From contig NZ_CP133779.1 in the NCBI RefSeq assembly GCF_034347425.1, positions 4,216,001-4,280,000 of the forward strand: a stretch of DNA of 64,000 nt, written 5' to 3'. Made by a program: the position numbers and the translations under genes. Shown here one piece after another: positions 1-64,000 of this stretch. The notes under the pieces are model-generated. The model saw nothing but the letters and a program-made list of their open reading frames with translations. It did not search any database and was not told the DNA's origin. The DNA comes from Undibacterium sp. CCC3.4. Its GTDB lineage: Bacteria > Pseudomonadota > Gammaproteobacteria > Burkholderiales > Burkholderiaceae_D. Numbering within the stretch: the first letter of the stretch is position 1; each line of letters starts with the position of its first letter.

Positions 1-1182
1 ACGCACCATCTCACCGGCGGCAATGCTCTGGCCCGCCGGCACATCGACCAAGCCATCACCCCACACGGTTGAAGTCAACACGCCCGAGCTTTGATTGGCG
101 AACAGATCCAGTCCACCATCGGCATTGATACGAGCGCGTAAAAATTCCCGCCGCCGGTCCGGTTTGGCCCAAGTAAAATCGGCGCGTAGCGAAAACGCCT
201 GCGGCGTCACGTCAGTCACGCCCTGCATGCGCAGTAAAAAAGGCCGCACAAATAATAAAAAAGTGACGAAACTCGATACCGGGTTACCCGGCAAACCAAG
301 AAAAAAGCTCTCACCCACTTCACCGAAAGCCAAAGGCTTGCCGGGTTTGACCGCGATTTGCCACATATTCAAACTTCCCTCGGCTTCGACCGCTGGCTTG
401 ATATGATCTTCTTCGCCGACCGAAACACCACCGGAGGTAATGATCAAATCGTTTCCTTGTGCCGCTGCGCGCAAGGTCGCCCGGGTCGCTTCGAGCGTAT
501 CCGGCACGATGCCGAAATCGCTGATCAAACAACCGGCCCCTCGCAGCAAGGCGGTCAAGGTGTAACGATTCGAATTGTAAATCGCGCCGGGCTTGAGCGC
601 TTCACCAGGCATGGTCAATTCATCGCCGGTAAAAAACACCGCCACGCGCGGTTGCCGCAACACCGGCAGTGTCGCCAAACCAACCGAAGCGGCCAAGCCC
701 AGATGCTGCGCGCGCAATACCGTGCCGGCTGCCAAAATGCTGGCACCGGCGGCGATATCCTCACCGCGCCGGCGTATCCAATCACCGGACTGCGGCACAT
801 GGCCAATGATCACGTCCGTCCCATCGGCCACACATTGTTCTTGCATAAGCACGGCATCGGCACCGGGCGGTATCAGCGCGCCGGTAAAAATACGCGCCGC
901 CGTTCCCGGTTGTAAAGGCTGGCCAAGCTGACCGGCAGCAATGCGCTGCGTCACCGGCAAACGCGCCTCAGCGCTTTGGCAATCGGCCGCGCGCACGGCA
1001 TAGCCATCCATTTGGGTATTATCCAAGGATGGGACATCGAGTAAGGAGGTTTGTGCCTGCGCCAACACTCGGCCAGCGGCATCGAGCGTGGCGATCGTTT
1101 CACTTTGAGTAAGCGGGCGCACCGCGGCGAGCAGCAAGGCCAAAGCTTGATCGACACTTAACAGAGGTTTTTTTTCAGTCAT
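1..1182 (-). CDS. moeA: Molybdopterin molybdenumtransferase MoeA (3' part beyond window)
   Basis: MoeA inserts molybdate into adenylated molybdopterin in the cytoplasm, the last common step of molybdenum cofactor synthesis. The frame is open from an ATG at 1182 to base 1, about 394 residues, so only the C-terminal few residues (end of domain IV) are missing. Visible family marks are the N-terminal stretch with DNTQMDGYAV, the MoaB/Mog-like domain with ITSGGVSVGEEDHIK, then KPGKPLAFG and GLPGNPVSSF. The protein begins MTEKKPLLSVDQALALL. The 5' side is a roughly 230-bp intergenic region before a divergent gene. Identification is firm; the neighbouring moa/mob genes are not in view. Confidence 0.95.
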   Translation of the reverse strand, partial: MTEKKPLLSVDQALALLLAAVRPLTQSETIATLDAAGRVLAQAQTSLLDVPSLDNTQMDGYAVRAADCQSAEARLPVTQRIAAGQLGQPLQPGTAARIFTGALIPPGADAVLMQEQCVADGTDVIIGHVPQSGDWIRRRGEDIAAGASILAAGTVLRAQHLGLAASVGLATLPVLRQPRVAVFFTGDELTMPGEALKPGAIYNSNRYTLTALLRGAGCLISDFGIVPDTLEATRATLRAAAQGNDLIITSGGVSVGEEDHIKPAVEAEGSLNMWQIAVKPGKPLAFGEVGESFFLGLPGNPVSSFVTFLLFVRPFLLRMQGVTDVTPQAFSLRADFTWAKPDRRREFLRARINADGGLDLFANQSSGVLTSTVWGDGLVDVPAGQSIAAGEMVR

Positions 1183-1412
1183 TGATTACCGATACAGTGC
1201 CAAACATGGCGAAGACCCTCATTGTAGCGCGAAGCAAGCAAGCGACACAGACGGTACGGAATACCTGAGGGGCGATTTGACCACAAGCGCCGCGTTAAAC
1301 CTTCACTTTTTAACAACTTCAGCAACGCCGAATGCTATACTATTTACAGGGAAATACTCTACGGCAACATTATTTGGCTATAATCAGGCAATTTTTTACT
1401 TGCGAGGCGATC

Positions 1413-2261
1413 ATGCTGTGTCAATTACGTTGCTGCCTGTGCGCGGCCATCCTGTACCTGAGCAGTCTGGGCGCAGCCGCCAATGAAGCCCCGACCTATC
1501 GGTTTTCACCGGTCAACCAATACGACATCAATCTGACCGCGGCCTACTGGAATCCCATCATCAATTATGTGGCAGACAAAAGTGGTGTGCATTTGGCGCT
1601 GAAAATCGGCCGCACCTCAGCCGACACCACCAGCTATGTTCTGGCGCAAGAAGTCGAATTCGCTTTCACCAACCATTTGTTCGCTCCGGAACGCGAAAAA
1701 CTCGGCTGGAAAGTCTTCGGACGGCGCAATTTGGCACCGGTCAGCGGTCAAATCGTGGTGCCAGCCGATTCCGCCATCACCAGCTTGGCGCAACTAAAAG
1801 GCAAAGACATCGCCTTCCCGGGACCGGAAGCACTGATCGCCTACAAAGTACCGATGGCACATTTGATCGAACAGAAAATCGATATCAACGTCATCTTCGG
1901 TGGCAATCAGAATGGTGCCCTAGGCCAACTGGCCGCTGGTAAAGTCCAAGCGGTCGGCGGTAACTCACAGTTAATCGATAGTTACGCACAGCGCGAAAAT
2001 AAAAAATTTCGCGTGCTATGGAGTTCCACGCCCTACCATGATCTGGCACTGATGGCGTCTGGCAAAGTCAAGCCGGCTGATCTGAAGGCCGTAGCCAAAG
2101 CCTTCTTCGAAATGAAAGACGATCCACAAGGGCGTGAAATATTGCGGCAAGCGGCGCAAAAAATCAGCCTGCCAGGCGATATCTTCTTCATCGCTTCAGA
2201 TGGCAGTGAGTATGTCAATTACCGAAAATTCTATCAGTCGGCACCGCTCAGCCTGCGCTGA
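1413..2261 (+). CDS. PhnD-type periplasmic substrate-binding protein
   Basis: A 282-residue secreted binding protein of the phosphate/phosphonate (PhnD-like) ABC family. I chose the ATG at 1413, not the upstream ATG at 1332, because a GAGG motif lies just before it and the product then starts with a signal peptide ([20 protein letters not shown], cleavage near AAANEA). The body shows the family pattern: a first lobe ending in [22 protein letters not shown] and a later [11 protein letters not shown]. No transporter permease or ATPase lies nearby; instead a sensor kinase gene starts 34 bp downstream on the same strand. It is therefore probably the ligand-binding partner of that kinase and not a nutrient importer (inference, by analogy with TorT/TorS-type pairs). 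Ligand unknown. Confidence 0.8.
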
Positions 2262-2295
2262 ACGACACGATCAACCGCACCATCGCCGAGGCCCC

Positions 2296-4329
2296 GTGGG
2301 ATTGCTGAAATTTATCTTACCCAAATCACTGGTGTTACGCGTCTATGCGCTCTATACCGTGACTTGGCTGGCATTCATGTGCAGTGGCGTGGCGCTGTAT
2401 TATGAAACCCGCTTCACCCAAGAAATCGAAGATGTGCAAGAGTCGGCTGCTTCCATGCTCGAAGTGGCGGCCCACAGCGTCACCGACAGCGCCGTCGTTG
2501 GCGATTACGACACCATCAAGCGTACGCTGGAATCAATGGTCGTCAGTCGAAATTTTTCATCGGCGAAATTTATTTCTCTGCACCCCGGAATGATAGAAAG
2601 TCGCAGCAAATCCGATGACACGCCGGCCTATATTCCCTCTTGGATCATGGACCGCATCACCGCTCATCTGTTCGATGATAATCGCGTCATCACCGTCGGT
2701 GGGCAAGACTATGGCGTACTCAGACTCAGTTTTGATAATCAACAGATTGCCGAGCGCATGTGGCAGACCATGCAAGTGGCGCTGGCACTGACACTGGCCA
2801 GTTTCATCGGCGGTCTGATACTGATCTGGTTCCCGCTGCACCGCTGGCTCGGTAGTTTAAAACAAAGCCGCGTGCTGGAATTAGGCATGGTGGCCGGACG
2901 CGACAGTGAAAACCAAACCCTGATCGACAATGCGCCGCTGGAAATTCGCCAAACCCTGATTACCCTGCAAACCACGGCCAGCCAATTACGCGCCGAACTG
3001 AGTGAACGCGAAACTACTCTGAATTCACTCAAACAGATTCTCATCAGTCTGCTGCCCGATGCCGTCGACCAAAGCAGCACCGAACAAAACATCGCCGCAA
3101 CTTTAGAAAACATCAGCGCCTTGATCGCCGCCGGCGAACTCGCCAGATTGGCTCTGATCAGCGCCAAAGAAGTAGCGGAAAATGCGAACCATGCCAAGAG
3201 CGCCTTCTTGGCCAATATGAGTCATGAAATTCGCACACCGATGAACGGCATCATGGGGATGATCGAACTCTGTCTCGATACTGAGCTCGACGAAGAGCAA
3301 ACAAAATTTCTGGAAATGGCCAATCATTCGGCCAATAATCTGCTGGTGATTATCAACGACATCCTCGATTTCAGTAAAATCGAAGCCAATAAAATCGAAC
3401 TCGAGAGCATCGCCATCGCCCCGCAAGCGCTGCTGACTGGTTTATGTCAATCGACTGGCTTCGCAGCGCAGAAAAAAGCTTTGGTACTCAACTGCACCTT
3501 CAGCCCACAACTGCCAGCCAGCATCCTCGGCGATCCGGTTCGTTTGAGCCAAATCGTCAATAACTTGCTCAGCAATGCGATCAAATTCACTGATCACGGC
3601 CGCATAGAATTGCAAGCGCAGACCGCGCTCGATACCGCCGGCCGCACTTGGCTGCACATCAGCGTGAGCGACAGTGGCATCGGCATTCCGGAAGCCGAAC
3701 AAGCGCGTATCTTCGATGCATTCTCCCAGCAGGATGTCTCGACCACTCGCCGCTTCGGCGGCACTGGGCTAGGACTGAGTATATCGAGTCGCCTGGCACA
3801 ACTGATGGGTGGCAGCATCACACTGGTCAGTGCTCCGAATCAAGGAAGTTGCTTCACCCTGTCACTGCCAATAGAACTGCCGAGCAGCGCCGCTGCTGCA
3901 ACGCTGGCCGAGCCTGGCGATAGCAGCGCTACGACGCAAGCCTTGCGCCGCTTGCGCGTGTTAATCGCCGAAGACAATGTCGTCAACCAAACCTTGATTC
4001 TGACCCTGCTGGGAAAACTCGGGCATCAAACCACCCTCGCGACTAACGGCATGGAAGCGCTGCAGTGTTGGCAACAGGGAGATTTCGACCTCATCCTCAT
4101 GGATATGCAAATGCCCGTCATGAGCGGCATGGCAGCGAGCCGAGAAATTCGCCGACTCGAGCAGCAGCAGGCCACGGCCAAGGCCATCCCCATTTACGCC
4201 CTGACCGCTTCGGCCATGCCGAGCGAACAAGAAGAGGCCCTGGCTGCCGGCATCGATGGCTATCTGACCAAGCCCATCAATCGCCAAGCCCTGCATGCCG
4301 TCCTCGACAGCATCAGTCGTGGCACTTGA
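2296..4329 (+). CDS. Transmembrane hybrid sensor histidine kinase with receiver domain
   Basis: A 677-residue inner-membrane hybrid kinase. Order: transmembrane helix at about 12-35, a periplasmic domain of about 120 residues, a second helix at about 158-180, a coiled linker, HisKA with the H box [10 protein letters not shown] (His near 310), HATPase_c with [17 protein letters not shown] and FGGTGLGLS, and a C-terminal receiver (about 554-670) with MDMQMP (Asp near 602) and a TKP lysine. I place the start at GTG 2296, preceded by CGAGG, because the longer frame back to 2134 would lie inside the previous gene and add a non-membrane, low-quality N-terminus. It most likely reads the adjacent PhnD-like protein. 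No separate HPt or output regulator is adjacent, so the phosphorelay target is unknown. Confidence 0.87.
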
Positions 4330-4429
4330 TAGCTGCTGAAATAATTGATTGAGTAGCCATCCCACCGGCGCTGGGCTGCACCGACCTGGCATCGCGCCTG
4401 CTGTGCACTGACGATACGGTAAACGGTAG

Positions 4430-4827
4430 CAACTTAATGGATCGTCGCAAGCGACGATGGAAAAGCCTCTGGAAGGGGTTTGCATCCCCTCCCATCGCGT
4501 CGCTCCTTCGTCGCTCACCGGCCAAAAGACGCTGTCGCAAAAGCCTGATGGACGTTTTTTACACCTGAAACACCGCATACCTCGTCATTCCTGCATGCCA
4601 CAGCCTCGTCATTCCCGCATGCTTTTGGCGGGAACCCAGCGTCGTTTTTTACACTGAAAATGCCACAATTTCTGGCATTTTCAGTTAACCACGAACGCCG
4701 CTGGGTTCCTGCCAAAAGCGCGCAGGAATGACGTGGCCACCAGTTAGGGTAATGATACTGACTCAATACCCTTTTGCGACAGCCTCTGAAGGCCGGGGTT
4801 TCAAACCCTAGTCAGATTTTTGATGAA
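4430..4827 (+). repeat. 398-bp composite repeat, copy 1 (core in orientation A)
   Basis: The 398 bases from CAACTTAATGG to TTTTTGATGAA recur at 39771-40168. The outer arms (101 bp left, 44 bp right) are in the same orientation and nearly identical in both copies; the differences I see are C/A near 4465 and C/G at 4530. The 253-bp core is reversed between the copies. The left arm contains a small hairpin (ATCGTCGC/GCGACGAT) and no credible gene. It lies between the kinase gene and a hepT fragment. Confidence 0.93.
4531..4783 (+). mobile_element. Palindromic MITE-like core, orientation A
   Basis: A 253-bp segment bounded by GCTGTCGCAAAAG and its exact inverse CTTTTGCGACAGC. Inside is a second, longer imperfect inverted repeat (GTCATTCCCGCATGCTTTTG... 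against ...CAAAAGCGCGCAGGAATGAC) and a central hairpin, CTGAAAATGCCA / TGGCATTTTCAG. No transposase is encoded. Nested terminal repeats without coding capacity are the hallmark of MITE-like elements mobilised in trans. The reverse complement of this segment matches 39872-40124 with a single difference that I can find. Confidence 0.85.
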
Positions 4828-4969
4828 CAAAGCGCTGCGCATCCCTGATTACCTCGGCCACATTCTGCAGGCGATTGAGCGCATTGAGCGCGTTATTAAC
4901 ACTTCAATCCTTGACGCCGATAAAATAGTGGAGATTCATGATGCCATCTTCGGTTCTTTAATTACTTAA
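4823..4969 (+). pseudogene. N-terminal fragment of a HepT-like (DUF86) protein
   Basis: A 48-codon frame beginning MNKALRIPDYLGHILQAIER. This matches the opening of HepT/DUF86 proteins, the RNase components of HepT/MntA toxin-antitoxin pairs, which usually run about 110-140 residues. The later catalytic RX4-6H motif is absent because the frame stops at 4967. The start codon sits in the last bases of the 398-bp repeat, so the repeat boundary and the gene fragment coincide. No MntA nucleotidyltransferase partner is visible. I read it as a decayed remnant. Confidence 0.6.
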
Positions 4970-5413
4970 ATTTACGGCTATATGCATTCTGAGGTTGGAT
5001 GTAACATTATTTTAGCCATGGGCACCAAATTTGGTATTAGCTGCCAAGGTTGGAATTGTCGAAAAGTTTCTACTGTCTTTGAGATTATGCTGGTTGGAAT
5101 TGCCAGATCCGTACAGTTTTTGTACCCATATTTCCAGTGGTTGCCTTAGGCTTCTCGATTTTGCCTCCTTTTCTTCCATCATTGTCTCTGTCACTATCTT
5201 TTACGGTTTTGACTGGTTGAGAAATATTGTGCACAGCATCATCGTCAATTAGCATATTCAGGAGATTATATTAATTGATGAAAGTCCAATCGACTATGTC
5301 GAGCGGTGACCGACGAAAACAACCTATCAGTGATTTTCACCTATACCGTTTCAATGGTAACTCGATACCCAAAGCCCAGTGGATCGTCGTAAGAAGGTGC
5401 CACACTATTCCGA
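4970..5413. other. No recognisable gene
   Basis: A 444-bp AT-richer stretch between the hepT fragment and the 3' end of the lipoprotein gene. The short open frames here lack ribosome-binding sites and family features. I see no strong terminator or repeat, except a short GTGGATCGTCGTAAG that resembles part of the left arm of the 398-bp repeat. Confidence 0.5.
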
Positions 5414-6352
5414 TTAAGGCGGACATGCAAAGCTTTGGCGTTCGCTTTGAGCCGGGCCGGATAAAACAAGATCTTTACCGGTGCTATCAACCTCGGAGTG
5501 GTAGTCAAAAGTATTCCAGCTAAAGCCCGCTACGATGCCATATTTCTTGCCTGTGCTTCGCAAAGCGCACCACTGATTTTTCAAATCTTCTTCCAAAATC
5601 ATATAGTTCGCAATTGCTGTGCGTGGACTGGCAGCGAGAATAGTATCCAGTTCAGCGGGGGAGCCAATGTTTTTCAGTAATAGCCTTATCGGATTATTGG
5701 CAGCCTTACCGTTATTGAAGCGGACAATGAAATCGGATAATGGCGTAGCCCCGTTACCGTACCCGGCGCGGTATAAATTATCTACTTCCACCGATACCAC
5801 ACCCAAGGGCTGTAGATCGCTCAATTGTTGTTGCAACTGTTTAAAAAAGCCCGTTTGATTCCATTCCTTCATCCAATCGGCATTGTCATCTTGGCAGTGA
5901 TCACCGACCGGGATCGATTTTGCGACATAGATTTTGGCGGCATTTTGTACGCGCACACATTCATCTGGCGCCCAGCTATTACCGGTTGGTCCGCCTGGCC
6001 CCTCTAAATACACGTGCAAGCGCCAACCCTGAGTACGCATTTTCTGCACGCTGCTCAAAAAATCAGACGACGAGGTATCTCCGCCGACATCTATTCCAGC
6101 AATCACATCCGAATATTTTGCCAATGCAGCCTTCGCCTGTGGTGTAGTCAAGACATCAAGCGCTTTGTGACCAGAACTAAAATAGAAATACGTTAGCGCG
6201 CCGGGTGTCGGTGTCGGTGCCGGTGCCGGTGTGGGTATCGGTGTCGGTGTCGGTGTCGGACCAGGCGCACCGCCGCCACCGCAAGCGAGCAACAGGCTGC
6301 ATAAAGGCAAAGTTAAAAATTGACGATTGCCGATGATTTTTTGGATGTTCAA
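5414..6352 (-). CDS. PT-repeat lipoprotein with a GH114-like (endo-polygalactosaminidase-type) domain
   Basis: A 312-residue predicted lipoprotein. I prefer the TTG start at 6352, with GAGG about 8 bases upstream, because it gives a short basic N-terminus, a hydrophobic stretch and a lipobox LLLACGG (Cys near 23). The next in-frame ATG at 6412 adds a non-signal-like extension. After the Cys comes a Pro-Thr/Pro-Ala linker (TPTPTPIPTPAPAPTPTPG), then a domain starting TYFYFSSGHKALD. The spacing of VIAGIDVGGDTSS, LHVYLEGPGGP and SVEVDNLYR resembles TIM-barrel proteins of the GH114/TM1410 type, so polysaccharide hydrolysis at the outer membrane is a reasonable guess, not a proof. The linker is encoded by GGTGTC-like hexamers (6200-6265), which could vary in number. 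Confidence 0.6.
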   Translation of the reverse strand: MNIQKIIGNRQFLTLPLCSLLLACGGGGAPGPTPTPTPIPTPAPAPTPTPGALTYFYFSSGHKALDVLTTPQAKAALAKYSDVIAGIDVGGDTSSSDFLSSVQKMRTQGWRLHVYLEGPGGPTGNSWAPDECVRVQNAAKIYVAKSIPVGDHCQDDNADWMKEWNQTGFFKQLQQQLSDLQPLGVVSVEVDNLYRAGYGNGATPLSDFIVRFNNGKAANNPIRLLLKNIGSPAELDTILAASPRTAIANYMILEEDLKNQWCALRSTGKKYGIVAGFSWNTFDYHSEVDSTGKDLVLSGPAQSERQSFACPP

Positions 6353-6545
6353 AGCGCTGACCTCACTTGAAAAATGGACTGAGACTACACCAGTATCGGC
6401 TGCGAGCAGCACCGAGACCGAGTTCTAGTAAATAGTTGACTCCTCCGGATGTTGGAATCACTTCTGCTTTTTAAAAAAAAACCAAAGGTGTGTAACTTTA
6501 TTATATCTTTTAGCAATATGAAGACTGAGACTTGAAATGTGCTTT

Positions 6546-7850
6546 TTAATCAAAATCGCCATCCTCAGCCAAACCGATCAAGGTTGGAATATGTGGTCCG
6601 TATTCAATGGTTTCAGATGTAGTCTTGGCTGAAATTTGAGATTCTGAACTTGGAAGAAGGCGAACTCCGCTACCAACTTTCCTAGCCTGTTTTGCGTACA
6701 GTGTTTTCGCACGGATAATCTCGTAACTGTAACCACGACCAATTCGATTTGCCATCTTGATTAGGCCGTTAAGGCATTCAGTGTAAGCATTCGTGATTTG
6801 ACTTGGTGAATCCCAGTACGCAAAAATGTCGTCATAATGGTTATGAACCGTTTTTGCTAAAGAATGAAATTTATCCAATTCCTTATCAGGTAACGAGTTT
6901 TCCCATGCCTCGAAGGCACGCATCGCCGATTCTTTTGTCGGGTCATCATAAATTCTGAAAAATGCTTCTTTGAAATCGTATGCCAGTGCTAACTCTGGAA
7001 TGCTCTTTCGCACCACTTCCAGAGCTTCCTTTTCTGCTGCATTCAAATTCGATGGTCTTTTTAAGGTCAACCACCGAATAGACTTTTTGATATGCACCCG
7101 TTCATTTTTCGAAAGCGTTGCTTGGTATTTCTTACGTTCATCATCTAATGCCTCAGATGCCATCTTAACGACATGAAATTTATCAATGACCAGTCGCGCA
7201 TTTGGCAGATATGGACTGAATGATCGCTTGAAAGGTCTCCACATATCAGTACAGACCCACTCAACTTTTTCGCGGTCTCGCAGTTTTTCAAAGAACGGCA
7301 TCATGTGATCTTGGGTGCGAAACTCAAGCATTTCAAAGACATTGTTCGTGGCCAGATTCGTAATCACGCACCGGTAGTCACCAGCTAGATTCACTTCGTC
7401 TATTCCCATGATGACTGGAGTTTCATAACGAACAGTGCGCTCCAAATCAACAATCAGATCCTGCGCAATGTTCTTGATCGTGTTAACGGCCAAGCCTGTC
7501 TGTTCAGCAAGCGCGTGAAACGTCATTCCAAGACATCGCTGGCGCACAGCATCAACAAGCCGTTTGGTGGCACGCCTGCGTTCATCGAGAAACAGTAAGT
7601 CTGGAGTTGATATCTTTGCGCAACCAATACACCGATACCGTGGTCTGGAAATCTCCAACCGTACCGGCTGCATCTGCATTGGCGTGTCTGCAAAAATATT
7701 AGTTCTGCGTCCATGTCGATGCAAAGGCTTACCGCATTCCTGACAGAATGGTACTTCGCCTTCGAGTACCTCGGCAACAACCGTGATTACACGATTACCA
7801 TAATGCAAATCAACCGGTTTTACTCCCGGCAAGTTAAGTAGGTCGAACAC
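6546..7850 (-). CDS. ISL3-family transposase
   Basis: A 434-residue DDE transposase of the ISL3 type. The N-terminus has a zinc-finger pattern (FCQECGKPLHRHGRR ... YRCIGCA), then a helix-turn-helix region (LAEQTGLAVNTIKNIA). The catalytic core shows IMGIDEVNLAG, VCTDMWRPFKRS and VIDKFHVVKMA, with a later YTECLNGLIK. Length is normal for the family and no stop interrupts it. The oddity is its position: the ATG lies only 10 bp after the hsdR stop, leaving no room for the usual left terminal repeat, and I find no matching terminal repeats at 6430-6545 and near 7850. Either an IS lost its ends or it inserted at the very end of hsdR, or the gene is now part of the restriction operon. Confidence 0.88.
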   Translation of the reverse strand: MFDLLNLPGVKPVDLHYGNRVITVVAEVLEGEVPFCQECGKPLHRHGRRTNIFADTPMQMQPVRLEISRPRYRCIGCAKISTPDLLFLDERRRATKRLVDAVRQRCLGMTFHALAEQTGLAVNTIKNIAQDLIVDLERTVRYETPVIMGIDEVNLAGDYRCVITNLATNNVFEMLEFRTQDHMMPFFEKLRDREKVEWVCTDMWRPFKRSFSPYLPNARLVIDKFHVVKMASEALDDERKKYQATLSKNERVHIKKSIRWLTLKRPSNLNAAEKEALEVVRKSIPELALAYDFKEAFFRIYDDPTKESAMRAFEAWENSLPDKELDKFHSLAKTVHNHYDDIFAYWDSPSQITNAYTECLNGLIKMANRIGRGYSYEIIRAKTLYAKQARKVGSGVRLLPSSESQISAKTTSETIEYGPHIPTLIGLAEDGDFD

Positions 7851-7860
7851 TATTGGCCTC

Positions 7861-10800
7861 TCAACCTATGTCGCTAATGTTTATATCTTTGCGATCGCGG
7901 ATTAATTCGTAAATTATGTCTGTCAGCGCCCCCATAGACTGGCGGTCAGATTTCAACACCAGGGTAGCTAATTTTTGGTGAGACGTCAGAGCCCTGACGA
8001 CTCCTTGTTGCACGGCTCCTGGCAAATTCCCTTTCAGTGCCTGTTCACGTGAATTATTTTCAACCTGAGCCATAACAACATCATTTTCACGAGCGATCGC
8101 AACGATATGATTAACGAAAGTCGCTTGGTCACGAAGTGGTGTTACCTCTCCAAAAAGGCGGTTTAAGCGATCGATGATTTCCATTAGATAATGTGGGTCT
8201 TCACCTTTACTACCTCCGCTACCCGGTCCAATCGGTTTAAGTACAGTTGGATCATTATCATCTACTGGGACATCATCCTTGCGTTTAATATCAAATCCTG
8301 TAAGTACCAACCCTTTCAGATCCACTGACTCAGGAGGTTCGCCATTCAATCGTTTTTGAAGTAACTTCACAAAAGCCGCATAGTTTTCTAACTCAGGATC
8401 ACCAAAATCCACCAGTTGGGCAATGTAAGCATACGTACGGACAAACCTACCCAATCCTGACTTGAACGCAATTAAGGTCTTAATCTGGTCCGCATGTTCT
8501 TTTCTATGATGATCTGCTGATTTCATTGCAGTTTCATCGCCAGTGCTGTGGGCCTTTTCAAAAGCTGCCTCCCACGTTCCAATAGCATCACGAAGCATTT
8601 TCAAGCGCTGATTGAATACACGGGTTGGACGTTCGGTTGCAGCATATAGCGCCTTGTGCTGTGGTTCCTGAGCTTGAGTGATGTCTCGAATAGTTTTGAA
8701 CCGGGCTTCCTTGAACTCTTCCAAGTCCTCTGATTCATAAAGCCCTTGGGCATCCAAAGTTTCTTTGATCTCATAGACGACATTGACGTCTTGCATGTCG
8801 TCAATCTGGGCACCATCGTCATACATGTCAAACGCTCTACGCACATTGGCTGGATCATTGACAAAATCAATAATGAAAACTTCATCCTTGCCTGGCGCCA
8901 TCCGGTTGAGTCGGGAGAAAGTTTGCACAATCTCCACATCATTGGCAATCTTCTTATCAACGTACATGGCGACCAATTTGGGTTGATCAAATCCAGTCTG
9001 AAATTTATCAGCAACAAGCATGACGCGGTATTCAGGTCGTTCAAACGCAATGCGCAAATCCTGTCCAGCCACATCAGGGTTCATACTGACTTCAGTAAAC
9101 TCCTCACCTTCGTCAACCATAAAAATCTCAGCAACGTCACCCACATCATCGCCATGTATAACCTGCTTGCCAGTCATCTTTCCAGAGAAAGCGACCAATG
9201 ACCTAATGCCGGAATACTCAGGGTGCTTTCCGATATAGGCATCAAATCCCTTCTTGTAACGGATTGCCGCAGCCCTGGAGCTTGTGACCACCATAGCCTT
9301 GGCCTTGCCATCAAGGCGGTGCGCCACGTTCTTACTGAAGTGTTCTATGATGAATTGCACCTTCTGGGTCACATTGGTAGGATGTAATGACATCCATTGT
9401 GCCAAAGCCCGTTTGGCACTTTTCCCGCTGACTCTCTTCGTGTCTTCAATCTGTTTGGCAAGATTGAAAGCGGTCTTGTAAGGGATGTATCCCTTTAGCA
9501 CATCAAGAATGAATCCTTCCTCAATGGCCTGACGCATTGGGTAGCGATGGAATGCGCGCGGAAGATTCGTTTTGGAGGCTGGTTTCGTTGGATCTGTCGG
9601 ACGCCCGAACAGCATAAGAGTGGAATGCTTTGGCGTTCCCGTAAACGCAAAATAACTGATGTTGTTAGGTCTAGCCCGTGATTTTTGTAGTTCCTCAAGA
9701 AGCTCCTCTACCGTCAAGGATGCCATCTTCCCGTTGCCACTCATGGCCAATGCGGTCTGTAGTTTGGCGGCGGTCGAGCCTGTTTGTGATGCATGTGCCT
9801 CATCAATGATCACACCAAAGTTTTTGCCTTTTAGTGCTTTGTCAGTAACGATGGCTTCCATCGCAAAGGGGAAGGTCTGTATGGTGACAACAATAATTGG
9901 AGTACCTGCAATTAATGCTTCTGCGAGTTGTTTACTCTTGGATTTTGAAGATTTTTGACGATCAATGGCGGCAATGACTCCGAACTGGTGGTCAATCTGT
10001 TTAACCGCATCCTGAATTTGTCCATCCAACACAGTGCGATCGGTGACAATGATCACGCTACTAAAAATAGTATCACCATTATCTCTACGTAGTTTGACCA
10101 AATCATGGGCAGTCCATGAAATTGTGCTGGTCTTACCGGAACCGGCGCTGTGATCAGCCAGGTATGAAAGACCGGGTCCATTTTTTCGGGCGTCATCAAT
10201 CATGTCATTGACAGCGGACCACTGGTGGTAGCGAGGGAAAATCAGGGTTTCACGTTTGGACCAGTTACCTTTGATGTCGACAACGTCCTTTTTCTCAACA
10301 TAAACGAAACTGTGAAAGATACGCAGCCAGGCATCAGGTTGACAAACCTGTTCCCAAAAGTAAGCGACCGGATATTCTTTGTCTGCACGTTGGGGGTTGC
10401 CAGCATGACCTTCGTTGCCCTGATTGAAGGGCAGAAAGAACGTGTTTTCACCTTCTAATTTTGTCGCCATCTGAATATCAGAATCCGACATAGCAAAGTG
10501 AACAACAGCTCCCCGTTTAAATGTCAGTAGCGGTTCTTTGCGTTTAGTTTTGGAGTCGTACGGCAAGCGATCAGTTTTGTATTGATCCATGGCCGCTTCA
10601 GCAGACTGAGTAAAGTCGGTTTTGAGTTCAACCGTAGCAACTGGCAAACCATTGATGAACAACACGAGGTCAATGGCTAATTTTCTGCTTGGATGGTATT
10701 GAAGCTGAGGTACAACGCGCAACACGTTGGAGGCATAGCGCTTGAGTACGGTTTCATTGCGCTTGTCCTCAGGTGCAGCTTCCGACAAATCCAAATGGCC

Positions 10801-11088
10801 ACAACCAGCAATGGAAAAGCCATTACGAAATACATGCATGGTGCCGTGTTGATCAAGTGCCTTGGCTAAGCGATCCATCAAGATATCACGGGCTCGCTCG
10901 CCGTTATCCTTGCAGAGCTTGGTCCACTTTTCAGGTTGAGTAACTTCAAGCCAATTGATCAAATCATCTGGGTATAGAGCGCGCTCGGTGTCGTACTGGA
11001 GTGTACTGCCGACTTTCCAGCCTTGCGCTTCCAGTTTGGAAACGATGTAGGCTTCGAAATGCTTTTCTTGGTGCGCGGTATCACTCAT
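7861..11088 (-). CDS. hsdR: Type I restriction enzyme, motor/endonuclease subunit HsdR
   Basis: A 1075-residue HsdR, the ATP-dependent translocase and nuclease subunit of a type I restriction complex. The N-terminal PD-(D/E)XK nuclease carries IDLVLFINGLPVATVELK. The superfamily 2 motor follows: Walker A DHSAGSGKTSTISW (about residue 315), DEAHASQTG, AFTGTPK, and a C-terminal RecA lobe with KFQTGFDQPKLVAMYVDK and QTFSRLNRM. Length is normal and there are no internal stops. The start overlaps the preceding small gene by 4 bp (11085-11088), and the ISL3 transposase gene follows after 10 bp. It should act with HsdS and HsdM encoded upstream; its activity in the cell depends on whether HsdM is made. 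Confidence 0.95.
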   Translation of the reverse strand: MSDTAHQEKHFEAYIVSKLEAQGWKVGSTLQYDTERALYPDDLINWLEVTQPEKWTKLCKDNGERARDILMDRLAKALDQHGTMHVFRNGFSIAGCGHLDLSEAAPEDKRNETVLKRYASNVLRVVPQLQYHPSRKLAIDLVLFINGLPVATVELKTDFTQSAEAAMDQYKTDRLPYDSKTKRKEPLLTFKRGAVVHFAMSDSDIQMATKLEGENTFFLPFNQGNEGHAGNPQRADKEYPVAYFWEQVCQPDAWLRIFHSFVYVEKKDVVDIKGNWSKRETLIFPRYHQWSAVNDMIDDARKNGPGLSYLADHSAGSGKTSTISWTAHDLVKLRRDNGDTIFSSVIIVTDRTVLDGQIQDAVKQIDHQFGVIAAIDRQKSSKSKSKQLAEALIAGTPIIVVTIQTFPFAMEAIVTDKALKGKNFGVIIDEAHASQTGSTAAKLQTALAMSGNGKMASLTVEELLEELQKSRARPNNISYFAFTGTPKHSTLMLFGRPTDPTKPASKTNLPRAFHRYPMRQAIEEGFILDVLKGYIPYKTAFNLAKQIEDTKRVSGKSAKRALAQWMSLHPTNVTQKVQFIIEHFSKNVAHRLDGKAKAMVVTSSRAAAIRYKKGFDAYIGKHPEYSGIRSLVAFSGKMTGKQVIHGDDVGDVAEIFMVDEGEEFTEVSMNPDVAGQDLRIAFERPEYRVMLVADKFQTGFDQPKLVAMYVDKKIANDVEIVQTFSRLNRMAPGKDEVFIIDFVNDPANVRRAFDMYDDGAQIDDMQDVNVVYEIKETLDAQGLYESEDLEEFKEARFKTIRDITQAQEPQHKALYAATERPTRVFNQRLKMLRDAIGTWEAAFEKAHSTGDETAMKSADHHRKEHADQIKTLIAFKSGLGRFVRTYAYIAQLVDFGDPELENYAAFVKLLQKRLNGEPPESVDLKGLVLTGFDIKRKDDVPVDDNDPTVLKPIGPGSGGSKGEDPHYLMEIIDRLNRLFGEVTPLRDQATFVNHIVAIARENDVVMAQVENNSREQALKGNLPGAVQQGVVRALTSHQKLATLVLKSDRQSMGALTDIIYELIRDRKDINISDIG

Positions 11089-11429
11089 ATTTTTGCCTTT
11101 AGTCTCTTTGCTTCAGTCACACCGTGTCGTGCCAAAAATATTGGACCCCACGCATCTGCACCTTCAGCGGTGATTGCAGAAACAAGATCCGAGCCATCTA
11201 TTAACATTCTCTTTGTAATTCTCTGAAAACCTAATGTTGGACCAAGGGTTTCACCTGATTGAAGTTCGGGAGCATTATCGATAATGAATTTCGTGACGTC
11301 TGCCCAAAGTTCATTATTATCCCGGTAGGCAACAGCGATGAGGTGTTCGATTGTGCAATAGCCATGATCTAAACTTTCCGCTAACTTCCATGCTCGCATC
11401 ACCAGATTTTCTGCTTCGGTTTTTGTCAT
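11085..11429 (-). CDS. Small Clp-N-domain-like protein inside the type I operon
   Basis: A 114-residue soluble protein of unknown role. Its first half (AENLVMRAWKLAESLDHGYCTIEHLIAVAY) resembles half of a Clp N-terminal repeat, the fold that in ClpA/ClpB/ClpC binds adaptors and substrates (typical pattern: A...LA..L.H..I..EHLL.A). No AAA+ domain follows. It overlaps hsdS by 4 bp at its start and hsdR by 4 bp at its end, so it is translationally coupled and most likely works with the complex. Type I systems are known to be controlled by ClpXP proteolysis of HsdR (restriction alleviation), which makes a Clp-related adaptor attractive, but this is inference from resemblance only. Confidence 0.6.
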   Translation of the reverse strand: MTKTEAENLVMRAWKLAESLDHGYCTIEHLIAVAYRDNNELWADVTKFIIDNAPELQSGETLGPTLGFQRITKRMLIDGSDLVSAITAEGADAWGPIFLARHGVTEAKRLKAKI

Positions 11430-12730
11430 GCAAACTCCCGTAGATCGATTTGGCCTGTGACGGCGGCGGTAATGAATGCAGATCGACGCTCTTTTAGGAG
11501 ATTGACACTGTGTTGGGTTTTTCTTATGAGCAGGTCAATCCGGTTCATCGCAGCGTCCACCGTTTCGACTATTTTCATCTGCTCTTGAACGTCGGGCAAC
11601 GAGACAGGGAATTCTCCATATCGTTCTGCCCCAACATTTTCAATGGTAGCCTGAATAGCTGTTCTTTGGATGTAATCCCAATAGTAGTAGGAACGAACTG
11701 CGAGAGCTATGAAATCTGGGATGACTTGATTTGCATCAAAACGACCACGAATGAGATAGCCCGCAAAACACGCTGGGCCATGTTCAGACTTATATCGATA
11801 TGTCTTTCCTACTGTTGCTCCACTTCGAGCAAACAAAATATCGCCATCTGCCAACATGTATGGCTGTGCGATGTCAAACGGAAGGCGTTTTACTGAGTTG
11901 TTGCGTAAGCTTCCAGACTCATCGAGGTCAGTAATTCGAATATATCGTGGACCTTCTAAGATAGAGTCGTCTCCTGACTCATTCGCACCATATTTTAATG
12001 GGCTTTGAAGGAGATGTTTAAGTCTCTTTATAGACCAATGTACTGGGATGTCACCAATCAACTCTACCCCTGAATCCTTCATTTTCACATTGGGATCAAG
12101 CCCCTTGGTGACAGCGTTCGTGATCAGTGCTTGGCGCTTTTCTTTCAGGAGTTCAATAAAGCGGCTTTTCTTTGCAATTAGAGAATCGATGCGCTTGGTC
12201 TCTCGATCAAGGACGTCAATAATTTCAGATTGTTCTGAGGGTTTTGGTGATGGTACATGGAGTGAACAGACATGTTCCCAATCAGCTCGCGGCATCTTGC
12301 TGCCCTCGCACCCAGCCTCAATCTGTTGTGTTACAACAGTTGTTAGCATCCATTGATGTAGCCATGCCGATATGACTGATCTGGGCTGGATAACAAGAAA
12401 TTCAGTTGAACAAAGCCCGTTTGAATCAGTGACGATCGCTTTCTTCAGATAAGGACGTAGTTTCCCATATAAGACATCGCCTGATCGGAAGACACCTACG
12501 GTCGAATCTTCATTTTGGCGAGAGCTGCCTTCAGTTGGACGGTACTTCCCTGTGCCTGACTCCACATCTTCCAATCCAATGTAATTCGATCCATCAGAAG
12601 CATCTGTACATCGTTCAGTTCTCAGAGAGGATGCGCGTTTAATTCTTGTTACATCCCAATGCTCAGGTACATTGCCAATCCATTCAATCCCTGAATTTTT
12701 GTATGAAGCGTAAGGTTTGTATTGGCTCAT
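11426..12730 (-). CDS. hsdS: Type I restriction enzyme specificity subunit HsdS
   Basis: A 434-residue HsdS, which recognises the two halves of the DNA target and anchors HsdM and HsdR. Two target-recognition domains are visible in tandem, each opened by the usual motif: YKNSGIEWIGNVPEHW near residue 10 and MKDSGVELIGDIPVHW near residue 215. Each is followed by a helical conserved region (DRETKRIDSLIAKKSRFIELLKEKRQ and, in the second half, MNRIDLLIRKTQHSVNLLKERR). The repetition implies a full-length two-TRD subunit that should read a bipartite sequence. It overlaps both neighbours by 4 bp. No second hsdS copy or inverted TRD cassette is in the window, so shuffling is not evident. Confidence 0.95.
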   Translation of the reverse strand: MSQYKPYASYKNSGIEWIGNVPEHWDVTRIKRASSLRTERCTDASDGSNYIGLEDVESGTGKYRPTEGSSRQNEDSTVGVFRSGDVLYGKLRPYLKKAIVTDSNGLCSTEFLVIQPRSVISAWLHQWMLTTVVTQQIEAGCEGSKMPRADWEHVCSLHVPSPKPSEQSEIIDVLDRETKRIDSLIAKKSRFIELLKEKRQALITNAVTKGLDPNVKMKDSGVELIGDIPVHWSIKRLKHLLQSPLKYGANESGDDSILEGPRYIRITDLDESGSLRNNSVKRLPFDIAQPYMLADGDILFARSGATVGKTYRYKSEHGPACFAGYLIRGRFDANQVIPDFIALAVRSYYYWDYIQRTAIQATIENVGAERYGEFPVSLPDVQEQMKIVETVDAAMNRIDLLIRKTQHSVNLLKERRSAFITAAVTGQIDLREFA

Positions 12731-14607
12731 TCTGATTCTTCCGCGTCACTAACTGCCCTATAAGCTTGGTGTGGGTGATTAGGCTGATCAGGAATGGTGT
12801 AAGCGAGCACTCCAGCACTAACCAAAGGGCGAAGGTACTGAGTTCCTAAATAGTCAGCGTTGCGATTAAAAAGACCTGCTAGCTCTGAAGCTTGCCATGA
12901 CCGGTATTTGCAAAGTTGAATCAGGGCCTCGCGGACTTTGTCAGGCGGGGTCCGTTGTCCCATCGAGGAGACCATTTCTTGAAGCTCTTTTGGCAATTCT
13001 TGCCAATTGGGGTTACTAGACAAGGTTCCGAGGTTACTAGATAAGCCACCGAGGTTACTAGATAAGGACCCGAGGTTACTAGATAAGCCATCGGTCTGAC
13101 TAGATATTGTGTCATCTTCTCTCTTGCCGTCTAGTAAACATGAGGTTGGCTGGTAATATGTTCCTGAACCACGCCCTTTTTGCTCCAATAGACCTGCATC
13201 CCGTAATCGCTTCAGGGACTGGCTAGCACTGAGGGTATCAACACGATTGAGCTCGCGGTACATAGAATTGTCAATGGCCCCTTGCTCACGGACCGCCACA
13301 AGCGCACGAGCCTCCTCGTCGGACAAGTGAAGATCTCGAAAGCGACTGAGCCATTCGATAGATTCTTCGTTCAGGAAGTGTTGGAAGTAATACCGTGCAA
13401 CAAAGCTATCATTACTGCGAGTGGACTCGAACAGCGGTGGTTCCAAACCTGCTGCCACCATCATTTCACGCATAACACGAATACCAGAACCCTTGGTTTC
13501 TGCAAATCGTGTGTCGAGTAAGACGGCAGCTATACGAGGATTGCGGGGTACAGAACCAGGCTCACCGAGATGTTCTGGTGATTTTAACGAATGCCCAGGA
13601 TTATGAATCTCAATCCTGTTTGAATAACGAATGATCTGCAGCGGGGCATGGCTGCGATAGCTGCGATGCATCAACGCGTTAACGATGCCTTCACGCAGCA
13701 CTCGTTGAGGGATTATCGGTTTGTCCTTTCGCTGAGCATCTCCTTCTGCAAGACCGAATCCCACGGGAAGGTCATCTAGCACAGCGGCGAGCGCACGACG
13801 GATGGCTCTGAACAAGTAGTCTCGAATCTCGACGGAATCAAAACGACGCTCTGGGTCAGGAATCCACTCCTTGCCCGGAACGCGAATATAGTCTACTCGG
13901 GTCATCGGATAAACACGTCGCAGCGCCTGTTGCCTTCCGAATAATTGGAGCCCAGCTACGGTGAACTTCCATACTCCTTCATGGCGCCTGATACAACCAA
14001 GAGATTCAAGGAGTTCTTCGTCGTTCCAGCGTAGTTCTTCGGCGTCGGCATTCGCTTCTGCTCGTACTTTTCTATATTCTTCGATAGCTTCTAACGACAT
14101 GTCGGCCATCGATGTATCTGGCAAAATTGTGTAATCAAAACTTTCGATCTGTCGTCCCTGATAAAGGACCTGTAGGTCATCCTCGGTACAGTGCTGATCA
14201 GTGCTTCCGATACGGCGAAATGCACCTCGGGGTAGCCCGCGCGATTTGATAAAGATCGGCTTATCCCCTGGCTGTGCTTCAGGAACAGTCACAACCAAAA
14301 CTGTGCAACCGCTAATCTGTTCACTTGCAATCTGGACACGAACTGGGACATTGAACTGATCGCGGCATTGAGTCGCAAGTGAGGCGCTCAGCGCATCGGG
14401 ATGCAATATGCCTTCAACAACGTAAGGGGAAAACAGGTCGCTTTCGTCGCGGACTACACCCAGCAACAATATACCTCCTTGTAAGCCGGGCTCATTGGCA
14501 AAAGCGCAAACTGTTTCTAGGATGGATGGGCCGATTTCGGTTCCACGCTTTGCCTCCAGTCGCTCATTTTCATCCAAAGTATTAAGGAGGCTGAGATAGT
14601 CTGTCAT
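12727..14607 (-). CDS. AlbA_2 (Schlafen-type) / HATPase_c_4 regulator-like protein
   Basis: A 626-residue protein with an N-terminal AlbA_2 domain (LDENERLEAKRGTEIG, then ETVCAFANEPGLQGGILLLGV), and a HATPase_c_4 region near residues 310-410 (VLREGIVNALMHRSYRS, RIEIHNPGH, FAETKGSGIRVMREMM). Winged-helix segments follow (about 425-490), then four or five heptads of the type LSSNLGG, and a further helical C-terminus. Such proteins are often annotated as ATP-dependent helicase RecG-like or transcriptional regulators and recur beside type I restriction genes. Here it sits between hsdM and hsdS with 4-bp overlaps on both sides. Its function in the system is not established; DNA or RNA binding with ATP-dependent regulation is inference. 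Confidence 0.85.
   Translation of the reverse strand: MTDYLSLLNTLDENERLEAKRGTEIGPSILETVCAFANEPGLQGGILLLGVVRDESDLFSPYVVEGILHPDALSASLATQCRDQFNVPVRVQIASEQISGCTVLVVTVPEAQPGDKPIFIKSRGLPRGAFRRIGSTDQHCTEDDLQVLYQGRQIESFDYTILPDTSMADMSLEAIEEYRKVRAEANADAEELRWNDEELLESLGCIRRHEGVWKFTVAGLQLFGRQQALRRVYPMTRVDYIRVPGKEWIPDPERRFDSVEIRDYLFRAIRRALAAVLDDLPVGFGLAEGDAQRKDKPIIPQRVLREGIVNALMHRSYRSHAPLQIIRYSNRIEIHNPGHSLKSPEHLGEPGSVPRNPRIAAVLLDTRFAETKGSGIRVMREMMVAAGLEPPLFESTRSNDSFVARYYFQHFLNEESIEWLSRFRDLHLSDEEARALVAVREQGAIDNSMYRELNRVDTLSASQSLKRLRDAGLLEQKGRGSGTYYQPTSCLLDGKREDDTISSQTDGLSSNLGSLSSNLGGLSSNLGTLSSNPNWQELPKELQEMVSSMGQRTPPDKVREALIQLCKYRSWQASELAGLFNRNADYLGTQYLRPLVSAGVLAYTIPDQPNHPHQAYRAVSDAEESE
13008..13100 (-). 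repeat. Tandem 21-bp repeat coding for LSSNLGx heptads
   Basis: About four in-frame 21-bp units around GAGGTTACTAGATAAG in the AlbA_2/HATPase gene, giving GLSSNLGSLSSNLGG and similar heptads. Unit length is a multiple of three, so gain or loss of units would change the linker length and keep the frame. Confidence 0.85.
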
Positions 14608-15347
14608 TGTGTAACCTCACCTAACAACTCAGCAATTTCCGCCTCAACTTGTTTTAGATCTGCGTCAATATCGATCAATTTTCGCGGTGGCACATATTGA
14701 TAGAAGAATCGATTGAAGTTAATTTCATACCCAACACGTCCAATTTCTTTATCCTTTTCATCACGGAAAGTCTCGTCAATATAAGCATCTGGAAAGTGGG
14801 GAAGAACCTCGCGTGCGAAGTAGTCACGAATTTCTTCTGTTAGCGGAACGTTTTCATTGTCCGTCAAATCGGAATCAGCAACTATGTTTCCATCTGCATC
14901 AAGCACAGCTTCTCCAGCAGGATCGCGTTCGCCGAAGGCATTGATAAGAGCTTTGATAAATGGTTTACTAACTTTTCCAAAAACCTGTGAAGTTTTCACG
15001 GTTTCAGTCACAAAAGATTCCGCCCATGCAAATGGCTGACTAAAACCATTGCGTGGTTGCAAGGCTTCTTCCCATGCAACTTGCTGTTCTATGGTGAGCT
15101 TTGCCCAAGTCTTCTCTTGCTTGAGTTTAACTATAGATTCATCAGTAATATGGAGAGACATCCGAAGGGGACGCAGCACCTTAATACGACGATACCCAAA
15201 AATTCGGTAGTCCACCATACGGCTGAGTTCACTACTATCTGCAGTAGCGTACAAGTCTACAATCTGTCTGATCTGATCATCACTGATCATTCGCCGCTTG
15301 TTACCTTCGTTCTTAATTGATGTCCATAGATCCGATGCATTGAGCAA
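14604..15347 (-). CDS. hsdM: HsdM C-terminal part, separated by a frameshift
   Basis: The C-terminal third of the type I methyltransferase. The frame is open from about 15419, but the first ATG gives a 247-residue piece starting MLNASDLWTSIKNEGNKRR. Upstream of that ATG the frame reads RTGIGTYLWILSNKKPENRRHK, a normal continuation of HsdM after the NPPF core. It ends with a helical tail (DIDADLKQVEAEIAELLGE) of the type that contacts HsdS, and its stop overlaps the next gene by 4 bp. No good ribosome-binding site precedes the ATG, so I do not think it is an independent gene. It belongs with the 404-residue N-terminal part as one gene, 14604-16621, about 672 residues. Confidence 0.85.
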   Translation of the reverse strand: MLNASDLWTSIKNEGNKRRMISDDQIRQIVDLYATADSSELSRMVDYRIFGYRRIKVLRPLRMSLHITDESIVKLKQEKTWAKLTIEQQVAWEEALQPRNGFSQPFAWAESFVTETVKTSQVFGKVSKPFIKALINAFGERDPAGEAVLDADGNIVADSDLTDNENVPLTEEIRDYFAREVLPHFPDAYIDETFRDEKDKEIGRVGYEINFNRFFYQYVPPRKLIDIDADLKQVEAEIAELLGEVTQ

Positions 15348-15406
15348 TTGAACTTTGTGGCGACGGTTTTCAGGCTTTTTATTGGATAAAATCCATAGAT
15401 AAGTAC

Positions 15407-16621
15407 CTATACCAGTGCGAAAAAAATCTCAGTTGGCAGTGATACGATAGCTTCCACCATATCATTTTCTAATAACCATCGTCGAATCTCGGATTCACCA
15501 GAACCGGCACCACCGTTGAATAAAGGTGATCCAGACAAAACAATTGCAGCGCGCCCCCCACCGTTCTCCGGGAGTTCAAGCTTGCTGGCCAGATTCAGCA
15601 AGAAAAGCATGGATCCATCATTAATGCGGGGTAAACCGGGCCCAAATCGACCGTCGTACTTCTTCTCTTTGTGTTCATCAGTGACCGCTGTTTGATCTTT
15701 CTCCCATTTTTTTCCGAATGGAGGATTGGACACGCCGTAATGAAATCTTTGTCCAGCGAATTGGTCGTTAGAAAGCGTGCTCCCAAGTTTGATATTCTTT
15801 GACAGGTCACGCCCAGGGTCCGACTCAAGTGTTCGCAATAACATGCCAGTCAGGCAGACAGCATGGGTCTCTGGTTCGAGTTCCTGCCCATAGGGAATGA
15901 TGACTGGTGGAACTTTAAAACGATTGCCGTAATCTGCTACATGATTCATGGCATCAGAAATAAATCCACCGGTACCACATGTCTGGTCATAGAGCGTACG
16001 GATCAATCCTGGATTAGACTCGAACAGGGCATCGTCGGGATCCAATAGCAAGGAAGTGGCAAGGTGCACGACATCTCGCGGCGTCATGAAATCCTCGGCA
16101 CCTTCATTGACTTCTGCACCGAAGCGGCGGATCAGGTGCTCATACAGATTGCTCATGACACGATCCGGCACCACATCTGGATGTAGGTCAACTCCAGCAA
16201 AATTCTTGCAAATTTTAAACAGTACCCCAGCCTTATCTAGCCGAATCACTGTGTTGGAAAAATCGAACTGTTCAAAGATGATGCGTGCGTTGTCTGAAAA
16301 GTGAGCAACGTAGTCCTGAAGATTTTGTCGCGTCTTGGTGCCGCCCAGAGTGCTTAGTGCATACTCTGACGTATTGTAGAAAGGGTAACGTGTGCATTGG
16401 CGCAGAATAAGATCAAGGTCGATGCCAGAGTCTTTATGAAGTTCGTTTGCGTCACGAACATCTTGTCGAGTAGGGTCAAGAACGCACTCCAGACGACGAA
16501 GCAAAGTGAATGGCAAAATAATCTTGCCAAAATCTGTATGTTTGAAGTCACCCCAAAGGTCTTCGGCATTTTTCCAAATGAAATCCGCTAAAGATGCTGC
16601 TGAGCCGGTTTGTTCTGCCAT
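15407..16621 (-). CDS. hsdM: Type I DNA methyltransferase HsdM, N-terminal part (frameshifted)
   Basis: The first 404 residues of HsdM, the S-adenosylmethionine-dependent N6-adenine methyltransferase that protects host DNA. An N-terminal helical domain (LADFIWKNAEDLWGDFKHTDFG) is followed by the catalytic domain with FMTPRDVVHLA, the AdoMet-binding DQTCGTGGFISDA (about 215) and the catalytic NPPFG (about 305). The frame ends EIFFALV-stop, where family members continue EIFFRTGIG. The break falls in a run of seven T on the coding strand (15420-15426). This is the first gene of the operon; divergent vapB starts about 200 bp away. Possibilities are a null mutation, phase variation by slippage, programmed -1 frameshifting or a sequencing error. 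Confidence 0.9.
   Translation of the reverse strand: MAEQTGSAASLADFIWKNAEDLWGDFKHTDFGKIILPFTLLRRLECVLDPTRQDVRDANELHKDSGIDLDLILRQCTRYPFYNTSEYALSTLGGTKTRQNLQDYVAHFSDNARIIFEQFDFSNTVIRLDKAGVLFKICKNFAGVDLHPDVVPDRVMSNLYEHLIRRFGAEVNEGAEDFMTPRDVVHLATSLLLDPDDALFESNPGLIRTLYDQTCGTGGFISDAMNHVADYGNRFKVPPVIIPYGQELEPETHAVCLTGMLLRTLESDPGRDLSKNIKLGSTLSNDQFAGQRFHYGVSNPPFGKKWEKDQTAVTDEHKEKKYDGRFGPGLPRINDGSMLFLLNLASKLELPENGGGRAAIVLSGSPLFNGGAGSGESEIRRWLLENDMVEAIVSLPTEIFFALV
15419..15426 (-). other. Frameshift site in hsdM: T7 run forming a T TTT TTC heptamer
   Basis: On the coding strand the context is GAG ATT TTT TTC GCA. One more T, or a -1 ribosomal slip on the heptamer T TTT TTC, restores EIFFRTGIG and joins the two HsdM parts. 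T TTT TTC fits the X XXY YYZ pattern of canonical -1 slippery sites. I cannot tell a slip site from a mutation or a sequencing error by eye. Confidence 0.8.
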
Positions 16622-16825
16622 TTCTTAACTCCTACCTGATTTTGCACAAAACAGCATAGCATATTTCCAATGCATGCAACCATGTTTTGCACAAATCAAA
16701 CAGAAAGATTAGAATTATTAAAACTTGTTTCCAACCTCAGAATGCATATAGCCAAATTTACTTATTGACTACCAGTAAAGAAAGCAATATCTTTACTGAT
16801 ATAGTAAAAGTAAGGAGAATTCACT
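16622..16825. promoter_or_regulatory. Divergent hsdM/vapB control region with an 11-bp direct repeat
   Basis: This 204-bp AT-rich gap must hold both the hsdM and the vapB promoters. TTTTGCACAAA occurs at 16640-16650 and again at 16685-16695, 45 bp start to start (about four helical turns), with the near-palindrome AATGCATGCAA between. The spacing suits a dimeric operator, but the binding protein is unknown. TAAGGAG lies 7 bases before the vapB ATG. Confidence 0.4.
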
Positions 16826-17080
16826 ATGCCAGTTCTAAGCCAAAAAAGACAAATAACTTTGCCAAAAGAATTGTGTGATCGGCTGATGGTAAAGCCTGGA
16901 GACGATCTTTCCTTCTTGGAATATGAGGGCAGGATAACCATCATCAAAAAGCTCAGGGGAACCAGTGACGGACTACTTAAACACATCAAAGCCAATCAAG
17001 GCTTTACCGACGAACAATCGCTTGAGTCGACGGTAAGCAAGAAACATTCTGTGCGACAGTCTGGAAAGCATGCTGGATGA
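16826..17080 (+). CDS. vapB: AbrB/MazE-type antitoxin (VapB-like)
   Basis: An 84-residue antitoxin. The N-terminal half is a swapped-hairpin AbrB domain (SQKRQITLPKELCDRLMVKPGDDLSFLEY), which binds its own operator; the C-terminal half (LLKHIKANQGFTDEQSLE) should wrap the toxin. A strong ribosome-binding site, TAAGGAG, precedes the ATG. The stop overlaps the toxin start by 4 bp, the usual coupling of such pairs. Autoregulation through the repeats upstream is likely by family behaviour. Confidence 0.85.
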   Translation: MPVLSQKRQITLPKELCDRLMVKPGDDLSFLEYEGRITIIKKLRGTSDGLLKHIKANQGFTDEQSLESTVSKKHSVRQSGKHAG

Positions 17081-17517
17081 TCGCAATTGATACCAATGTT
17101 TTATTGCGACGACTACTTGATGACGATGTGATTCAGTGTGCAAAGGTTCGCCGCCTTTTCCAAAAATCAGAAAAAATATTGATACCTGATGTGGTCTTGG
17201 TTGAAACAATTTGGACCTTAAAAGGTGACAGATATGCTGTGCCGAGAGAAGTAATTTCAGACATTATCCACGGCCTGCTTGCAGAGCCAAACATTGTCTT
17301 TGAAAGTGAACAAGCTATCTGGGCAGCATTGAATGAGTTCAAGAATGCCGAACCAATTAAAACTAAGAATGGAACGAGAATCTTAGATTTTCCTGACGCC
17401 CTTATTATCAATAAGGCGAAATATTTAATTTATCAATGGGGTGAACCGTATGAGGGAACATATACGTTCGATCAAGCAGCACAACACGTTAACGGTGCGA
17501 AAAACCCAAGTGATTAA
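17077..17517 (+). CDS. vapC: PIN-domain toxin (VapC-like ribonuclease)
   Basis: A 146-residue PIN-domain protein, normal length. The acidic active-site residues are present: IDTNVLLR (Asp near 4), the Glu in LVETIWTL (near 43), and LDFPDALI (Asp near 106). VapC toxins cleave RNA, often initiator tRNA or rRNA, and are held inactive by the antitoxin encoded just upstream with a 4-bp overlap. Both genes look intact. Their place between the restriction operon and integrase remnants fits an accessory island that they may help stabilise. Confidence 0.9.
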   Translation: MIAIDTNVLLRRLLDDDVIQCAKVRRLFQKSEKILIPDVVLVETIWTLKGDRYAVPREVISDIIHGLLAEPNIVFESEQAIWAALNEFKNAEPIKTKNGTRILDFPDALIINKAKYLIYQWGEPYEGTYTFDQAAQHVNGAKNPSD

Positions 17518-17519
17518 AA

Positions 17520-17600
17520 AAAGTGTGCTCAGTGAAGAGCGGAAGGATGTGTTTGGCCAGACGGCGTTTGCCACCTGTCCATGGCACGATGGGGATTGCG
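17520..17600 (-). pseudogene. N-terminal scrap of a D12-class DNA adenine methyltransferase
   Basis: On the minus strand this reads IPIVPWTGGKRRLAKHILP, then LFTEHT, the typical opening of phage and plasmid D12/Dam-type methylases (PWxGGKRRL binds AdoMet). No start codon or further domain is left; the fragment runs into the 3' end of vapC. It is debris from an earlier integrated element. Confidence 0.6.
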
Positions 17601-17611
17601 GTTGCGGTTAG

Positions 17612-17698
17612 CTAAAGGTATAGGCGATGCGCATCGGTGAGCTTATAGGGCCGGTCTTTTGGCTGCACTGCGGCAACCTGTTTCGCGGTGAGTGGCAT
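17612..17698 (-). pseudogene. N-terminal fragment of a tyrosine integrase
   Basis: A 28-codon piece starting MPLTAKQVAAVQPKDRPYKL and then TDAHRLYL-stop, matching the N-terminal (DUF4102) segment of P4-type integrases. The catalytic domain is gone. It starts about 165 bp from a truncated tRNA-Ser tail and points away from the tRNA, the usual arrangement for an integrase beside its attachment site, so it marks a tRNA-Ser integrated island that has decayed. Confidence 0.65.
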
Positions 17699-17811
17699 AG
17701 GTGTGCGGCATACGGTGATCGATACCACAGAAAAATACCACATCAGTATAGATATAGGGCGAAACAGATTGGTTCGTGCAGAGACGCAAGGAGAGGCAAA
17801 CACCCCACAAA

Positions 17812-17852
17812 CAAAAGCCCCACAGAGACTTTCAGGGTCAGTGCGGGGCTTT
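17812..17852 (-). terminator. Rho-independent terminator after the truncated tRNA-Ser tail
   Basis: AAAGCCCC and GGGGCTTT pair around a loop of about 25 bases, and the minus-strand side continues into a T-rich run. It follows the tRNA tail fragment as a natural terminator follows an intact tRNA gene, so the tail and this hairpin probably came together. Confidence 0.55.
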
Positions 17853-17863
17853 GCTATACAAAT

Positions 17864-17886
17864 TCTGGAGGAGAGAGGGGGATTCG
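17864..17886 (-). repeat. Duplicated 3' end of tRNA-Ser (attachment-like repeat)
   Basis: The 23 bases TCTGGAGGAGAGAGGGGGATTCG repeat exactly at 18014-18036, where they are the CCA end, acceptor strand and part of the T arm of tRNA-Ser. Here the homology stops in the T loop, so this is a tail without a tRNA. It fits an integrase crossover site left behind. Confidence 0.8.
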
Positions 17887-17979
17887 CCTACACTTGCGCA
17901 GGCCGCTGCCGCGCTTGCAAGCGCGGCCCTTCGACTCCCCCGCGGGAGCCAAACCTTTGGCTCCCTTCTCTCTGAAAAA
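17887..17979. other. Two-hairpin cassette next to tRNA-Ser
   Basis: Two hairpins stand in order: the perfect palindrome GCCGCGCTTGCAAGCGCGGC (17908-17927) and GGGAGCCAAA-CC-TTTGGCTCCC (17944-17965), followed by CTTCTCTCTGAAAAAA. The same order and partly the same sequence (GGCCGCTGCCG, GCCAAA...TTGGCT, CTGAAA) recur at 59052-59153 beside tRNA-Asp. No gene is credible in it. Confidence 0.7.
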
Positions 17980-18008
17980 AAATAAGCCTGCATGATGCAG
18001 GCTTATTT
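17980..18008. terminator. Terminator of tRNA-Ser
   Basis: AAATAAGCCTGCAT and ATGCAGGCTTATTT form a long perfect hairpin directly after the tRNA 3' end, with T or A runs on both sides, so it could work in both directions. Confidence 0.75.
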
Positions 18009-18015
18009 TTGAATC

Positions 18016-18105
18016 TGGAGGAGAGAGGGGGATTCGAACCCCCGATACTATCGCTAGTACGCCTGATTTCGAGTCAGGTACATTCAACCACTCTGCCACC
18101 TCTCC
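18016..18105 (-). tRNA. tRNA-Ser (CGA)
   Basis: The minus strand folds as a class II tRNA. Acceptor GGAGAGG pairs with TCTCTCC, the D arm follows, the anticodon arm CTGA-CTCGAAA-TCAG shows anticodon CGA, then a long variable arm and GGGGG-TTCGAAT-CCCCC as T arm. CCA is encoded. The discriminator base is T, where serine tRNAs usually have G. Its 3' end is duplicated 150 bp downstream. Confidence 0.95.
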
Positions 18106-18352
18106 AGGTGCTTCGCTTCTTGAAAAACGAAGCAACAAAGTATAGCAAAGAAATCCCCTTTTATCCAGTAGCCGGCTAAGAAAAGTTCTTAAGAGCAGTA
18201 AATCATCACTTTCTCCTCAAATAGTGCACTAAAGAAATTTTCTGACACATAGTTGTCATAATCGACCGCTATAGTTCGATGATGAAACTCTTATCAGCAC
18301 TCCCGTCACAAGCGCCAGGTGCACTCGCTGTTACTTTTGCGGAAACGCTGCG

Positions 18353-20224
18353 ATGACTAGTGCTCTGGCCCCTGCTCTACAACTGCCGCTATTGCCGCAG
18401 TTGCCGCTGCCGCTTGCGCATACCATAGTCGCGACGCCAACCTCGCCGGAAACCTCCATGCTTGAGCAGTTGCAGCGCATAATTAAAGAGCGTAGCCTCA
18501 CCGCGCGTTTTCAACCGATTATAGAAATGCATAACGGTGAAATTCTCGGTTACGAAGGTTTGATACGCGGCCCCTCCGATAGTGTTTTGCATGCACCGAT
18601 CAATCTGTTCAAGGTCGCGGCCGAACATAATTTAACCGTCAGCGTCGAGCATTTATGCCGGCGTGTCGTACTCGAGCAATTTGCCGCACAAAAATTACCG
18701 GGAAAATTATTTCTCAACGTCAGCCCCGAATGCTTACTGCACCGCGATGTGCGCTATGGCGAAACGCTCGATACCATACATGAACTCGGCATCAATCCGC
18801 AGCGTGTCGTCATCGAACTGACCGAATATCAACCGACCCACGATTACGTATTATTGTGCGAAGCAGTGCGCCACTATCGCCAGATGGGTTTTCAAATCGC
18901 CATCGACGATCTCGGCGAAGGTTTTTCCAGCCTGCGGCTGTGGTCGGAGCTCAAGCCCGAATACGTTAAAATCGACATGCACTTCATTCAGGGTATCAAC
19001 CACGATACGGTAAAAGCGCAATTTGTGCGCTCGATTCAAAGTATCGCCAAAGAATCTGGCACCCGCGTCATCGCCGAGGGCATAGAAAATCAGGCCGAGC
19101 TGCTGATGGTGCGGCAACTCGGAGTAGCCTGCGGACAGGGTTACCACATCGCCCGCCCGCATCCTACGCCTACCCGCGCCATCTCGGCCGAGGTCACCAA
19201 GGCGCTCACCGTCAACCTCCCCTCAGGAGCACGCCGCGGCGTGTTCGAGCAAGCGGCGGCGGTCGAAAAAATACTCAAAACCTCGATCACGGTCACCTCG
19301 GCCATGCTCAATAATCAGGTCGATGATATTTTTTTAAAACAGCCCAAGCTGCAAATCATCCCAGTGGTCGACCAGGGCATACCTATCGGCATCATCAACC
19401 GCTACCATATGATAGACAGCTTTGCGCGGCCGTATCAGCGCGAACTGTATGGCAAGAAATCGTGCAAGTTGTTCATGGATCCCCATCCAGTTATCGTCGA
19501 TAAAAACACCAGCATGCAAGATGTCAGCCACATCATCGTCGCTGCGAACCCTGAACATTTAATTAATGGCATCATCATTACCGATCAAGGTCAGTACATC
19601 GGCATTTGCAGTGGCCCAGATCTGATGCGCGAAATCACGCACATGCAAATCATGGCGGCCCGCTATGCCAATCCGCTCACACAATTACCTGGCAATGTGC
19701 CGATCAATGAGCACATTGATCAGTTATTACAGAAACAACTGCCCTTCTATGCCTGCTATTGCGATCTTGATCATTTCAAACCGTTCAACGACGTCTACGG
19801 ATACCGGCGCGGTGACGATATCATCGAGATCACCAGCGAAATTCTCAAGCAGCATTGCGATGCGCACAAGGATTTTATCGGCCACATCGGCGGCGACGAT
19901 TTTTTAATCCTGTTTCGCAGCGAAGACTGGGAACAGCGCTGCCGCAATATACTGCAAAGCTTCGCTGAGGCAATTCAAAATTTCTACAGCAATGAAGATC
20001 GCGAACGCGGCGGTTATCTAAGTGAAGATCGGCAAGGCCAGAAAGTTTTTTATCCACTGGTCTGCCTCTCGCTTGGTGTCGTGAAATCGAGTGCGAATAA
20101 ATTTTATTCTCACCATCAAATTTCACTGGCGGCATCGGATGCAAAGAAGCAAGCCAAAAAAATCCACGGCAACAGTTTATTCATTGATCGCCGCATCGAT
20201 ATCGACACCCCGCCCCTCAACTGA
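18353..20224 (+). CDS. EAL-CBS-GGDEF c-di-GMP signalling protein
   Basis: A 623-residue cytoplasmic protein. An EAL domain (about 40-280) has EGLIR, NVSPE, ELTEYQ, DDLGEGFSS, KIDMHF and EGIEN, i.e. the metal and catalytic residues of c-di-GMP phosphodiesterases. A CBS-pair region (about 300-430) follows, then a GGDEF domain (about 440-600) whose signature is GGDDF at about 513, one conservative change from GG(D/E)EF. The order EAL-CBS-GGDEF is a known arrangement of dual proteins. The phosphodiesterase half looks active; the cyclase half could be active or a GTP-binding regulator. It starts soon after the accessory block and has no operon partner. Confidence 0.9.
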   Translation: MTSALAPALQLPLLPQLPLPLAHTIVATPTSPETSMLEQLQRIIKERSLTARFQPIIEMHNGEILGYEGLIRGPSDSVLHAPINLFKVAAEHNLTVSVEHLCRRVVLEQFAAQKLPGKLFLNVSPECLLHRDVRYGETLDTIHELGINPQRVVIELTEYQPTHDYVLLCEAVRHYRQMGFQIAIDDLGEGFSSLRLWSELKPEYVKIDMHFIQGINHDTVKAQFVRSIQSIAKESGTRVIAEGIENQAELLMVRQLGVACGQGYHIARPHPTPTRAISAEVTKALTVNLPSGARRGVFEQAAAVEKILKTSITVTSAMLNNQVDDIFLKQPKLQIIPVVDQGIPIGIINRYHMIDSFARPYQRELYGKKSCKLFMDPHPVIVDKNTSMQDVSHIIVAANPEHLINGIIITDQGQYIGICSGPDLMREITHMQIMAARYANPLTQLPGNVPINEHIDQLLQKQLPFYACYCDLDHFKPFNDVYGYRRGDDIIEITSEILKQHCDAHKDFIGHIGGDDFLILFRSEDWEQRCRNILQSFAEAIQNFYSNEDRERGGYLSEDRQGQKVFYPLVCLSLGVVKSSANKFYSHHQISLAASDAKKQAKKIHGNSLFIDRRIDIDTPPLN

Positions 20225-20246
20225 GTCGATGGCGACGCCGCCCTAA

Positions 20247-20381
20247 AGAGGCTGTCGCAAGTCGGACCGACATTTTTGCATCTGAAACGCCGCCAGGTTC
20301 CCAGCAAAAACGCGCGGGAATGACGTGACTGCCGACCAGGGGATAGTGATACCGACTGAAAATTCTTTTGCGACAGCCTCT
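20247..20381 (+). mobile_element. Short MITE-like element, same terminal repeats as the 253-bp core
   Basis: A 135-bp element between AGAGGCTGTCGCAA and TTTTGCGACAGCCTCT. Its inside is shorter than the 253-bp cores but keeps pieces such as GGTTCCCAGC, GCGCGGGAATGACGTG and ATAGTGATACCGACTGAAAA. It lies in the gap between two convergent genes and encodes nothing. Confidence 0.8.
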
Positions 20382-20413
20382 GAACGGGAAGGATTTTCGC
20401 GCAGAGCGCTGTT

Positions 20414-20455
20414 AAAAAAAAATCCCGCCGGCGACACGCGCTTGGCGGGATTTTT
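20414..20455 (-). terminator. serS terminator
   Basis: AATCCCGCC and GGCGGGATT pair around a 14-base loop. On the minus strand the hairpin is followed by a T run, 16 bp after the serS stop. Confidence 0.8.
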
Positions 20456-20470
20456 CTGCTCAAGATCTGC

Positions 20471-21802
<1,332 letters not shown>

Positions 21803-21881
21803 CTATTGTAACAAGAGCGGCCAAAAAATTGAGCAAATTTAGCGAAACAAAGCCATCGACAAGTAAATCTCGAACAAGATC

Positions 21882-23183
21882 TCACTGCCCGGCATCTTCA
21901 TCGAGGCGCTTTAAGAAGGCCATTTTTTCAGCAATTTTCAATTCCACTCCACGTGGCACCGGCACGTACCAATGCGGCTCGGGCATATCGTCCGGCAAAT
22001 AGGTTTCGCCGGCCGCATACGCGTGCGGCTCATCGTGCGCATAGCGATAGGCATGACCGTAGCCTAACTCTTTCATGAGCTTGGTCGGCGCATTACGCAA
22101 ATGCACCGGCACTTCGCGCGATTTGTCGCTTTTAACGAAGGCCATGGCCTGATTGAAGGCTTGGTAGCCGGCATTGCTTTTGGCCGCGATCGCCAGATAA
22201 ATCACGGCTTGCCCGAGCGCTAACTCGCCTTCAGGCGAACCGAGTCGCTCATAAGTATTGGCCGCATCGTTGGCCACTTGCAGTGCGCGCGGGTCGGCCA
22301 GGCCGATATCTTCCCAAGCCATGCGGACGATGCGGCGCGCCAGATAGCGCGCATCCGCGCCACCGTCCAACATACGGCACAACCAATAGAGCGCCGCATC
22401 GGGATGCGAGCCACGCACCGACTTATGCAATGCCGAGATCTGGTCATAAAAGTTATCACCGCCCTTATCGAAGCGGCGGGCATTCAGGGTCAGTGCATTT
22501 TGAATGAATTCGGCGCTGATCAAGACGGTGCCGGCAGCTTTGGCCGCGCTACCGGTTTGCTCTAATAAATTAAGCAAGCGCCGCGCATCACCATCGGCGT
22601 AGCCAACCAAGGTATCGAGCGCTGCCGGCACGATTTGCAGGTGTGGCAGCGCTTTTTCCAAAGCGGTCGTAGCCAATTGTTTGAGCTCTTCCTCGCTTAA
22701 AGACTGCAACACATACACTTGTGCACGCGAGAGCAGCGCAGAATTCACTTCGAACGAAGGATTTTCAGTGGTCGCACCGATGAAGGTCACCAAGCCCGAT
22801 TCCGCATACGGCAGCAAAGCATCTTGCTGGGCCTTATTGAAACGATGAATTTCATCGACGAACAGAATGGTGTGCTTACCCATGGCAAGGTGTTGCTCGG
22901 CCTGCTCCATGGCGGCACGAATGTCTTTTACTCCGGAAAACACCGCCGACAAGGCGATGAATTCGCATTGAAAAGCACGCGCAGTCAGGCGCGCCAGCGT
23001 GGTTTTACCAACGCCGGGTGGGCCCCACAAGATCATCGAATGCGGCCGACCAGACTCAAACGCGAGCCGCAGTGGTTTACCAGGCGCGAGCAGGTGCGAT
23101 TGACCGATGACCTCAGCGAGGGTTTGCGGCCGCAAGGCTTCAGCCAGCGGCGGGCTTGGGTCGAGCTTAAAAAGATCAGCCAT
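21882..23183 (-). CDS. rarA: Replication-associated recombination ATPase RarA (MgsA)
   Basis: A 433-residue AAA+ protein of the RarA/WRNIP1 family, which acts at stalled replication forks. Walker A is [14 protein letters not shown] (about 55-65) and Walker [20 protein letters not shown] (about 105-120); [17 protein letters not shown] is sensor 1 and the arginine region. The C-terminal tetramerisation part ([16 protein letters not shown]) is complete. It lies in the order ftsK-lolA-rarA-serS, a common arrangement in proteobacteria, with 12 bp between lolA and rarA, so co-transcription is likely. Confidence 0.95.
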
Positions 23184-23195
23184 GCAATGCTCCGA

Positions 23196-23855
23196 TCACG
23201 GCCGGAATACATCGGCACCAGCCGGAATGACGAAATTGAATTGCTCGTTTTTCAAAACAGGATTTTTTTCCAAGCTCGTCAGCGTTACCAAGGATATCTG
23301 GCCGAAATTATCGCGCAACTCGAGTGCATAGGGCACTCCAGCCTTCATGCCTATGCCGATATGTTCAAATTGACTGTCGCTCGATTTAGCGATGGCGTCC
23401 AGCCACTCCATGCCTTGTTTGGTGCCGGCCTCTTTGAGAGTGAAGCTTTTTTCAATCTCACTCGCATTGGCGCTGCCGAACAAGATCGCCGCCGGACTGG
23501 CCCCAAGCGCATTACCCAGCTCTTTGATGGTGACCTGATTGAGATCTTTATCGTAGATATAAAGCTTCACGCCGTCGGCCTGTAAAGTCTGGGCATAGGG
23601 CTTTTGGTAGGTCCAGATGAATTTTCCCGGCCGCGCAAACACATAACTGCCGCTGGCGGTCTTACTGACTTTCGGTTTACCATCGACCAACTTGATCTGC
23701 TGCTGGGTAAATTCACCTTGGGCACTGCGGGTATTGGCGACAAAGGCCTTGAACTGCTCAACTGCCGAGGCGTGCGCGGCTGGGCTCACCACCATGCTGA
23801 CGGCAAACCATGCGCAAGCACTGCTGGCGCGAAGGAGGTTTCTGACTGATTTCAC
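23196..23855 (-). CDS. lolA: Outer-membrane lipoprotein carrier protein LolA
   Basis: A 219-residue periplasmic chaperone that ferries lipoproteins from LolCDE to LolB. I use the GTG at 23855 with AGGA a few bases upstream. The frame stays open to 24041, but that would overlap ftsK and put a long non-signal stretch ahead of the signal peptide. The signal is VKSVRNLLRASSACAWFAVS, cleaved near AAHASA. The mature part has the LolA pattern: FVANTRSAQGEFTQ, ASGSYVFARPGKFIWTY, LYIYDKDLNQVT. It is 34 bp downstream of ftsK and 12 bp upstream of rarA. Confidence 0.93.
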   Translation of the reverse strand: MKSVRNLLRASSACAWFAVSMVVSPAAHASAVEQFKAFVANTRSAQGEFTQQQIKLVDGKPKVSKTASGSYVFARPGKFIWTYQKPYAQTLQADGVKLYIYDKDLNQVTIKELGNALGASPAAILFGSANASEIEKSFTLKEAGTKQGMEWLDAIAKSSDSQFEHIGIGMKAGVPYALELRDNFGQISLVTLTSLEKNPVLKNEQFNFVIPAGADVFRP

Positions 23856-23889
23856 TGTTTTCCTGTTCTGTGCTGCGGCGTGGTCAGAT

Positions 23890-26232
23890 TTACTCAGCAT
23901 TCCCGACCGGCACCAAAATTTCGCGGTTACCGTTCGACTGCATCGTCGATACGACCCCACTTTGTTCCATTTGTTCCAATAATCGTGCGGCGCGATTGTA
24001 ACCGATGCGTAAATGGCGCTGCACCAGAGAAATCGAGGCACGGCGGTTTTTCAAGACAATCGCCACGGCCTGGTCATACAAGACATCGGCTTCATTGCCG
24101 CTGCCACCCTCACCGGATTGGGCCTCGCTGCCGCCATCTTCGAGTGTGCCGCCTTCGAGTATGCCCTCAATATAATTCGGTTCACCTTGCGACTTCAAAT
24201 ACTGCACCACACGATGCACCTCTTCATCGGAAACGAAAGCGCCATGCACCCGCACCGGCAAACCTGTTCCGGGCGGCATGTACAGCATATCCCCCATACC
24301 GAGCAAGGCTTCCGCCCCCATTTGATCAAGAATGGTACGGGAATCGATTTTACTGCTGACCTGGAAAGCAATACGGGTAGGAATATTGGCCTTGATCAGA
24401 CCAGTAATCACATCCACCGATGGTCGTTGCGTAGCCAAAATCAAGTGGATACCGGCAGCACGCGCCTTTTGCGCTATCCGGGCAATCAATTCTTCGACTT
24501 TTTTACCGACTACCATCATCAAATCGGCCAATTCATCGATGATGATCACGATGGTCGGTAATTTGTCCAGCGGTTCCGGGGCGTCCGGCGTGAGACTGAA
24601 GGGATTTGGAATCAATTGCTCTTTCTTGATGGCATCGGCGATTTTTACATTGTAACCAGCCAAATTCCGCACGCCCAGCTTAGACATCAATTTATAACGA
24701 CGCTCCATTTCAGCCACAGCCCAATTGAGCGCATGTGCAGCCTGGCGCATATCGGTCACCACCGGTGCCAGCAAATGTGGAATCCCTTCATAGACCGACA
24801 TTTCCAACATTTTCGGATCGATCAGTATCATCCGCACATCGTGCGGATCGGATTTGTATAGCAATGACAAGATAGTGGCATTGATGCCGACCGACTTACC
24901 CGAACCGGTGGTACCGGCCACCAGCAGATGCGGCATCTTCGCCAGATCGGCAGTCACCGGATTGCCAGCGATATCTTTACCGAGCGCGATGGTCAGACTG
25001 GAGGTGCTGTCGTGATACACCTTGGAACCGAGAATTTCGGTCAAACGCACAATCTGGCGCTTAGGATTTGGCAATTCCAAACCCATGTAGTTCTTACCCG
25101 GAATGGTTTCCACCACACGGATCGAGGTCAAGGACAGCGAGCGCGCCAAATCGCGCGCCAAATTCACTACTTGGCTGCCCTTGACACCGGTGGCCGGCTC
25201 AATTTCATAACGCGTCACCACCGGGCCCGGGTACGCCGCAACCACTTTGGCGTCGACGCCGAAGTCTGAGAGTTTTTTCTCGATCAAGCGACTGGTAAAT
25301 TCCAGCGTCTGCACGCTGACGGTTTCCTGCGCTGGTGGCGCTTCATCAAGCAAGCTGATCGGTGGCAAATTGGTATCCGGTAAGTCATTGAACAAGGAAA
25401 CCTGCTTTTCTTTCTCCACGCGTTCCGAACGCTGCACCGCCACCACTTGCGGCTCTATGCGTACCGGTGCCGCCTCGACGATTTTGGCGCGCTCCTGCAC
25501 CACCACCTCTTCGCGCTTGACCGCGGCAGTCTGACCTGCACGTCTGTCTTCGGCGGAAGCATATTTATCCTGCACAAACAAGAACACCGTTTCAATGAAA
25601 GTACCGATTTTTTCAGCTATGGTCAACCACGATACTTGGAAATACAAGCTCACTCCCAGCGCCATCACCAATAACAACACCAAGGTGGCACCGGTGAACC
25701 CGAGCGCGCCGCTGACGCTACGCCCGATCAAATCACCGAGTACGCCGCCAGGTGCCAAGGGCAAGGGGAGTGCGATCGAATGCAGGCGCAAATATTCCAA
25801 GCCCATGCTGCCGCATATTAATAAGGCAAAACCGAACTTCGGCACTAATAATTCAGAACGGGCCAACGCCAGCCCCGGCTCGCTGCTCACCACAAAGCGC
25901 TGCGCCAGCGTGCGATAGGCGCGCCATACATGGCGCAAACCGGCGACACACCACCACCAAGTCGAGAGGCCGAACACATACAGCAGCACATCGGCCAACC
26001 AAGCACCGAATTTACCGCCAATATTATGAATTTTCGGTACCACGCTGGACTGTGACCAGCCGGGATCGGCCTTGGAATACGTCAGCAGCACCAAAATCAA
26101 GCAAAGGCTCAGCGCCGCGAAAACGATCCAGCGCGCTTCCATTAACAAAACAACCATGCGGTTCGGCAATGGCGGTGGTGGGGGGCTTTTGGTTTTGCGT
26201 GTGTAAGCTTCGTTGTTACTTGTAGTCGTCAT
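23890..26232 (-). CDS. ftsK: DNA translocase FtsK
   Basis: A 780-residue septum-located motor that pumps DNA toward dif and activates XerCD. Four or more transmembrane helices lie in the first 210 residues. A short linker follows (about 215-320), not the long Pro/Gln-rich linker of E. coli. The motor has Walker [14 protein letters not shown] (about 440), [34 protein letters not shown] and [13 protein letters not shown]. The C-terminal winged-helix gamma domain (about 710-780; [22 protein letters not shown]) reads KOPS sites. The N-terminus carries a run of prolines ([10 protein letters not shown]). trxB is divergent, with about 220 bp of promoter region between. Confidence 0.97.
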
Positions 26233-26437
26233 AAATCGAAAAAGTGTTCATAGAGACAATCTGAGACAGACACGATAGCATGTTCGCGGCTCAGCGCCAA
26301 ACCTGAGCGCCCCAAGCATGCTTCACGGCGCGTTTGAGGATAGACTATAATTCTGCTTTATCTGCGGATGGCAGTCAAAAATCCGAAATGCCGAAGCGAT
26401 GCGCACGGCGCCCTCCGCACGATTGCCGACATATTAA

Positions 26438-27400
<963 letters not shown>

Positions 27401-27414
27401 GCAGACCTGCCGAT

Positions 27415-28050
27415 ATGTCGTCATTGAAAAACTTTGCTGAGCTCAAATCCTTGGGCCAGCAATTGAAGCAGCAGCAGGAAGCGCATAAGATCGCGCAAGC
27501 CCTGCGCGCCCAACAGGAACGACAAGCCCGCTTGGAAGCCGACATATTCCGTTCCAGCATCGGTACGGTCGTACCGGTCAAAGTCGCAGAGAAGCACAGC
27601 ATACCGGCGCGCCGCCCTGCCCCGCTGCCGTTTCACCATCTGGCCGACGAGCAGGCAGCATTACAAGAGTCGCTGTCCGACGATTTCGATGCCGACACCC
27701 TGCTCGAAACCGATGGCGACCTCAGTTACAGCCGTCCCGGTGTCGGTGCCGATGTGGTGAGAAAATTACGCAAAGGCCATTGGAGCATTCAAGCGCAACT
27801 CGATCTGCATGGCTTGCGGCGCGATGAAGCGCGTGATGCACTGGGCGAATTTCTCAGAAAATGCGCGCGCAATGGCACACGCTGTGTGCGCATCATCCAT
27901 GGCAAAGGCTTGGGCTCGGTGAATAAAGAACCGGTCCTCAAGCATAAAGTCAGAAATTGGCTGATACAAACAGAGGAAATCGTCGCCTTCAGTCAGGCGA
28001 CCGCCGCCGACGGCGGTGCCGGCGCACTGATCGTGCTACTGCAAGCCTGA
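27415..28050 (+). CDS. Smr-domain protein
   Basis: A 211-residue protein with a C-terminal Smr domain (about 120-205), recognised by LDLHGLRRDEARDALGEFL and VRIIHGKGLGS. In other proteins this domain nicks or cleaves nucleic acid; a small stand-alone form of the YdaL/SmrA-SmrB kind is widespread in proteobacteria, and SmrB cuts mRNA between collided ribosomes. The first 60 residues are a charged helix (LKSLGQQLKQQQEAHKIAQA), as in SmrB-like proteins. Which subfamily it belongs to I cannot settle. Confidence 0.85.
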   Translation: MSSLKNFAELKSLGQQLKQQQEAHKIAQALRAQQERQARLEADIFRSSIGTVVPVKVAEKHSIPARRPAPLPFHHLADEQAALQESLSDDFDADTLLETDGDLSYSRPGVGADVVRKLRKGHWSIQAQLDLHGLRRDEARDALGEFLRKCARNGTRCVRIIHGKGLGSVNKEPVLKHKVRNWLIQTEEIVAFSQATAADGGAGALIVLLQA

Positions 28051-28129
28051 GCAGAACAAGGAGCAGATAGTTAGCAGCTGACAGCCTGAAACTTCCGGCT
28101 TCACACCGGGGTCGCGATACCTACGCGCC

Positions 28130-29290
28130 TTAGTCGCGGAACTTGCCGTCTTTGCTAATTACCGTCATATCGACATATTTCGAGCCATTGTGGTTGCTCG
28201 GTGAAAAACTGACATCGAAGCCGCCACCATCGTAACTACGCATATTGATGGTTTCGAGCGCACTGATGAACTTCTCGCGCGTCAGGTTTTGACCGGCGCG
28301 GCGCAAACCCTCTACAAATATTTTGGCATCAATATAACCTTCCAAGCTGGAAAAATTCAAGTCATTGATACCAGCCTTATTCATGATTTTGCTGTACTCA
28401 CCGACCACGGCAGCGCTCGCACTCGACCAAGGGAATGGCACGACTTGAGAAATCACTACACCCGGGCCATCCTTGCCCAAGGTTTCCGCCAAGGCCTGAC
28501 TACCGACAAACGATACATTCATGAACTGCCCGGTATAACTGCGGGCACGCATTTGGCGAATCAAGGCAGCACTGGAGCCGTAGGCGCTGATCTGAATGAT
28601 GACATCCGGTCGTTTGATCAACAGCTTGTCGACGGCTTTGCTGACATCAATGCTGTTGCGCTCAACGGTAGCGGTATCGACGATAGGTAAGTTCAATTTT
28701 TTCAGCGCGCGCTCGACACCTGCCAAGCCAGCTTTACCATACGCATCGTTCTGATAAAACACCGCGATATTTTTCAGGCCAGTGCTGACCAAACGATCAA
28801 CCAAATGTTCGGTTTCATCGTAATAACTGGCGCGGACGTTGAAGATCAAGCGATTGAATGGCTCGCGCAGAGACTGTGCACCGGAAAAAGGCGCAAAAAA
28901 CGGCACACGCGCTTGCGTAAAAATCGGCAATGCCGCATTACTGGTCGGTGTACCGACATAGCCGAACAAGGCAAACACTTCATCGGTTTCAATCAGACTC
29001 TTGGTATTTTTCGCCGCCAAATCAGCTTCGTATTGATCGTCGCGCTTGATTAATTCTATCTTGCGACCGAACACGCCACCGCTGGCATTGACATGATCAA
29101 AATACGCTTTGGCACCGACATTGAGCTGTATACCAAGCTGGGCGGCCGGTCCGCTGAAGGCCGCAGATTGCCCCAACACGATCTTGCGATCAGTGATGCC
29201 ATTCTCAGCCAAGCCGGGGAAGGCAGCAGTTACCAGCACTGCTGCCAGCAGCCACGCGGAAGTTTTCGAGTGTACGCTTGTCGATTTCAA
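28130..29290 (-). CDS. Branched-chain amino-acid-type ABC transporter binding protein
   Basis: A 386-residue periplasmic protein of the LivJ/Peripla_BP_6 family. The signal peptide is KTSAWLLAAVLVTAAFPGLA. The mature part shows the family's ITDRKIVLGQSAAFSGPAAQLG, YFDHVNASGGVFGRKIELI and FALFGYVGTPTSNAALPI. No permease or ATPase genes are adjacent, so it is an orphan binding protein; such orphans are frequent in Burkholderiales. It is downstream of glnB and nadE on the same strand (29 bp gap), but has no evident metabolic tie to them. Ligand unknown. Confidence 0.88.
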   Translation of the reverse strand: MKSTSVHSKTSAWLLAAVLVTAAFPGLAENGITDRKIVLGQSAAFSGPAAQLGIQLNVGAKAYFDHVNASGGVFGRKIELIKRDDQYEADLAAKNTKSLIETDEVFALFGYVGTPTSNAALPIFTQARVPFFAPFSGAQSLREPFNRLIFNVRASYYDETEHLVDRLVSTGLKNIAVFYQNDAYGKAGLAGVERALKKLNLPIVDTATVERNSIDVSKAVDKLLIKRPDVIIQISAYGSSAALIRQMRARSYTGQFMNVSFVGSQALAETLGKDGPGVVISQVVPFPWSSASAAVVGEYSKIMNKAGINDLNFSSLEGYIDAKIFVEGLRRAGQNLTREKFISALETINMRSYDGGGFDVSFSPSNHNGSKYVDMTVISKDGKFRD

Positions 29291-29319
29291 TGTTGTGTCA
29301 CTTCCGGTTCACATCGTGC

Positions 29320-29673
<354 letters not shown>

Positions 29674-31293
29674 TTAATCTCTGAATGCGGAAGTGACCGG
29701 ATAACGCCAGTCACGTCCGAATGCCCGGTGGGTAATGCGTATGCCTATCGGCGCTTGGCGGCGCTTGTATTCGTTGATCTTGATGAGGCGCGTAATGCGC
29801 TCAACATCATCGTGTGCATAACCGGCCGCGACGATCTCGGCGCGCGACCGGTTCTCTTCCATATACAAGCGCATGATCGCGTCGAGCACTTCATACGGTG
29901 GCAGCGTATCCTGATCGGTCTGATCGGGACGCAACTCAGCCGAGGGCGGGCGCGTCAGTATCCGCTCCGGTATTACATCCGACACCGTATTGCGCCAAGC
30001 GCACAACCGATACACCAAGGTCTTGGCGATATCTTTAATGACGGCAAAACCGCCGGCCATATCGCCGTACAGAGTACAGTAACCGACCGCCATTTCGCTT
30101 TTATTCCCAGTGGTCAGCACGATACTGCCGTATTTATTTGACAAAGCCATGAGCATGGTGCCGCGTATGCGCGCTTGAATATTTTCTTCCGTCGTGTCTT
30201 CCTTCAAGCCGGCAAATTCTGTCGCCAAGCTGCTGCGAAAAGCATCGAAGCAGGCGGCGATGGCAATCTCATCATAGCGCACCCCAATGCGTTTGACCAT
30301 CTCGCGCGAGTCGAGCAGCGAGATATCGGCGGTGTACGGCGACGGCATCATGACGGCACGAACGTTCTCGGCACCCAAAGCATCGACCGCGATCGCCAAG
30401 GTCAGGGCAGAATCGACCCCGCCCGACAAACCGAGCAAAACCCCGGGGAAACCATTTTTGCGCACGTAGTCGCGCACCCCCAGCACCAACGCCGCATAAA
30501 CTTGCTGCTCAAGCGCAGCGGGGGCAGGCAGTGGCAAGGGCTGTGCTTGGGCTCCATGAAATTCAATGATCTGCAAATCTTCTTCGCAATGACGCAGCTG
30601 CGCCACCATCACTCCGGCCGCATCGAGCACGAAGGAATTCCCATCGAACAGCAACTCATCCTGAGCGCCGACCAAGTTGGCATACACCAACGCCATGCCG
30701 GCCGCCGTGACATGGCGACGCATGGTGGCGGCGCGCTGCCCTTGTTTTTCCATATGAAATGGCGAAGCATTCGCCACCAACAAGACTTCCGCACCGGCCG
30801 CGCGGGCCGCCAGCGGGGCCGCGTCCGACCACGTATCTTCACAAATATTGATGCCGAAACGCAGGCCTTTGACATCGAATACCGCCGCGGCATTGCCGGC
30901 AGAAAAATAACGGAGTTCATCAAACACGCTGTCGTTCGGTAATTTCTGTTTGCAATAACACAGACTGATGCCACCATTGAGCAAGACCGACACGGCATTG
31001 TAATAGCGGCCGTCACGCGCCAAGGGGTGACCGACCAGCACATGCACGTCGGGCTGCGCGGCCAACTGCGTCGCCAGCCGGTTTAGGGCATACTCTGCCT
31101 GAGCATAAAACGCCGGACGCAGCAGCAAGTCTTCGGGTGGATATCCAACCAAGGATAATTCCGGGGTAATCACAATATCGGCACCGCGTTCGGCGGCGCT
31201 GGTGGCAGCGGCCAATATTAATGCGGCATTGCCGTCAATATCACCAACCCGGCTGTTGATCTGGGCAATCGCAACTTTAATGGTCTTCATCAT
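29674..31293 (-). CDS. nadE: Glutamine-dependent NAD+ synthetase
   Basis: A 539-residue two-domain enzyme that makes NAD+ from deamido-NAD, ATP and glutamine. The N-terminal nitrilase-type glutaminase (about 1-260) has TPELSLVGYPPEDLL (Glu), KQKLPNDSVFDE (Lys) and INICEDTWSD (Cys). The synthetase part has GLSGGVDSALTLAIA (about 300), TTGNKSEMAVGYCT and DMAGGFAVIKDIAKT. glnB follows by 15 bp. nadB, nadC and nadA are in the same window about 30 kb away. Confidence 0.95.
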   Translation of the reverse strand: MMKTIKVAIAQINSRVGDIDGNAALILAAATSAAERGADIVITPELSLVGYPPEDLLLRPAFYAQAEYALNRLATQLAAQPDVHVLVGHPLARDGRYYNAVSVLLNGGISLCYCKQKLPNDSVFDELRYFSAGNAAAVFDVKGLRFGINICEDTWSDAAPLAARAAGAEVLLVANASPFHMEKQGQRAATMRRHVTAAGMALVYANLVGAQDELLFDGNSFVLDAAGVMVAQLRHCEEDLQIIEFHGAQAQPLPLPAPAALEQQVYAALVLGVRDYVRKNGFPGVLLGLSGGVDSALTLAIAVDALGAENVRAVMMPSPYTADISLLDSREMVKRIGVRYDEIAIAACFDAFRSSLATEFAGLKEDTTEENIQARIRGTMLMALSNKYGSIVLTTGNKSEMAVGYCTLYGDMAGGFAVIKDIAKTLVYRLCAWRNTVSDVIPERILTRPPSAELRPDQTDQDTLPPYEVLDAIMRLYMEENRSRAEIVAAGYAHDDVERITRLIKINEYKRRQAPIGIRITHRAFGRDWRYPVTSAFRD

Positions 31294-31314
31294 GCACTCT
31301 GATTCGGTTCAAAT

Positions 31315-32484
31315 ATGGAATTAATTTCTCTTAACCAGCATTATCGCATGGGCATCGCCAGTTCTCTCAGAGAGATTGGAAGCGCCGCATGGGACCAGCT
31401 ACTGGCAAGCGATCCGGCTGCCAACCCTTTTCTGTCGTCGGCATTTTTAGATGCTTTACACGAATCGGGTTCGGCCTGTCAAGCCAGCGGTTGGACACCG
31501 TGTTTCCTCACACTATGGCAGCAAGACCGCCTGGTCGCCGCTTGTCCGCTGTATGAAAAAAATCATTCTTCCGGCGAATATGTGTTCGACTGGGCTTGGG
31601 CCGATGCCTATCAGCGCTATGGTCACGCGTATTATCCCAAATTATTGTCGGCCATTCCATTTACCCCCGTCAGCGGTTGCCGCATCATCGCCGCCCATGC
31701 CGGCGACAAACGCATGCTCATCAGCGTGCTCAGACAAGTCTTGGCCGAGCAAGGCTACTCATCTTGCCACGCGCTGTTTCTGCCGGAAGAGGAAGTCGCC
31801 TTGTTCGCCCAAGCCGGCTTCTTGATACGCACCGGCGTACAATTCCACTGGAACAACCCGGGCTACCGCGACTTCGAAGAGTTTTTAGCCACGCTGGAAC
31901 AAAAAAAACGTAAAAATATCCGTGCTGAGCGCCGCAAAGTAGCCGAGCGCGGCATCGTGTTTTCACATGTCAGCGGCAGTCAAGCGAGTACCGAAGACTG
32001 GCGTTTTTTCAAGCAATGTTATGACCTCACCTACACCAACCACCACGCTCGACCGTATCTGAATCTGGATTTTTTCCTGCGCATCGGGGCCAGCATGCCG
32101 CAGCATATCCATCTGATTTTTGCCGTGCGTGACGGCGAAAAAATCGCCGCATCCCTGCTCATCCATCATCAACAGCGCGTGTATGGCCGTTACTGGGGTT
32201 GCATCGAACAGCACCCCTGTCTGCATTTTGAAACCGCGTACTACCAAGCAATAGAATTCTGCATACGCGAAAAAATCAGCGTCTTCGAAGGCGGTGCCCA
32301 AGGGGAACACAAAATGGCGCGTGGTTTCTTACCATTCAAGACCTGGTCAGCACATAGTTTGGCCCTACCAGAATTTAACGATGCGGTGGCGAATTTTTTA
32401 AACCGTGAGCGCCAGGGAATAGAAATGTATCTTGACGACCTCAATGAGCACAGTCCTTATCAGCAAGCACCACAAGCTACTTGA
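31315..32484 (+). CDS. FemAB/GNAT-like N-acyltransferase family protein (DUF482 type)
   Basis: A 389-residue cytoplasmic protein of the GNAT-fold family often annotated as peptidogalycan biosynthesis or DUF482. Features are ANPFLSSAFLDALHESGSA near the start, YVFDWAWADAYQRYG, TLEQKKRKNIRAERRKVA (about 200) and VFEGGAQGEHKMARGFLP near the C-terminus, which are typical blocks. Substrate is not known. The start is uncertain: an ATG at 31348 is equally possible and leaves more room for the promoter shared with divergent nadE. Its end lies 31 bp before the kinase start that I use. Confidence 0.8.
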   Translation: MELISLNQHYRMGIASSLREIGSAAWDQLLASDPAANPFLSSAFLDALHESGSACQASGWTPCFLTLWQQDRLVAACPLYEKNHSSGEYVFDWAWADAYQRYGHAYYPKLLSAIPFTPVSGCRIIAAHAGDKRMLISVLRQVLAEQGYSSCHALFLPEEEVALFAQAGFLIRTGVQFHWNNPGYRDFEEFLATLEQKKRKNIRAERRKVAERGIVFSHVSGSQASTEDWRFFKQCYDLTYTNHHARPYLNLDFFLRIGASMPQHIHLIFAVRDGEKIAASLLIHHQQRVYGRYWGCIEQHPCLHFETAYYQAIEFCIREKISVFEGGAQGEHKMARGFLPFKTWSAHSLALPEFNDAVANFLNRERQGIEMYLDDLNEHSPYQQAPQAT

Positions 32485-32515
32485 AATTTCGCGTGGTTCA
32501 AGGCATTCTGCTGTA

Positions 32516-33559
32516 ATGCAAAATAATACACACGCACCCGAAAGTTTGACTGGGCCTGCCCTGCTGAGCAAACGGGTGGGTCGCTTTCATTTAACCGAAA
32601 AACTCGGTGCCGGTGCCAGCAGTACCGTCTACCTCGGACACGACCCTGTGATCGATCGCGCCGTTGCGATCAAAATTCTTAACTGCGCTACCAACGCCGT
32701 CGAAAAAAAACAAAAGGAACAACAATTCATCAACGAAGCGCGTGCCGCCGGCCGTCTGTCGCACCCGAATATCGTGACGATCTTCGATGCTTCCAGCGAA
32801 GGCGGCGTCGCCTTCATCGCTATGGAATGGCTGGCCGGTCAAGATTTGCGCCTGTTGCTGGGCCAAGGACATCGCTTCGACATCATTGAAACGGCCACAA
32901 TCATACAAAAGATCGCCGATGCGCTCGCTTACGCCCATGAGCAAGGCGTGATCCACCGAGATATCAAACCCGGCAATATTTTCCTGCTACCGAACCAGCA
33001 GCCTAAAGTGCTCGATTTCGGCATCGCCCGCTCGCCCAACCGCCTGCTCGACGACAGCCGTGACGGTGCCCCTACCTTGTTCAATAATAATATTCTCGGC
33101 ACACCGAATTACATGTCGCCCGAACAAGCGCTGGGCAAGGCAGTGAATGCCCTGACCGATGTCTACTCACTCGGCGCGGTGATGTATGAAATGCTGACCA
33201 GGCAAAAGCCTTTTCAAAGCAATGATATCGACAAATTGCTGCAGCAAATCGCTCACAAAGCCATCAAGTCCCCATCCGAAATCTTGCCAGCCATTCCCGC
33301 GTCCTTATCGAAAATCGTCGTCAAAGCCATGCAGAAAGATTTAAGCCTGCGCTATCAAAGCGCGCGCGAGATGTCGCAAGCCCTGGAGCGCTTCCTTGAG
33401 CGCGACAAAAAGCTCAAACAAAAAGGCGGCCGCGCTAACACTGACAGCCCACGTAAGCGCAGCAATCAGCCTGGCGGTGCCAACTCGCTGCTGTGGTTAT
33501 GCGCCATGGCTGTTGTGCTTGCGATTGTGGCGATCGCTATCAATCCACTCCGACACTAA
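32516..33559 (+). CDS. Hanks-type Ser/Thr protein kinase, membrane-anchored
   Basis: A 347-residue kinase with a single C-terminal transmembrane helix (NSLLWLCAMAVVLAIVAIAI), so the catalytic domain faces the cytoplasm and almost nothing protrudes. The kinase landmarks are intact: glycine loop GAGASSTVYLG, AIKIL lysine (about 53), HRDIKPGNIF (about 147), LDFGIARS, and NYMSPEQALGK with DVYSLGAVMYEML. I use the ATG at 32516; the frame continues to 32432, but that start lies inside the previous gene. A basic linker (KLKQKGGRANTDSPRKRS) joins domain and helix. No phosphatase gene or forkhead protein is adjacent. Confidence 0.9.
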   Translation: MQNNTHAPESLTGPALLSKRVGRFHLTEKLGAGASSTVYLGHDPVIDRAVAIKILNCATNAVEKKQKEQQFINEARAAGRLSHPNIVTIFDASSEGGVAFIAMEWLAGQDLRLLLGQGHRFDIIETATIIQKIADALAYAHEQGVIHRDIKPGNIFLLPNQQPKVLDFGIARSPNRLLDDSRDGAPTLFNNNILGTPNYMSPEQALGKAVNALTDVYSLGAVMYEMLTRQKPFQSNDIDKLLQQIAHKAIKSPSEILPAIPASLSKIVVKAMQKDLSLRYQSAREMSQALERFLERDKKLKQKGGRANTDSPRKRSNQPGGANSLLWLCAMAVVLAIVAIAINPLRH

Positions 33560-33564
33560 GCCCA

Positions 33565-33680
33565 GAAATTTTCCCAACTGGCAGTCGCGTCGTTCCTGCG
33601 AGCTTTTGGCAGGAATCCAGCGACGTTCGTCGTTAACTGAAAACGACACGGTGTTCCCGCCAGAGGCATGCGAAATTCTT
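33565..33680. repeat. Degenerate piece of the MITE-like core
   Basis: GTTCCTGCGAGCTTTTGGCAGGAATCCAGCG and GTTAACTGAAAA match the inner inverted repeat of the 253-bp core, but the GCTGTCGCAAAAG ends are lost. It lies between the kinase and ppa genes and looks like an old, decayed insertion. Confidence 0.65.
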
Positions 33681-33712
33681 AAAAAAAACGCACCGACAAG
33701 GGTGCGTTTTTT
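33681..33712. terminator. Bidirectional terminator between the kinase and ppa
   Basis: AAAAAAAACGCACC and GGTGCGTTTTTT pair around a 6-base loop; the A and T runs let it stop transcription from both convergent genes. Confidence 0.85.
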
Positions 33713-33735
33713 CCAACGACAGCAAGGCTGTCGTT

Positions 33736-34272
33736 TTACTCTTTGGCTTTGTTAAAATTCGCCACGCCGTCGAGGATTTCTTTCTTGGCATCTTCCGGAC
33801 CGCCCCAACCTTCGACCTTGACCCATTTGCCTTTTTCCAGATCTTTGTAATGCTCAAAGAAATGTTGAATTTGGCGCAAGCGCAGTTCATTCATGTCTTC
33901 CGGCTTCTGCCAGTGCGTGTAGATGGGCAGAATTTTGTCGACCGGTACGGCTAACACTTTGGCATCTTCGCCGCCTTCGTCAGTCATTTTCAGTACGCCG
34001 ATAGGACGGCAGCGCACCACCACACCGGGGAACAAAGGGAACGGTGTGATTACCAATACATCGACCGGATCGCCGTCGCCAGCCAGAGTTTGTGGCACGT
34101 AGCCGTAGTTGCATGGGTAATGCATGGCCGTACCCATGAAACGATCGACAAAAATCGCGCCGGTTTCTTTGTCAACTTCGTACTTGATCGGATCGGCATT
34201 CATAGGAATTTCGATCACGACGTTAAAATCATTTGGCAGATCGCGACCTGCAGGAACATTATTCAAGCTCAT
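33736..34272 (-). CDS. ppa: Inorganic pyrophosphatase (family I)
   Basis: A 178-residue soluble hexameric PPase that drives biosynthesis by hydrolysing PPi. Signature residues are present: [49 protein letters not shown] (the D-x-D-P-x-D metal site) and DKILP. Length and start [16 protein letters not shown] are standard. It is a single-gene unit with the terminator at 33681-33712. Confidence 0.97.
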
Positions 34273-34385
34273 GGCACTCTTTCTTGGTAAATATCAGGTA
34301 GAACTAAATTCGGTCAGGGCAGATTATAGCCAATTTCGGCAGGGTTTTGTGCACTGCCGCAGCGCGCTGAGCGCCGCCACGGCAA

Positions 34386-35582
34386 TCACAAGGTGGTCGC
34401 GATCGCACATTGTCGGTAATGCCGCGCGGCCGCGTCGCTCTGCCCCAAAGCTTCATGCAACTGGGCCAGCTTAAGATTAGCTTCGCGTACCGTGGTGGCC
34501 GAACTCGCATCTGACAAGGCTTGTTCCATATGTCGCTGCGCCTTACCCCATAATTTTTGACGCAGACACAGGGTACCCAGGGTCAGTGCCAGCTCGGCAT
34601 CGGTAGGATGAACCAGCAGCCAGCGTTCACAATGGTCGATTTGCGACAGCAAGGCGGCTGACCCTTCGGCTGCCGCGGCTTCGCGATAGGCGCGCAGCAA
34701 ACGCTCGTCCCATTCGCCGGCCAAGGCTTTTTCAACGATATTACGCGCATCATCAAACAAACCGCGCGCATTGAACGACATCGCCGCTTGATAGGCGACA
34801 AACGGCGAGCTGCGGTCCGCCGCTGGAATCTCATACCAAGCACGGCGCACCGATTCGGCATCATGCCCATTGGTTTTCAGCATATCTTCGTAAGCCAGCT
34901 CTTTAAGTCGGGTCGACAAGGCTGGATGCAGGGCATGGTGCTTGTCGAGCGTACGCACGAGTTTCAATACTTCCGGCCATTTACCGGCTTGTTGATTGGC
35001 TTTCAAAGCCCAGCGCAGCACTTGAATATGGCGGCTGCCACTGGCATGCAATTCACGCACGGCGTCGAGCGCCTTGCTCGATTGATGCTGATCGACCAGC
35101 AATTCGGTGGCCGTCACTAAACGTGCGACTTTATGCGTCGCATCGCTCTCGATACCGGCCAGCCAAGCATCGCGCCGTTCAAATTGGCTCATGTGATGCG
35201 CGGCACGCGCACCGATGAGTGCCGACACACTGGCATTTTCAGGCAATTCAGCCGCGCGCATGGCGGCTTTTTCAGCATAACCGAAGCGCCCTTCAAACAA
35301 GGTGCGCAGCGCTTCACGCAAAGCCTTATTGGCATCGCGTTCGCGCTTATTTTGGCGGTAAGCCGCTACTTTACGTGGCATTTTACGGGTAGTCGTGAAA
35401 GCACCGATCACCACGTACACCAAGATGAACAACACCACGAGTACGACCAAAAACAGATTGAGCGAGAGATCGATGCGATATGGCGGGTAAAACAACACCA
35501 TATTGCCGGGATTAAAACGCGTACCCAAAGCCAGGCCAACGGCCAGAGCAAACAGGATCAGAAGCCGGATAAAAATTCGCAT
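34386..35582 (-). CDS. hemY: HemY, haem-biosynthesis-associated TPR membrane protein
   Basis: A 398-residue inner-membrane protein. Two N-terminal transmembrane helices (about 5-25 and 42-65) flank the periplasmic sequence RFNPGNMVLFYPPYRIDLSLN, a HemY hallmark. A basic cytoplasmic start (KMPRKVAAYRQNKRERDANKAL) and tetratricopeptide-like repeats follow, ending LGQSDAAARHYRQC. This is the proteobacterial TPR HemY, not the Bacillus protoporphyrinogen oxidase of the same name; its exact role in late haem synthesis is unsettled. It is 3 bp after hemX. Confidence 0.93.
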   Translation of the reverse strand: MRIFIRLLILFALAVGLALGTRFNPGNMVLFYPPYRIDLSLNLFLVVLVVLFILVYVVIGAFTTTRKMPRKVAAYRQNKRERDANKALREALRTLFEGRFGYAEKAAMRAAELPENASVSALIGARAAHHMSQFERRDAWLAGIESDATHKVARLVTATELLVDQHQSSKALDAVRELHASGSRHIQVLRWALKANQQAGKWPEVLKLVRTLDKHHALHPALSTRLKELAYEDMLKTNGHDAESVRRAWYEIPAADRSSPFVAYQAAMSFNARGLFDDARNIVEKALAGEWDERLLRAYREAAAAEGSAALLSQIDHCERWLLVHPTDAELALTLGTLCLRQKLWGKAQRHMEQALSDASSATTVREANLKLAQLHEALGQSDAAARHYRQCAIATTL

Positions 35583-35585
35583 ACG

Positions 35586-36740
35586 CTAAGGCTTCACTTT
35601 GTAGTTATGTACCGCATTGAGACTATCTGACAGGCTAGGCATCTCGATGGACAGATTACTGCTCTGCACTTGGCGCAGCAAAGCCTGCACCGTTTGCGTC
35701 TGCTTGGCGCGGGTGTCGAAGTATTTAGTAATAGCGTCTTGCGCCAAAATCATATCGCTGCGAAACACGCTTTCATTGCGCGTCAACAAGGCTAGCCGCG
35801 CATTGAGCAAACGCAGCTTGAGGTTTTCGCGCAGAAAATACGACTGTTCCGGAGCCAGCAGTAAAGCCTCTGGCGTATCGACGCTACGAACCCGCACAAG
35901 CTGCTTGACTTCAACCCACATTTCGCTCGCAAAGCTTTGCCACGCATCTTGCAAGCGCGCACTCCATGGATTTTCCACGATTTCGCCGGCTTCCGCGGCC
36001 CCGCCTTTGGCAGCGACTTTAGTTTTCGGCAATACTCGCAACGGTGCTTTCGGTGCGATCGCGCTGGCGACCGACTTTTCAGCAGACCACAAGGGAATAT
36101 GTTCGGTCTGCGCAATCACGCTGTCGAGTCGCAAGGCGATGCCGGGCAAATCGAGTGTAGGCAGCGACTTGAGTTTTTCAATATCGCGTGCAATCGCGCG
36201 TCGGATCGCGATGAATTGCGCTTTATCCGATTTCGCCAGACGGGTATCGGCATTTTGCAAGGCGATCAAAGCCCCTTGCACATTGCCGGCCAATTGCAGC
36301 TCTTGGCTGGCAGTCGAGAGCACTTGCTCAATTTCGGCCAGCGCCCATTCATCACGATTTTTCGATAAATCCTGATACAACTGCTCAAGCGCGATTTGCT
36401 GGCTCTGCGCCTCAGATTGCTTGGCTTCGAGCAGAATCACCTTCGATTGCACTTCCTTGGTGGTGTCCTGAACATTGCGCGCCATCATTTTTGTTTCGGC
36501 ACTGACTGTATCGGCCGACAATAAGCGTCGCGCCACTTCTTCGCGCAGCGCGCTGATTTGATTCTGTGCACTCCACCAGTTGGCGGCCAGCAGCACACCG
36601 AGCACGCCAGCCAAAACGAAAGCCGGCTGCTTCCAAGCCGGTCGCGCTGCCGAAGAAGTCATGGCCACCGTCGGCGGTGCCGACGGTTCAGTGTGTGGGC
36701 TCGGCGTGGCGAGCCCGGAATTGGTTTGCTGTTCATTCAT
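35586..36740 (-). CDS. hemX: HemX (uroporphyrinogen III methyltransferase-like membrane protein)
   Basis: A 384-residue protein with a Pro/Ser-rich cytoplasmic start, one transmembrane helix (PAFVLAGVLGVLLAANWW, about 38-56), then a coiled coil and a large periplasmic domain with LAEIEQVLSTASQELQLAGN. This is the HemX pattern; despite old annotations it lacks the methyltransferase fold. Its start overlaps the hemD stop by 4 bp, so translation is coupled. Likely a scaffold or regulator in haem synthesis (inference). Confidence 0.92.
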   Translation of the reverse strand: MNEQQTNSGLATPSPHTEPSAPPTVAMTSSAARPAWKQPAFVLAGVLGVLLAANWWSAQNQISALREEVARRLLSADTVSAETKMMARNVQDTTKEVQSKVILLEAKQSEAQSQQIALEQLYQDLSKNRDEWALAEIEQVLSTASQELQLAGNVQGALIALQNADTRLAKSDKAQFIAIRRAIARDIEKLKSLPTLDLPGIALRLDSVIAQTEHIPLWSAEKSVASAIAPKAPLRVLPKTKVAAKGGAAEAGEIVENPWSARLQDAWQSFASEMWVEVKQLVRVRSVDTPEALLLAPEQSYFLRENLKLRLLNARLALLTRNESVFRSDMILAQDAITKYFDTRAKQTQTVQALLRQVQSSNLSIEMPSLSDSLNAVHNYKVKP

Positions 36741-37504
36741 AGACGAGATTGTAACGCGACAAGCACATGCGCGTCGCCTGAGCCAGTCAAAGTGACATGA
36801 TGAAACCCCAGTGCCGCAGCCGATTCTGCAATGCGAACGTGAGGAACGATTAAATGTTGATGTTGCATTTTTACGACAGCATTATCCAAATCGAGCTGTC
36901 GACTCCAACTCACCAGCGTGCGTAAGGCTTCCGAACTGGTGATGATCCAATCATTATCGCGGTCGAGCAAGTCCGTCAATTGCTGCTTCACTCGCGCATC
37001 AAACAGCGGCGCACCACGGCGATAAGCGAGCACTTGTTCGACCTCGGCACCGCAAGAACGTAATGCATCAGCCAATAATTCACGCCCCCCGGCGGCGCGT
37101 ACGATCAACACCGGACGACCACGTAATGCCGCAGCATCGAGTTCTTCAAGCAGCGTTTCCGAATCGGTACGCACTGCATTACGCGGACTGATGATGTTGG
37201 CATTACTATCATCGATACCATGTTTCTGTAGCGCCACTCGGCTGCCGGCACCGATAATGGCAATCGAGACAGCAACTGGCCACTTTGGAACATGCGCGAG
37301 CAAGGCCGCGATCGCATTCGGACTCACGAAAGCGACCAGCGCGAAATCCGACAAGCGTGCCACCACCGCCCGCAAGGCCGACTGATCTGCCAGCGCCGCG
37401 ATATCGAGCAGAGGAAAAATACAAGTGCGCAGCCCGAGCGCTTCTACCTGCGCGGCCAGCGGCACTGCTTGCGCCAACGGACGCGTCACGATCACCTGCG
37501 ACAT
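36737..37504 (-). CDS. hemD: Uroporphyrinogen-III synthase
   Basis: A 255-residue cytosolic enzyme that cyclises hydroxymethylbilane with D-ring inversion. HemD sequences are poorly conserved, but the start VIVTRPLAQAVPLAAQVEALG, the middle LIVRAAGGRELLADALRSCGAEV, and WIITSSEALRTL fit the family, and the order hemC-hemD-hemX-hemY confirms it. It lies 37 bp after hemC and overlaps hemX by 4 bp. Confidence 0.94.
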   Translation of the reverse strand: MSQVIVTRPLAQAVPLAAQVEALGLRTCIFPLLDIAALADQSALRAVVARLSDFALVAFVSPNAIAALLAHVPKWPVAVSIAIIGAGSRVALQKHGIDDSNANIISPRNAVRTDSETLLEELDAAALRGRPVLIVRAAGGRELLADALRSCGAEVEQVLAYRRGAPLFDARVKQQLTDLLDRDNDWIITSSEALRTLVSWSRQLDLDNAVVKMQHQHLIVPHVRIAESAAALGFHHVTLTGSGDAHVLVALQSRL

Positions 37505-37541
37505 GGCTTGCTCATTTCAAAAAAATTCCCCTTGCGCCGCA

Positions 37542-38489
37542 TTATGCCAGCGGCTCGACCCGACAAGCCGCCAAAATACCAGCGGCATCTTGCGCCGCCA
37601 AGGCCTGCGCCAGTTGCGCTCCCAAGGCCGGTGCCTCCAGCGCCGCGCCACGTACCTCGGCGGCGGCAATACGGCTGCCGTCCGGCATGGCGACCATGGC
37701 ACGCACATGCATACTGCCATCGACCACCGTGGCATAGGCTGCCAGCGGAATCTGGCAACTGCCGCCGAAGGCCTTCGATACAGTCCGCTCGGCCGTCACT
37801 GCCTGCGCCGTGGCGAGATGATTGAGCGGGGCCAGCCAAGCCGCCAAATCGGCACGCTGTGCCGGAATTTCTATCGCCATCGCGCCCTGTCCCGCCGCTG
37901 GCAAACTCTGTTCGGGCGCCAGAAAGGCACGGATACGTTCTGGCACAGCCAGGCGTTTCAGGCCGGCCGCGGCCAGAATGATGGCATCGTATTCCCCCTC
38001 ATCGAGCTTGCGCAGGCGGGTATCCAAGTTGCCACGCAGGGGGCGAATGATCAAACGCGGAAAGCGTGCCGCGATCAAAGCTTGGCGCCGCAGGCTGCTG
38101 GTGCCGACCACCGCACCATCGGGCAGTTCGGCCAGCCCGGCATAACGATTTGAGACAAAGGCATCGCGCGGATCTTCGCGCTCGAGTACGGCCGCGAGGG
38201 CAAACCCATCCGGCAAATCCATCGGCACGTCTTTGAGCGAATGCACGGCCAAATCAGCCAAACCATTGGCCATTGCCACTTCCAACTCCTTGACGAACAA
38301 ACCTTTTCCGCCTACTTGCGAGAGCGCGCGATCAAGAATTTGATCACCACGTGTCGTCATGCCAAGTATTGAGATGTCACAGAGTGGGTACAAAGCGCTC
38401 AGGCGGTCGCGCACATGCTCGGCTTGCCACATGGCGAGCCGGCTTTCGCGCGAAGCGATCACCAGTTTTACAGGAGAAGTGGGGGTCAA
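37542..38489 (-). CDS. hemC: Porphobilinogen deaminase (hydroxymethylbilane synthase)
   Basis: A 315-residue cytosolic enzyme that links four porphobilinogens. Visible marks are [17 protein letters not shown], the substrate-binding [21 protein letters not shown], and [12 protein letters not shown], whose Cys carries the dipyrromethane cofactor. It is the first gene of the hemCDXY unit. trpS is divergent with about 257 bp between; I see no haem- or iron-related operator there. Confidence 0.97.
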
Positions 38490-38746
38490 AATAGCGATCT
38501 TTCGGTTGACGTTAGCAAGGGCACGATGCCGAACATTGCCTAGGTGCGGAATTTTACCACTGCCGATTCATGAATTCGCCGCCATTCCACGGTAAAATCA
38601 TCACACTTATTGATCTGGCTCTCACAATTTGACAAGATTTCAACAGCGCGTGCATGATAATGCCTTCTGGCATAGCAGCGCAGCGTCAAGACGCCGCCCC
38701 ATTTTTCAGTCCTTTCTTCATTTACGCACGTAGCGACGGATTCCCC

Positions 38747-39769
38747 ATGCAAGCAAGCACCACAGACAACAAAAACCACCTGATCCTGACTGGCGACCGC
38801 CCGACTGGTCCACTGCACTTAGGCCATTACGTCGGCAGCCTGCGCAATCGCGTCAAGTATCAACACCAATACCAGCAATACATCATGCTGGCAGATGCGC
38901 AAGCACTGACCGACAACATGGATGACCCGAGCAAGGTGCACAACAATGTACTCGAGGTCGCGCTCGACTACCTTGCCGTCGGCATCGATCCGAGCAAGTC
39001 CACCATATTCATCCAGTCGCAAATTCCGGAATTGACCGAACTGACCTTCTACTACCTCAACTTGGTCACGGTAGCACGACTCGAACGCAATCCGACCATC
39101 AAACAAGAAATCGTCTTGCGCAATTTTGAACGGGACATCCCGGCCGGCTTCCTGACTTACCCAGTCAGCCAAGCCGCCGACATCACCGCATTCAAAGCCA
39201 GTCTGGTACCGGTCGGTGAAGATCAGATACCGATGATAGAACAGACCAATGAGATCGTGCGCCGGTTCAACCGCATCGTGAATCGCGACATCTTGGTCGA
39301 ATGCCAGGCCTTGGTACCGGAAATCGGTCGCCTGCCCGGCATTGATGGCAAAGCCAAGATGAGCAAATCGCTGGGCAACGGCATCATACTCGGTGCCAGT
39401 CCGGCAGAAATCAAGGCAGCCGTGCGCAATGTCTACACCGATCCTTTGCACCTGCGCGTGGCCGACCCCGGCCACATTGAAGGCAATGTTGCCTTCATTT
39501 ACCTCGATGCCTTCGACGAAGATAAAGCCGCAGTGCAAGCGCTGAAAGAACACTATGTGCGCGGCGGCTTGGGTGACAGTGTGGTCAAGGCACGCTTGGA
39601 AGGCGTGCTGCAAGATATGCTCGCACCCATCCGTGCGCGCCGCGAAGAGTTTGCCAAAGACCGCGGCGAAGTGTTACAAATGCTCAAAACTGGCACGGCG
39701 CGCGCACGTGAAATTGCGGCCCGGACTACCGATGAAGTCAAGGCCGCCATCGGATTGAAACACTTCTGA
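38747..39769 (+). CDS. trpS: Tryptophanyl-tRNA synthetase
   Basis: A 340-residue class I synthetase. The HIGH-like motif lies in [20 protein letters not shown] and the KMSKS motif in [13 protein letters not shown] (about 203). I use the ATG at 38747, because the longer frame from 38654 adds 31 residues without similarity to the family. The 3' end at 39769 abuts the 398-bp repeat (starting 39771), so the repeat replaced whatever natural terminator lay there; its small hairpin at 39782-39797 may serve. Confidence 0.95.
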
Positions 39770-39770
39770 A

Positions 39771-40168
39771 CAACTTAATGGATCGTCGCAAGCGACGATG
39801 GAAAAGACTCTGGAAGGGGTTTGCATCCCCTCCCATCGCGTCGCTCCTTCGTCGCTCACCGGCCAAAAGAGGCTGTCGCAAAAGGGTATTGAGTCGGTAT
39901 CATTACCCTAACTGGTGGCCACGTCATTCCTGCGCGCTTTTGGCAGGAACCCAGCGGCGTTCGTGGTTAACTGAAAATGCCAGAAATTGTGGCATTTTCA
40001 GTGTAAAAAACGACGCTGGGTTCCCGCCAAAAGCATGCGGGAATGACGAGGCTGTGGCATGCAGGAATGACGAGGTATGCGGTGTTTCAGGTGTAAAAAA
40101 CGTCCATCAGGCTTTTGCGACAGCCTCTGAAGGCCGGGGTTTCAAACCCTAGTCAGATTTTTGATGAA
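39771..40168 (+). repeat. 398-bp composite repeat, copy 2 (core in orientation B)
   Basis: It has the same outer arms as 4430-4827, in the same direction and with the same lengths (101 and 44 bp), but the core between the GCTGTCGCAAAAG ends is reversed. It sits between trpS and an usp gene. Here the left terminal repeat is a perfect 17-bp match to the right one (AGAGGCTGTCGCAAAAG). Confidence 0.93.
39872..40124 (-). mobile_element. Palindromic MITE-like core, orientation B
   Basis: This 253-bp segment equals the reverse complement of 4531-4783, with one difference that I see (GAGTCGGTATC here against GAGTCAGTATC). Its inner inverted repeat and central hairpin are the same. Equal length to the base and equal arms argue for a flip in place, not two unrelated insertions. 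Confidence 0.85.
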
Positions 40169-40170
40169 GT

Positions 40171-40184
40171 TTGATCTTGCTCAA
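40171..40184 (+). promoter_or_regulatory. FNR-like box upstream of usp
   Basis: TTGATCTTGCTCAA differs from TTGAT-N4-ATCAA in one base. It lies 64 bp before the usp ATG and starts 2 bp after the 398-bp repeat ends, so the repeat directly abuts this control region. Confidence 0.55.
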
Positions 40185-40247
40185 GCGCTACCGACGCCAT
40201 AGCTAGGATGATGAAGACAGCACACGCTTGCCTTGAAAGGATTGGTC

Positions 40248-40703
40248 ATGTACCACAAAATCTTACTGCCCACCGATGGCTCCGAACTGGCCTCGGCCGG
40301 CATTACTGCCGGCATCGCTTTCGCCAAGCAAATTGAGGCGCAAGTCGTCGCTGTCTTCGTCGCTGGCAATTACCAGTACCCTATCTATATCGACATCATC
40401 CCACCCAACACGCCAACCGAAGCCGATTATCAAGCCACCATGCGCACGGTCGGCGACAGCTATCTTGAAGCCGCACGCACACTGGCCGAGGAAGCCGGCG
40501 TGTCCTTCACCGGCGTGGTCGAGTTCAACGATTCAGCCGCCAAACAAATCGTCCGCACCGCATGCCAGCAGGGCTGCGACTTGATTTTCATGGGCTCACA
40601 CGGACGCAGTGGCTTAGGGCAATTACTGCTAGGCAGTACCACCGCCAAGGTCTTATCACTGTGCGACATCGCAGTGCTGGTGCACCGAACGAAAGTGCGC
40701 TGA
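40248..40703 (+). CDS. Universal stress protein (UspA family)
   Basis: A 151-residue single-domain Usp. The start is the ATG at 40248 with AAAGG about 8 bases upstream; it gives the usual MYHKILLPTDGSELA. The nucleotide-binding motif MGSHGRSGLGQLLLGSTTAK is at the C-terminal end, so it should bind ATP. Several Usp proteins are induced under low oxygen by FNR/Anr regulators; the FNR-like box upstream and the neighbouring oxygen genes agree with that. Confidence 0.92.
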   Translation: MYHKILLPTDGSELASAGITAGIAFAKQIEAQVVAVFVAGNYQYPIYIDIIPPNTPTEADYQATMRTVGDSYLEAARTLAEEAGVSFTGVVEFNDSAAKQIVRTACQQGCDLIFMGSHGRSGLGQLLLGSTTAKVLSLCDIAVLVHRTKVR

Positions 40704-40850
40704 TTGACGCACAGTTACCACACCAAGGCGGCGGCATTCAAGCCGTCGCGGGCTCTGGCGCGCTTTTGTACAGTACAATGGTGCAAATCTTGGGAAGCGC
40801 GAATGAAATTGCAGCGGCTTGCCTGCCACCACTGCGATGAAAATTCACAC

Positions 40851-41492
40851 ATGATCCGTATTCTGATTGCCGACGACCACACTATCATGCGCGAAGGGCT
40901 CAAGCGCATCCTCGACGGCAATGAAGACATCGTCGTCGTCGGCGAAGCGGTCGATGGCTTCGATACACTGGAAAAAGTACGCAGTACCAGCTTCGATGTC
41001 TTGTTAATGGATTTATCGATGCCGGGACGCAGTGGCGTCGATTTGATTCGTCAAATCAAAGAAGAATTCCCCAAGCTGCCGATCCTGATTTTAACCATGC
41101 ATGAAGAAGAGCAGTATGCCGTGCGCGCCATTCGTGCCGGTGCACGCGGCTATCTGACCAAAGAAAGTGCCGGCACCCAATTAGTGACAGCGCTGCACAA
41201 GGTCGCGTCCGGGCGACCTTACATCAGTATCGAAGTGGCCGAACAACTGGCCATGAATGCCATGCCGGCCGATGACAGCCTGCCACATCTGAGCCTGTCG
41301 GACCGCGAGTTTGAAGTATTCTCGCACTTGGTCAAAGGCAGGACCATCACCGAAATTGCTGAACTGCTGCATCTGAGTGTCAAAACCGTCAGCACGCACA
41401 AAATGCGCATCATGCAAAAAATGAAAATGCATACCCTCTCTGACCTCGTGCAATACGCCGTCGCACACAATCTCCTCGTCCCCGCAGTCTGA
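40851..41492 (+). CDS. NarL/FixJ-type response regulator
   Basis: A 213-residue regulator: a receiver (about 1-120) starting MIRILIADDHTIMREGLKRIL with phospho-Asp in LLMDLSMPGRSG (about 54) and a Lys in GYLTKESAG, and a LuxR-type helix-turn-helix (about 145-210) with LSDREFEV and ITEIAELLHLSVKTVSTHK. I prefer the ATG at 40851; frames back to 40704 lie ahead of the receiver start. Its partner is probably the HisKA_3 kinase at 43934, the type that pairs with NarL/FixJ regulators (inference). Confidence 0.92.
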   Translation: MIRILIADDHTIMREGLKRILDGNEDIVVVGEAVDGFDTLEKVRSTSFDVLLMDLSMPGRSGVDLIRQIKEEFPKLPILILTMHEEEQYAVRAIRAGARGYLTKESAGTQLVTALHKVASGRPYISIEVAEQLAMNAMPADDSLPHLSLSDREFEVFSHLVKGRTITEIAELLHLSVKTVSTHKMRIMQKMKMHTLSDLVQYAVAHNLLVPAV

Positions 41493-41564
41493 AGCTCAGC
41501 GCCCAACGTGTAGGAATCGTCCTATACGGGCGGCGCTAAATACTACAAGTCAAATCAGCATCGA

Positions 41565-41578
41565 CTGATATAAATCAA
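41565..41578 (+). promoter_or_regulatory. FNR-like box upstream of the receiver gene
   Basis: CTGATATAAATCAA is one base from the consensus TTGAT-N4-ATCAA and lies about 61 bp before the ATG at 41639. Confidence 0.6.
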
Positions 41579-41638
41579 AGTTCGTAAGCGTGATAATGGA
41601 CACAAGCAAACAAAGCAGTGTCCAAGCACGCACGCATC

Positions 41639-42022
41639 ATGAATTTATTTATCGTTGAAGATTCCGTCTTAATTCAGAACCGACTCATACGCTTCGTTGA
41701 AGAAATCCCCGGCATCCATGTTATCGGGGTCGCCGCCGACGTCACCACTGCCTACGATCGCGTCATCCACAGCAATACCGACGCGATGTTACTCGACCTG
41801 CAACTCGGCGAAGGCAACGGCATGCAATTGCTCAAAGATATCAAGCACAGTAAACCGGAAGTGAAAGTGCTGATCTTGACCAACCATTCCAACGCTGAAA
41901 ATCGTCTGCATGCCTTACGCGCCGGTGCCGACAGTTTCCTCGATAAATCGACCGATTTCGCCATGATTCCCGCCGTACTGCACCGCTGGCAAGCACCGAT
42001 CACACTCAATACTATCAATTAA
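41639..42022 (+). CDS. Receiver-domain-only response regulator
   Basis: A 127-residue single receiver domain: MNLFIVEDSVLIQNRLIRF, phospho-Asp in AMLLDLQLGEGNG (about 53), LILTNHS and the conserved Lys in FLDKSTD. No output domain is present. An in-frame ATG at 41618 would add MSKHARI. Stand-alone receivers act as phosphate sinks or relay proteins. An FNR-like box precedes it, and the Crp/Fnr gene starts 28 bp after its stop, so the two may be one transcript. Confidence 0.88.
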   Translation: MNLFIVEDSVLIQNRLIRFVEEIPGIHVIGVAADVTTAYDRVIHSNTDAMLLDLQLGEGNGMQLLKDIKHSKPEVKVLILTNHSNAENRLHALRAGADSFLDKSTDFAMIPAVLHRWQAPITLNTIN

Positions 42023-42050
42023 ACTATTTCTCGTATTTCAGGAGACTGAC

Positions 42051-42929
42051 ATGAACACTACCGCAATTTCTTCCCGCCCGAGCAGCAGCAAACTTCCGCT
42101 CAGCAAGGTGCTGCCCTTGAGTAGCGAGGCGGGCTGGCGCTGCCATGGTAATTTGTGGTCGAATTTACGCGAAGTCTGCGAGCTCTTGCACATCCCGGCC
42201 CCGGCCAGCAGCGGCGACGAAGAAATATTGTTTCAACATGTGCGCTTCAAAGCCGGTCAACGCGTGCATACGATAGGCCAGAATTTCGAATCGCTGTACA
42301 TTGTTAATTCCGGCTTCCTCAAAACTGTGCTTATCGATGAATACGGCAATGAACAAGTCCTGAGCTTCCCGATGAAAGGTGATTTGCTCGGCATCGATGG
42401 CATCCATAACCAACAGCATGCTTCTGAAGCGGTGGCCTTGTCCGATTGCGACATCATTTTACTACCCTATAAAACCTTCGCTGCGCTCGGCCGTACCTAT
42501 GCCGAACTCGAGCATGCGATGTTTTCGGTGATGAGCCGCGAACTGGTGCGCGAACAATTAATGATAGGCATGTTGAGTGCCTTGAGTGCCGAAGCCAAAG
42601 TCGCGCGTTTCCTGACCAGTCTGGGCGAACGCTTCAGCTTACTCGGCTATTCCGGCCGCGCCTTCAATCTGCGCATGACGCGCCATGAAATCGGCAGCTA
42701 TCTGGGACTGACGCTGGAAACGGTCAGCCGTACCCTGTCGGCCTTCAATGAAATGGGCTTGATCAGTGTCGATCAGCGTGAAATCTGCCTCATCGATATA
42801 CTGACCTTAAAAACCCTGCGCCGCTTGCCACCGGCTAAGGCACGCAGTAAAGTCAGCGACAAAGTAACGGCATTGGTTGGTAAAAAGCTGTTGCCGCAAT
42901 GGGGTAGCGAAGCAGCCGTCGCTGCATAA
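42051..42929 (+). CDS. Crp/Fnr-family transcriptional regulator
   Basis: A 292-residue regulator with a cyclic-nucleotide-binding-like barrel (about 60-180; GQRVHTIGQNFESLYIVNSGFLKT) and a winged helix with the FNR-type recognition helix MTRHEIGSYLGLTLETVSRTLSAF, which carries the E-x-x-S-R that reads TTGAT half-sites. FNR itself has a C-x2-C-x5-C cluster near its N-terminus; here only scattered Cys occur (WRCHG, EVCELL, SDCDI), so I cannot assign a [4Fe-4S] ligand set. It may be FixK-like, or use an unusual ligand spacing. It is the best candidate to bind the FNR boxes in this window. Confidence 0.9.
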   Translation: MNTTAISSRPSSSKLPLSKVLPLSSEAGWRCHGNLWSNLREVCELLHIPAPASSGDEEILFQHVRFKAGQRVHTIGQNFESLYIVNSGFLKTVLIDEYGNEQVLSFPMKGDLLGIDGIHNQQHASEAVALSDCDIILLPYKTFAALGRTYAELEHAMFSVMSRELVREQLMIGMLSALSAEAKVARFLTSLGERFSLLGYSGRAFNLRMTRHEIGSYLGLTLETVSRTLSAFNEMGLISVDQREICLIDILTLKTLRRLPPAKARSKVSDKVTALVGKKLLPQWGSEAAVAA

Positions 42930-42946
42930 TCCACAAATACCGTATG

Positions 42947-42965
42947 CTTTGTGTCTGACGCAAAG
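42947..42965. promoter_or_regulatory. Interrupted inverted repeat before the tandem usp gene
   Basis: CTTTGTGTCTGACGCAAAG pairs CTTTG/CAAAG and GTC/GAC, 33 bp ahead of the usp start. It is not an FNR box. It could be an operator or a weak terminator of the Crp/Fnr gene. Confidence 0.3.
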
Positions 42966-42997
42966 CAAGCGTTTAATTTTATCTATGGAGGCTCAAG

Positions 42998-43837
42998 ATG
43001 TCATACAAAACGATACTGGTACACGTCGATGAATCGGACCGTTCCAAACTGCGCGTCGATTTGGCCGCGCAACTCGCTCTCGATCAAGGTGCCCACCTGA
43101 TCGGTACCGCCGTCACCGGCGTGTCACGCTTCATCTACCAAGATGGCAATATCAGCGCCAGCGACCCCAATCTGACGATACACCTGAATTTTTTACGCGA
43201 ACGCGCAGAAAAAGCCATCGCCGTATTTAATCAACAAGTCACCCAACGCGGCGTCACTTCATTCGAGAGTGCGATCGCCAATGATGAAGCCGGCGGCGGC
43301 ATAGGCTTGCAAGCGCGGTACAGCGACTTGGTCGTGATCGGCCAAACCAATCGTGATGAACCATCGCCATCGGTATTGCCCGATTTTCCTGAATACCTGA
43401 TCATGAATTCCGGTCGCCCGGCCCTGATCATCCCGTATGCCGGCGAATTCGACCACATCGGCAAACGTCCGCTGATTTCTTGGGATGCCAGTCGCGAAGC
43501 GACGCGTGCCGTCACCGATGCGATTCCGCTGCTGAAAAAAGCCGAGCTGGTGCAAGTGGCGATTTTCAATACCAAGTCGGTGCCCGACGCGCACGGCGAA
43601 CAACCAGGTGCCGACATCGCCCTGTATTTGGCCCGGCATGGCATCAAAGTCGAAGTCTCGGTGCACAAGACCTCCACCGACATCGGCAACGCCCTGCTCT
43701 CGCTGGCCCATGACTTCGACAGCGACATGCTGGTCATGGGCGGCTACGGTCACTCGCGCTTGCGCGAAATGATCATGGGCGGCGTCACCAGAACTATCCT
43801 TGAAAGCATGACCGTGCCGGTATTCATGTCACATTAA
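42998..43837 (+). CDS. Tandem-domain universal stress protein
   Basis: A 279-residue protein with two Usp domains. The first (about 1-145) is degenerate and starts MSYKTILVHVDESDRSK; the second (about 150-279) keeps the ATP-binding motif MGGYGHSRLREMIMGGVTRTIL. A TATGGAGG ribosome-binding site precedes the ATG. Many Burkholderiales carry tandem Usps next to oxygen-responsive genes. The terminator at 43859 closes the unit. Confidence 0.92.
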   Translation: MSYKTILVHVDESDRSKLRVDLAAQLALDQGAHLIGTAVTGVSRFIYQDGNISASDPNLTIHLNFLRERAEKAIAVFNQQVTQRGVTSFESAIANDEAGGGIGLQARYSDLVVIGQTNRDEPSPSVLPDFPEYLIMNSGRPALIIPYAGEFDHIGKRPLISWDASREATRAVTDAIPLLKKAELVQVAIFNTKSVPDAHGEQPGADIALYLARHGIKVEVSVHKTSTDIGNALLSLAHDFDSDMLVMGGYGHSRLREMIMGGVTRTILESMTVPVFMSH

Positions 43838-43858
43838 GTTCACGCGCAAGCGGAATCG

Positions 43859-43888
43859 ATGGCACTCTGTTCGAGTGCCATTTTTTTA
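43859..43888 (+). terminator. Terminator after the tandem usp gene
   Basis: ATGGCACTC and GAGTGCCAT pair around a 5-base loop, followed by seven T. Confidence 0.9.
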
Positions 43889-43933
43889 TCCGCAACGCGC
43901 CCTTCCATACCTTGATTCCTTGTAATATAGAAA

Positions 43934-45925
43934 ATGTTTTCGCCACCGAGCCCAGCCATGCCATCCACCGCCCTGTTTCTGAGTCCCGCACTGCAGCGCG
44001 CGCGCTGGCTGTGCGCCTTGCTGTTTTTGGTTTCTGGTATTTTATGGAGCACGCAGGAACGCTTGTCGAACATCGTCATTCACCATGCGCTGCCACTGCA
44101 CATGCTGCTGGAAACGATAACGATCATTATTTTTACCTCAGTATTCATCGTCTGTTGGAATGCCTTCGGTGAAGTGCGCAAAATCAGCAGCGTGATACTG
44201 GCCGTGGCATTTTTATGTGCCGCAGTACTCGGCTTACTGCATGCGATCAGCTTTCGCGGCATGCCCGGCTTCGACAGTGCGACCGATATGCACAAATCGC
44301 TAAGCTTTTGGCTGGCCTCACGTGCCATCATCGCTGCCACCCTGCTAGGCTTGGCACTCGATCCGCAAGACTCGGAAATCAGCGAACGCCACTCGAATAC
44401 CCTGCTGCTGGTCGGCGTGACGATCACCGCGTGCTGGGCCGGCGTCATCTTCAGTTTCCCCTCGTTGATTCCATTAACCTACCTCGAAGGCTATGGCCAA
44501 ACCTCATTCAAACTCAGTTGTGAAGCCGGCCTGATCGGCGCCAATGGATTGAGCGCGATATTATTTTATCGCCATGCATTGCGCTTCGGACGCCAACAAA
44601 TCGCCGAACACTTGCATATCGACCGCACCCCATTACTGCTGGCCAGCGCCATGATGGCCCTGTCCGAAGTGTATTTCTCACTGTACGCCAGAGCGAGTGA
44701 GATCGATGTCGTGATCGGTCATGTGCTGCAATTATGCGCCGCCGTGGCGATTTACCGCAGCATGGTGGCAGTCAATATCCACAAACCTTATGCCAGTCTG
44801 GCGCAAACTACTGCTCGTCTGGCCAATTCAGCTCGCGAACTGAGCTTGCAGCGCGAACGTCTGAGTCGCATGATCGATACCGCCATCGATGGCATCATTA
44901 CCGTCGATGATCAGCAAAACATTGTGTTGGTCAATCCGGCGGCCGCCTTCATCTTCGGTTATACGGTAGAAGCCTTGACCGGCAGTTCGCTCGACCGACT
45001 GATTCCGCCGCGTCACCGCCATACGCACGCAGATCACGTCCAACAATTCGGTGCGGCCGGCGTCACTCGACGCAAAATGGGCACGCACTTCGAAGATTTT
45101 TACGTCACCGGTTGCCGTGCCGATGGCAAGGAATTTCCACTCGAGGCCTCGATAGCGCATCAACTGGAAGATGGAAAACGCTATTACACCGTGATTTTCC
45201 GCGACGTCAGCGAACGCAAAATCGCCAAAGAAAAAATGGCCGCCTACCACGACCAATTAAGCCTCTTGTCATCCACCCTGCAAACCATACGCGAAGAAGA
45301 ACGCAAGCACATCGCACGCGAATTGCATGACGATTTAGGCCAACTGCTGGCGGCGCTACGGATGGATCTCTCGCTGCTACAACGTGATCAACAACTGACC
45401 AGCCGCAGCGGCCAAACCATACACAGCATGGATCAGCTAATTCTGACCGCCATTACCACCTTGCGCCGCATCGCTACCGATTTACGTCCACGTGCCCTCG
45501 ACGAGGGTGGTCTGTATTTTGCCCTGCAAAGCTTACGTAAAGACTTCACACAAAGGCATGGCATAGAATGCGAATTGATCGCCGATGAAGAACAACTGAC
45601 ACTCGATGATGCCCACAGCACGGCGATTTTCCGCATCGTACAAGAGTCGCTCACCAATGTTGTACGGCATGCCATGGCCAGCGAAGTACGCATTGAATTT
45701 GAACGCACGCCGAGCAAATTGGAATTCAGTATCAGCGATAACGGCAAAGGCATCGATGAGGGAGATATGCGCAAAACGCAGTCATTCGGCTTGGTCGGGA
45801 TGCGCGAACGAGTCAAGGCCATGCAAGGAGAATTCCAGATAAACAGCCGCGGTAGCGATGGCACAAGCTTGAGAATCAGCTTGCCAATGCGAAATATTTC
45901 TGCAAATCATGAAAAAATCGACTAA
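43934..45925 (+). CDS. MASE3-PAS sensor histidine kinase (HisKA_3)
   Basis: A 663-residue membrane kinase. The N-terminal third holds about eight transmembrane helices of the MASE3 sensor type (AVLGLLHAISFRGMPGFDSA, FPSLIPLTYLEGYGQTSFK). A PAS domain follows (about 310-430; TAIDGIITVDDQQNIVLVNPAAAFIFGY, with FRDVSERK at its end), then HisKA_3 with the phospho-His in RELHDDLGQLLAALRMDLSL (about 464), and HATPase_c with VQESLTNVVRHA, SDNGKGID and FGLVGMRERV. No haem-binding FixL signature is obvious in the PAS domain. The likely partner is the NarL/FixJ regulator at 40851. It lies opposite the cco cluster, which suggests a role in respiratory or redox sensing. Confidence 0.92.
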   Translation: MFSPPSPAMPSTALFLSPALQRARWLCALLFLVSGILWSTQERLSNIVIHHALPLHMLLETITIIIFTSVFIVCWNAFGEVRKISSVILAVAFLCAAVLGLLHAISFRGMPGFDSATDMHKSLSFWLASRAIIAATLLGLALDPQDSEISERHSNTLLLVGVTITACWAGVIFSFPSLIPLTYLEGYGQTSFKLSCEAGLIGANGLSAILFYRHALRFGRQQIAEHLHIDRTPLLLASAMMALSEVYFSLYARASEIDVVIGHVLQLCAAVAIYRSMVAVNIHKPYASLAQTTARLANSARELSLQRERLSRMIDTAIDGIITVDDQQNIVLVNPAAAFIFGYTVEALTGSSLDRLIPPRHRHTHADHVQQFGAAGVTRRKMGTHFEDFYVTGCRADGKEFPLEASIAHQLEDGKRYYTVIFRDVSERKIAKEKMAAYHDQLSLLSSTLQTIREEERKHIARELHDDLGQLLAALRMDLSLLQRDQQLTSRSGQTIHSMDQLILTAITTLRRIATDLRPRALDEGGLYFALQSLRKDFTQRHGIECELIADEEQLTLDDAHSTAIFRIVQESLTNVVRHAMASEVRIEFERTPSKLEFSISDNGKGIDEGDMRKTQSFGLVGMRERVKAMQGEFQINSRGSDGTSLRISLPMRNISANHEKID

Positions 45926-45958
45926 GCTCAAAGCAGTTTCTTCTTAGCGGAGCATGTC

Positions 45959-46306
45959 ATGTCTATTTCATCACTAAGCAGCGGCCTATCGGGTATGCGT
46001 GCCAATCAAACTGCGCTCGATGCCGCCGGCCACAATATTGCCAACGCCGAAACCGACGGTTTTACGCCGCAGCAAGTCAGTTTTAAAGAAAATGCTGGGG
46101 CCGGCGTCCAAGTCAATATCAGCCAAGCCGGTGCCAATGCCAGCACCACGACAAGTACCAGTACAGCGAGCAGCCAAGCCAGTGCAACCGATCTCAACAA
46201 CGAGATCGTCAACTCGCTGACCTACCAAGCCAATTTCGCCATCAATGCCAAGGTGGTGAAAAGCGCCGATCAAACTTTGGGCACGCTGCTCGACATCAAA
46301 GCCTGA
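45959..46306 (+). CDS. Solitary flagellar rod/hook-type protein
   Basis: A 115-residue protein with both ends of the rod/hook family: MSISSLSSGLSGMRANQTALDAAGHNIANAETDGFTPQQ at the start, where NIANAETDGF is the flg_bb_rod signature, and NSLTYQANFAINAKVVKSADQTLGTLLDIKA at the end, the flg_bbr_C pattern. The middle is a short Ser/Thr/Ala stretch. It is shorter than FlgC or FlgB (about 130-140) and no other flagellar gene is in the window. GCGGAG precedes the ATG. It is 33 bp after the kinase gene, but a shared function is doubtful. Confidence 0.82.
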   Translation: MSISSLSSGLSGMRANQTALDAAGHNIANAETDGFTPQQVSFKENAGAGVQVNISQAGANASTTTSTSTASSQASATDLNNEIVNSLTYQANFAINAKVVKSADQTLGTLLDIKA

Positions 46307-46321
46307 ACGATTCAGCGGCAC

Positions 46322-47068
46322 TCAAGTCAGCGGTACCACACATAAAAATCCCGGCATGTTCTGCATATCGACGTAGAAAAAACCTGCGCTTCCCAACCCA
46401 ATGAGCAGCACCGCACCAGCGTAACGTGCAGCCGGTGGCACGCCGACGCGGCTAATGGCATGAAAAATCCCCTGACTGAGCAAGAGATGCGGCAAGGCGC
46501 ACAAGCCGAACAACAGCATCAGCACGGCACCCGACCAGGCTGCGCCCGATAATAAGGCGAACGGCAACACCGCATACAGCAAGCCACACGGCAAACAGCC
46601 CCAGCCCATACCGATCAAAAACGGCCAACGTAAGCCATGCTTCAAGGCCGGTAAAGCGGCAAACAGCCGCGCCTGTAAGTTGGCACCCCACTTACTCAAG
46701 GCAGTCACTTGCCAACGCCAACCGAGTACGCGCAAACCGAGAAAAATCAAGGCCAAGTTACCGAAGGCATACAGAATTTGATGCAATGGCCAATGCGGCG
46801 GCAGCAAAATGCCGGCACTGCCGAGCGCACCGAGCACCGCGCCGATCAGCATATAGGTAGTCAGCCGCCCGGCTTGCAGCAGAATTTGAAACCGCAGCGC
46901 CGTGCGCGGCCTTGATACGACCGGCGACCCTGCCGAGCCTATCGGTATGATACGGCGCGTCCCCGCCTGTGTCAGCAAAGTCGAAATACCGCCACACATG
47001 CCAACGCAATGCACGCCACCAGCCAGTCCGGCAGTAATGGCCGCCAATACCAAGGGAAGCGTCAACAC
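46322..47068 (-). CDS. Sulfite-exporter TauE/SafE-type membrane protein of the cco cluster
   Basis: A 248-residue membrane protein with about six helices. The N-terminal helix carries AGLAGGVHCVGMCGGISTLL, the H-C-x-G-M-C-G-G signature of the family's cco-linked members, and a second WPFLIGMGWGCLPCGLLYA lies near the middle. Such proteins recur downstream of ccoGH, and a part in copper or thiol handling during cbb3 assembly has been suggested for relatives (inference here). It starts at the last base of the 83-residue membrane protein gene, so the two are coupled. Confidence 0.85.
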   Translation of the reverse strand: MLTLPLVLAAITAGLAGGVHCVGMCGGISTLLTQAGTRRIIPIGSAGSPVVSRPRTALRFQILLQAGRLTTYMLIGAVLGALGSAGILLPPHWPLHQILYAFGNLALIFLGLRVLGWRWQVTALSKWGANLQARLFAALPALKHGLRWPFLIGMGWGCLPCGLLYAVLPFALLSGAAWSGAVLMLLFGLCALPHLLLSQGIFHAISRVGVPPAARYAGAVLLIGLGSAGFFYVDMQNMPGFLCVVPLT

Positions 47069-47319
47069 TAAGTGGCCTTTTGCGCCAATAAGGCGGTCAA
47101 GCCGCTGGATAAAATACCGAGCATCCAGAAAATAAAGAATCCCAGCGTGTAGACACCGCTGATATGCATTTGCAAACGTCGATCAAAAATGATCAACTCC
47201 ATCGGATCGACCAAACTGAAAAACAAGCCGGTCGCTACCGCCGCCATTAAAAACGCCGGCCACAAAACTATCATCAACATCGGTCGCAACATATGCTGAG
47301 GATGCGCGTTCTGTTCCAT
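47068..47319 (-). CDS. Small two-helix membrane protein of the cco cluster
   Basis: An 83-residue protein with two hydrophobic segments (LMIVLWPAFLMAAVATGLFF and VYTLGFFIFWMLGILSSGLT) and no known motif. An AGGAGGTAA ribosome-binding site precedes the ATG. It lies between fixH and the TauE/SafE-type gene on one strand and touches the latter by one base. It could aid oxidase assembly as the small CcoS-type proteins do, but it does not look like CcoS. Confidence 0.7.
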   Translation of the reverse strand: MEQNAHPQHMLRPMLMIVLWPAFLMAAVATGLFFSLVDPMELIIFDRRLQMHISGVYTLGFFIFWMLGILSSGLTALLAQKAT

Positions 47320-47409
47320 GTTCTTACCTCCTTGTACCAGGTGAAATCTGCTATCCCATACTACGCTGGGCGCTGCTCCAGCTTCCCCTCAGAGAAGCGC
47401 CGAACACAC

Positions 47410-47949
47410 TCAGCGCGCGGCCGACAATGCGGCCGGCTTTTGGGTCGGCTCATACCAATCACCGGTCAAGCGCCAGTCGCTCGTTTCCAACTTAATATGG
47501 AATAATTTAACAGCACTCGAAGAAATATTCGAGGCCAGCTTGATATCGCCTTCATAACGACCGTCGCTGATCAGCTTCATCGGCAAACGACGTATGACTT
47601 CATTAACCGAACTGCCATCTTCGGCGGCATTGGCCAAACTCAGTTGTAAAGTTTGCGGCAATACGCCTTGACCGCGTAATTGCAGGCGAATTTTTCCGGC
47701 ATTCATATCGAGCGTCAAATTTGCCGCCAACTGCAATTCTCTGGCTTTGGCATCGCGCCGAATATCGGTATTAATCATCAAGCCTTGCTTATAATAATCT
47801 TCGGCCACCACTTTATCGGAACCGAGATACGCCAACACGCCGGTAAAAATACTGGCACAAACCACTATCGCAGGCCCACCAACAACCAGCAACAACCACG
47901 GTTCTTTGTACCATTTATCGATTTTCTTCGGTATCAATACAGCTTCCAT
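47410..47949 (-). CDS. ccoH: Cytochrome oxidase accessory protein FixH/CcoH
   Basis: A 179-residue inner-membrane protein with one N-terminal helix (WLLLVVGGPAIVVCASIFTG, about 17-40) and a periplasmic domain starting SDKVVAEDYYKQGLMINTD, a FixH signature. I use the ATG at 47949, with TGGAGG 7 bases upstream, not the longer frame from 47982. FixH/CcoH is needed for stable cbb3 oxidase assembly. It lies between ccoG and the small membrane protein gene. Confidence 0.92.
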   Translation of the reverse strand: MEAVLIPKKIDKWYKEPWLLLVVGGPAIVVCASIFTGVLAYLGSDKVVAEDYYKQGLMINTDIRRDAKARELQLAANLTLDMNAGKIRLQLRGQGVLPQTLQLSLANAAEDGSSVNEVIRRLPMKLISDGRYEGDIKLASNISSSAVKLFHIKLETSDWRLTGDWYEPTQKPAALSAAR

Positions 47950-48018
47950 ACTTTCCTCCAAAAAGCCTTGAGAGGCAAACATACAATCAAATTCGTCTGA
48001 ATAAAACCAGCAGCAACG

Positions 48019-49431
48019 CTATCGCGGAACAATAAATACTGCTTTTTCCGTCACACTCACATCCTCGGCATCGAGATCTTGAATCACGAAGCGAATACGG
48101 TTCGAACCGATTTGCAGCACATTCGGCGGCACCCGTACCCGTACCGGCATGGCGCGAGCCGTGGCTGACTTGACGTCGATATCGGCATTATTGAGAATCA
48201 CAGCACCCGGCACACCGAGCACCCGCACACTGTAACGACGCGGTGACTCCTGAGTATTCATCACTTGCAAGCGATAGACATTTTCAATCTCACCGGCTTC
48301 GGTGATACGTGGCTGACCGCGATCTCGGATCACGTCGACTTTCAAGGGCACGTGGTAGTACAGCGACACCGCACTGGCAAGAATGATGAGGCCGAGTATG
48401 GCTGCATAAATCAGCGTGCGCAGACGGAATACGCGCTGCCACATCGCTTGCTTATCGAGCTTGCCAACCAGCGCGTGTTCGGTCGTGTAGCGGATCAAAC
48501 CGCGCTCATAACCCATTTTATCCATCACCTGATCACAACCATCGATACATAAGCCGCAGGCAATACACTCATATTGCAGGCCGTTGCGAATATCGATGCC
48601 AGTCGGACAAACCTGAACACAGATGCCGCAATCGACGCAAGCACCGAGGCCGGCCGCTTTAAAGTCGACTTTTTTATTGCGTGAACCGCGCGGCTCGCCG
48701 CGTTCACTGTCATAGGTGACGATGAGGGTATCTTTATCAAACATGGCGCTCTGAAAGCGCGCATACGGACACATATACTTACACACTTGCTCGCGCATCC
48801 AACCGGCATTGCCATAGGTGGCAAAACCATAAAACAGAAGCCAGAACGTCTCCCACGGCCCCAAAGTAAGGCCGGCGACTTCCAGCGTCAATTGGCGAAT
48901 CGGTGTGAAGTAGCCGACAAAGCTAAAGCCGGTCCATAAGGCGATCGCCAACCAAATAAAATGCTTGATGAATTTTAAAGAAAATTTACGCGCCGTCAGC
49001 GGCCCGGCATCGAGTTTAATGCGAGCATTGCGGTCACCTTCAACCCGTTGTTCTACCCAAAGAAAAATTTGGGTATACACGGTTTGCGGACAGGCGTAAC
49101 CGCAGAACAGGCGGCCAGCCACAGCGGTAAATAAAAACAGGGATAAAGCTGAAATCACCAACAACACGGCCAGATAAATAAAATCTTGCGGCCAAAAGAC
49201 AATACCAAAGATATAGAATTTACGCGTAACCAGATCGAACAGCACGGCTTGCCGGTCATTCCAGTTCAACCACACGGTACCGTAAAACATCAACTGCGTA
49301 ATGACCACCAACACCCAGCGCCATGAGGCGAACCAGCCTTTTTGCGAACGCGGATAAATCTTCTTGCGCTCTTCAAACAGGGCAAGGTCAACCTCGTCAA
49401 GAGGCACCGGGATGATGGGGATATGCTTCAT
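48019..49431 (-). CDS. ccoG: cbb3 oxidase assembly ferredoxin CcoG (FixG/RdxA)
   Basis: A 470-residue membrane protein. About five helices, the NosR/FixG pattern CGYACPQTVYTQIFLW and VCKYMCPYARFQSAMF, and two [4Fe-4S] motifs in CVDCGICVQVCPTGIDIR and CIACGLCIDGCDQVMDK are visible, then a C-terminal Ig-like domain in the periplasm. CcoG is reported to act in copper reduction for CcoN maturation. It follows ccoP by 41 bp. Confidence 0.96.
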   Translation of the reverse strand: MKHIPIIPVPLDEVDLALFEERKKIYPRSQKGWFASWRWVLVVITQLMFYGTVWLNWNDRQAVLFDLVTRKFYIFGIVFWPQDFIYLAVLLVISALSLFLFTAVAGRLFCGYACPQTVYTQIFLWVEQRVEGDRNARIKLDAGPLTARKFSLKFIKHFIWLAIALWTGFSFVGYFTPIRQLTLEVAGLTLGPWETFWLLFYGFATYGNAGWMREQVCKYMCPYARFQSAMFDKDTLIVTYDSERGEPRGSRNKKVDFKAAGLGACVDCGICVQVCPTGIDIRNGLQYECIACGLCIDGCDQVMDKMGYERGLIRYTTEHALVGKLDKQAMWQRVFRLRTLIYAAILGLIILASAVSLYYHVPLKVDVIRDRGQPRITEAGEIENVYRLQVMNTQESPRRYSVRVLGVPGAVILNNADIDVKSATARAMPVRVRVPPNVLQIGSNRIRFVIQDLDAEDVSVTEKAVFIVPR

Positions 49432-49472
49432 TTTTTGCGTCTTTATTAAATAATTACTTGTACTGCAAAAAC

Positions 49473-50465
49473 TTACTTATCAAGCGTGGTGGCAGCTGAA
49501 ATTTGCTTGATCGCAGGGACATCGGTGTCACTGACCTGGGCTGCCGTACCGTTATTCGACAAACTCCACACATAGGCTGCCAACAAATGGATCTTAGCTG
49601 GCGTCAGAATGTCTTTATGTGCCGGCATCTGGTTATTGCGACCCTTATTGATGGTTTCCATGATGGTATTGATATCACCGCCATAGAGCCAAATTTTGTC
49701 GCTCAAGTTCGGTGCGCCGAGCACTTGGTTACCCTTACCGTCGATACCATGACAAGCCGCGCAAGCCGCAAATTTCGGCTTACCGATCGCCGCTTTAATC
49801 GGATCATGCGCCGAATTCGACAAGCTCAGCACATAATTGGCGACATTGCGTACATCATCATCGGTACCGACCACGGCACCCATCGGTGGCATTTGACCGT
49901 GACGACCTTCATTGAGCGTGGTCTTGATCGTTTCCGGATCGCCACCATAGAGCCAGTCGGTATCGGTCAAATTCGGATAGCCTTTACCACCTTGCGCATC
50001 CGAACCGTGACACTGCGAACACGTGTTCAAGAACAGCCGTTGGCCGATTTCATGGGCTTGCGGATCTTTAGCGACCTCTTTGATATCCATTGCCAGAAAT
50101 TTATTGAAAACCGGACCGTACTGCGCCTCGCCATCTTTCATTTCCTTTTCATATTCGCCAACCTGACTCCAACCCAAGCTGCCTTGACGGGCACCAAAGC
50201 CTGGATACACAATCAGATAGCCGATGGCGAACACGATGGTCAGATAAAACAACCACTTCCACCACAATGGCAACGGATTATTCTGCTCCATCAAGTTGCC
50301 ATCCCAAACGTGTCCGGTCGTTTCCGCCGGCAAAGGCTTGCCGTCAGTACCGATCTTGACTCTCACCTTAGACTGCGACCACAACAGCAGTGCGCAGGCG
50401 GCAATACTGATGGCCACAACAATGGCGATCCCTATTCCCCACCATTCATTAAAAAAATCAGCCAT
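49473..50465 (-). CDS. ccoP: cbb3 oxidase dihaem subunit CcoP
   Basis: A 330-residue membrane cytochrome c. Two helices lie near the N-terminus (about 8-30 and 66-86; WWKWLFYLTIVFAIGYLIVY), then two c-haem domains with CSQCH (about 148) and CAACH (about 237), each followed by the DTDWLYGGD/SDKIWLYGGD type segments. It hands electrons from soluble cytochrome c to CcoO. The gene starts 2 bp after ccoQ. Confidence 0.97.
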   Translation of the reverse strand: MADFFNEWWGIGIAIVVAISIAACALLLWSQSKVRVKIGTDGKPLPAETTGHVWDGNLMEQNNPLPLWWKWLFYLTIVFAIGYLIVYPGFGARQGSLGWSQVGEYEKEMKDGEAQYGPVFNKFLAMDIKEVAKDPQAHEIGQRLFLNTCSQCHGSDAQGGKGYPNLTDTDWLYGGDPETIKTTLNEGRHGQMPPMGAVVGTDDDVRNVANYVLSLSNSAHDPIKAAIGKPKFAACAACHGIDGKGNQVLGAPNLSDKIWLYGGDINTIMETINKGRNNQMPAHKDILTPAKIHLLAAYVWSLSNNGTAAQVSDTDVPAIKQISAATTLDK

Positions 50466-50467
50466 GA

Positions 50468-50614
50468 CTATTTTCCATCCTCATTTTCAATTGGCAAGCG
50501 AGCCAGTTTCTCGAAGCGCTCCTTGTTACCGGAACTGAATGCCCAGTAGACGATGCCCACAAAAACAATCAGGCTGATCACCGTCACCACACTGCTCAGG
50601 ATTGTAAAGCTCAT
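50468..50614 (-). CDS. ccoQ: cbb3 oxidase small subunit CcoQ
   Basis: A 48-residue single-helix protein: MSFTILSSVVTVISLIVFVG, then IVYWAFSSGNKERFEKLARL. The order helix, YWAF and a charged tail is the standard CcoQ pattern, and it sits exactly between ccoO and ccoP. CcoQ stabilises the complex. GGGAAAAT precedes its ATG. Confidence 0.93.
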   Translation of the reverse strand: MSFTILSSVVTVISLIVFVGIVYWAFSSGNKERFEKLARLPIENEDGK

Positions 50615-50659
50615 AATTTTCCCTTTTTTAAAAAGTGATAACCCAAGGAGACACTCTTC

Positions 50660-51277
50660 TTAGTTTTTGTTTTTGATTGCCGTACCAAGAACCTGCAAGT
50701 AAGCGATCAAGGCATCAAGCTCAGTCTTGTTTTCCAATTCCGCCGGACCAGCTTTGATGTCGGCATCGGTGTATGGCACACCAAGTGTCTTCATCGCTTG
50801 CAGTTTCGGCGTGATATCGGATGGATCCAAGGGCGACTTGGCCAACCACGGATAAGCCGGCATATTCGATTCGACCACCACCGAGCGCGGATCAGTCAAG
50901 TGATCGCGGTGCCAGTTGTCGCTGTAACGACCACCGACGCGCGCCAGATCCGGACCAGTGCGCTTACTACCCCACTGAAACGGATGATCGTAGACCGATT
51001 CACCAGCCACCGAATAGTGACCATAACGTTCGGTTTCCGCACGGAATGGACGGATCATCTGCGAGTGGCAGCCGTAGCAACCTTCACGCAGATAAATATC
51101 GCGACCGGCCAGTTGCAGCGGCGTATAGGGCTTCATACCCTGCACCGGCTGCGTGGTCGACTTCTGAAAAAACAGCGGAACGATTTCCACCAAACCACCG
51201 ACACTGATCGTCAAGATAACCAATATCAGCATCAGGCCGACGTTGCGCTCGATCAGATCGTGAGTAAATTTACGCAT
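50660..51277 (-). CDS. ccoO: cbb3 oxidase monohaem subunit CcoO
   Basis: A 205-residue membrane-anchored cytochrome c. One N-terminal helix ([20 protein letters not shown]) is followed by the periplasmic domain with the haem site [14 protein letters not shown] (about 70) and a Met ligand region after [11 protein letters not shown]. It passes electrons from CcoP to CcoN. It is 27 bp after ccoN. Confidence 0.97.
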
Positions 51278-51304
51278 TACATTTCTCCTGTTGATTTCTC
51301 TGAC

Positions 51305-52738
51305 TTATGCATGCGCGGTCGGCAATGCGGGAATCGCATTATTGACCGGCTTGGCAGCCATCAAAGTTTTCGCCACGTTATAAGCCATGACTACCATGCC
51401 GCTCAAATACATCGCGCCACCGGTCAGACGAATCACGTAGTACGGGAAGGTTGCTTTGACTGATTCCACGAAGGAATACGTCAAGGTACCGTCTTCATTC
51501 ACCGCACGCCACATCAAGCCCTGCATCACACCGGCGATCCACATCGAAGCGATGTACAGCACCACACCGATGGTGGCAACCCAGAAATGCACCTCAATCA
51601 AACGCTTGCTGTACATTTCAGTCTGACCGAACAGACGTGGAATGAGGTAATACAAACTGCCGATGGAAATGAAACCGACCCAACCCAAGGCACCCGAGTG
51701 CACATGGCCAATAGTCCAATCGGTGTAATGCGAGAGTGAATTGACGGTTTTAATCGCCATCATCGGACCTTCGAAGGTCGACATACCGTAGAACGACAGC
51801 GAAACGATCAGGAAACGCAAGATAGGATCAGAACGCAACTTGCTCCAAGCACCCGACAAAGTCATGATACCGTTGACCATGCCGCCCCAAGATGGCGCCA
51901 GCAAAATCAGTGAAAACACCATACCGATCGATTGTGCCCAATCCGGCAAAGCGGTGTAATGCAAATGATGCGGCCCCGCCCACATGTAAGTAAAAATCAG
52001 CGCCCAGAAATGGACGATGGACAGACGGTACGAGTACACCGGACGATCGATTTGCTTAGGAATGAAGTAGTACATCATGCCGAGGAAACCGGCAGTCAGA
52101 AAGAAACCGACCGCATTATGTCCATACCACCACTGCACCATCGCATCCTGCACACCGGCGTAAGCCGAGTAGGATTTAGTCAGCGAAACCGGAATCGCCG
52201 CACTGTTGACGATATGCAGAATCGCGACGGCCAAGATGAATGCACCGTAAAACCAGTTGGCAACATAAATATGCTCGACTTTGCGCTTGACCAGCGTACC
52301 GAAGAACACGATGGCATACGCGACCCACACCACGGCGATCAAAAGGTCGATAGGCCATTCGAGTTCAGCATACTCTTTACCCTGCGTGTACCCGAGCGGC
52401 AGCGTGATGGCCGCCGCGACGATCACCAATTGCCAACCCCAGAACGTGAATTCCGCCAAACCGTCCGAAAACAACCGGACGTTGGAAGTGCGCTGCACAA
52501 CATAGTATGACGTCGCCATCAGTGCACATCCGCCGAAGGCGAAAATCACTGCATTGGTGTGCAAGGGACGCAAACGTCCGTAGCTCAACCAAGGTATCCC
52601 TGTTAAAAATTCCGGCCAGGCCAGTTGAGTCGCAATCACCACGCCTACGAGCATGCCGACTATTCCCCAAACTACAGCCATGACAGAAAATTGGCGTACA
52701 ACTCGATAGTTGTAGGTGTTTTCTTTAGTTATCGTCAT
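51305..52738 (-). CDS. ccoN: cbb3 oxidase catalytic subunit CcoN
   Basis: A 477-residue haem-copper oxidase subunit I with 12 helices. Metal ligands and active-site residues are visible in [37 protein letters not shown] (His and the cross-linking Tyr region), [16 protein letters not shown] (CuB His pair) and [11 protein letters not shown] use the ATG at 52738 ([14 protein letters not shown]), preceded by GAGTGAG, not the frame from 52783. A perfect FNR box lies 58 bp upstream, so the cluster is very probably induced at low oxygen. Confidence 0.97.
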
Positions 52739-52795
52739 GATCTCACTCTGTTGTAAAAATACCCTGCCAGAATAACAAGGCACTGTTTAGTTACA

Positions 52796-52809
52796 TTGAT
52801 ACACATCAA
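52796..52809 (-). promoter_or_regulatory. Perfect FNR/Anr box of the cco operon
   Basis: TTGATACACATCAA matches TTGAT-N4-ATCAA at every defined base. It lies 58 bp before the ccoN start. A Crp/Fnr regulator with the matching recognition helix is encoded at 42051. Confidence 0.9.
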
Positions 52810-52978
52810 ATGTTTTCGGAATCCGAGAATGCTTCGCACAGTCCTGCCGCAAATAGCGCAAAGCTGCGTGCCCACAGGCGCAGAGTGAGACTGACGGTGG
52901 CTGGCCGCCTTAATAAAAAAATATCATCGGACCATCATAGCAAGTCCGTCATCATCACGGCTAACTCAATTCAAGACG

Positions 52979-53011
52979 AAAAAAAACGGCGTCCGCAGAC
53001 GCCGTTTTTTT
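52979..53011. terminator. ppiD terminator
   Basis: AAAAAACGGCGTC and GACGCCGTTTTTTT pair around CGCA, 15 bp after the ppiD stop on the minus strand. It also separates ppiD from the cco promoter. Confidence 0.88.
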
Positions 53012-53025
53012 GGAACTACCTGGTG

Positions 53026-54948
53026 TTACTCAATGACTGGCGCGCTCGTGCTCAGTGCCGCCTTATTGATCGTGACCTTGGCTTTGGTTTTCAAACCCTC
53101 GATATACGAACTCAGTTCTTGCTGTGCGATCAGATTAGCAAGTTGCTTCGCTTCCGCCTTGCGTTTTTCCAGATCTGGTGTGCCGGCATTGACTTTGGAA
53201 ATCCGATAGATGCTGTAGGCCTCGCCCGCTTCCAATGTGGCAAACGCCGGCAGCTTACGCGTATCGGCTTGCATGATTTGCTTGAGCGCCGCCGCCGGTA
53301 TATCGAGCGGCTTGGCGCGCGAAACCAGCTTCGCTTCAGCAAAGCCACTGCTTGCATCCGCCACCAGCAAGGCCGCCAAGCGCGCTTTACCGGCTTGCTC
53401 CGCCAAGACCAAGGCTTGCTCCTGCGTCAAGCGAGAAATGATCGCCGCGCGCACTTGATCCAAGGGTTGGCGACTGGCTGACTTATAGTCGACGATACGC
53501 GCTGCGACCAAGGTATTCGGTGCCACTTCAACCACTTCAGTGTTGTGTTTCTTCTTCACGACATCATCGGCAAACAAGGCTTTGATCAACTTTGGATTGG
53601 CCAGTACCGGATTAGTTACAGCAGGGTTGCCGCTGCGGGTGATGCCATCGACGACTTCAATTTTCAAACCGAGTTTATCCGCGACCGGCTTCAAACTGTC
53701 GGACTGTTCATACGTCAGATTACCGAAGCTTTCAGCGGCGTCAGCATACGCCTTGAGCGCTTTTTGTTTTTTAATATCACCAGCGATCTGGGTTTTGATA
53801 TCAGCCAGCGGTTTAACCGATGCCGGCTTGATATCAGTGACTTCAATGATATGAAAACCATAGTCACTCTGTACCACGTCGCTGATTTGTCCTTTACTGA
53901 GCTTGAACACGGCATCTTCAAATGGCTTGAGCATCGCGCCCTTACCGAAGAAATCGAGGTCACCACCACGTTCAGCCGAACCGGAATCTTGCGAGTTTTC
54001 TTTTGCCAATTTGGCGAAAGCCGACGGATTACTGCGCAACTGCAGCAGCAGCGCATCGGCTTTGGCTTTCGCCTTGGCTTTGACATCGGCGCTGGCATCT
54101 TTGCCGGCGGCGATCAGAATGTGGCTGGCACGACGCTGTTCATCGACGCTGTAAGCTTTTTGATTACTTTGGTAGAACGCTTCAATTTCCGCATCGCTGA
54201 CCACACTGCGCTCGGCCAAGGCTTCATTACTGAGCACCACGTACTGGGCTTTGATCATTTCAGGGATATCAAATTGCGCAGCATTTTTATCGTAATAGGC
54301 CTTGATCATCTCATCACTGAGCTTGACCTCTCCGAGGTAATCGCTAGCCTTGAACGATAACACCGCGACTTCACGTTCCTGCTCACCGATCAAAGCCAAA
54401 CGGTCGGAAATGGTCTTCGGTACAAAACTGGTGTTTTGCACCGCCCCGAGCAACTGCTCGAGCACCATATCTTGACGTAAGCGCTGTTCGTACAGGGCCG
54501 GATTCATGCCCTGGGCAGCGAGTAAGCTGATATAGCGTTCTTTATCAAAACTGCCGTCCGGTTTGATCATGCCGGGCGTCGCCAAAATCGCCTGCTGCAA
54601 CATGGCATCGCTGATCGACAATTTACTCTGCACAGTTTCGACCGCAATGGCCTTGCGACCGACCAGTTCATCGAGCACGCCCAGTTTCATTTCCGGTGTA
54701 TTGAGCAATTTCGAATCAAATTGCGCACCATACATCTGACGGAATTTATCGAGTTGCTCACGCATGGCACCATCGAGTTCCTGCTGCGCCACCACTTGGC
54801 CGGCGACTGTCGCGACCGTGGCACCGGCAGCCGCTTGCGATCGGGTATAACTTTCTATACCGAAAAAAGCAAACGACGGGAAAATAATCAGCAACAGCAA
54901 AAACTGCATCAAGCGCTGATGGGTACGAATATATTCAAACATGTTCAA
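53026..54948 (-). CDS. ppiD: Periplasmic folding chaperone PpiD (SurA N + rotamase)
   Basis: A 640-residue inner-membrane-anchored chaperone. One N-terminal helix (MQFLLLLIIFPSFAFFGI, about 14-32) leads to a SurA-type N-domain (VAGQVVAQQELDGAMREQLD) and a parvulin rotamase domain at about 265-360 (RRASHILIAAGKDASA, GGDLDFFGKGAMLKPFEDAVF, VQSDYGFHIIEVTDIKP). It helps newly exported outer-membrane proteins fold. In many Burkholderiales ppiD lies just downstream of hupB and tRNA genes; here about 4.2 kb of accessory DNA separates them. Confidence 0.95.
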   Translation of the reverse strand: MNMFEYIRTHQRLMQFLLLLIIFPSFAFFGIESYTRSQAAAGATVATVAGQVVAQQELDGAMREQLDKFRQMYGAQFDSKLLNTPEMKLGVLDELVGRKAIAVETVQSKLSISDAMLQQAILATPGMIKPDGSFDKERYISLLAAQGMNPALYEQRLRQDMVLEQLLGAVQNTSFVPKTISDRLALIGEQEREVAVLSFKASDYLGEVKLSDEMIKAYYDKNAAQFDIPEMIKAQYVVLSNEALAERSVVSDAEIEAFYQSNQKAYSVDEQRRASHILIAAGKDASADVKAKAKAKADALLLQLRSNPSAFAKLAKENSQDSGSAERGGDLDFFGKGAMLKPFEDAVFKLSKGQISDVVQSDYGFHIIEVTDIKPASVKPLADIKTQIAGDIKKQKALKAYADAAESFGNLTYEQSDSLKPVADKLGLKIEVVDGITRSGNPAVTNPVLANPKLIKALFADDVVKKKHNTEVVEVAPNTLVAARIVDYKSASRQPLDQVRAAIISRLTQEQALVLAEQAGKARLAALLVADASSGFAEAKLVSRAKPLDIPAAALKQIMQADTRKLPAFATLEAGEAYSIYRISKVNAGTPDLEKRKAEAKQLANLIAQQELSSYIEGLKTKAKVTINKAALSTSAPVIE

Positions 54949-54985
54949 CCAATCGTATGACTAAAAATGACAATTCTGGAATAAC

Positions 54986-55013
54986 AAAAAAAGGCGAACT
55001 CGCGTTCGCCTTT
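54986..55013. terminator. Terminator upstream of ppiD
   Basis: AAAAAGGCGAA and TTCGCCTTT pair around CTCGCG. It would end a minus-strand transcript entering ppiD from upstream, or a plus-strand one. The rest of 54949-55249 holds nothing that I recognise. Confidence 0.7.
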
Positions 55014-55249
55014 CGCATTTCCAGCGCAGCGGAACCGGTCGTTAGCGACTGATACGCCGGTCTATCCAAGGAATTAACAGCATTGTTAACACAAGAGAAC
55101 AATTTTCATCATTCCGTGTCGCCGCTGACCGAATCAGGATTTTATCAGTCTTTTCTGCCTGCTTGTGGCAGTGGCAGCAAAAAGAAGCAGTGAAAACAGG
55201 CTTTTTTGCTGATTTTTCATGATTAAAAACACAAGCAGGACAGACGTTC

Positions 55250-56719
55250 ATGCTCATGCCAGCAACATTAATGACAAACCATTACAATCACCCACCTATT
55301 CTCACCAACATGGCCAGTTCACGCCTCATGCCTCTTTCCGCAAAAGTCACCCCACCAGCGATCTACACAGATGGCTTGCCGGCGCGCGAACGTTTGCTCG
55401 CCATGCTGGCACTCTCGCTCGGCGTCGCCATGGCCTCACTCGACACGGCCATCGCCAATACCGCCCTGCCAGCGATCGCCGCACAATTGCATACCTCAGC
55501 GGCGGCCTCGGTCTGGATTATCAATGTCTATCAACTCGCCATGGTCGCAACCTTGCTGCCGTTTGCCGCGCTTGGCGAAATCATCGGTTACCGGCGCGTT
55601 GCATTGGCCGGCATCGCACTGTTTACACTGGCATCATTGGCCTGCGCCTGCGCTTGGTCGCTGCCCTCACTGGTGATCGCCCGGCTATTTCAGGGTTTAG
55701 GTGGCAGCGCCATCATGGGTGTCAATACGGCACTGCTACGTTCGATTTTCCCTGCCCAGCTACAGGGACGTGGCTTCGGCCTCAACTCCATGGTGGTCGC
55801 AGTAGCCTTCGCGACCGGGCCAACCCTGGCTTCCTTGATTTTAGTCAGCGCCGCATGGCCCTGGCTGTTCGCTATTAATATCATACCGGGTGTGATCGCA
55901 CTGCTGCTGGGGCGCCGCTTCCTGCCGCTGAGCGCAGGGGCCAAGCATCAGATCGATAAACTGACGGTGTTTTACAATATCGTCGCCTTCAGCCTGCTGA
56001 TTTTATTATTCGGTGACGCCGCCCATCTCGCTGCGCGCACCACCCTGCTGACCGAATTGATCGCGACGATGGCCTTCTTCGGCTTACTGATTCATCGCCA
56101 GCGCAATCATCATGCCCCGATGCTGCCGCTCGATTTATTACGCCGCCCCTTGTTTCTACTCTCGGTGGTGACAGCGATCTTTACTTTCGCCACCCAAAGC
56201 CTGGCCTTCGTGACGCTACCGTTTTATTTTGAAATCGTACTCGGCCGCTCACCCGTGGAAACCGGTTTTCTCATCACCCCGTGGGCCATCATGGTGGCCA
56301 TCATGGCACCGCTAGCCGGACGCCTCAGTGACCGCTATCCGGCCGGTCTGCTCGGCGGCATAGGCTTGGCGATTTTGGCCGCAGGTATGAGTGCACTGGT
56401 ATTTATGCCAACTACAGCCGGCGTAGCTGACATCGTCTGGCGCATGGCGGTCTGCGGAGTCGGTTTCGGTTTTTTCCAAGCCCCTAACCTGAAAGCGATC
56501 ATGAATTCCGCCCCCGCCAAACGTGCCGGCAGCGCCAGCGGCATCGTCGCCACCGCGCGCCTGCTCGGGCAAGCCAGCGGTGCCGCCTTGGTCGCGCTCT
56601 GCCTTAGTCTGTCTGGCAACGCCGGCACCAGCCATGCCTTGGTGCTGGGCGCACTGTTCGCCGGCTGTGCCAGCATTGCCAGTTTTTCACGCTTATTTGT
56701 TGCTGCGACGCCGGAATAG
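55250..56719 (+). CDS. MFS drug/proton antiporter (DHA2/EmrB type, 14 helices)
   Basis: A 489-residue membrane transporter. The first helices carry MASLDTAIANTALPAIAAQL, the DHA2 motif D1, then GEIIGYRRV (motif A) and LVIARLFQGLGGSAIMGVNT (motif B), and later GPTLASLILVSAAWPWLFAIN (motif C). Later helices are complete to the end. The true start is unclear: ATGs at 55250, 55271, 55310 and 55328 are in frame ahead of the first helix, and none has a strong ribosome-binding site. No EmrA-like partner or regulator is adjacent. It lies at one end of the accessory insert between ppiD and tRNA-Asp. Substrate unknown. Confidence 0.88.
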   Translation: MLMPATLMTNHYNHPPILTNMASSRLMPLSAKVTPPAIYTDGLPARERLLAMLALSLGVAMASLDTAIANTALPAIAAQLHTSAAASVWIINVYQLAMVATLLPFAALGEIIGYRRVALAGIALFTLASLACACAWSLPSLVIARLFQGLGGSAIMGVNTALLRSIFPAQLQGRGFGLNSMVVAVAFATGPTLASLILVSAAWPWLFAINIIPGVIALLLGRRFLPLSAGAKHQIDKLTVFYNIVAFSLLILLFGDAAHLAARTTLLTELIATMAFFGLLIHRQRNHHAPMLPLDLLRRPLFLLSVVTAIFTFATQSLAFVTLPFYFEIVLGRSPVETGFLITPWAIMVAIMAPLAGRLSDRYPAGLLGGIGLAILAAGMSALVFMPTTAGVADIVWRMAVCGVGFGFFQAPNLKAIMNSAPAKRAGSASGIVATARLLGQASGAALVALCLSLSGNAGTSHALVLGALFAGCASIASFSRLFVAATPE

Positions 56720-56865
56720 TCAGGCTAAGTCGGTTTTTTTAACAATCGCTGGCGCCGATGAACGCGTTTGGTTTGATGTTACCTCAGCTGCCCACGCCTC
56801 CGCATCGTCGCTCCCGCGTAGGCCGATACCTAGTGGCGGTTCACACAAAATACAAAGCAATACGA

Positions 56866-57009
56866 TCAGATGTCCAGGTTGGCACGCCGATCATCAGGCG
56901 CAAAGAACTTGACCGTCGCAGCATTGTCGAAAATCAGTTCACGCACCCGCTTCCCCAGCACAGCACGAATCAGAATGTTCGCATCGAGAACGATGGCCTT
57001 GCCACTCAT
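56866..57009 (-). pseudogene. Truncated PIN-domain toxin
   Basis: A 47-residue frame, MSGKAIVLDANILIRAVLGK then RVRELIFDNAATVKFFAPDD, ending RRANLDI-stop. It is the first third of a PIN toxin (usual length about 130-145) with only the first catalytic Asp. The ATG overlaps the antitoxin stop by 4 bp. The missing part was probably lost with the nearby insertions, so the toxin should be dead. Confidence 0.75.
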
Positions 57010-57293
57010 GCTGCTTTGGGTTTCAACTTTTTCGCAGGCGCACTTGCCCTCTTGCGTGCGACTTTGAAATCTGCCACTACAGACTCGACATCCACCCCCT
57101 GTGCCTCAAGCAGCTCGTCCAAGGTCTTGCTGGCTTTTTTCAAGGCAACAATATCGGCTTCCGCTTGTCCATGTATGGGAATAAAGTAGCCAACTGTTTG
57201 CCCATGCCGTGTCACCGCCACTGGCGTGCTTGATGCAATGTACTCGGCCAAGTCGGTGCGGAACTCGCGTATACCCACCTTCATTGTCTCCAT
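57006..57293 (-). CDS. Phd/YefM-type antitoxin
   Basis: A 95-residue antitoxin, METMKVGIREFRTDLAEYIA with VAVTRHGQTVGYFIP, the Phd/YefM fold that binds its own operator. The C-terminal half (LLEAQGVDVESVVADFKVAR) would bind the toxin; the end is Lys/Ala-rich. It is an orphan now because the PIN gene behind it is truncated. Confidence 0.82.
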   Translation of the reverse strand: METMKVGIREFRTDLAEYIASSTPVAVTRHGQTVGYFIPIHGQAEADIVALKKASKTLDELLEAQGVDVESVVADFKVARKRASAPAKKLKPKAA

Positions 57294-57410
57294 GTGATTG
57301 CCCTTTCAGTTGCGAATCTATGTGTACACACTTTACGCAATCCAGCAGACTGATGCAAGTCTCTCTCCAATTAATCAGCGATTGCAAGACGTAGTGCGAC
57401 CAGTACTCAG

Positions 57411-58094
57411 TTGTATCGACAAAACGCGGAACACACGACAACTTTCAGACATGTGGCCCCAGACCCCAACACCAGTAAAGCGCATCCGCAGAACAAGATT
57501 TACCCGTACTTACTGAGACGTATCGACGTCACTCGACCAAATATGGTCTGGAGTACAGACATCACCTTCATCAGGCTGCCGCGGGGTTTTGTGTATCTGG
57601 TGGCGATGGTTGACTGGTACAGCCGGAAGCTGCTGTCCTGGCGGTTGTCGAACACGATGGATACGGGGTTTTGCGTGGACTGCTTGGAAGAAGCCATAAA
57701 ATGGTATCGAACGCCGGAGATTTTTAATACCGATCAGGGTGCACAGTTTACCAGCCACGCCTTTACTGGGCTGCTGCTTAGAAGCGGCATTAAAATCAGC
57801 ATGGACGGTCGCGGTCGGGCACTGGATAATATTTTTGTTGAGCGCCTATGGCGCAGCGTGAAATAGGAAGAAGTGTATTTGAAAAAGCATGAAAGTATGC
57901 CGGAATTGGTGATCGGCTTGGCGAACTATTTTATGTTCTACAACGCTGAACGTAAACATCAATCATTGGGTTATCAAACGCCGGAAACCGTGTATGGCGC
58001 AGGCGTGGGCGGCGGTGCCAAGCTCGTGAATAAATTTGGTGCTGAACTGCCTGATTCAAAAATACAGGAAAAGAAAAGCACGGTAGTGATGTAG
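57411..58094 (+). pseudogene. IS3-family transposase OrfB remnant with an in-frame TAG
   Basis: The C-terminal rve integrase core of an IS3-family OrfB. Catalytic residues are present: VWSTDITFIRL, VDWYSRKLLSW, FNTDQGAQFTS and NIFVERLWRSVK, then after a TAG at 57864 EEVYLKKHESMPELVIG and NAERKHQSLGYQTPETVYG. Relatives read KYEEVYL, so the TAG replaces a Tyr codon. The N-terminal half and OrfA are missing. The element cannot transpose by itself. Confidence 0.88.
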
Positions 58095-58187
58095 TGCGAA
58101 TAACGGGGCCGCGCCGTGCAGCTGTGGCAGAAACAGGCACTATCTTAAACTCTTTGGATAATTGTCTGGACTTAGGGGGCCACTTTA
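57450..58187 (+). mobile_element. Truncated IS3-family insertion sequence
   Basis: The right end reads TGTCTGGACTTAGGGGGCCA then CTTTA, the typical inverted repeat of this IS3 subgroup, and abuts the interrupted ATPase gene at 58187. The left end is lost somewhere in 57300-57450, where there is no matching inverted repeat, so the IS is a right-end fragment. Confidence 0.7.
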
Positions 58188-58331
58188 CCGTTCCAAGAGG
58201 CGGAACACGCCGATGAAATTCGATTTTCCCGAACCGTTGGCGCCGATGATCACGTTCAAATCACCCAGCTCCAACTCCGCGCTGGCGATCGATTTGAAAC
58301 CCTCTATCTTGACCTGGCGTAACGTTCGCAT
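58185..58331 (-). pseudogene. N-terminus of a RecF/SMC-like AAA ATPase, cut by the IS3 element
   Basis: Reads MRTLRQVKIEGFKSIASAEL, ELGDLNVIIGANGSGKSNFI, GVFRLLER-stop. The Walker A GANGSGKSN after an N-terminal strand is the start of the AAA_21/DUF2813 ATPases common in OLD-type and other defence genes. GGAGACCCC precedes the ATG. The stop is made by the IS end itself, so the rest of the gene was removed or displaced. Confidence 0.8.
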
Positions 58332-58509
58332 GGGGTCTCCTATGTAATCCGCAAATGAAATAGGCCAGCAGGTTTGGCCTCGTTGCGCAACAAAATTTCC
58401 TGCGGATAATCATGCGCCTCGCCCATAAAATAGGACCGAAATCGAGGCTGTCGCTGGCGTTAGGGTGAGCGCAACGCCAGCGTACGGCATCCGTGGCCGA
58501 GTTGTTAAC

Positions 58510-58749
58510 GATGCGGCCGGTGCCAGATGGCAACCAGAACAATGGTACAGCCACGAGCATCGGCATAGTGGCATTCCGTTCGTGACGCCAGCAGAACGCC
58601 ATCAGGAACGTGGCCGAATGATTTTAGCACAACGCAAAGCAGTCTATGAAATCGCCCGTGCAAAGCAACCGGAACGCTGGCGAGGTGATACGCGAAACTG
58701 GACTTGGGTTGATCAGGTCAGTCTCAATCCTGATCGTGAAGAAGTCTAA
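58510..58749 (+). pseudogene. C-terminal fragment of a second IS3-family transposase
   Basis: QWYSHEHRHSGIPFVTPAER, ILAQRKAVYEIARAKQPERW and GDTRNWTWVDQVSLNPDREE form the last 70 residues of another IS3-type OrfB, different from the one at 57411. No catalytic core remains. It shows that at least two IS insertions hit this region. Confidence 0.7.
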
Positions 58750-58991
58750 AAAATGAATAAGGAAATGGCAGCGGCTTGACCTCAAATCTTACCAACTATC
58801 TTGACAGATACCGCCCGCTCACCCTGATAAGCAGCGCCTTCTATGCGATTCGTGTTCCTCGGCTCATGATTTATGATTCGTACTTCCTTCCCACGGTTGG
58901 TCACCCTTCCGCAGTTGTACTTCACTTCGCTCGCTGTGGTCAGCTTGCGGGAGGACTTGCACCTCCAGGAGTGCGCCCATGCTGGGCGCAC
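58750..58991. other. Intergenic debris with a hairpin
   Basis: No gene recognised. GTGCGCCCA-TGC-TGGGCGCAC (58972-58992) is a perfect hairpin directly before the duplicated tRNA-Asp terminator. The stretch PTVGHPSAVVLHFARCGQ on the plus strand resembles translated junk often found next to tRNA genes, not a protein. Confidence 0.45.
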
Positions 58992-59051
58992 ATGAAAAAA
59001 GCCGTTTGCTTGCGCAAACGGCTTTTATTGTTTTGGCGGAGCGGACGGGGC
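58992..59051 (-). repeat. Duplicated tRNA-Asp 3' end plus terminator
   Basis: Sixty bases here match 59154-59213 with one difference (CAAACGG/CAAATGG). The unit covers the terminator hairpin GCCGTTTGC...GCAAACGGC and the last 18 bases of tRNA-Asp (TGGCGGAGCGGACGGGGC). The homology stops inside the T arm, as in the tRNA-Ser copy. Confidence 0.88.
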
Positions 59052-59153
59052 CCTCCCACATCCTGCGGGCCGCTGCCGGGCTGGTAAGCCCGGCCCAAGC
59101 TCAGCCTCACCCCACCCCGACGCAAGCCAAACTCTTGGCTTGCTTCCGCTGAA
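59052..59153. other. Two-hairpin cassette next to tRNA-Asp
   Basis: Between the two 60-bp repeats lie the hairpins GCCGGGCT-GGTA-AGCCCGGC (59075-59094) and GCAAGCCAA-ACTC-TTGGCTTGC (59122-59143), then TTCCGCTGAAATGAAAA. Order, spacing and parts of the sequence match the cassette at 17887-17979. Confidence 0.7.
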
Positions 59154-59156
59154 ATG

Positions 59157-59189
59157 AAAAAAGCCGTTTGCTTGCGCAAATGGCTTTTA
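59157..59189 (-). terminator. Terminator of the tRNA-Val/tRNA-Asp unit
   Basis: AAAAGCCGTTTGC and GCAAATGGCTTTT pair with one mismatch; the hairpin directly follows the tRNA-Asp 3' end on the minus strand and is followed by a T run on that strand. Confidence 0.8.
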
Positions 59190-59195
59190 TTGTTT

Positions 59196-59272
59196 TGGCG
59201 GAGCGGACGGGGCTCGAACCCGCGACCCCCGGCGTGACAGGCCGGTATTCTAACCAACTGAACTACCACTCC
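59196..59272 (-). tRNA. tRNA-Asp (GTC)
   Basis: The minus strand starts GGAGTGGTAGTTCAG, the anticodon arm is CGGCC-TGTCACG-CCGGG with GTC, and the T arm reads GCGGG-TTCGAGC-CCCGT. Acceptor GGAGTGG pairs with CCGCTCC and CCA is encoded. tRNA-Val lies 32 bp upstream in the same direction. Confidence 0.96.
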
Positions 59273-59304
59273 TGGTATTTCTTTTCTATTTCTATTTGAT
59301 GAAC

Positions 59305-59380
59305 TGGTGGGCGCTGAGAGGCTCGAACTCCCGACCTAAGCCTTGTAAGGGCTCCGCTCTACCAACTGAGCTAAGCGCCC
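59305..59380 (-). tRNA. tRNA-Val (TAC)
   Basis: The minus strand starts GGGCGCTTAGCTCAG; the anticodon loop CTTACAA gives TAC; the T arm is CGGGAGTTCGAGCCTCT-like; it ends GCGCCCACCA with CCA encoded. It lies 50 bp downstream of hupB and upstream of tRNA-Asp, so the three may share a transcript. Confidence 0.95.
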
Positions 59381-59430
59381 GCACCTTACCATCAAACATC
59401 ACGACGCCGTCACAGCGCCACGAAAGAGCA

Positions 59431-59703
59431 TTAGTTTACAGCATCTTTCAACGCTTTGCCAGGTTTAAATTTAGGAACCTTGGCTGCCTTGATTTTTATT
59501 GCCTCGCCGGTACGTGGATTGCGGCCGGTTCTGGCTGCACGCTTACCAACGGAAAACGTGCCGAAACCGACCAAGGTGACGGTGCCGTTCTTCTTTAAAG
59601 TCGTTTTTACTGCATCGATCAATGCGTCCAGGGCGCGCGCTGTAGCCGCTTTGGAAATATCCGCTGTTTTCGCTATATGATCGATCAACTCAGTTTTATT
59701 CAC
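59431..59703 (-). CDS. hupB: DNA-binding protein HU (HupB)
   Basis: A 90-residue nucleoid protein. [20 protein letters not shown] is the standard start, [22 protein letters not shown] is the signature, and the beta-arm carries [19 protein letters not shown]. Complete, no odd features. Usually lon lies upstream; here purT is divergent instead. Confidence 0.97.
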
Positions 59704-59953
59704 TTCAAGCCCCCTCGTAAAAATTTGAATTCGCTGCGATATCGTCGGTTATTGTATTGGTCGTTCATCGCTCGCACTCGGCAAAAATTGCTGCCCACGA
59801 TATTAAACAAGCGGCCCACTTTGGTGTCAAGCGGTTTGCAAGCTTTCCATACAAACATCCGTTTTAATTCTGATTTCCTCAGTATAATTTGAACTTTGCA
59901 GCAATGACCACACCGGCTGCCTGCACACCAAACCCTAAAACCATTACCAATCC

Positions 59954-61174
59954 ATGAACTCCACACACCTCATCGGCACACCGCTGTCACCATCCGCCAC
60001 AAAAGTCATGTTACTCGGCTCGGGTGAGCTCGGCAAAGAAGTTATTATTTCGCTTCAGCGACTGGGCATTGAAGTCATTGCCGTTGATCGCTACGCCAAC
60101 GCCCCCGGTCATCAAGTGGCGCATCGCGCCTATGTCATCGATATGACTGATGGTGCCGCATTGGCCGCTCTGATCGAACAAGAACGCCCTGATTTAGTGG
60201 TGCCGGAAATCGAGGCTATCGCCACACCGATGTTGATGGAATTGGAAGCCGCCGGTAAAGTGCGCGTCATCCCGACCGCGCGCGCGGCTTGGCTGACCAT
60301 GAACCGCGAAGGCATACGCCGACTCGCAGCAGAAACATTAGGGCTGGCCACCTCGCCATACCGCTTCGCCGATAGTCAGGAAGAATTACGCGCCGCCAGT
60401 CTTGAAATTGGTTTTCCATGCATCGTCAAACCGGTCATGTCGTCGTCAGGAAAAGGCCAGTCGCGTCTCGACAGCGCGGCGGATGTTGATTCTGCTTGGG
60501 ACTATGCCGCCGCCGGCGGTCGCGTCAATTCCGGTCGCGTGATTGTCGAAGGCTTCATCGATTTCGATTATGAAATCACCCTCTTGACGGTACGCGCCAT
60601 CGGTGCCGCCGGTCAGATAGAGACGCATTTCTGCGAACCGATCGGGCATGTGCAAGTTAACGGCGACTATGTCGAATCCTGGCAGCCGCAAGCCATGCAT
60701 CCGGCTGCTTTGAAACTGGCACGTGAAATCGCCAAAAAAATTACCGATGACCTCGGCGGCCTGGGTTTGTTCGGTGTTGAGCTGTTCGTTAAAAATGACA
60801 TGGTGTGGTTCTCCGAAGTCAGCCCGCGCCCACACGATACCGGCATGGTGACGATGGCCAGCCAGGCTCAAAGTGAATTTGAATTGCATGCCAAGGCGAT
60901 ACTCGGCTTGCCGGTCGATATCAGCTTGTTGTCGCCGGCCGCTTCGGCCGTCATTTATGGCCAACATGATGCGGTCGGCATCGCCTTCGAGGGCGTTGCT
61001 AAGGCTCTGCAAGTGCCGGGCACCGATATCCGTTTATTCGGCAAGCCGGAATCGTTCGCACGCCGGCGCATGGGCGTAGCACTGGCGAAAGCAGCCGATA
61101 CCGATACCGCGCGCACCTTGGCCAAAGCAGCCGCTGCCAAGGTGAAACCTGTAATTCCGGGCAAGGCAAACTGA
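59954..61174 (+). CDS. purT: Formate-dependent phosphoribosylglycinamide formyltransferase PurT
   Basis: A 406-residue ATP-grasp enzyme that makes formyl-GAR from formate, ATP and GAR, the folate-free route for the third step of purine synthesis. [20 protein letters not shown] and the [14 protein letters not shown] motif are PurT-specific; [15 protein letters not shown] is the ATP-grasp loop, [25 protein letters not shown] the metal site. Length is normal. I see no PurR-like operator in the 250 bp upstream. Confidence 0.97.
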
Positions 61175-61217
61175 GCGTACCGCGCGACCGCGCCGCAATC
61201 CTGTAATATACGGGTTA

Positions 61218-61249
61218 GCGCGGCCGGGACGTCCGCGTTCCGGCCGCGC
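61218..61249. promoter_or_regulatory. Strong GC-rich hairpin between purT and nadB
   Basis: GCGCGGCCGGGACG and CGTTCCGGCCGCGC pair (one G-T) around TCCG, 38 bp before the nadB start. No T run follows, so it is not a standard terminator; it could insulate nadB translation or end purT in a Rho-dependent way. Confidence 0.45.
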
Positions 61250-61287
61250 CAGAACAGCTGCGACTGCAACCATATAAAGTAGACATA

Positions 61288-62895
61288 ATGAAGAATTTCG
61301 ATGTTGCCATCGTCGGCAGCGGACTGGCCGGCCTGTCGGTCGCCTTGCATCTCGCCAAGACCCGCAAAGTGGCGATCATTTCCAAGCGCGAATTACTCGA
61401 TGGCGCCAGCAGTTGGGCCCAAGGCGGGATTGCCGCAGTACTCGATTCGCATGACAGTCACGAACAACATATTGCCGACACCCTGATTGCCGGCGGCGGC
61501 TTGTGCGATGAAGGTGCGACGCGCTACATCATCGAACATGGTCGCGCTGCCATCGACTGGCTTATTGAGCAAGGCGTACCATTCACGCGCGACGACGAAG
61601 CCGAGCTCGGCTTTCATTTGACGCGCGAAGGCGGCCACAGCCAGCGCCGCATCATTCATGCGGCTGATGCCACCGGCCATGCGGTGCAAGTGACGCTCGA
61701 GCAGAAGGTGCGCAATCACCCCAATATCAGCCTGTTCGAACACCATTACGCCATCGACGTCATCACCTCAGCCAAACTCGGCGCACCCTTGACTACACCT
61801 CGCTGCGTCGGCCTGTATGTGCAAGACGTCCGCACTGGCAAGGTCGATACCTTCGCGGCGCAACACACTGTGATGGCCACCGGCGGTGCCGGTAAAGTGT
61901 ATCTGTACACGACCAATCCCGATACCGCCACCGGTGATGGGATTGCCATGGCTTGGCGTGCCGGTTGCCGGGTCAGCAATATGGAATTCATGCAATTCCA
62001 CCCGACCTGCCTGTACCATCCGTTTGCCAAATCTTTTTTAATTACCGAAGCCGTGCGCGGTGAAGGTGGGGTACTCAAACTGCCGGCCGAAGCCGGGGCT
62101 GCTGCCGGCACGCGTTTCATGCTGGCGCACGACGAGCGCGCCGAATTAGCCCCGCGCGATGTGGTCGCACGCGCCATCGATTTTGAAATGAAAAAACGCG
62201 GCCTTGATTATGTCGAACTCGATATCAGTCATCAACCGCCGGAATTTCTCAAAGAACACTTCCCCACCATTTACGCGCGCTGCCTTGAACTCGGCATCGA
62301 CATCACCAAACAAGGTATACCGGTGGTGCCAGCGGTGCATTTCACTTGCGGCGGCATTGTTACCGATACCGATGGCCGTACCGATTTACCTGGTCTGTAT
62401 GCGGTCGGCGAGACTGCTTGCACGGGGCTGCATGGCGCCAATCGCTTGGCCAGCAATTCGCTGCTCGAATGTTTGGTGGTCGGTCACGCCACGGCCCTGC
62501 ACATCGAGAGCCAGGAGCGTGCGAGTCCATTAGCCCTGCCGGATTGGGATGAAAGTCGGGTATCGGACGCTGACGAAGAAGTCGTGATCGCGCACAATTG
62601 GGATGAGCTGCGTCGTTTCATGTGGAATTACGTCGGCATCGTACGCACTACCAAACGACTCGAACGCGCCAAACACAGAATCCGCCTGCTCAAAGAAGAA
62701 ATCGACGAGTACTATGCTAATTTCCGCATCTCGAATCACTTGCTCGAATTGCGCAACTTGGTGGAAGTGGCTTCGCTGATCGTCAACAGCGCGCTATCGC
62801 GCCGGGAAAGCCGCGGCCTGCATTTCAGTCGCGACTACCCCGATACCTTACCGAAGGCCTTGCCAACGGTATTGACACCGAAACGCAAAAAATAA
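61288..62895 (+). CDS. nadB: L-aspartate oxidase
   Basis: A 535-residue flavoenzyme that oxidises aspartate to iminoaspartate, the first step of de novo NAD synthesis. It binds FAD with VGSGLAGLSVALHLA, and has SSWAQGGIAAVL, TREGGHSQRRIIH, ATGGAGKVYLYTTNP, MEFMQFHPTCLY and GETACTGLHGANRLASNSLLE, all complete. Its partners nadA and nadC are convergent just downstream. The terminator at 62902 closes the gene. Confidence 0.97.
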   Translation: MKNFDVAIVGSGLAGLSVALHLAKTRKVAIISKRELLDGASSWAQGGIAAVLDSHDSHEQHIADTLIAGGGLCDEGATRYIIEHGRAAIDWLIEQGVPFTRDDEAELGFHLTREGGHSQRRIIHAADATGHAVQVTLEQKVRNHPNISLFEHHYAIDVITSAKLGAPLTTPRCVGLYVQDVRTGKVDTFAAQHTVMATGGAGKVYLYTTNPDTATGDGIAMAWRAGCRVSNMEFMQFHPTCLYHPFAKSFLITEAVRGEGGVLKLPAEAGAAAGTRFMLAHDERAELAPRDVVARAIDFEMKKRGLDYVELDISHQPPEFLKEHFPTIYARCLELGIDITKQGIPVVPAVHFTCGGIVTDTDGRTDLPGLYAVGETACTGLHGANRLASNSLLECLVVGHATALHIESQERASPLALPDWDESRVSDADEEVVIAHNWDELRRFMWNYVGIVRTTKRLERAKHRIRLLKEEIDEYYANFRISNHLLELRNLVEVASLIVNSALSRRESRGLHFSRDYPDTLPKALPTVLTPKRKK

Positions 62896-62901
62896 GCGCG
62901 C

Positions 62902-62928
62902 CGCAGCGACCGCTGGTCGCTGCGTTTT
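62902..62928 (+). terminator. nadB terminator
   Basis: CGCAGCGACC and GGTCGCTGCG pair around GCT, followed by four T. It lies between the convergent nadB and nadC. Confidence 0.85.
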
Positions 62929-62941
62929 AAGCAGTAAGCGA

Positions 62942-63808
62942 TCAAATAATCCGCAAAGAATAATCAATCGCCCGCACGTCTTTCGTCAGGCTGCCGATGG
63001 AAATTCTATCGACTCCGGTTTCTGCAATCGCGCGCACCGAACTTTGATCTACCCCGCCGGACGCCTCGAGCACCGCACGGCCAGCCGTAAAGGCAACCGC
63101 CTCGCGCATCTGGGCCAGATCAAAATTATCCAGCAGTACCGAGGTCGCCCCAGCTTCCAGTGCCAGCGCCAGCTCAGCTAAATTTTCCACTTCAATTTGA
63201 ATGCTGACCCCAGCCCGCAAGGCCAGTGCATGCGCCATCGCTGCGGCCACCCCACCGGCTGCGGCAATATGGTTTTCCTTGATCAAAATACCGTCATACA
63301 ATGCCAGTCGCTGGTTTTGTCCGCCACCTGCCAACACCGCGTATTTTTGCGCCAAGCGCAAACCCGGCATAGTTTTACGCGTATCGAGTATGGCCGCCTT
63401 GGTACCGGCCACCAAGCCCACATAGTGGCTGGTGGCGCTCGCTACGGCCGACAACATCTGTAAAAAATTCAATGCCGCGCGTTCAGCCGTGAGCAAAGCG
63501 CGGGCTGGTGCCGTGATCTTGCACACCACGCTATCGGCCTGCATCAGAGCGCCCTCGGCATACTGCCAATCGATCTGCACCGATTCTGCGCAGGCCGCCA
63601 TGACCGCATCAAACCATGGCGCACCGCACAGCACCGCCGCTTCGCGCACCACCACATGGGCCGTCACCTGTTCGTATGCCGGCACCAACAAACCGGTCAA
63701 ATCACCAGCACCGATATCTTCACTCAAGGCATCGCGCACATTGCGCTCGAATGCCGCTTGCAAATCAGCCTCAAATGGCCCCAGACGATTGATTAAATTA
63801 CTACTCAT
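62942..63808 (-). CDS. nadC: Nicotinate-nucleotide pyrophosphorylase (carboxylating)
   Basis: A 288-residue enzyme that turns quinolinate and PRPP into nicotinate mononucleotide. DTRKTMPGLRLAQKYAVLAGGGQNQRLALYDG and ILIKENHI are the signature, EVENLAEL, LLDNF and EASGGV line the barrel. I use the ATG at 63808 because AAGGAAGGA stands six bases ahead; the GTG at 63826 overlaps the nadA stop. It is translated right after nadA. Confidence 0.96.
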   Translation of the reverse strand: MSSNLINRLGPFEADLQAAFERNVRDALSEDIGAGDLTGLLVPAYEQVTAHVVVREAAVLCGAPWFDAVMAACAESVQIDWQYAEGALMQADSVVCKITAPARALLTAERAALNFLQMLSAVASATSHYVGLVAGTKAAILDTRKTMPGLRLAQKYAVLAGGGQNQRLALYDGILIKENHIAAAGGVAAAMAHALALRAGVSIQIEVENLAELALALEAGATSVLLDNFDLAQMREAVAFTAGRAVLEASGGVDQSSVRAIAETGVDRISIGSLTKDVRAIDYSLRII

Positions 63809-63822
63809 GCGCATTCCTTCCT

Positions 63823-64000
63823 TCACGCCGGACCAATGCCGGAAAATAATTGTCCATCTTGGGCCAAATCTCCCGATGGTCGAACCACGGTTTTTCTGGC
63901 CGCAGCAAAATCGAGCATACGATCAATACACTGCTTGGCTGGTAGCGCGATTTCGGCCGGCACGTGGATTTCATTGGCAGCATTTTCCAGCACCGCCACC
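63823..64000 (-). CDS. nadA: Quinolinate synthase NadA, 3' end only
   Basis: The last 58 residues of a protein that continues past the window edge. It reads [56 protein letters not shown], where NEIHVP and IDRML fit the C-terminus of NadA, the [4Fe-4S] enzyme that makes quinolinate from iminoaspartate. The gene order nadA-nadC opposite nadB supports this. Confidence 0.85.

Follow-up and report, generated by a model that had tools for sequence, protein, structure and literature searches.

What arrangement of mobile sequence places one core in opposite directions between arms that run the same way? The question is raised by two copies of a 398-bp repeat, at 4430–4827 and 39771–40168 of the window, that is, the whole 64,000-nucleotide stretch of the Undibacterium sp. 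CCC3.4 genome analyzed here. The direct arms and the opposite-facing core, claimed in an earlier note on this DNA, were confirmed by direct reading of the sequence. In copy 1, the left arm (4430–4523, plus strand) ends in the stem half CCGGCC and is followed by the tetranucleotide AAAA (4524–4527, plus), a core in orientation F, with its CCTG end on the left (4528–4786, plus; inverted ends 4528–4543 and 4771–4786), the tetranucleotide TGAA (4787–4790, plus), which is the loop of the empty hairpin, and the right arm (4791–4827, plus), which begins with the stem half GGCCGG. In copy 2, the left arm (39771–39864, plus) lies directly behind a frame at 38654–39769 that encodes a Trp/Tyr-type class I tRNA synthetase, and is followed by AAAA (39865–39868, plus), a core in the flipped orientation R (39869–40127, minus; inverted ends 39869–39884 and 40112–40127), TGAA (40128–40131, plus) and the right arm (40132–40168, plus).

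The left arms with their AAAA (94 bases plus four) differed at one of 98 positions between the copies, and the final 41 bases, TGAA plus right arm, did not differ. With its inverted repeats counted in full, the core spans 259 bp; copy 2, when reverse-complemented, differed from copy 1 at 2 of 259 positions, one of them the third base of the end, which reads GACGC in copy 1, while on one strand just 87 of 259 positions matched. The 253-bp core with about one difference reported before agrees with these values if the ends are taken to start at GCTGTCGC, with base 3 omitted. The likeness of the two copies is far beyond chance. Between them, at 20248–20380, a 133-bp sequence, related to the core but diverged from it and with ends of like kind, lies between CCGCCCTAAA and TGAACGGG.

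The outer repeat across the genome

The two arms are the halves of an outer repeat of about 135 bp, whose left arm was found at 72 places in the genome (reversed control pattern, 0 places). Empty arms elsewhere, which the earlier note had named, next to reads with a fixed orientation per locus, as what would favor independent insertions over flipping, do occur: nine outer copies are core-less, and seven of them have TGAA in the place of the core. The outer repeat carries the hairpin CCGGCC-TGAA-GGCCGG, with the core sitting in its TGAA loop. A genome search with the 398-bp sequence, in which 40 of 201 candidates were scored, gave at least 21 matches covering at least 372 query bases, copy 1 included, and at least six near-whole-query matches at 70–75% identity, which represent the flipped-core arrangement and include copy 2. 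An oddity confined to two copies was ruled out by this search together with those for the left-arm and end patterns. Near-identical repeat cores could in principle have been misoriented by the assembler, but many copies lie both ways, their outer flanks are individual to each copy and their core variants partly so, and the genome is a single contig; such an artefact is scarcely credible.

Eight loci with relatives of the outer repeat from other genera of the family were aligned, and none had a core at the insertion point; seven loci were checked for core ends and had none. Across the remaining 42 genomes of the genus, the matches listed were short stretches of the inner core. Thirteen congener loci located through the tRNA-synthetase protein contained neither an arm (one strand searched) nor a core end; at one of them (L348) the gene order is kept, with 172 bp to the next gene vs. 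481 bp here, and the next gene at the other 12 was not recognized by the pattern used. Rfam gave no match on three loci of empty outer copies (L213, L214 and L203). A mobility partner for the outer repeat was sought among six matches to Y1 transposases, and none was established. One diverged outer copy (L306) lies near IS200/IS605-like genes; the ends at this locus could not be equated with those of the outer repeat.

The inner core and its probable IS1182-type partner

The core is a MITE: its 16-bp inverted ends (GAGGCTGTCGCAAAAG) are shared with a larger transposon, it occurs in many copies, and at part of its sites it is flanked by target duplications. The end pattern was found at 124 sites per strand genome-wide (controls, 0 and 1), and 125 fetched regions yielded 86 end-to-end pairs of 100–420 bp, one of which, 128 bp long, arises from pairing with an inner repeat. 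In detail, 51 of the 86 pairs lie between two arms, 15 have one arm and 20 are armless. Exact 4-bp duplications flank 10 of the 20 armless cores, compared with a mean of 1.9 and a maximum of 6 in 2000 shuffled pairings, and the other 10 have no exact duplication. Some of the 10 duplicated targets are alike (two are CCGGCC-TCAA-GGCC, and one adjoins another core), so that these sites are not all independent. The stem signal at the armless sites was weak, with 3.5 of 6 pairs vs. 3.0 in shuffles (shuffle maximum 3.9).

Core lengths of 235, 259, 283, 307, 331 and 355 bp and neighboring values reflect a variable count of internal 24-bp units. In all five carriers of a rare tip variant, GACGC, among 82 typed copies, F and R alike, the variant sat at the core's CCT end, which means that the tip travels with the core. 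The phage records searched gave no match. Core strand was not associated with the estimated fork direction (44 against, 38 with, p 0.58), for which origin and terminus were guessed from the skew of the fetched regions.

The larger transposon is a 2298-bp element that lies in the loop of another outer copy between AAAA and TGAA. Its ends, at positions 27 and 2324 of locus L302, match the core ends and bracket an open transposase frame of 555 aa. The frame matches DDE_Tnp_1_6 (71.9 bits, cut-off 25.1), DUF772 (42.3 bits, cut-off 23.1) and DDE_Tnp_1; DUF772 together with DDE_Tnp_1_6 we take to be marks of the IS1182 family. The NCBI IS1182 model NF033551 matched over positions 9–487 of 488 with an E-value of 7.8e-78, while the second-ranked NCBI model reached 39.5 bits; since the NF033551 score of 262.5 bits is just under the curated cut-off of 270, the element is labeled IS1182-type. 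Rfam gave only microRNA models at this locus, far below their gathering scores and over a long inverted repeat, which were taken as chance. Massilia cavernae and two further Burkholderiales records contain relatives with ends GAGG(C/G)TGTCGC. Among 14 examined of 17 related Burkholderiales loci, six had equal 4-bp flanks (TGAA three times, TTCA twice and TGTA once), several of them at hairpin loops.

These observations suggest that the transposase of the 2298-bp element moves the MITE, and that a hairpin loop is probably what it recognizes. The 259-bp core, a short transposon without genes, would thus be mobilized by an IS1182-type transposase and would enter hairpin loops, normally duplicating the 4-base loop; one favored target would be the CCGGCC-TGAA-GGCCGG hairpin of the outer repeat, which has itself spread across the genome. 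Because the MITE ends are symmetric and the target is palindromic, insertion could occur either way round, leaving near-identical arms with opposite cores. We consider it probable that two nested mobile repeats are present here and that the inner one inserts at hairpin loops in either direction through an IS1182-type transposase.

Orientation, flanks and likely exchange between copies

The 50 two-armed copies that were typed split evenly by orientation (25 F, 25 R). Since the core lies either way at many places in the genome, the two window copies look like an ordinary outcome of jumping, not like a switch. A dedicated switch, in which an invertase acting on the core ends toggles a neighboring gene, would account for inverted ends and two orientations, but the end sites are spread over the whole genome, the flanks vary from copy to copy, and no site-specific invertase occurred among the 18 window proteins scanned, a part of the window genes. 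The core ends are also those of the transposon; their identity on the 2298-bp element rules them out as invertase sites. Such a switch is therefore very improbable, and nothing found points to an invertase as the cause of orientation. Two options listed in the earlier note, namely that a transposase works on the ends and that insertion happened twice in one place, come close to the genome-wide picture, whereas the switchable element it also raised finds no support in the 18 proteins scanned or in the even split of orientations.

The flanks complicate a reading by insertion alone. AAAA/TGAA flanks enclose 36 typed copies (20 F, 16 R), CCAA/TGAA flanks four (2 F, 2 R; one R is a 574-bp composite) and the equal flanks TGAA/TGAA nine (3 F, 6 R; 9 of 56 rows). 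As most outer-lodged copies thus have unequal flanks, one fresh insertion per copy is an insufficient account, and the presence of both orientations between AAAA and TGAA is a puzzle that requires later exchange, in-place replacement or in-place inversion. Left-arm distance tracked the left tetranucleotide (p 0.005), so AAAA and CCAA seem to be part of the arm lineage.

Signs of exchange are present in the cores. Of 42 informative core sites, 36 vary in both orientations, and all four combinations occur at 268 of 861 site pairs, as expected of recombining cores. Orientation does not follow core ancestry: on a tree of the 50 cores it takes 15 changes, against a shuffled mean of 16.5, and 135 of 500 shuffles were as low. 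Nor does it track core distance (p 0.16) or left-arm distance (p 0.09; for both arms without the flank, p 0.47). Some tie to arm lineage persists for both orientation and core, because an arm variant with G at the sixth base accompanies F in six of six typed cores and because core distance shows a weak correlation with arm distance (r 0.22, p 0.02).

Replacement in place could add to insertion and exchange: the transposase would target hairpin-shaped MITE copies and swap in a MITE or a full transposon, with the flanks untouched and the orientation reset at each swap. This agrees with the contents of the AAAA/TGAA flanks, which enclose, besides F and R cores, one core of a different type (L257), another interrupted by an insertion sequence (L205), a tandem pair (L244) and the full 2298-bp element; the CCAA/TGAA flanks likewise hold both orientations, the GACGC tip stays with its core, and stem-loop replacement has been proposed for IS1272, as outlined in PMC5678879. 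However, where copies have arms and ends that are nearly identical, ordinary gene conversion yields a like pattern, the cores look recombined, no actual swap was seen, and just one outer-lodged R copy (L249) carries the tip variant. Replacement is accordingly a tentative addition. That the transposase reads shape and targets its own hairpin-shaped copies, with cassettes swapped in either direction within a repeated socket whose flanks are kept, is put forward slightly more cautiously still. If so, sockets genome-wide would turn over their cassettes (MITE forward, MITE reversed, full transposon) without new target sites.

Recombination or template switching between the 16-bp ends could also flip the core in place, transposase-free. 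Every flank class contains both orientations, three sets of cores identical over 235 kept columns are opposite in orientation, and most copies share identical ends (75 and 77 of the 82 typed). Against this, a crossover within an end would often strand GACGC on the arm side, and it was on the core side in all five carriers, a single one of them an outer-lodged R copy; core-to-core exchange also accounts for cores common to both orientations; and the constant pairing of the G arm variant with F means that flipping is probably not fast. In-place inversion is thus unlikely. The best explanation of orientation is that a symmetric element was inserted, reinserted or exchanged at a target that is also symmetric, and we infer that today's orientations derive from independent insertions followed by exchange between copies, with no switch involved. 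A core that lies flipped between direct arms is not necessarily a sign of a switch.

Relation to known elements

Neisserial intergenic mosaic repeats are nested short repeats with inverted ends that are mixed by recombination; the likeness to the present repeats is one of description. Bacterial MITEs in general, as outlined in PMC10969869, are likewise short, present in many copies and furnished with inverted ends common to a larger element, while the hairpin-loop target and the variable number of 24-bp units set the present MITE apart from that outline. REP-targeting insertion sequences (PMC1525189) are, in the part of that account drawn on, also mobile elements aimed at a repeated palindrome; compared by description only, they differ from the present MITE, which fills many target copies in both directions. 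Among titles and abstract openings, mostly outside subscription journals, no publication describing an IS1182-type MITE that duplicates the loop was recognized.

The closest likeness is to IS1272/TnSha1 of staphylococci, which, in the portions of PMC4923244 and PMC5678879 considered here, have an IS1182-type DDE transposase, 16-bp inverted ends, hairpin targets and insertion in both orientations at a single target; the IS1182-family element IS1272 shows little sequence preference for its hairpins (PMC4923244). According to the same portions, IS1272 deletes the stem-loop and makes no duplication, whereas the clean sites here keep the stem and duplicate the 4-base loop, and for this reason the present element is not classed as IS1272-type. 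Unlike IS1272 as described there, the mobile unit here is mostly a 235–355-bp MITE, and one of the targets is in turn a repeat present in many copies. On its own copies, the element may work like IS1272. The genome offers a natural set of about 60 nearly identical hairpin targets, of which 51 hold a core between both arms, in either direction, and nine are empty; this set allows the proposed shape-directed transposition by IS1182-type elements to be tested. The stem-loop replacement model for IS1272, as drawn in PMC5678879, includes as a possibility a branch that duplicates the loop alone, and the loop duplication observed here fits that branch.

The window pair and its outer repeat

The earlier note had described two 398-bp repeats in the window (4430-4827 and 39771-40168) whose arms run in the same direction around a flipped 253-bp core, and reading of both stretches bore this out. 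Extended to its outer ends, the core was 259 bp and, once reverse-complemented, showed 2 differences in 259 positions; 1 difference in 98 positions separated the left arms, and the final 41 bases were identical. The flipped-core finding is real and wider than was seen from the sequence alone, while the proposed switchable element gives way to a nested, hairpin-targeting MITE as the best reading of the pair and its relatives.

The 4.59-Mb genome around the window, a single contig, held the left arm at 72 places (≤3 mismatches; reversed control pattern, 0) and the core end GAGGCTGTCGCAAAA at 124 sites per strand (≤1 mismatch; control, 0 and 1). In 125 regions fetched around places among those listed, at least 86 end-to-end core pairs of 100-420 bp were found, at least 51 enclosed by both arms, at least 20 armless and at least 15 one-armed; in one of the 86, of 128 bp, the partner was an inner repeat, and some core ends had no partner within 100-420 bp. 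Core lengths stepped by about 24 bp (235, 259, 283, 307, 331 and 355), as set by the number of internal units. In 42 other genomes of the genus, with at most the best 16 candidates scored per genome, the matches listed for the 398-bp repeat were short inner-core pieces only, and the exact 16-base core end occurred in one of the 42, twice.

The arms are the halves of a repeat of about 135 bp, of which at least nine coreless copies lay among the fetched regions. Their junctions were TGAA (7/9), TGA (1/9) and TGTA (1/9), the TGAA junction standing in CCGGCC-TGAA-GGCCGG in six of seven copies and having GGCCGA on its right in one. The single-stranded empty repeat is predicted to fold into a hairpin with TGAA as its loop (z -2.5, whole repeat). 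Outer-repeat relatives were matched in 9 of 294 sampled family genomes, all of other genera (best two candidates scored per genome), and the best outside the genus among the matches scored had 90% identity. All eight aligned loci from other genera carried a short loop at the core position and lacked the core, and no core ends were found in the seven loci checked; therefore, the core probably came to occupy an outer repeat that already existed.

Core-bearing outer repeats with two arms lay 34 against and 17 with the estimated fork direction (p 0.024, one of several tests, with origin and terminus guessed from the G-C skew of fetched regions). A diverged outer copy at the fetched locus L306 (2263-2396) is directly followed by a short gene, which we take to resemble a BrnT-type toxin; its loop region, CCAAGTTCA, may be what is left of an earlier insertion. 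Within the window, the end of copy 1 meets the start of a 48-codon frame (4823-4969), presumably resembling a HEPN/DUF86 protein start. At 6546-16621 an ISL3-type transposase adjoins type I restriction genes (HsdR-, HsdS- and HsdM-like), among which a Schlafen/AlbA-type protein lies, with a tRNA-Ser nearby (18016-18105). A 60-bp terminator-like hairpin is repeated at 162-bp distance next to tRNA-Asp and tRNA-Val (58992-59213).

Core identity and probable insertion at hairpin loops

Inverted ends of 16 bp delimit the core. A DDE_Tnp_1 search of the genome gave nine matches, and core-type ends bracketed one of the nine loci; a separate short core adjoined another (L298), and L295 and L301 had a single end-like site apiece. 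The bracketed element, of IS1182 type and 2298 bp long (genome 4335452-4337749), lies inside an outer copy, with AAAA on one side and TGAA on the other. Its 555-aa protein carries DUF772, DDE_Tnp_1_6 and DDE_Tnp_1 domains and scored 262.5 bits (7.8e-78) against the NCBI IS1182 model, whose cut-off is slightly higher at 270. The first 193 bases of the element matched the core at 84% and the last 23 at 92%. Given the common ends and this terminal likeness, the core is, by its anatomy as read from sequence, a MITE of this element, and we infer that the 555-aa transposase mobilises it.

Equal 4-base flanks bordered 10 of the 20 armless copies in the fetched regions, whereas shuffling the pairings 2000 times gave a mean of 1.9 and never more than 6; the duplicated flanks were TAAA, TCAA, TTAA, TTGA, TGAA and TTCA, some of the ten targets being alike and hence partly non-independent. 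Beyond the four bases, a mean of 3.5 of 6 stem positions were paired (shuffled 3.0, shuffle maximum 3.9), a signal whose weakness may stem from G+C-rich stems common to many targets. Of 17 transposase relatives in named genomes (eight in Massilia cavernae), 14 loci were examined, and six had both ends with equal 4-base flanks, several at an apparent hairpin loop, e.g. GCCG-TGTA-CGGC. Both ends were present at the relative locus L312; the remaining loci were cut, degenerate or unequally flanked. Therefore, from the equal flanks of armless copies and relatives, insertion at a hairpin loop with duplication of the loop seems to be the normal product.

A diverged 133-bp core relative with the same kind of ends (window 20248-20380) sits in an apparent other hairpin, CCGCCC-TAAA ... 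TGAA-CGGG. A stretch with 83% likeness to the interior of the flipped core, without clear core ends, follows a protein-kinase gene (33568-33648). Tandem cores with TGAA alone between them, at L285 (genome 4053740-4054237), L244 (2683244-2683885) and L283 (3984983), look as if one had inserted at the other's duplicated loop.

Orientation of the cores

Of 51 two-armed copies, 50 were typed, 25 with the CCTG end left as judged against the outer repeat (F) and 25 flipped (R). On a maximum-likelihood tree of 50 cores from the 56 rows of the flank table, a set slightly unlike the 50 typed copies, orientation needed 15 changes (shuffled labels, mean 16.5; 135 of 500 shuffles as low), nine of them forced by well-supported branches alone. 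Three core sets identical across 235 kept columns each occurred in both orientations. Among 47 copies, orientation was associated neither with core distance (p 0.16) nor with left-arm distance (p 0.09, a few flank bases included; p 0.47 when both arms were taken and flanks dropped).

Informative core sites were variable in both orientations in 36 of 42 cases, and 268 of 861 site pairs had all four combinations. This pattern is expected from sequence exchange among cores irrespective of orientation, although recurrent mutation could raise the number of such site pairs; exchange of this kind would explain near-identical opposite cores, the window pair among them, with no recent flip needed. Counting against complete freedom of orientation, one left-arm variant held F cores in 6/6 copies, and core and arm distances were weakly correlated (r 0.22, p 0.02).

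Flanks, contents and known systems

A new insertion would be expected to put TGAA at both borders, but most typed copies depart from this. TGAA stood on both sides of nine copies (3 F, 6 R), AAAA left with TGAA right enclosed 36 typed copies (20 F, 16 R), and CCAA stood left of four (2 F, 2 R). The AAAA/TGAA flanks also enclosed a core of a different type, a tandem pair and the full 2298-bp transposon, and the left tetranucleotide was associated with left-arm distance (p 0.005). At L205/L076 (genome 1543914-1545398), a core that retains its AAAA/TGAA flanks is split by an insertion sequence, presumably of the IS3 family, whose transposase has an rve domain.

Mixed contents and both orientations within one flank class suggest that what lies inside varies independently of the flanks, the core ends marking the border; the interest lies in this uncoupling together with the many near-identical sockets. 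Gene conversion among outer copies can produce such uncoupling. So can inversion between the core ends; crossing over inside the ends is weakly disfavoured by a GACGC variant that lay on the CCT end in all five carriers among 82 typed, one of them an R copy within an outer repeat. A third route, about as tenable as gene conversion here, would be a transposase-driven swap of one hairpin-shaped copy for another, a kind of replacement put forward for IS1272 at other hairpins (PMC5678879).

In a literature search judged by titles and abstract openings, no account of such a MITE was recognised. IS1272 and TnSha1, both IS1182-family elements, are reported to choose hairpin targets by shape, and one such target carried insertions in both directions (PMC4923244). 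According to Wan et al., the stem-loop is replaced and nothing is duplicated, while one branch of their model duplicates the loop alone (PMC5678879). In its clean cases the element here fits the loop-duplication branch, which sets it apart from IS1272 itself.
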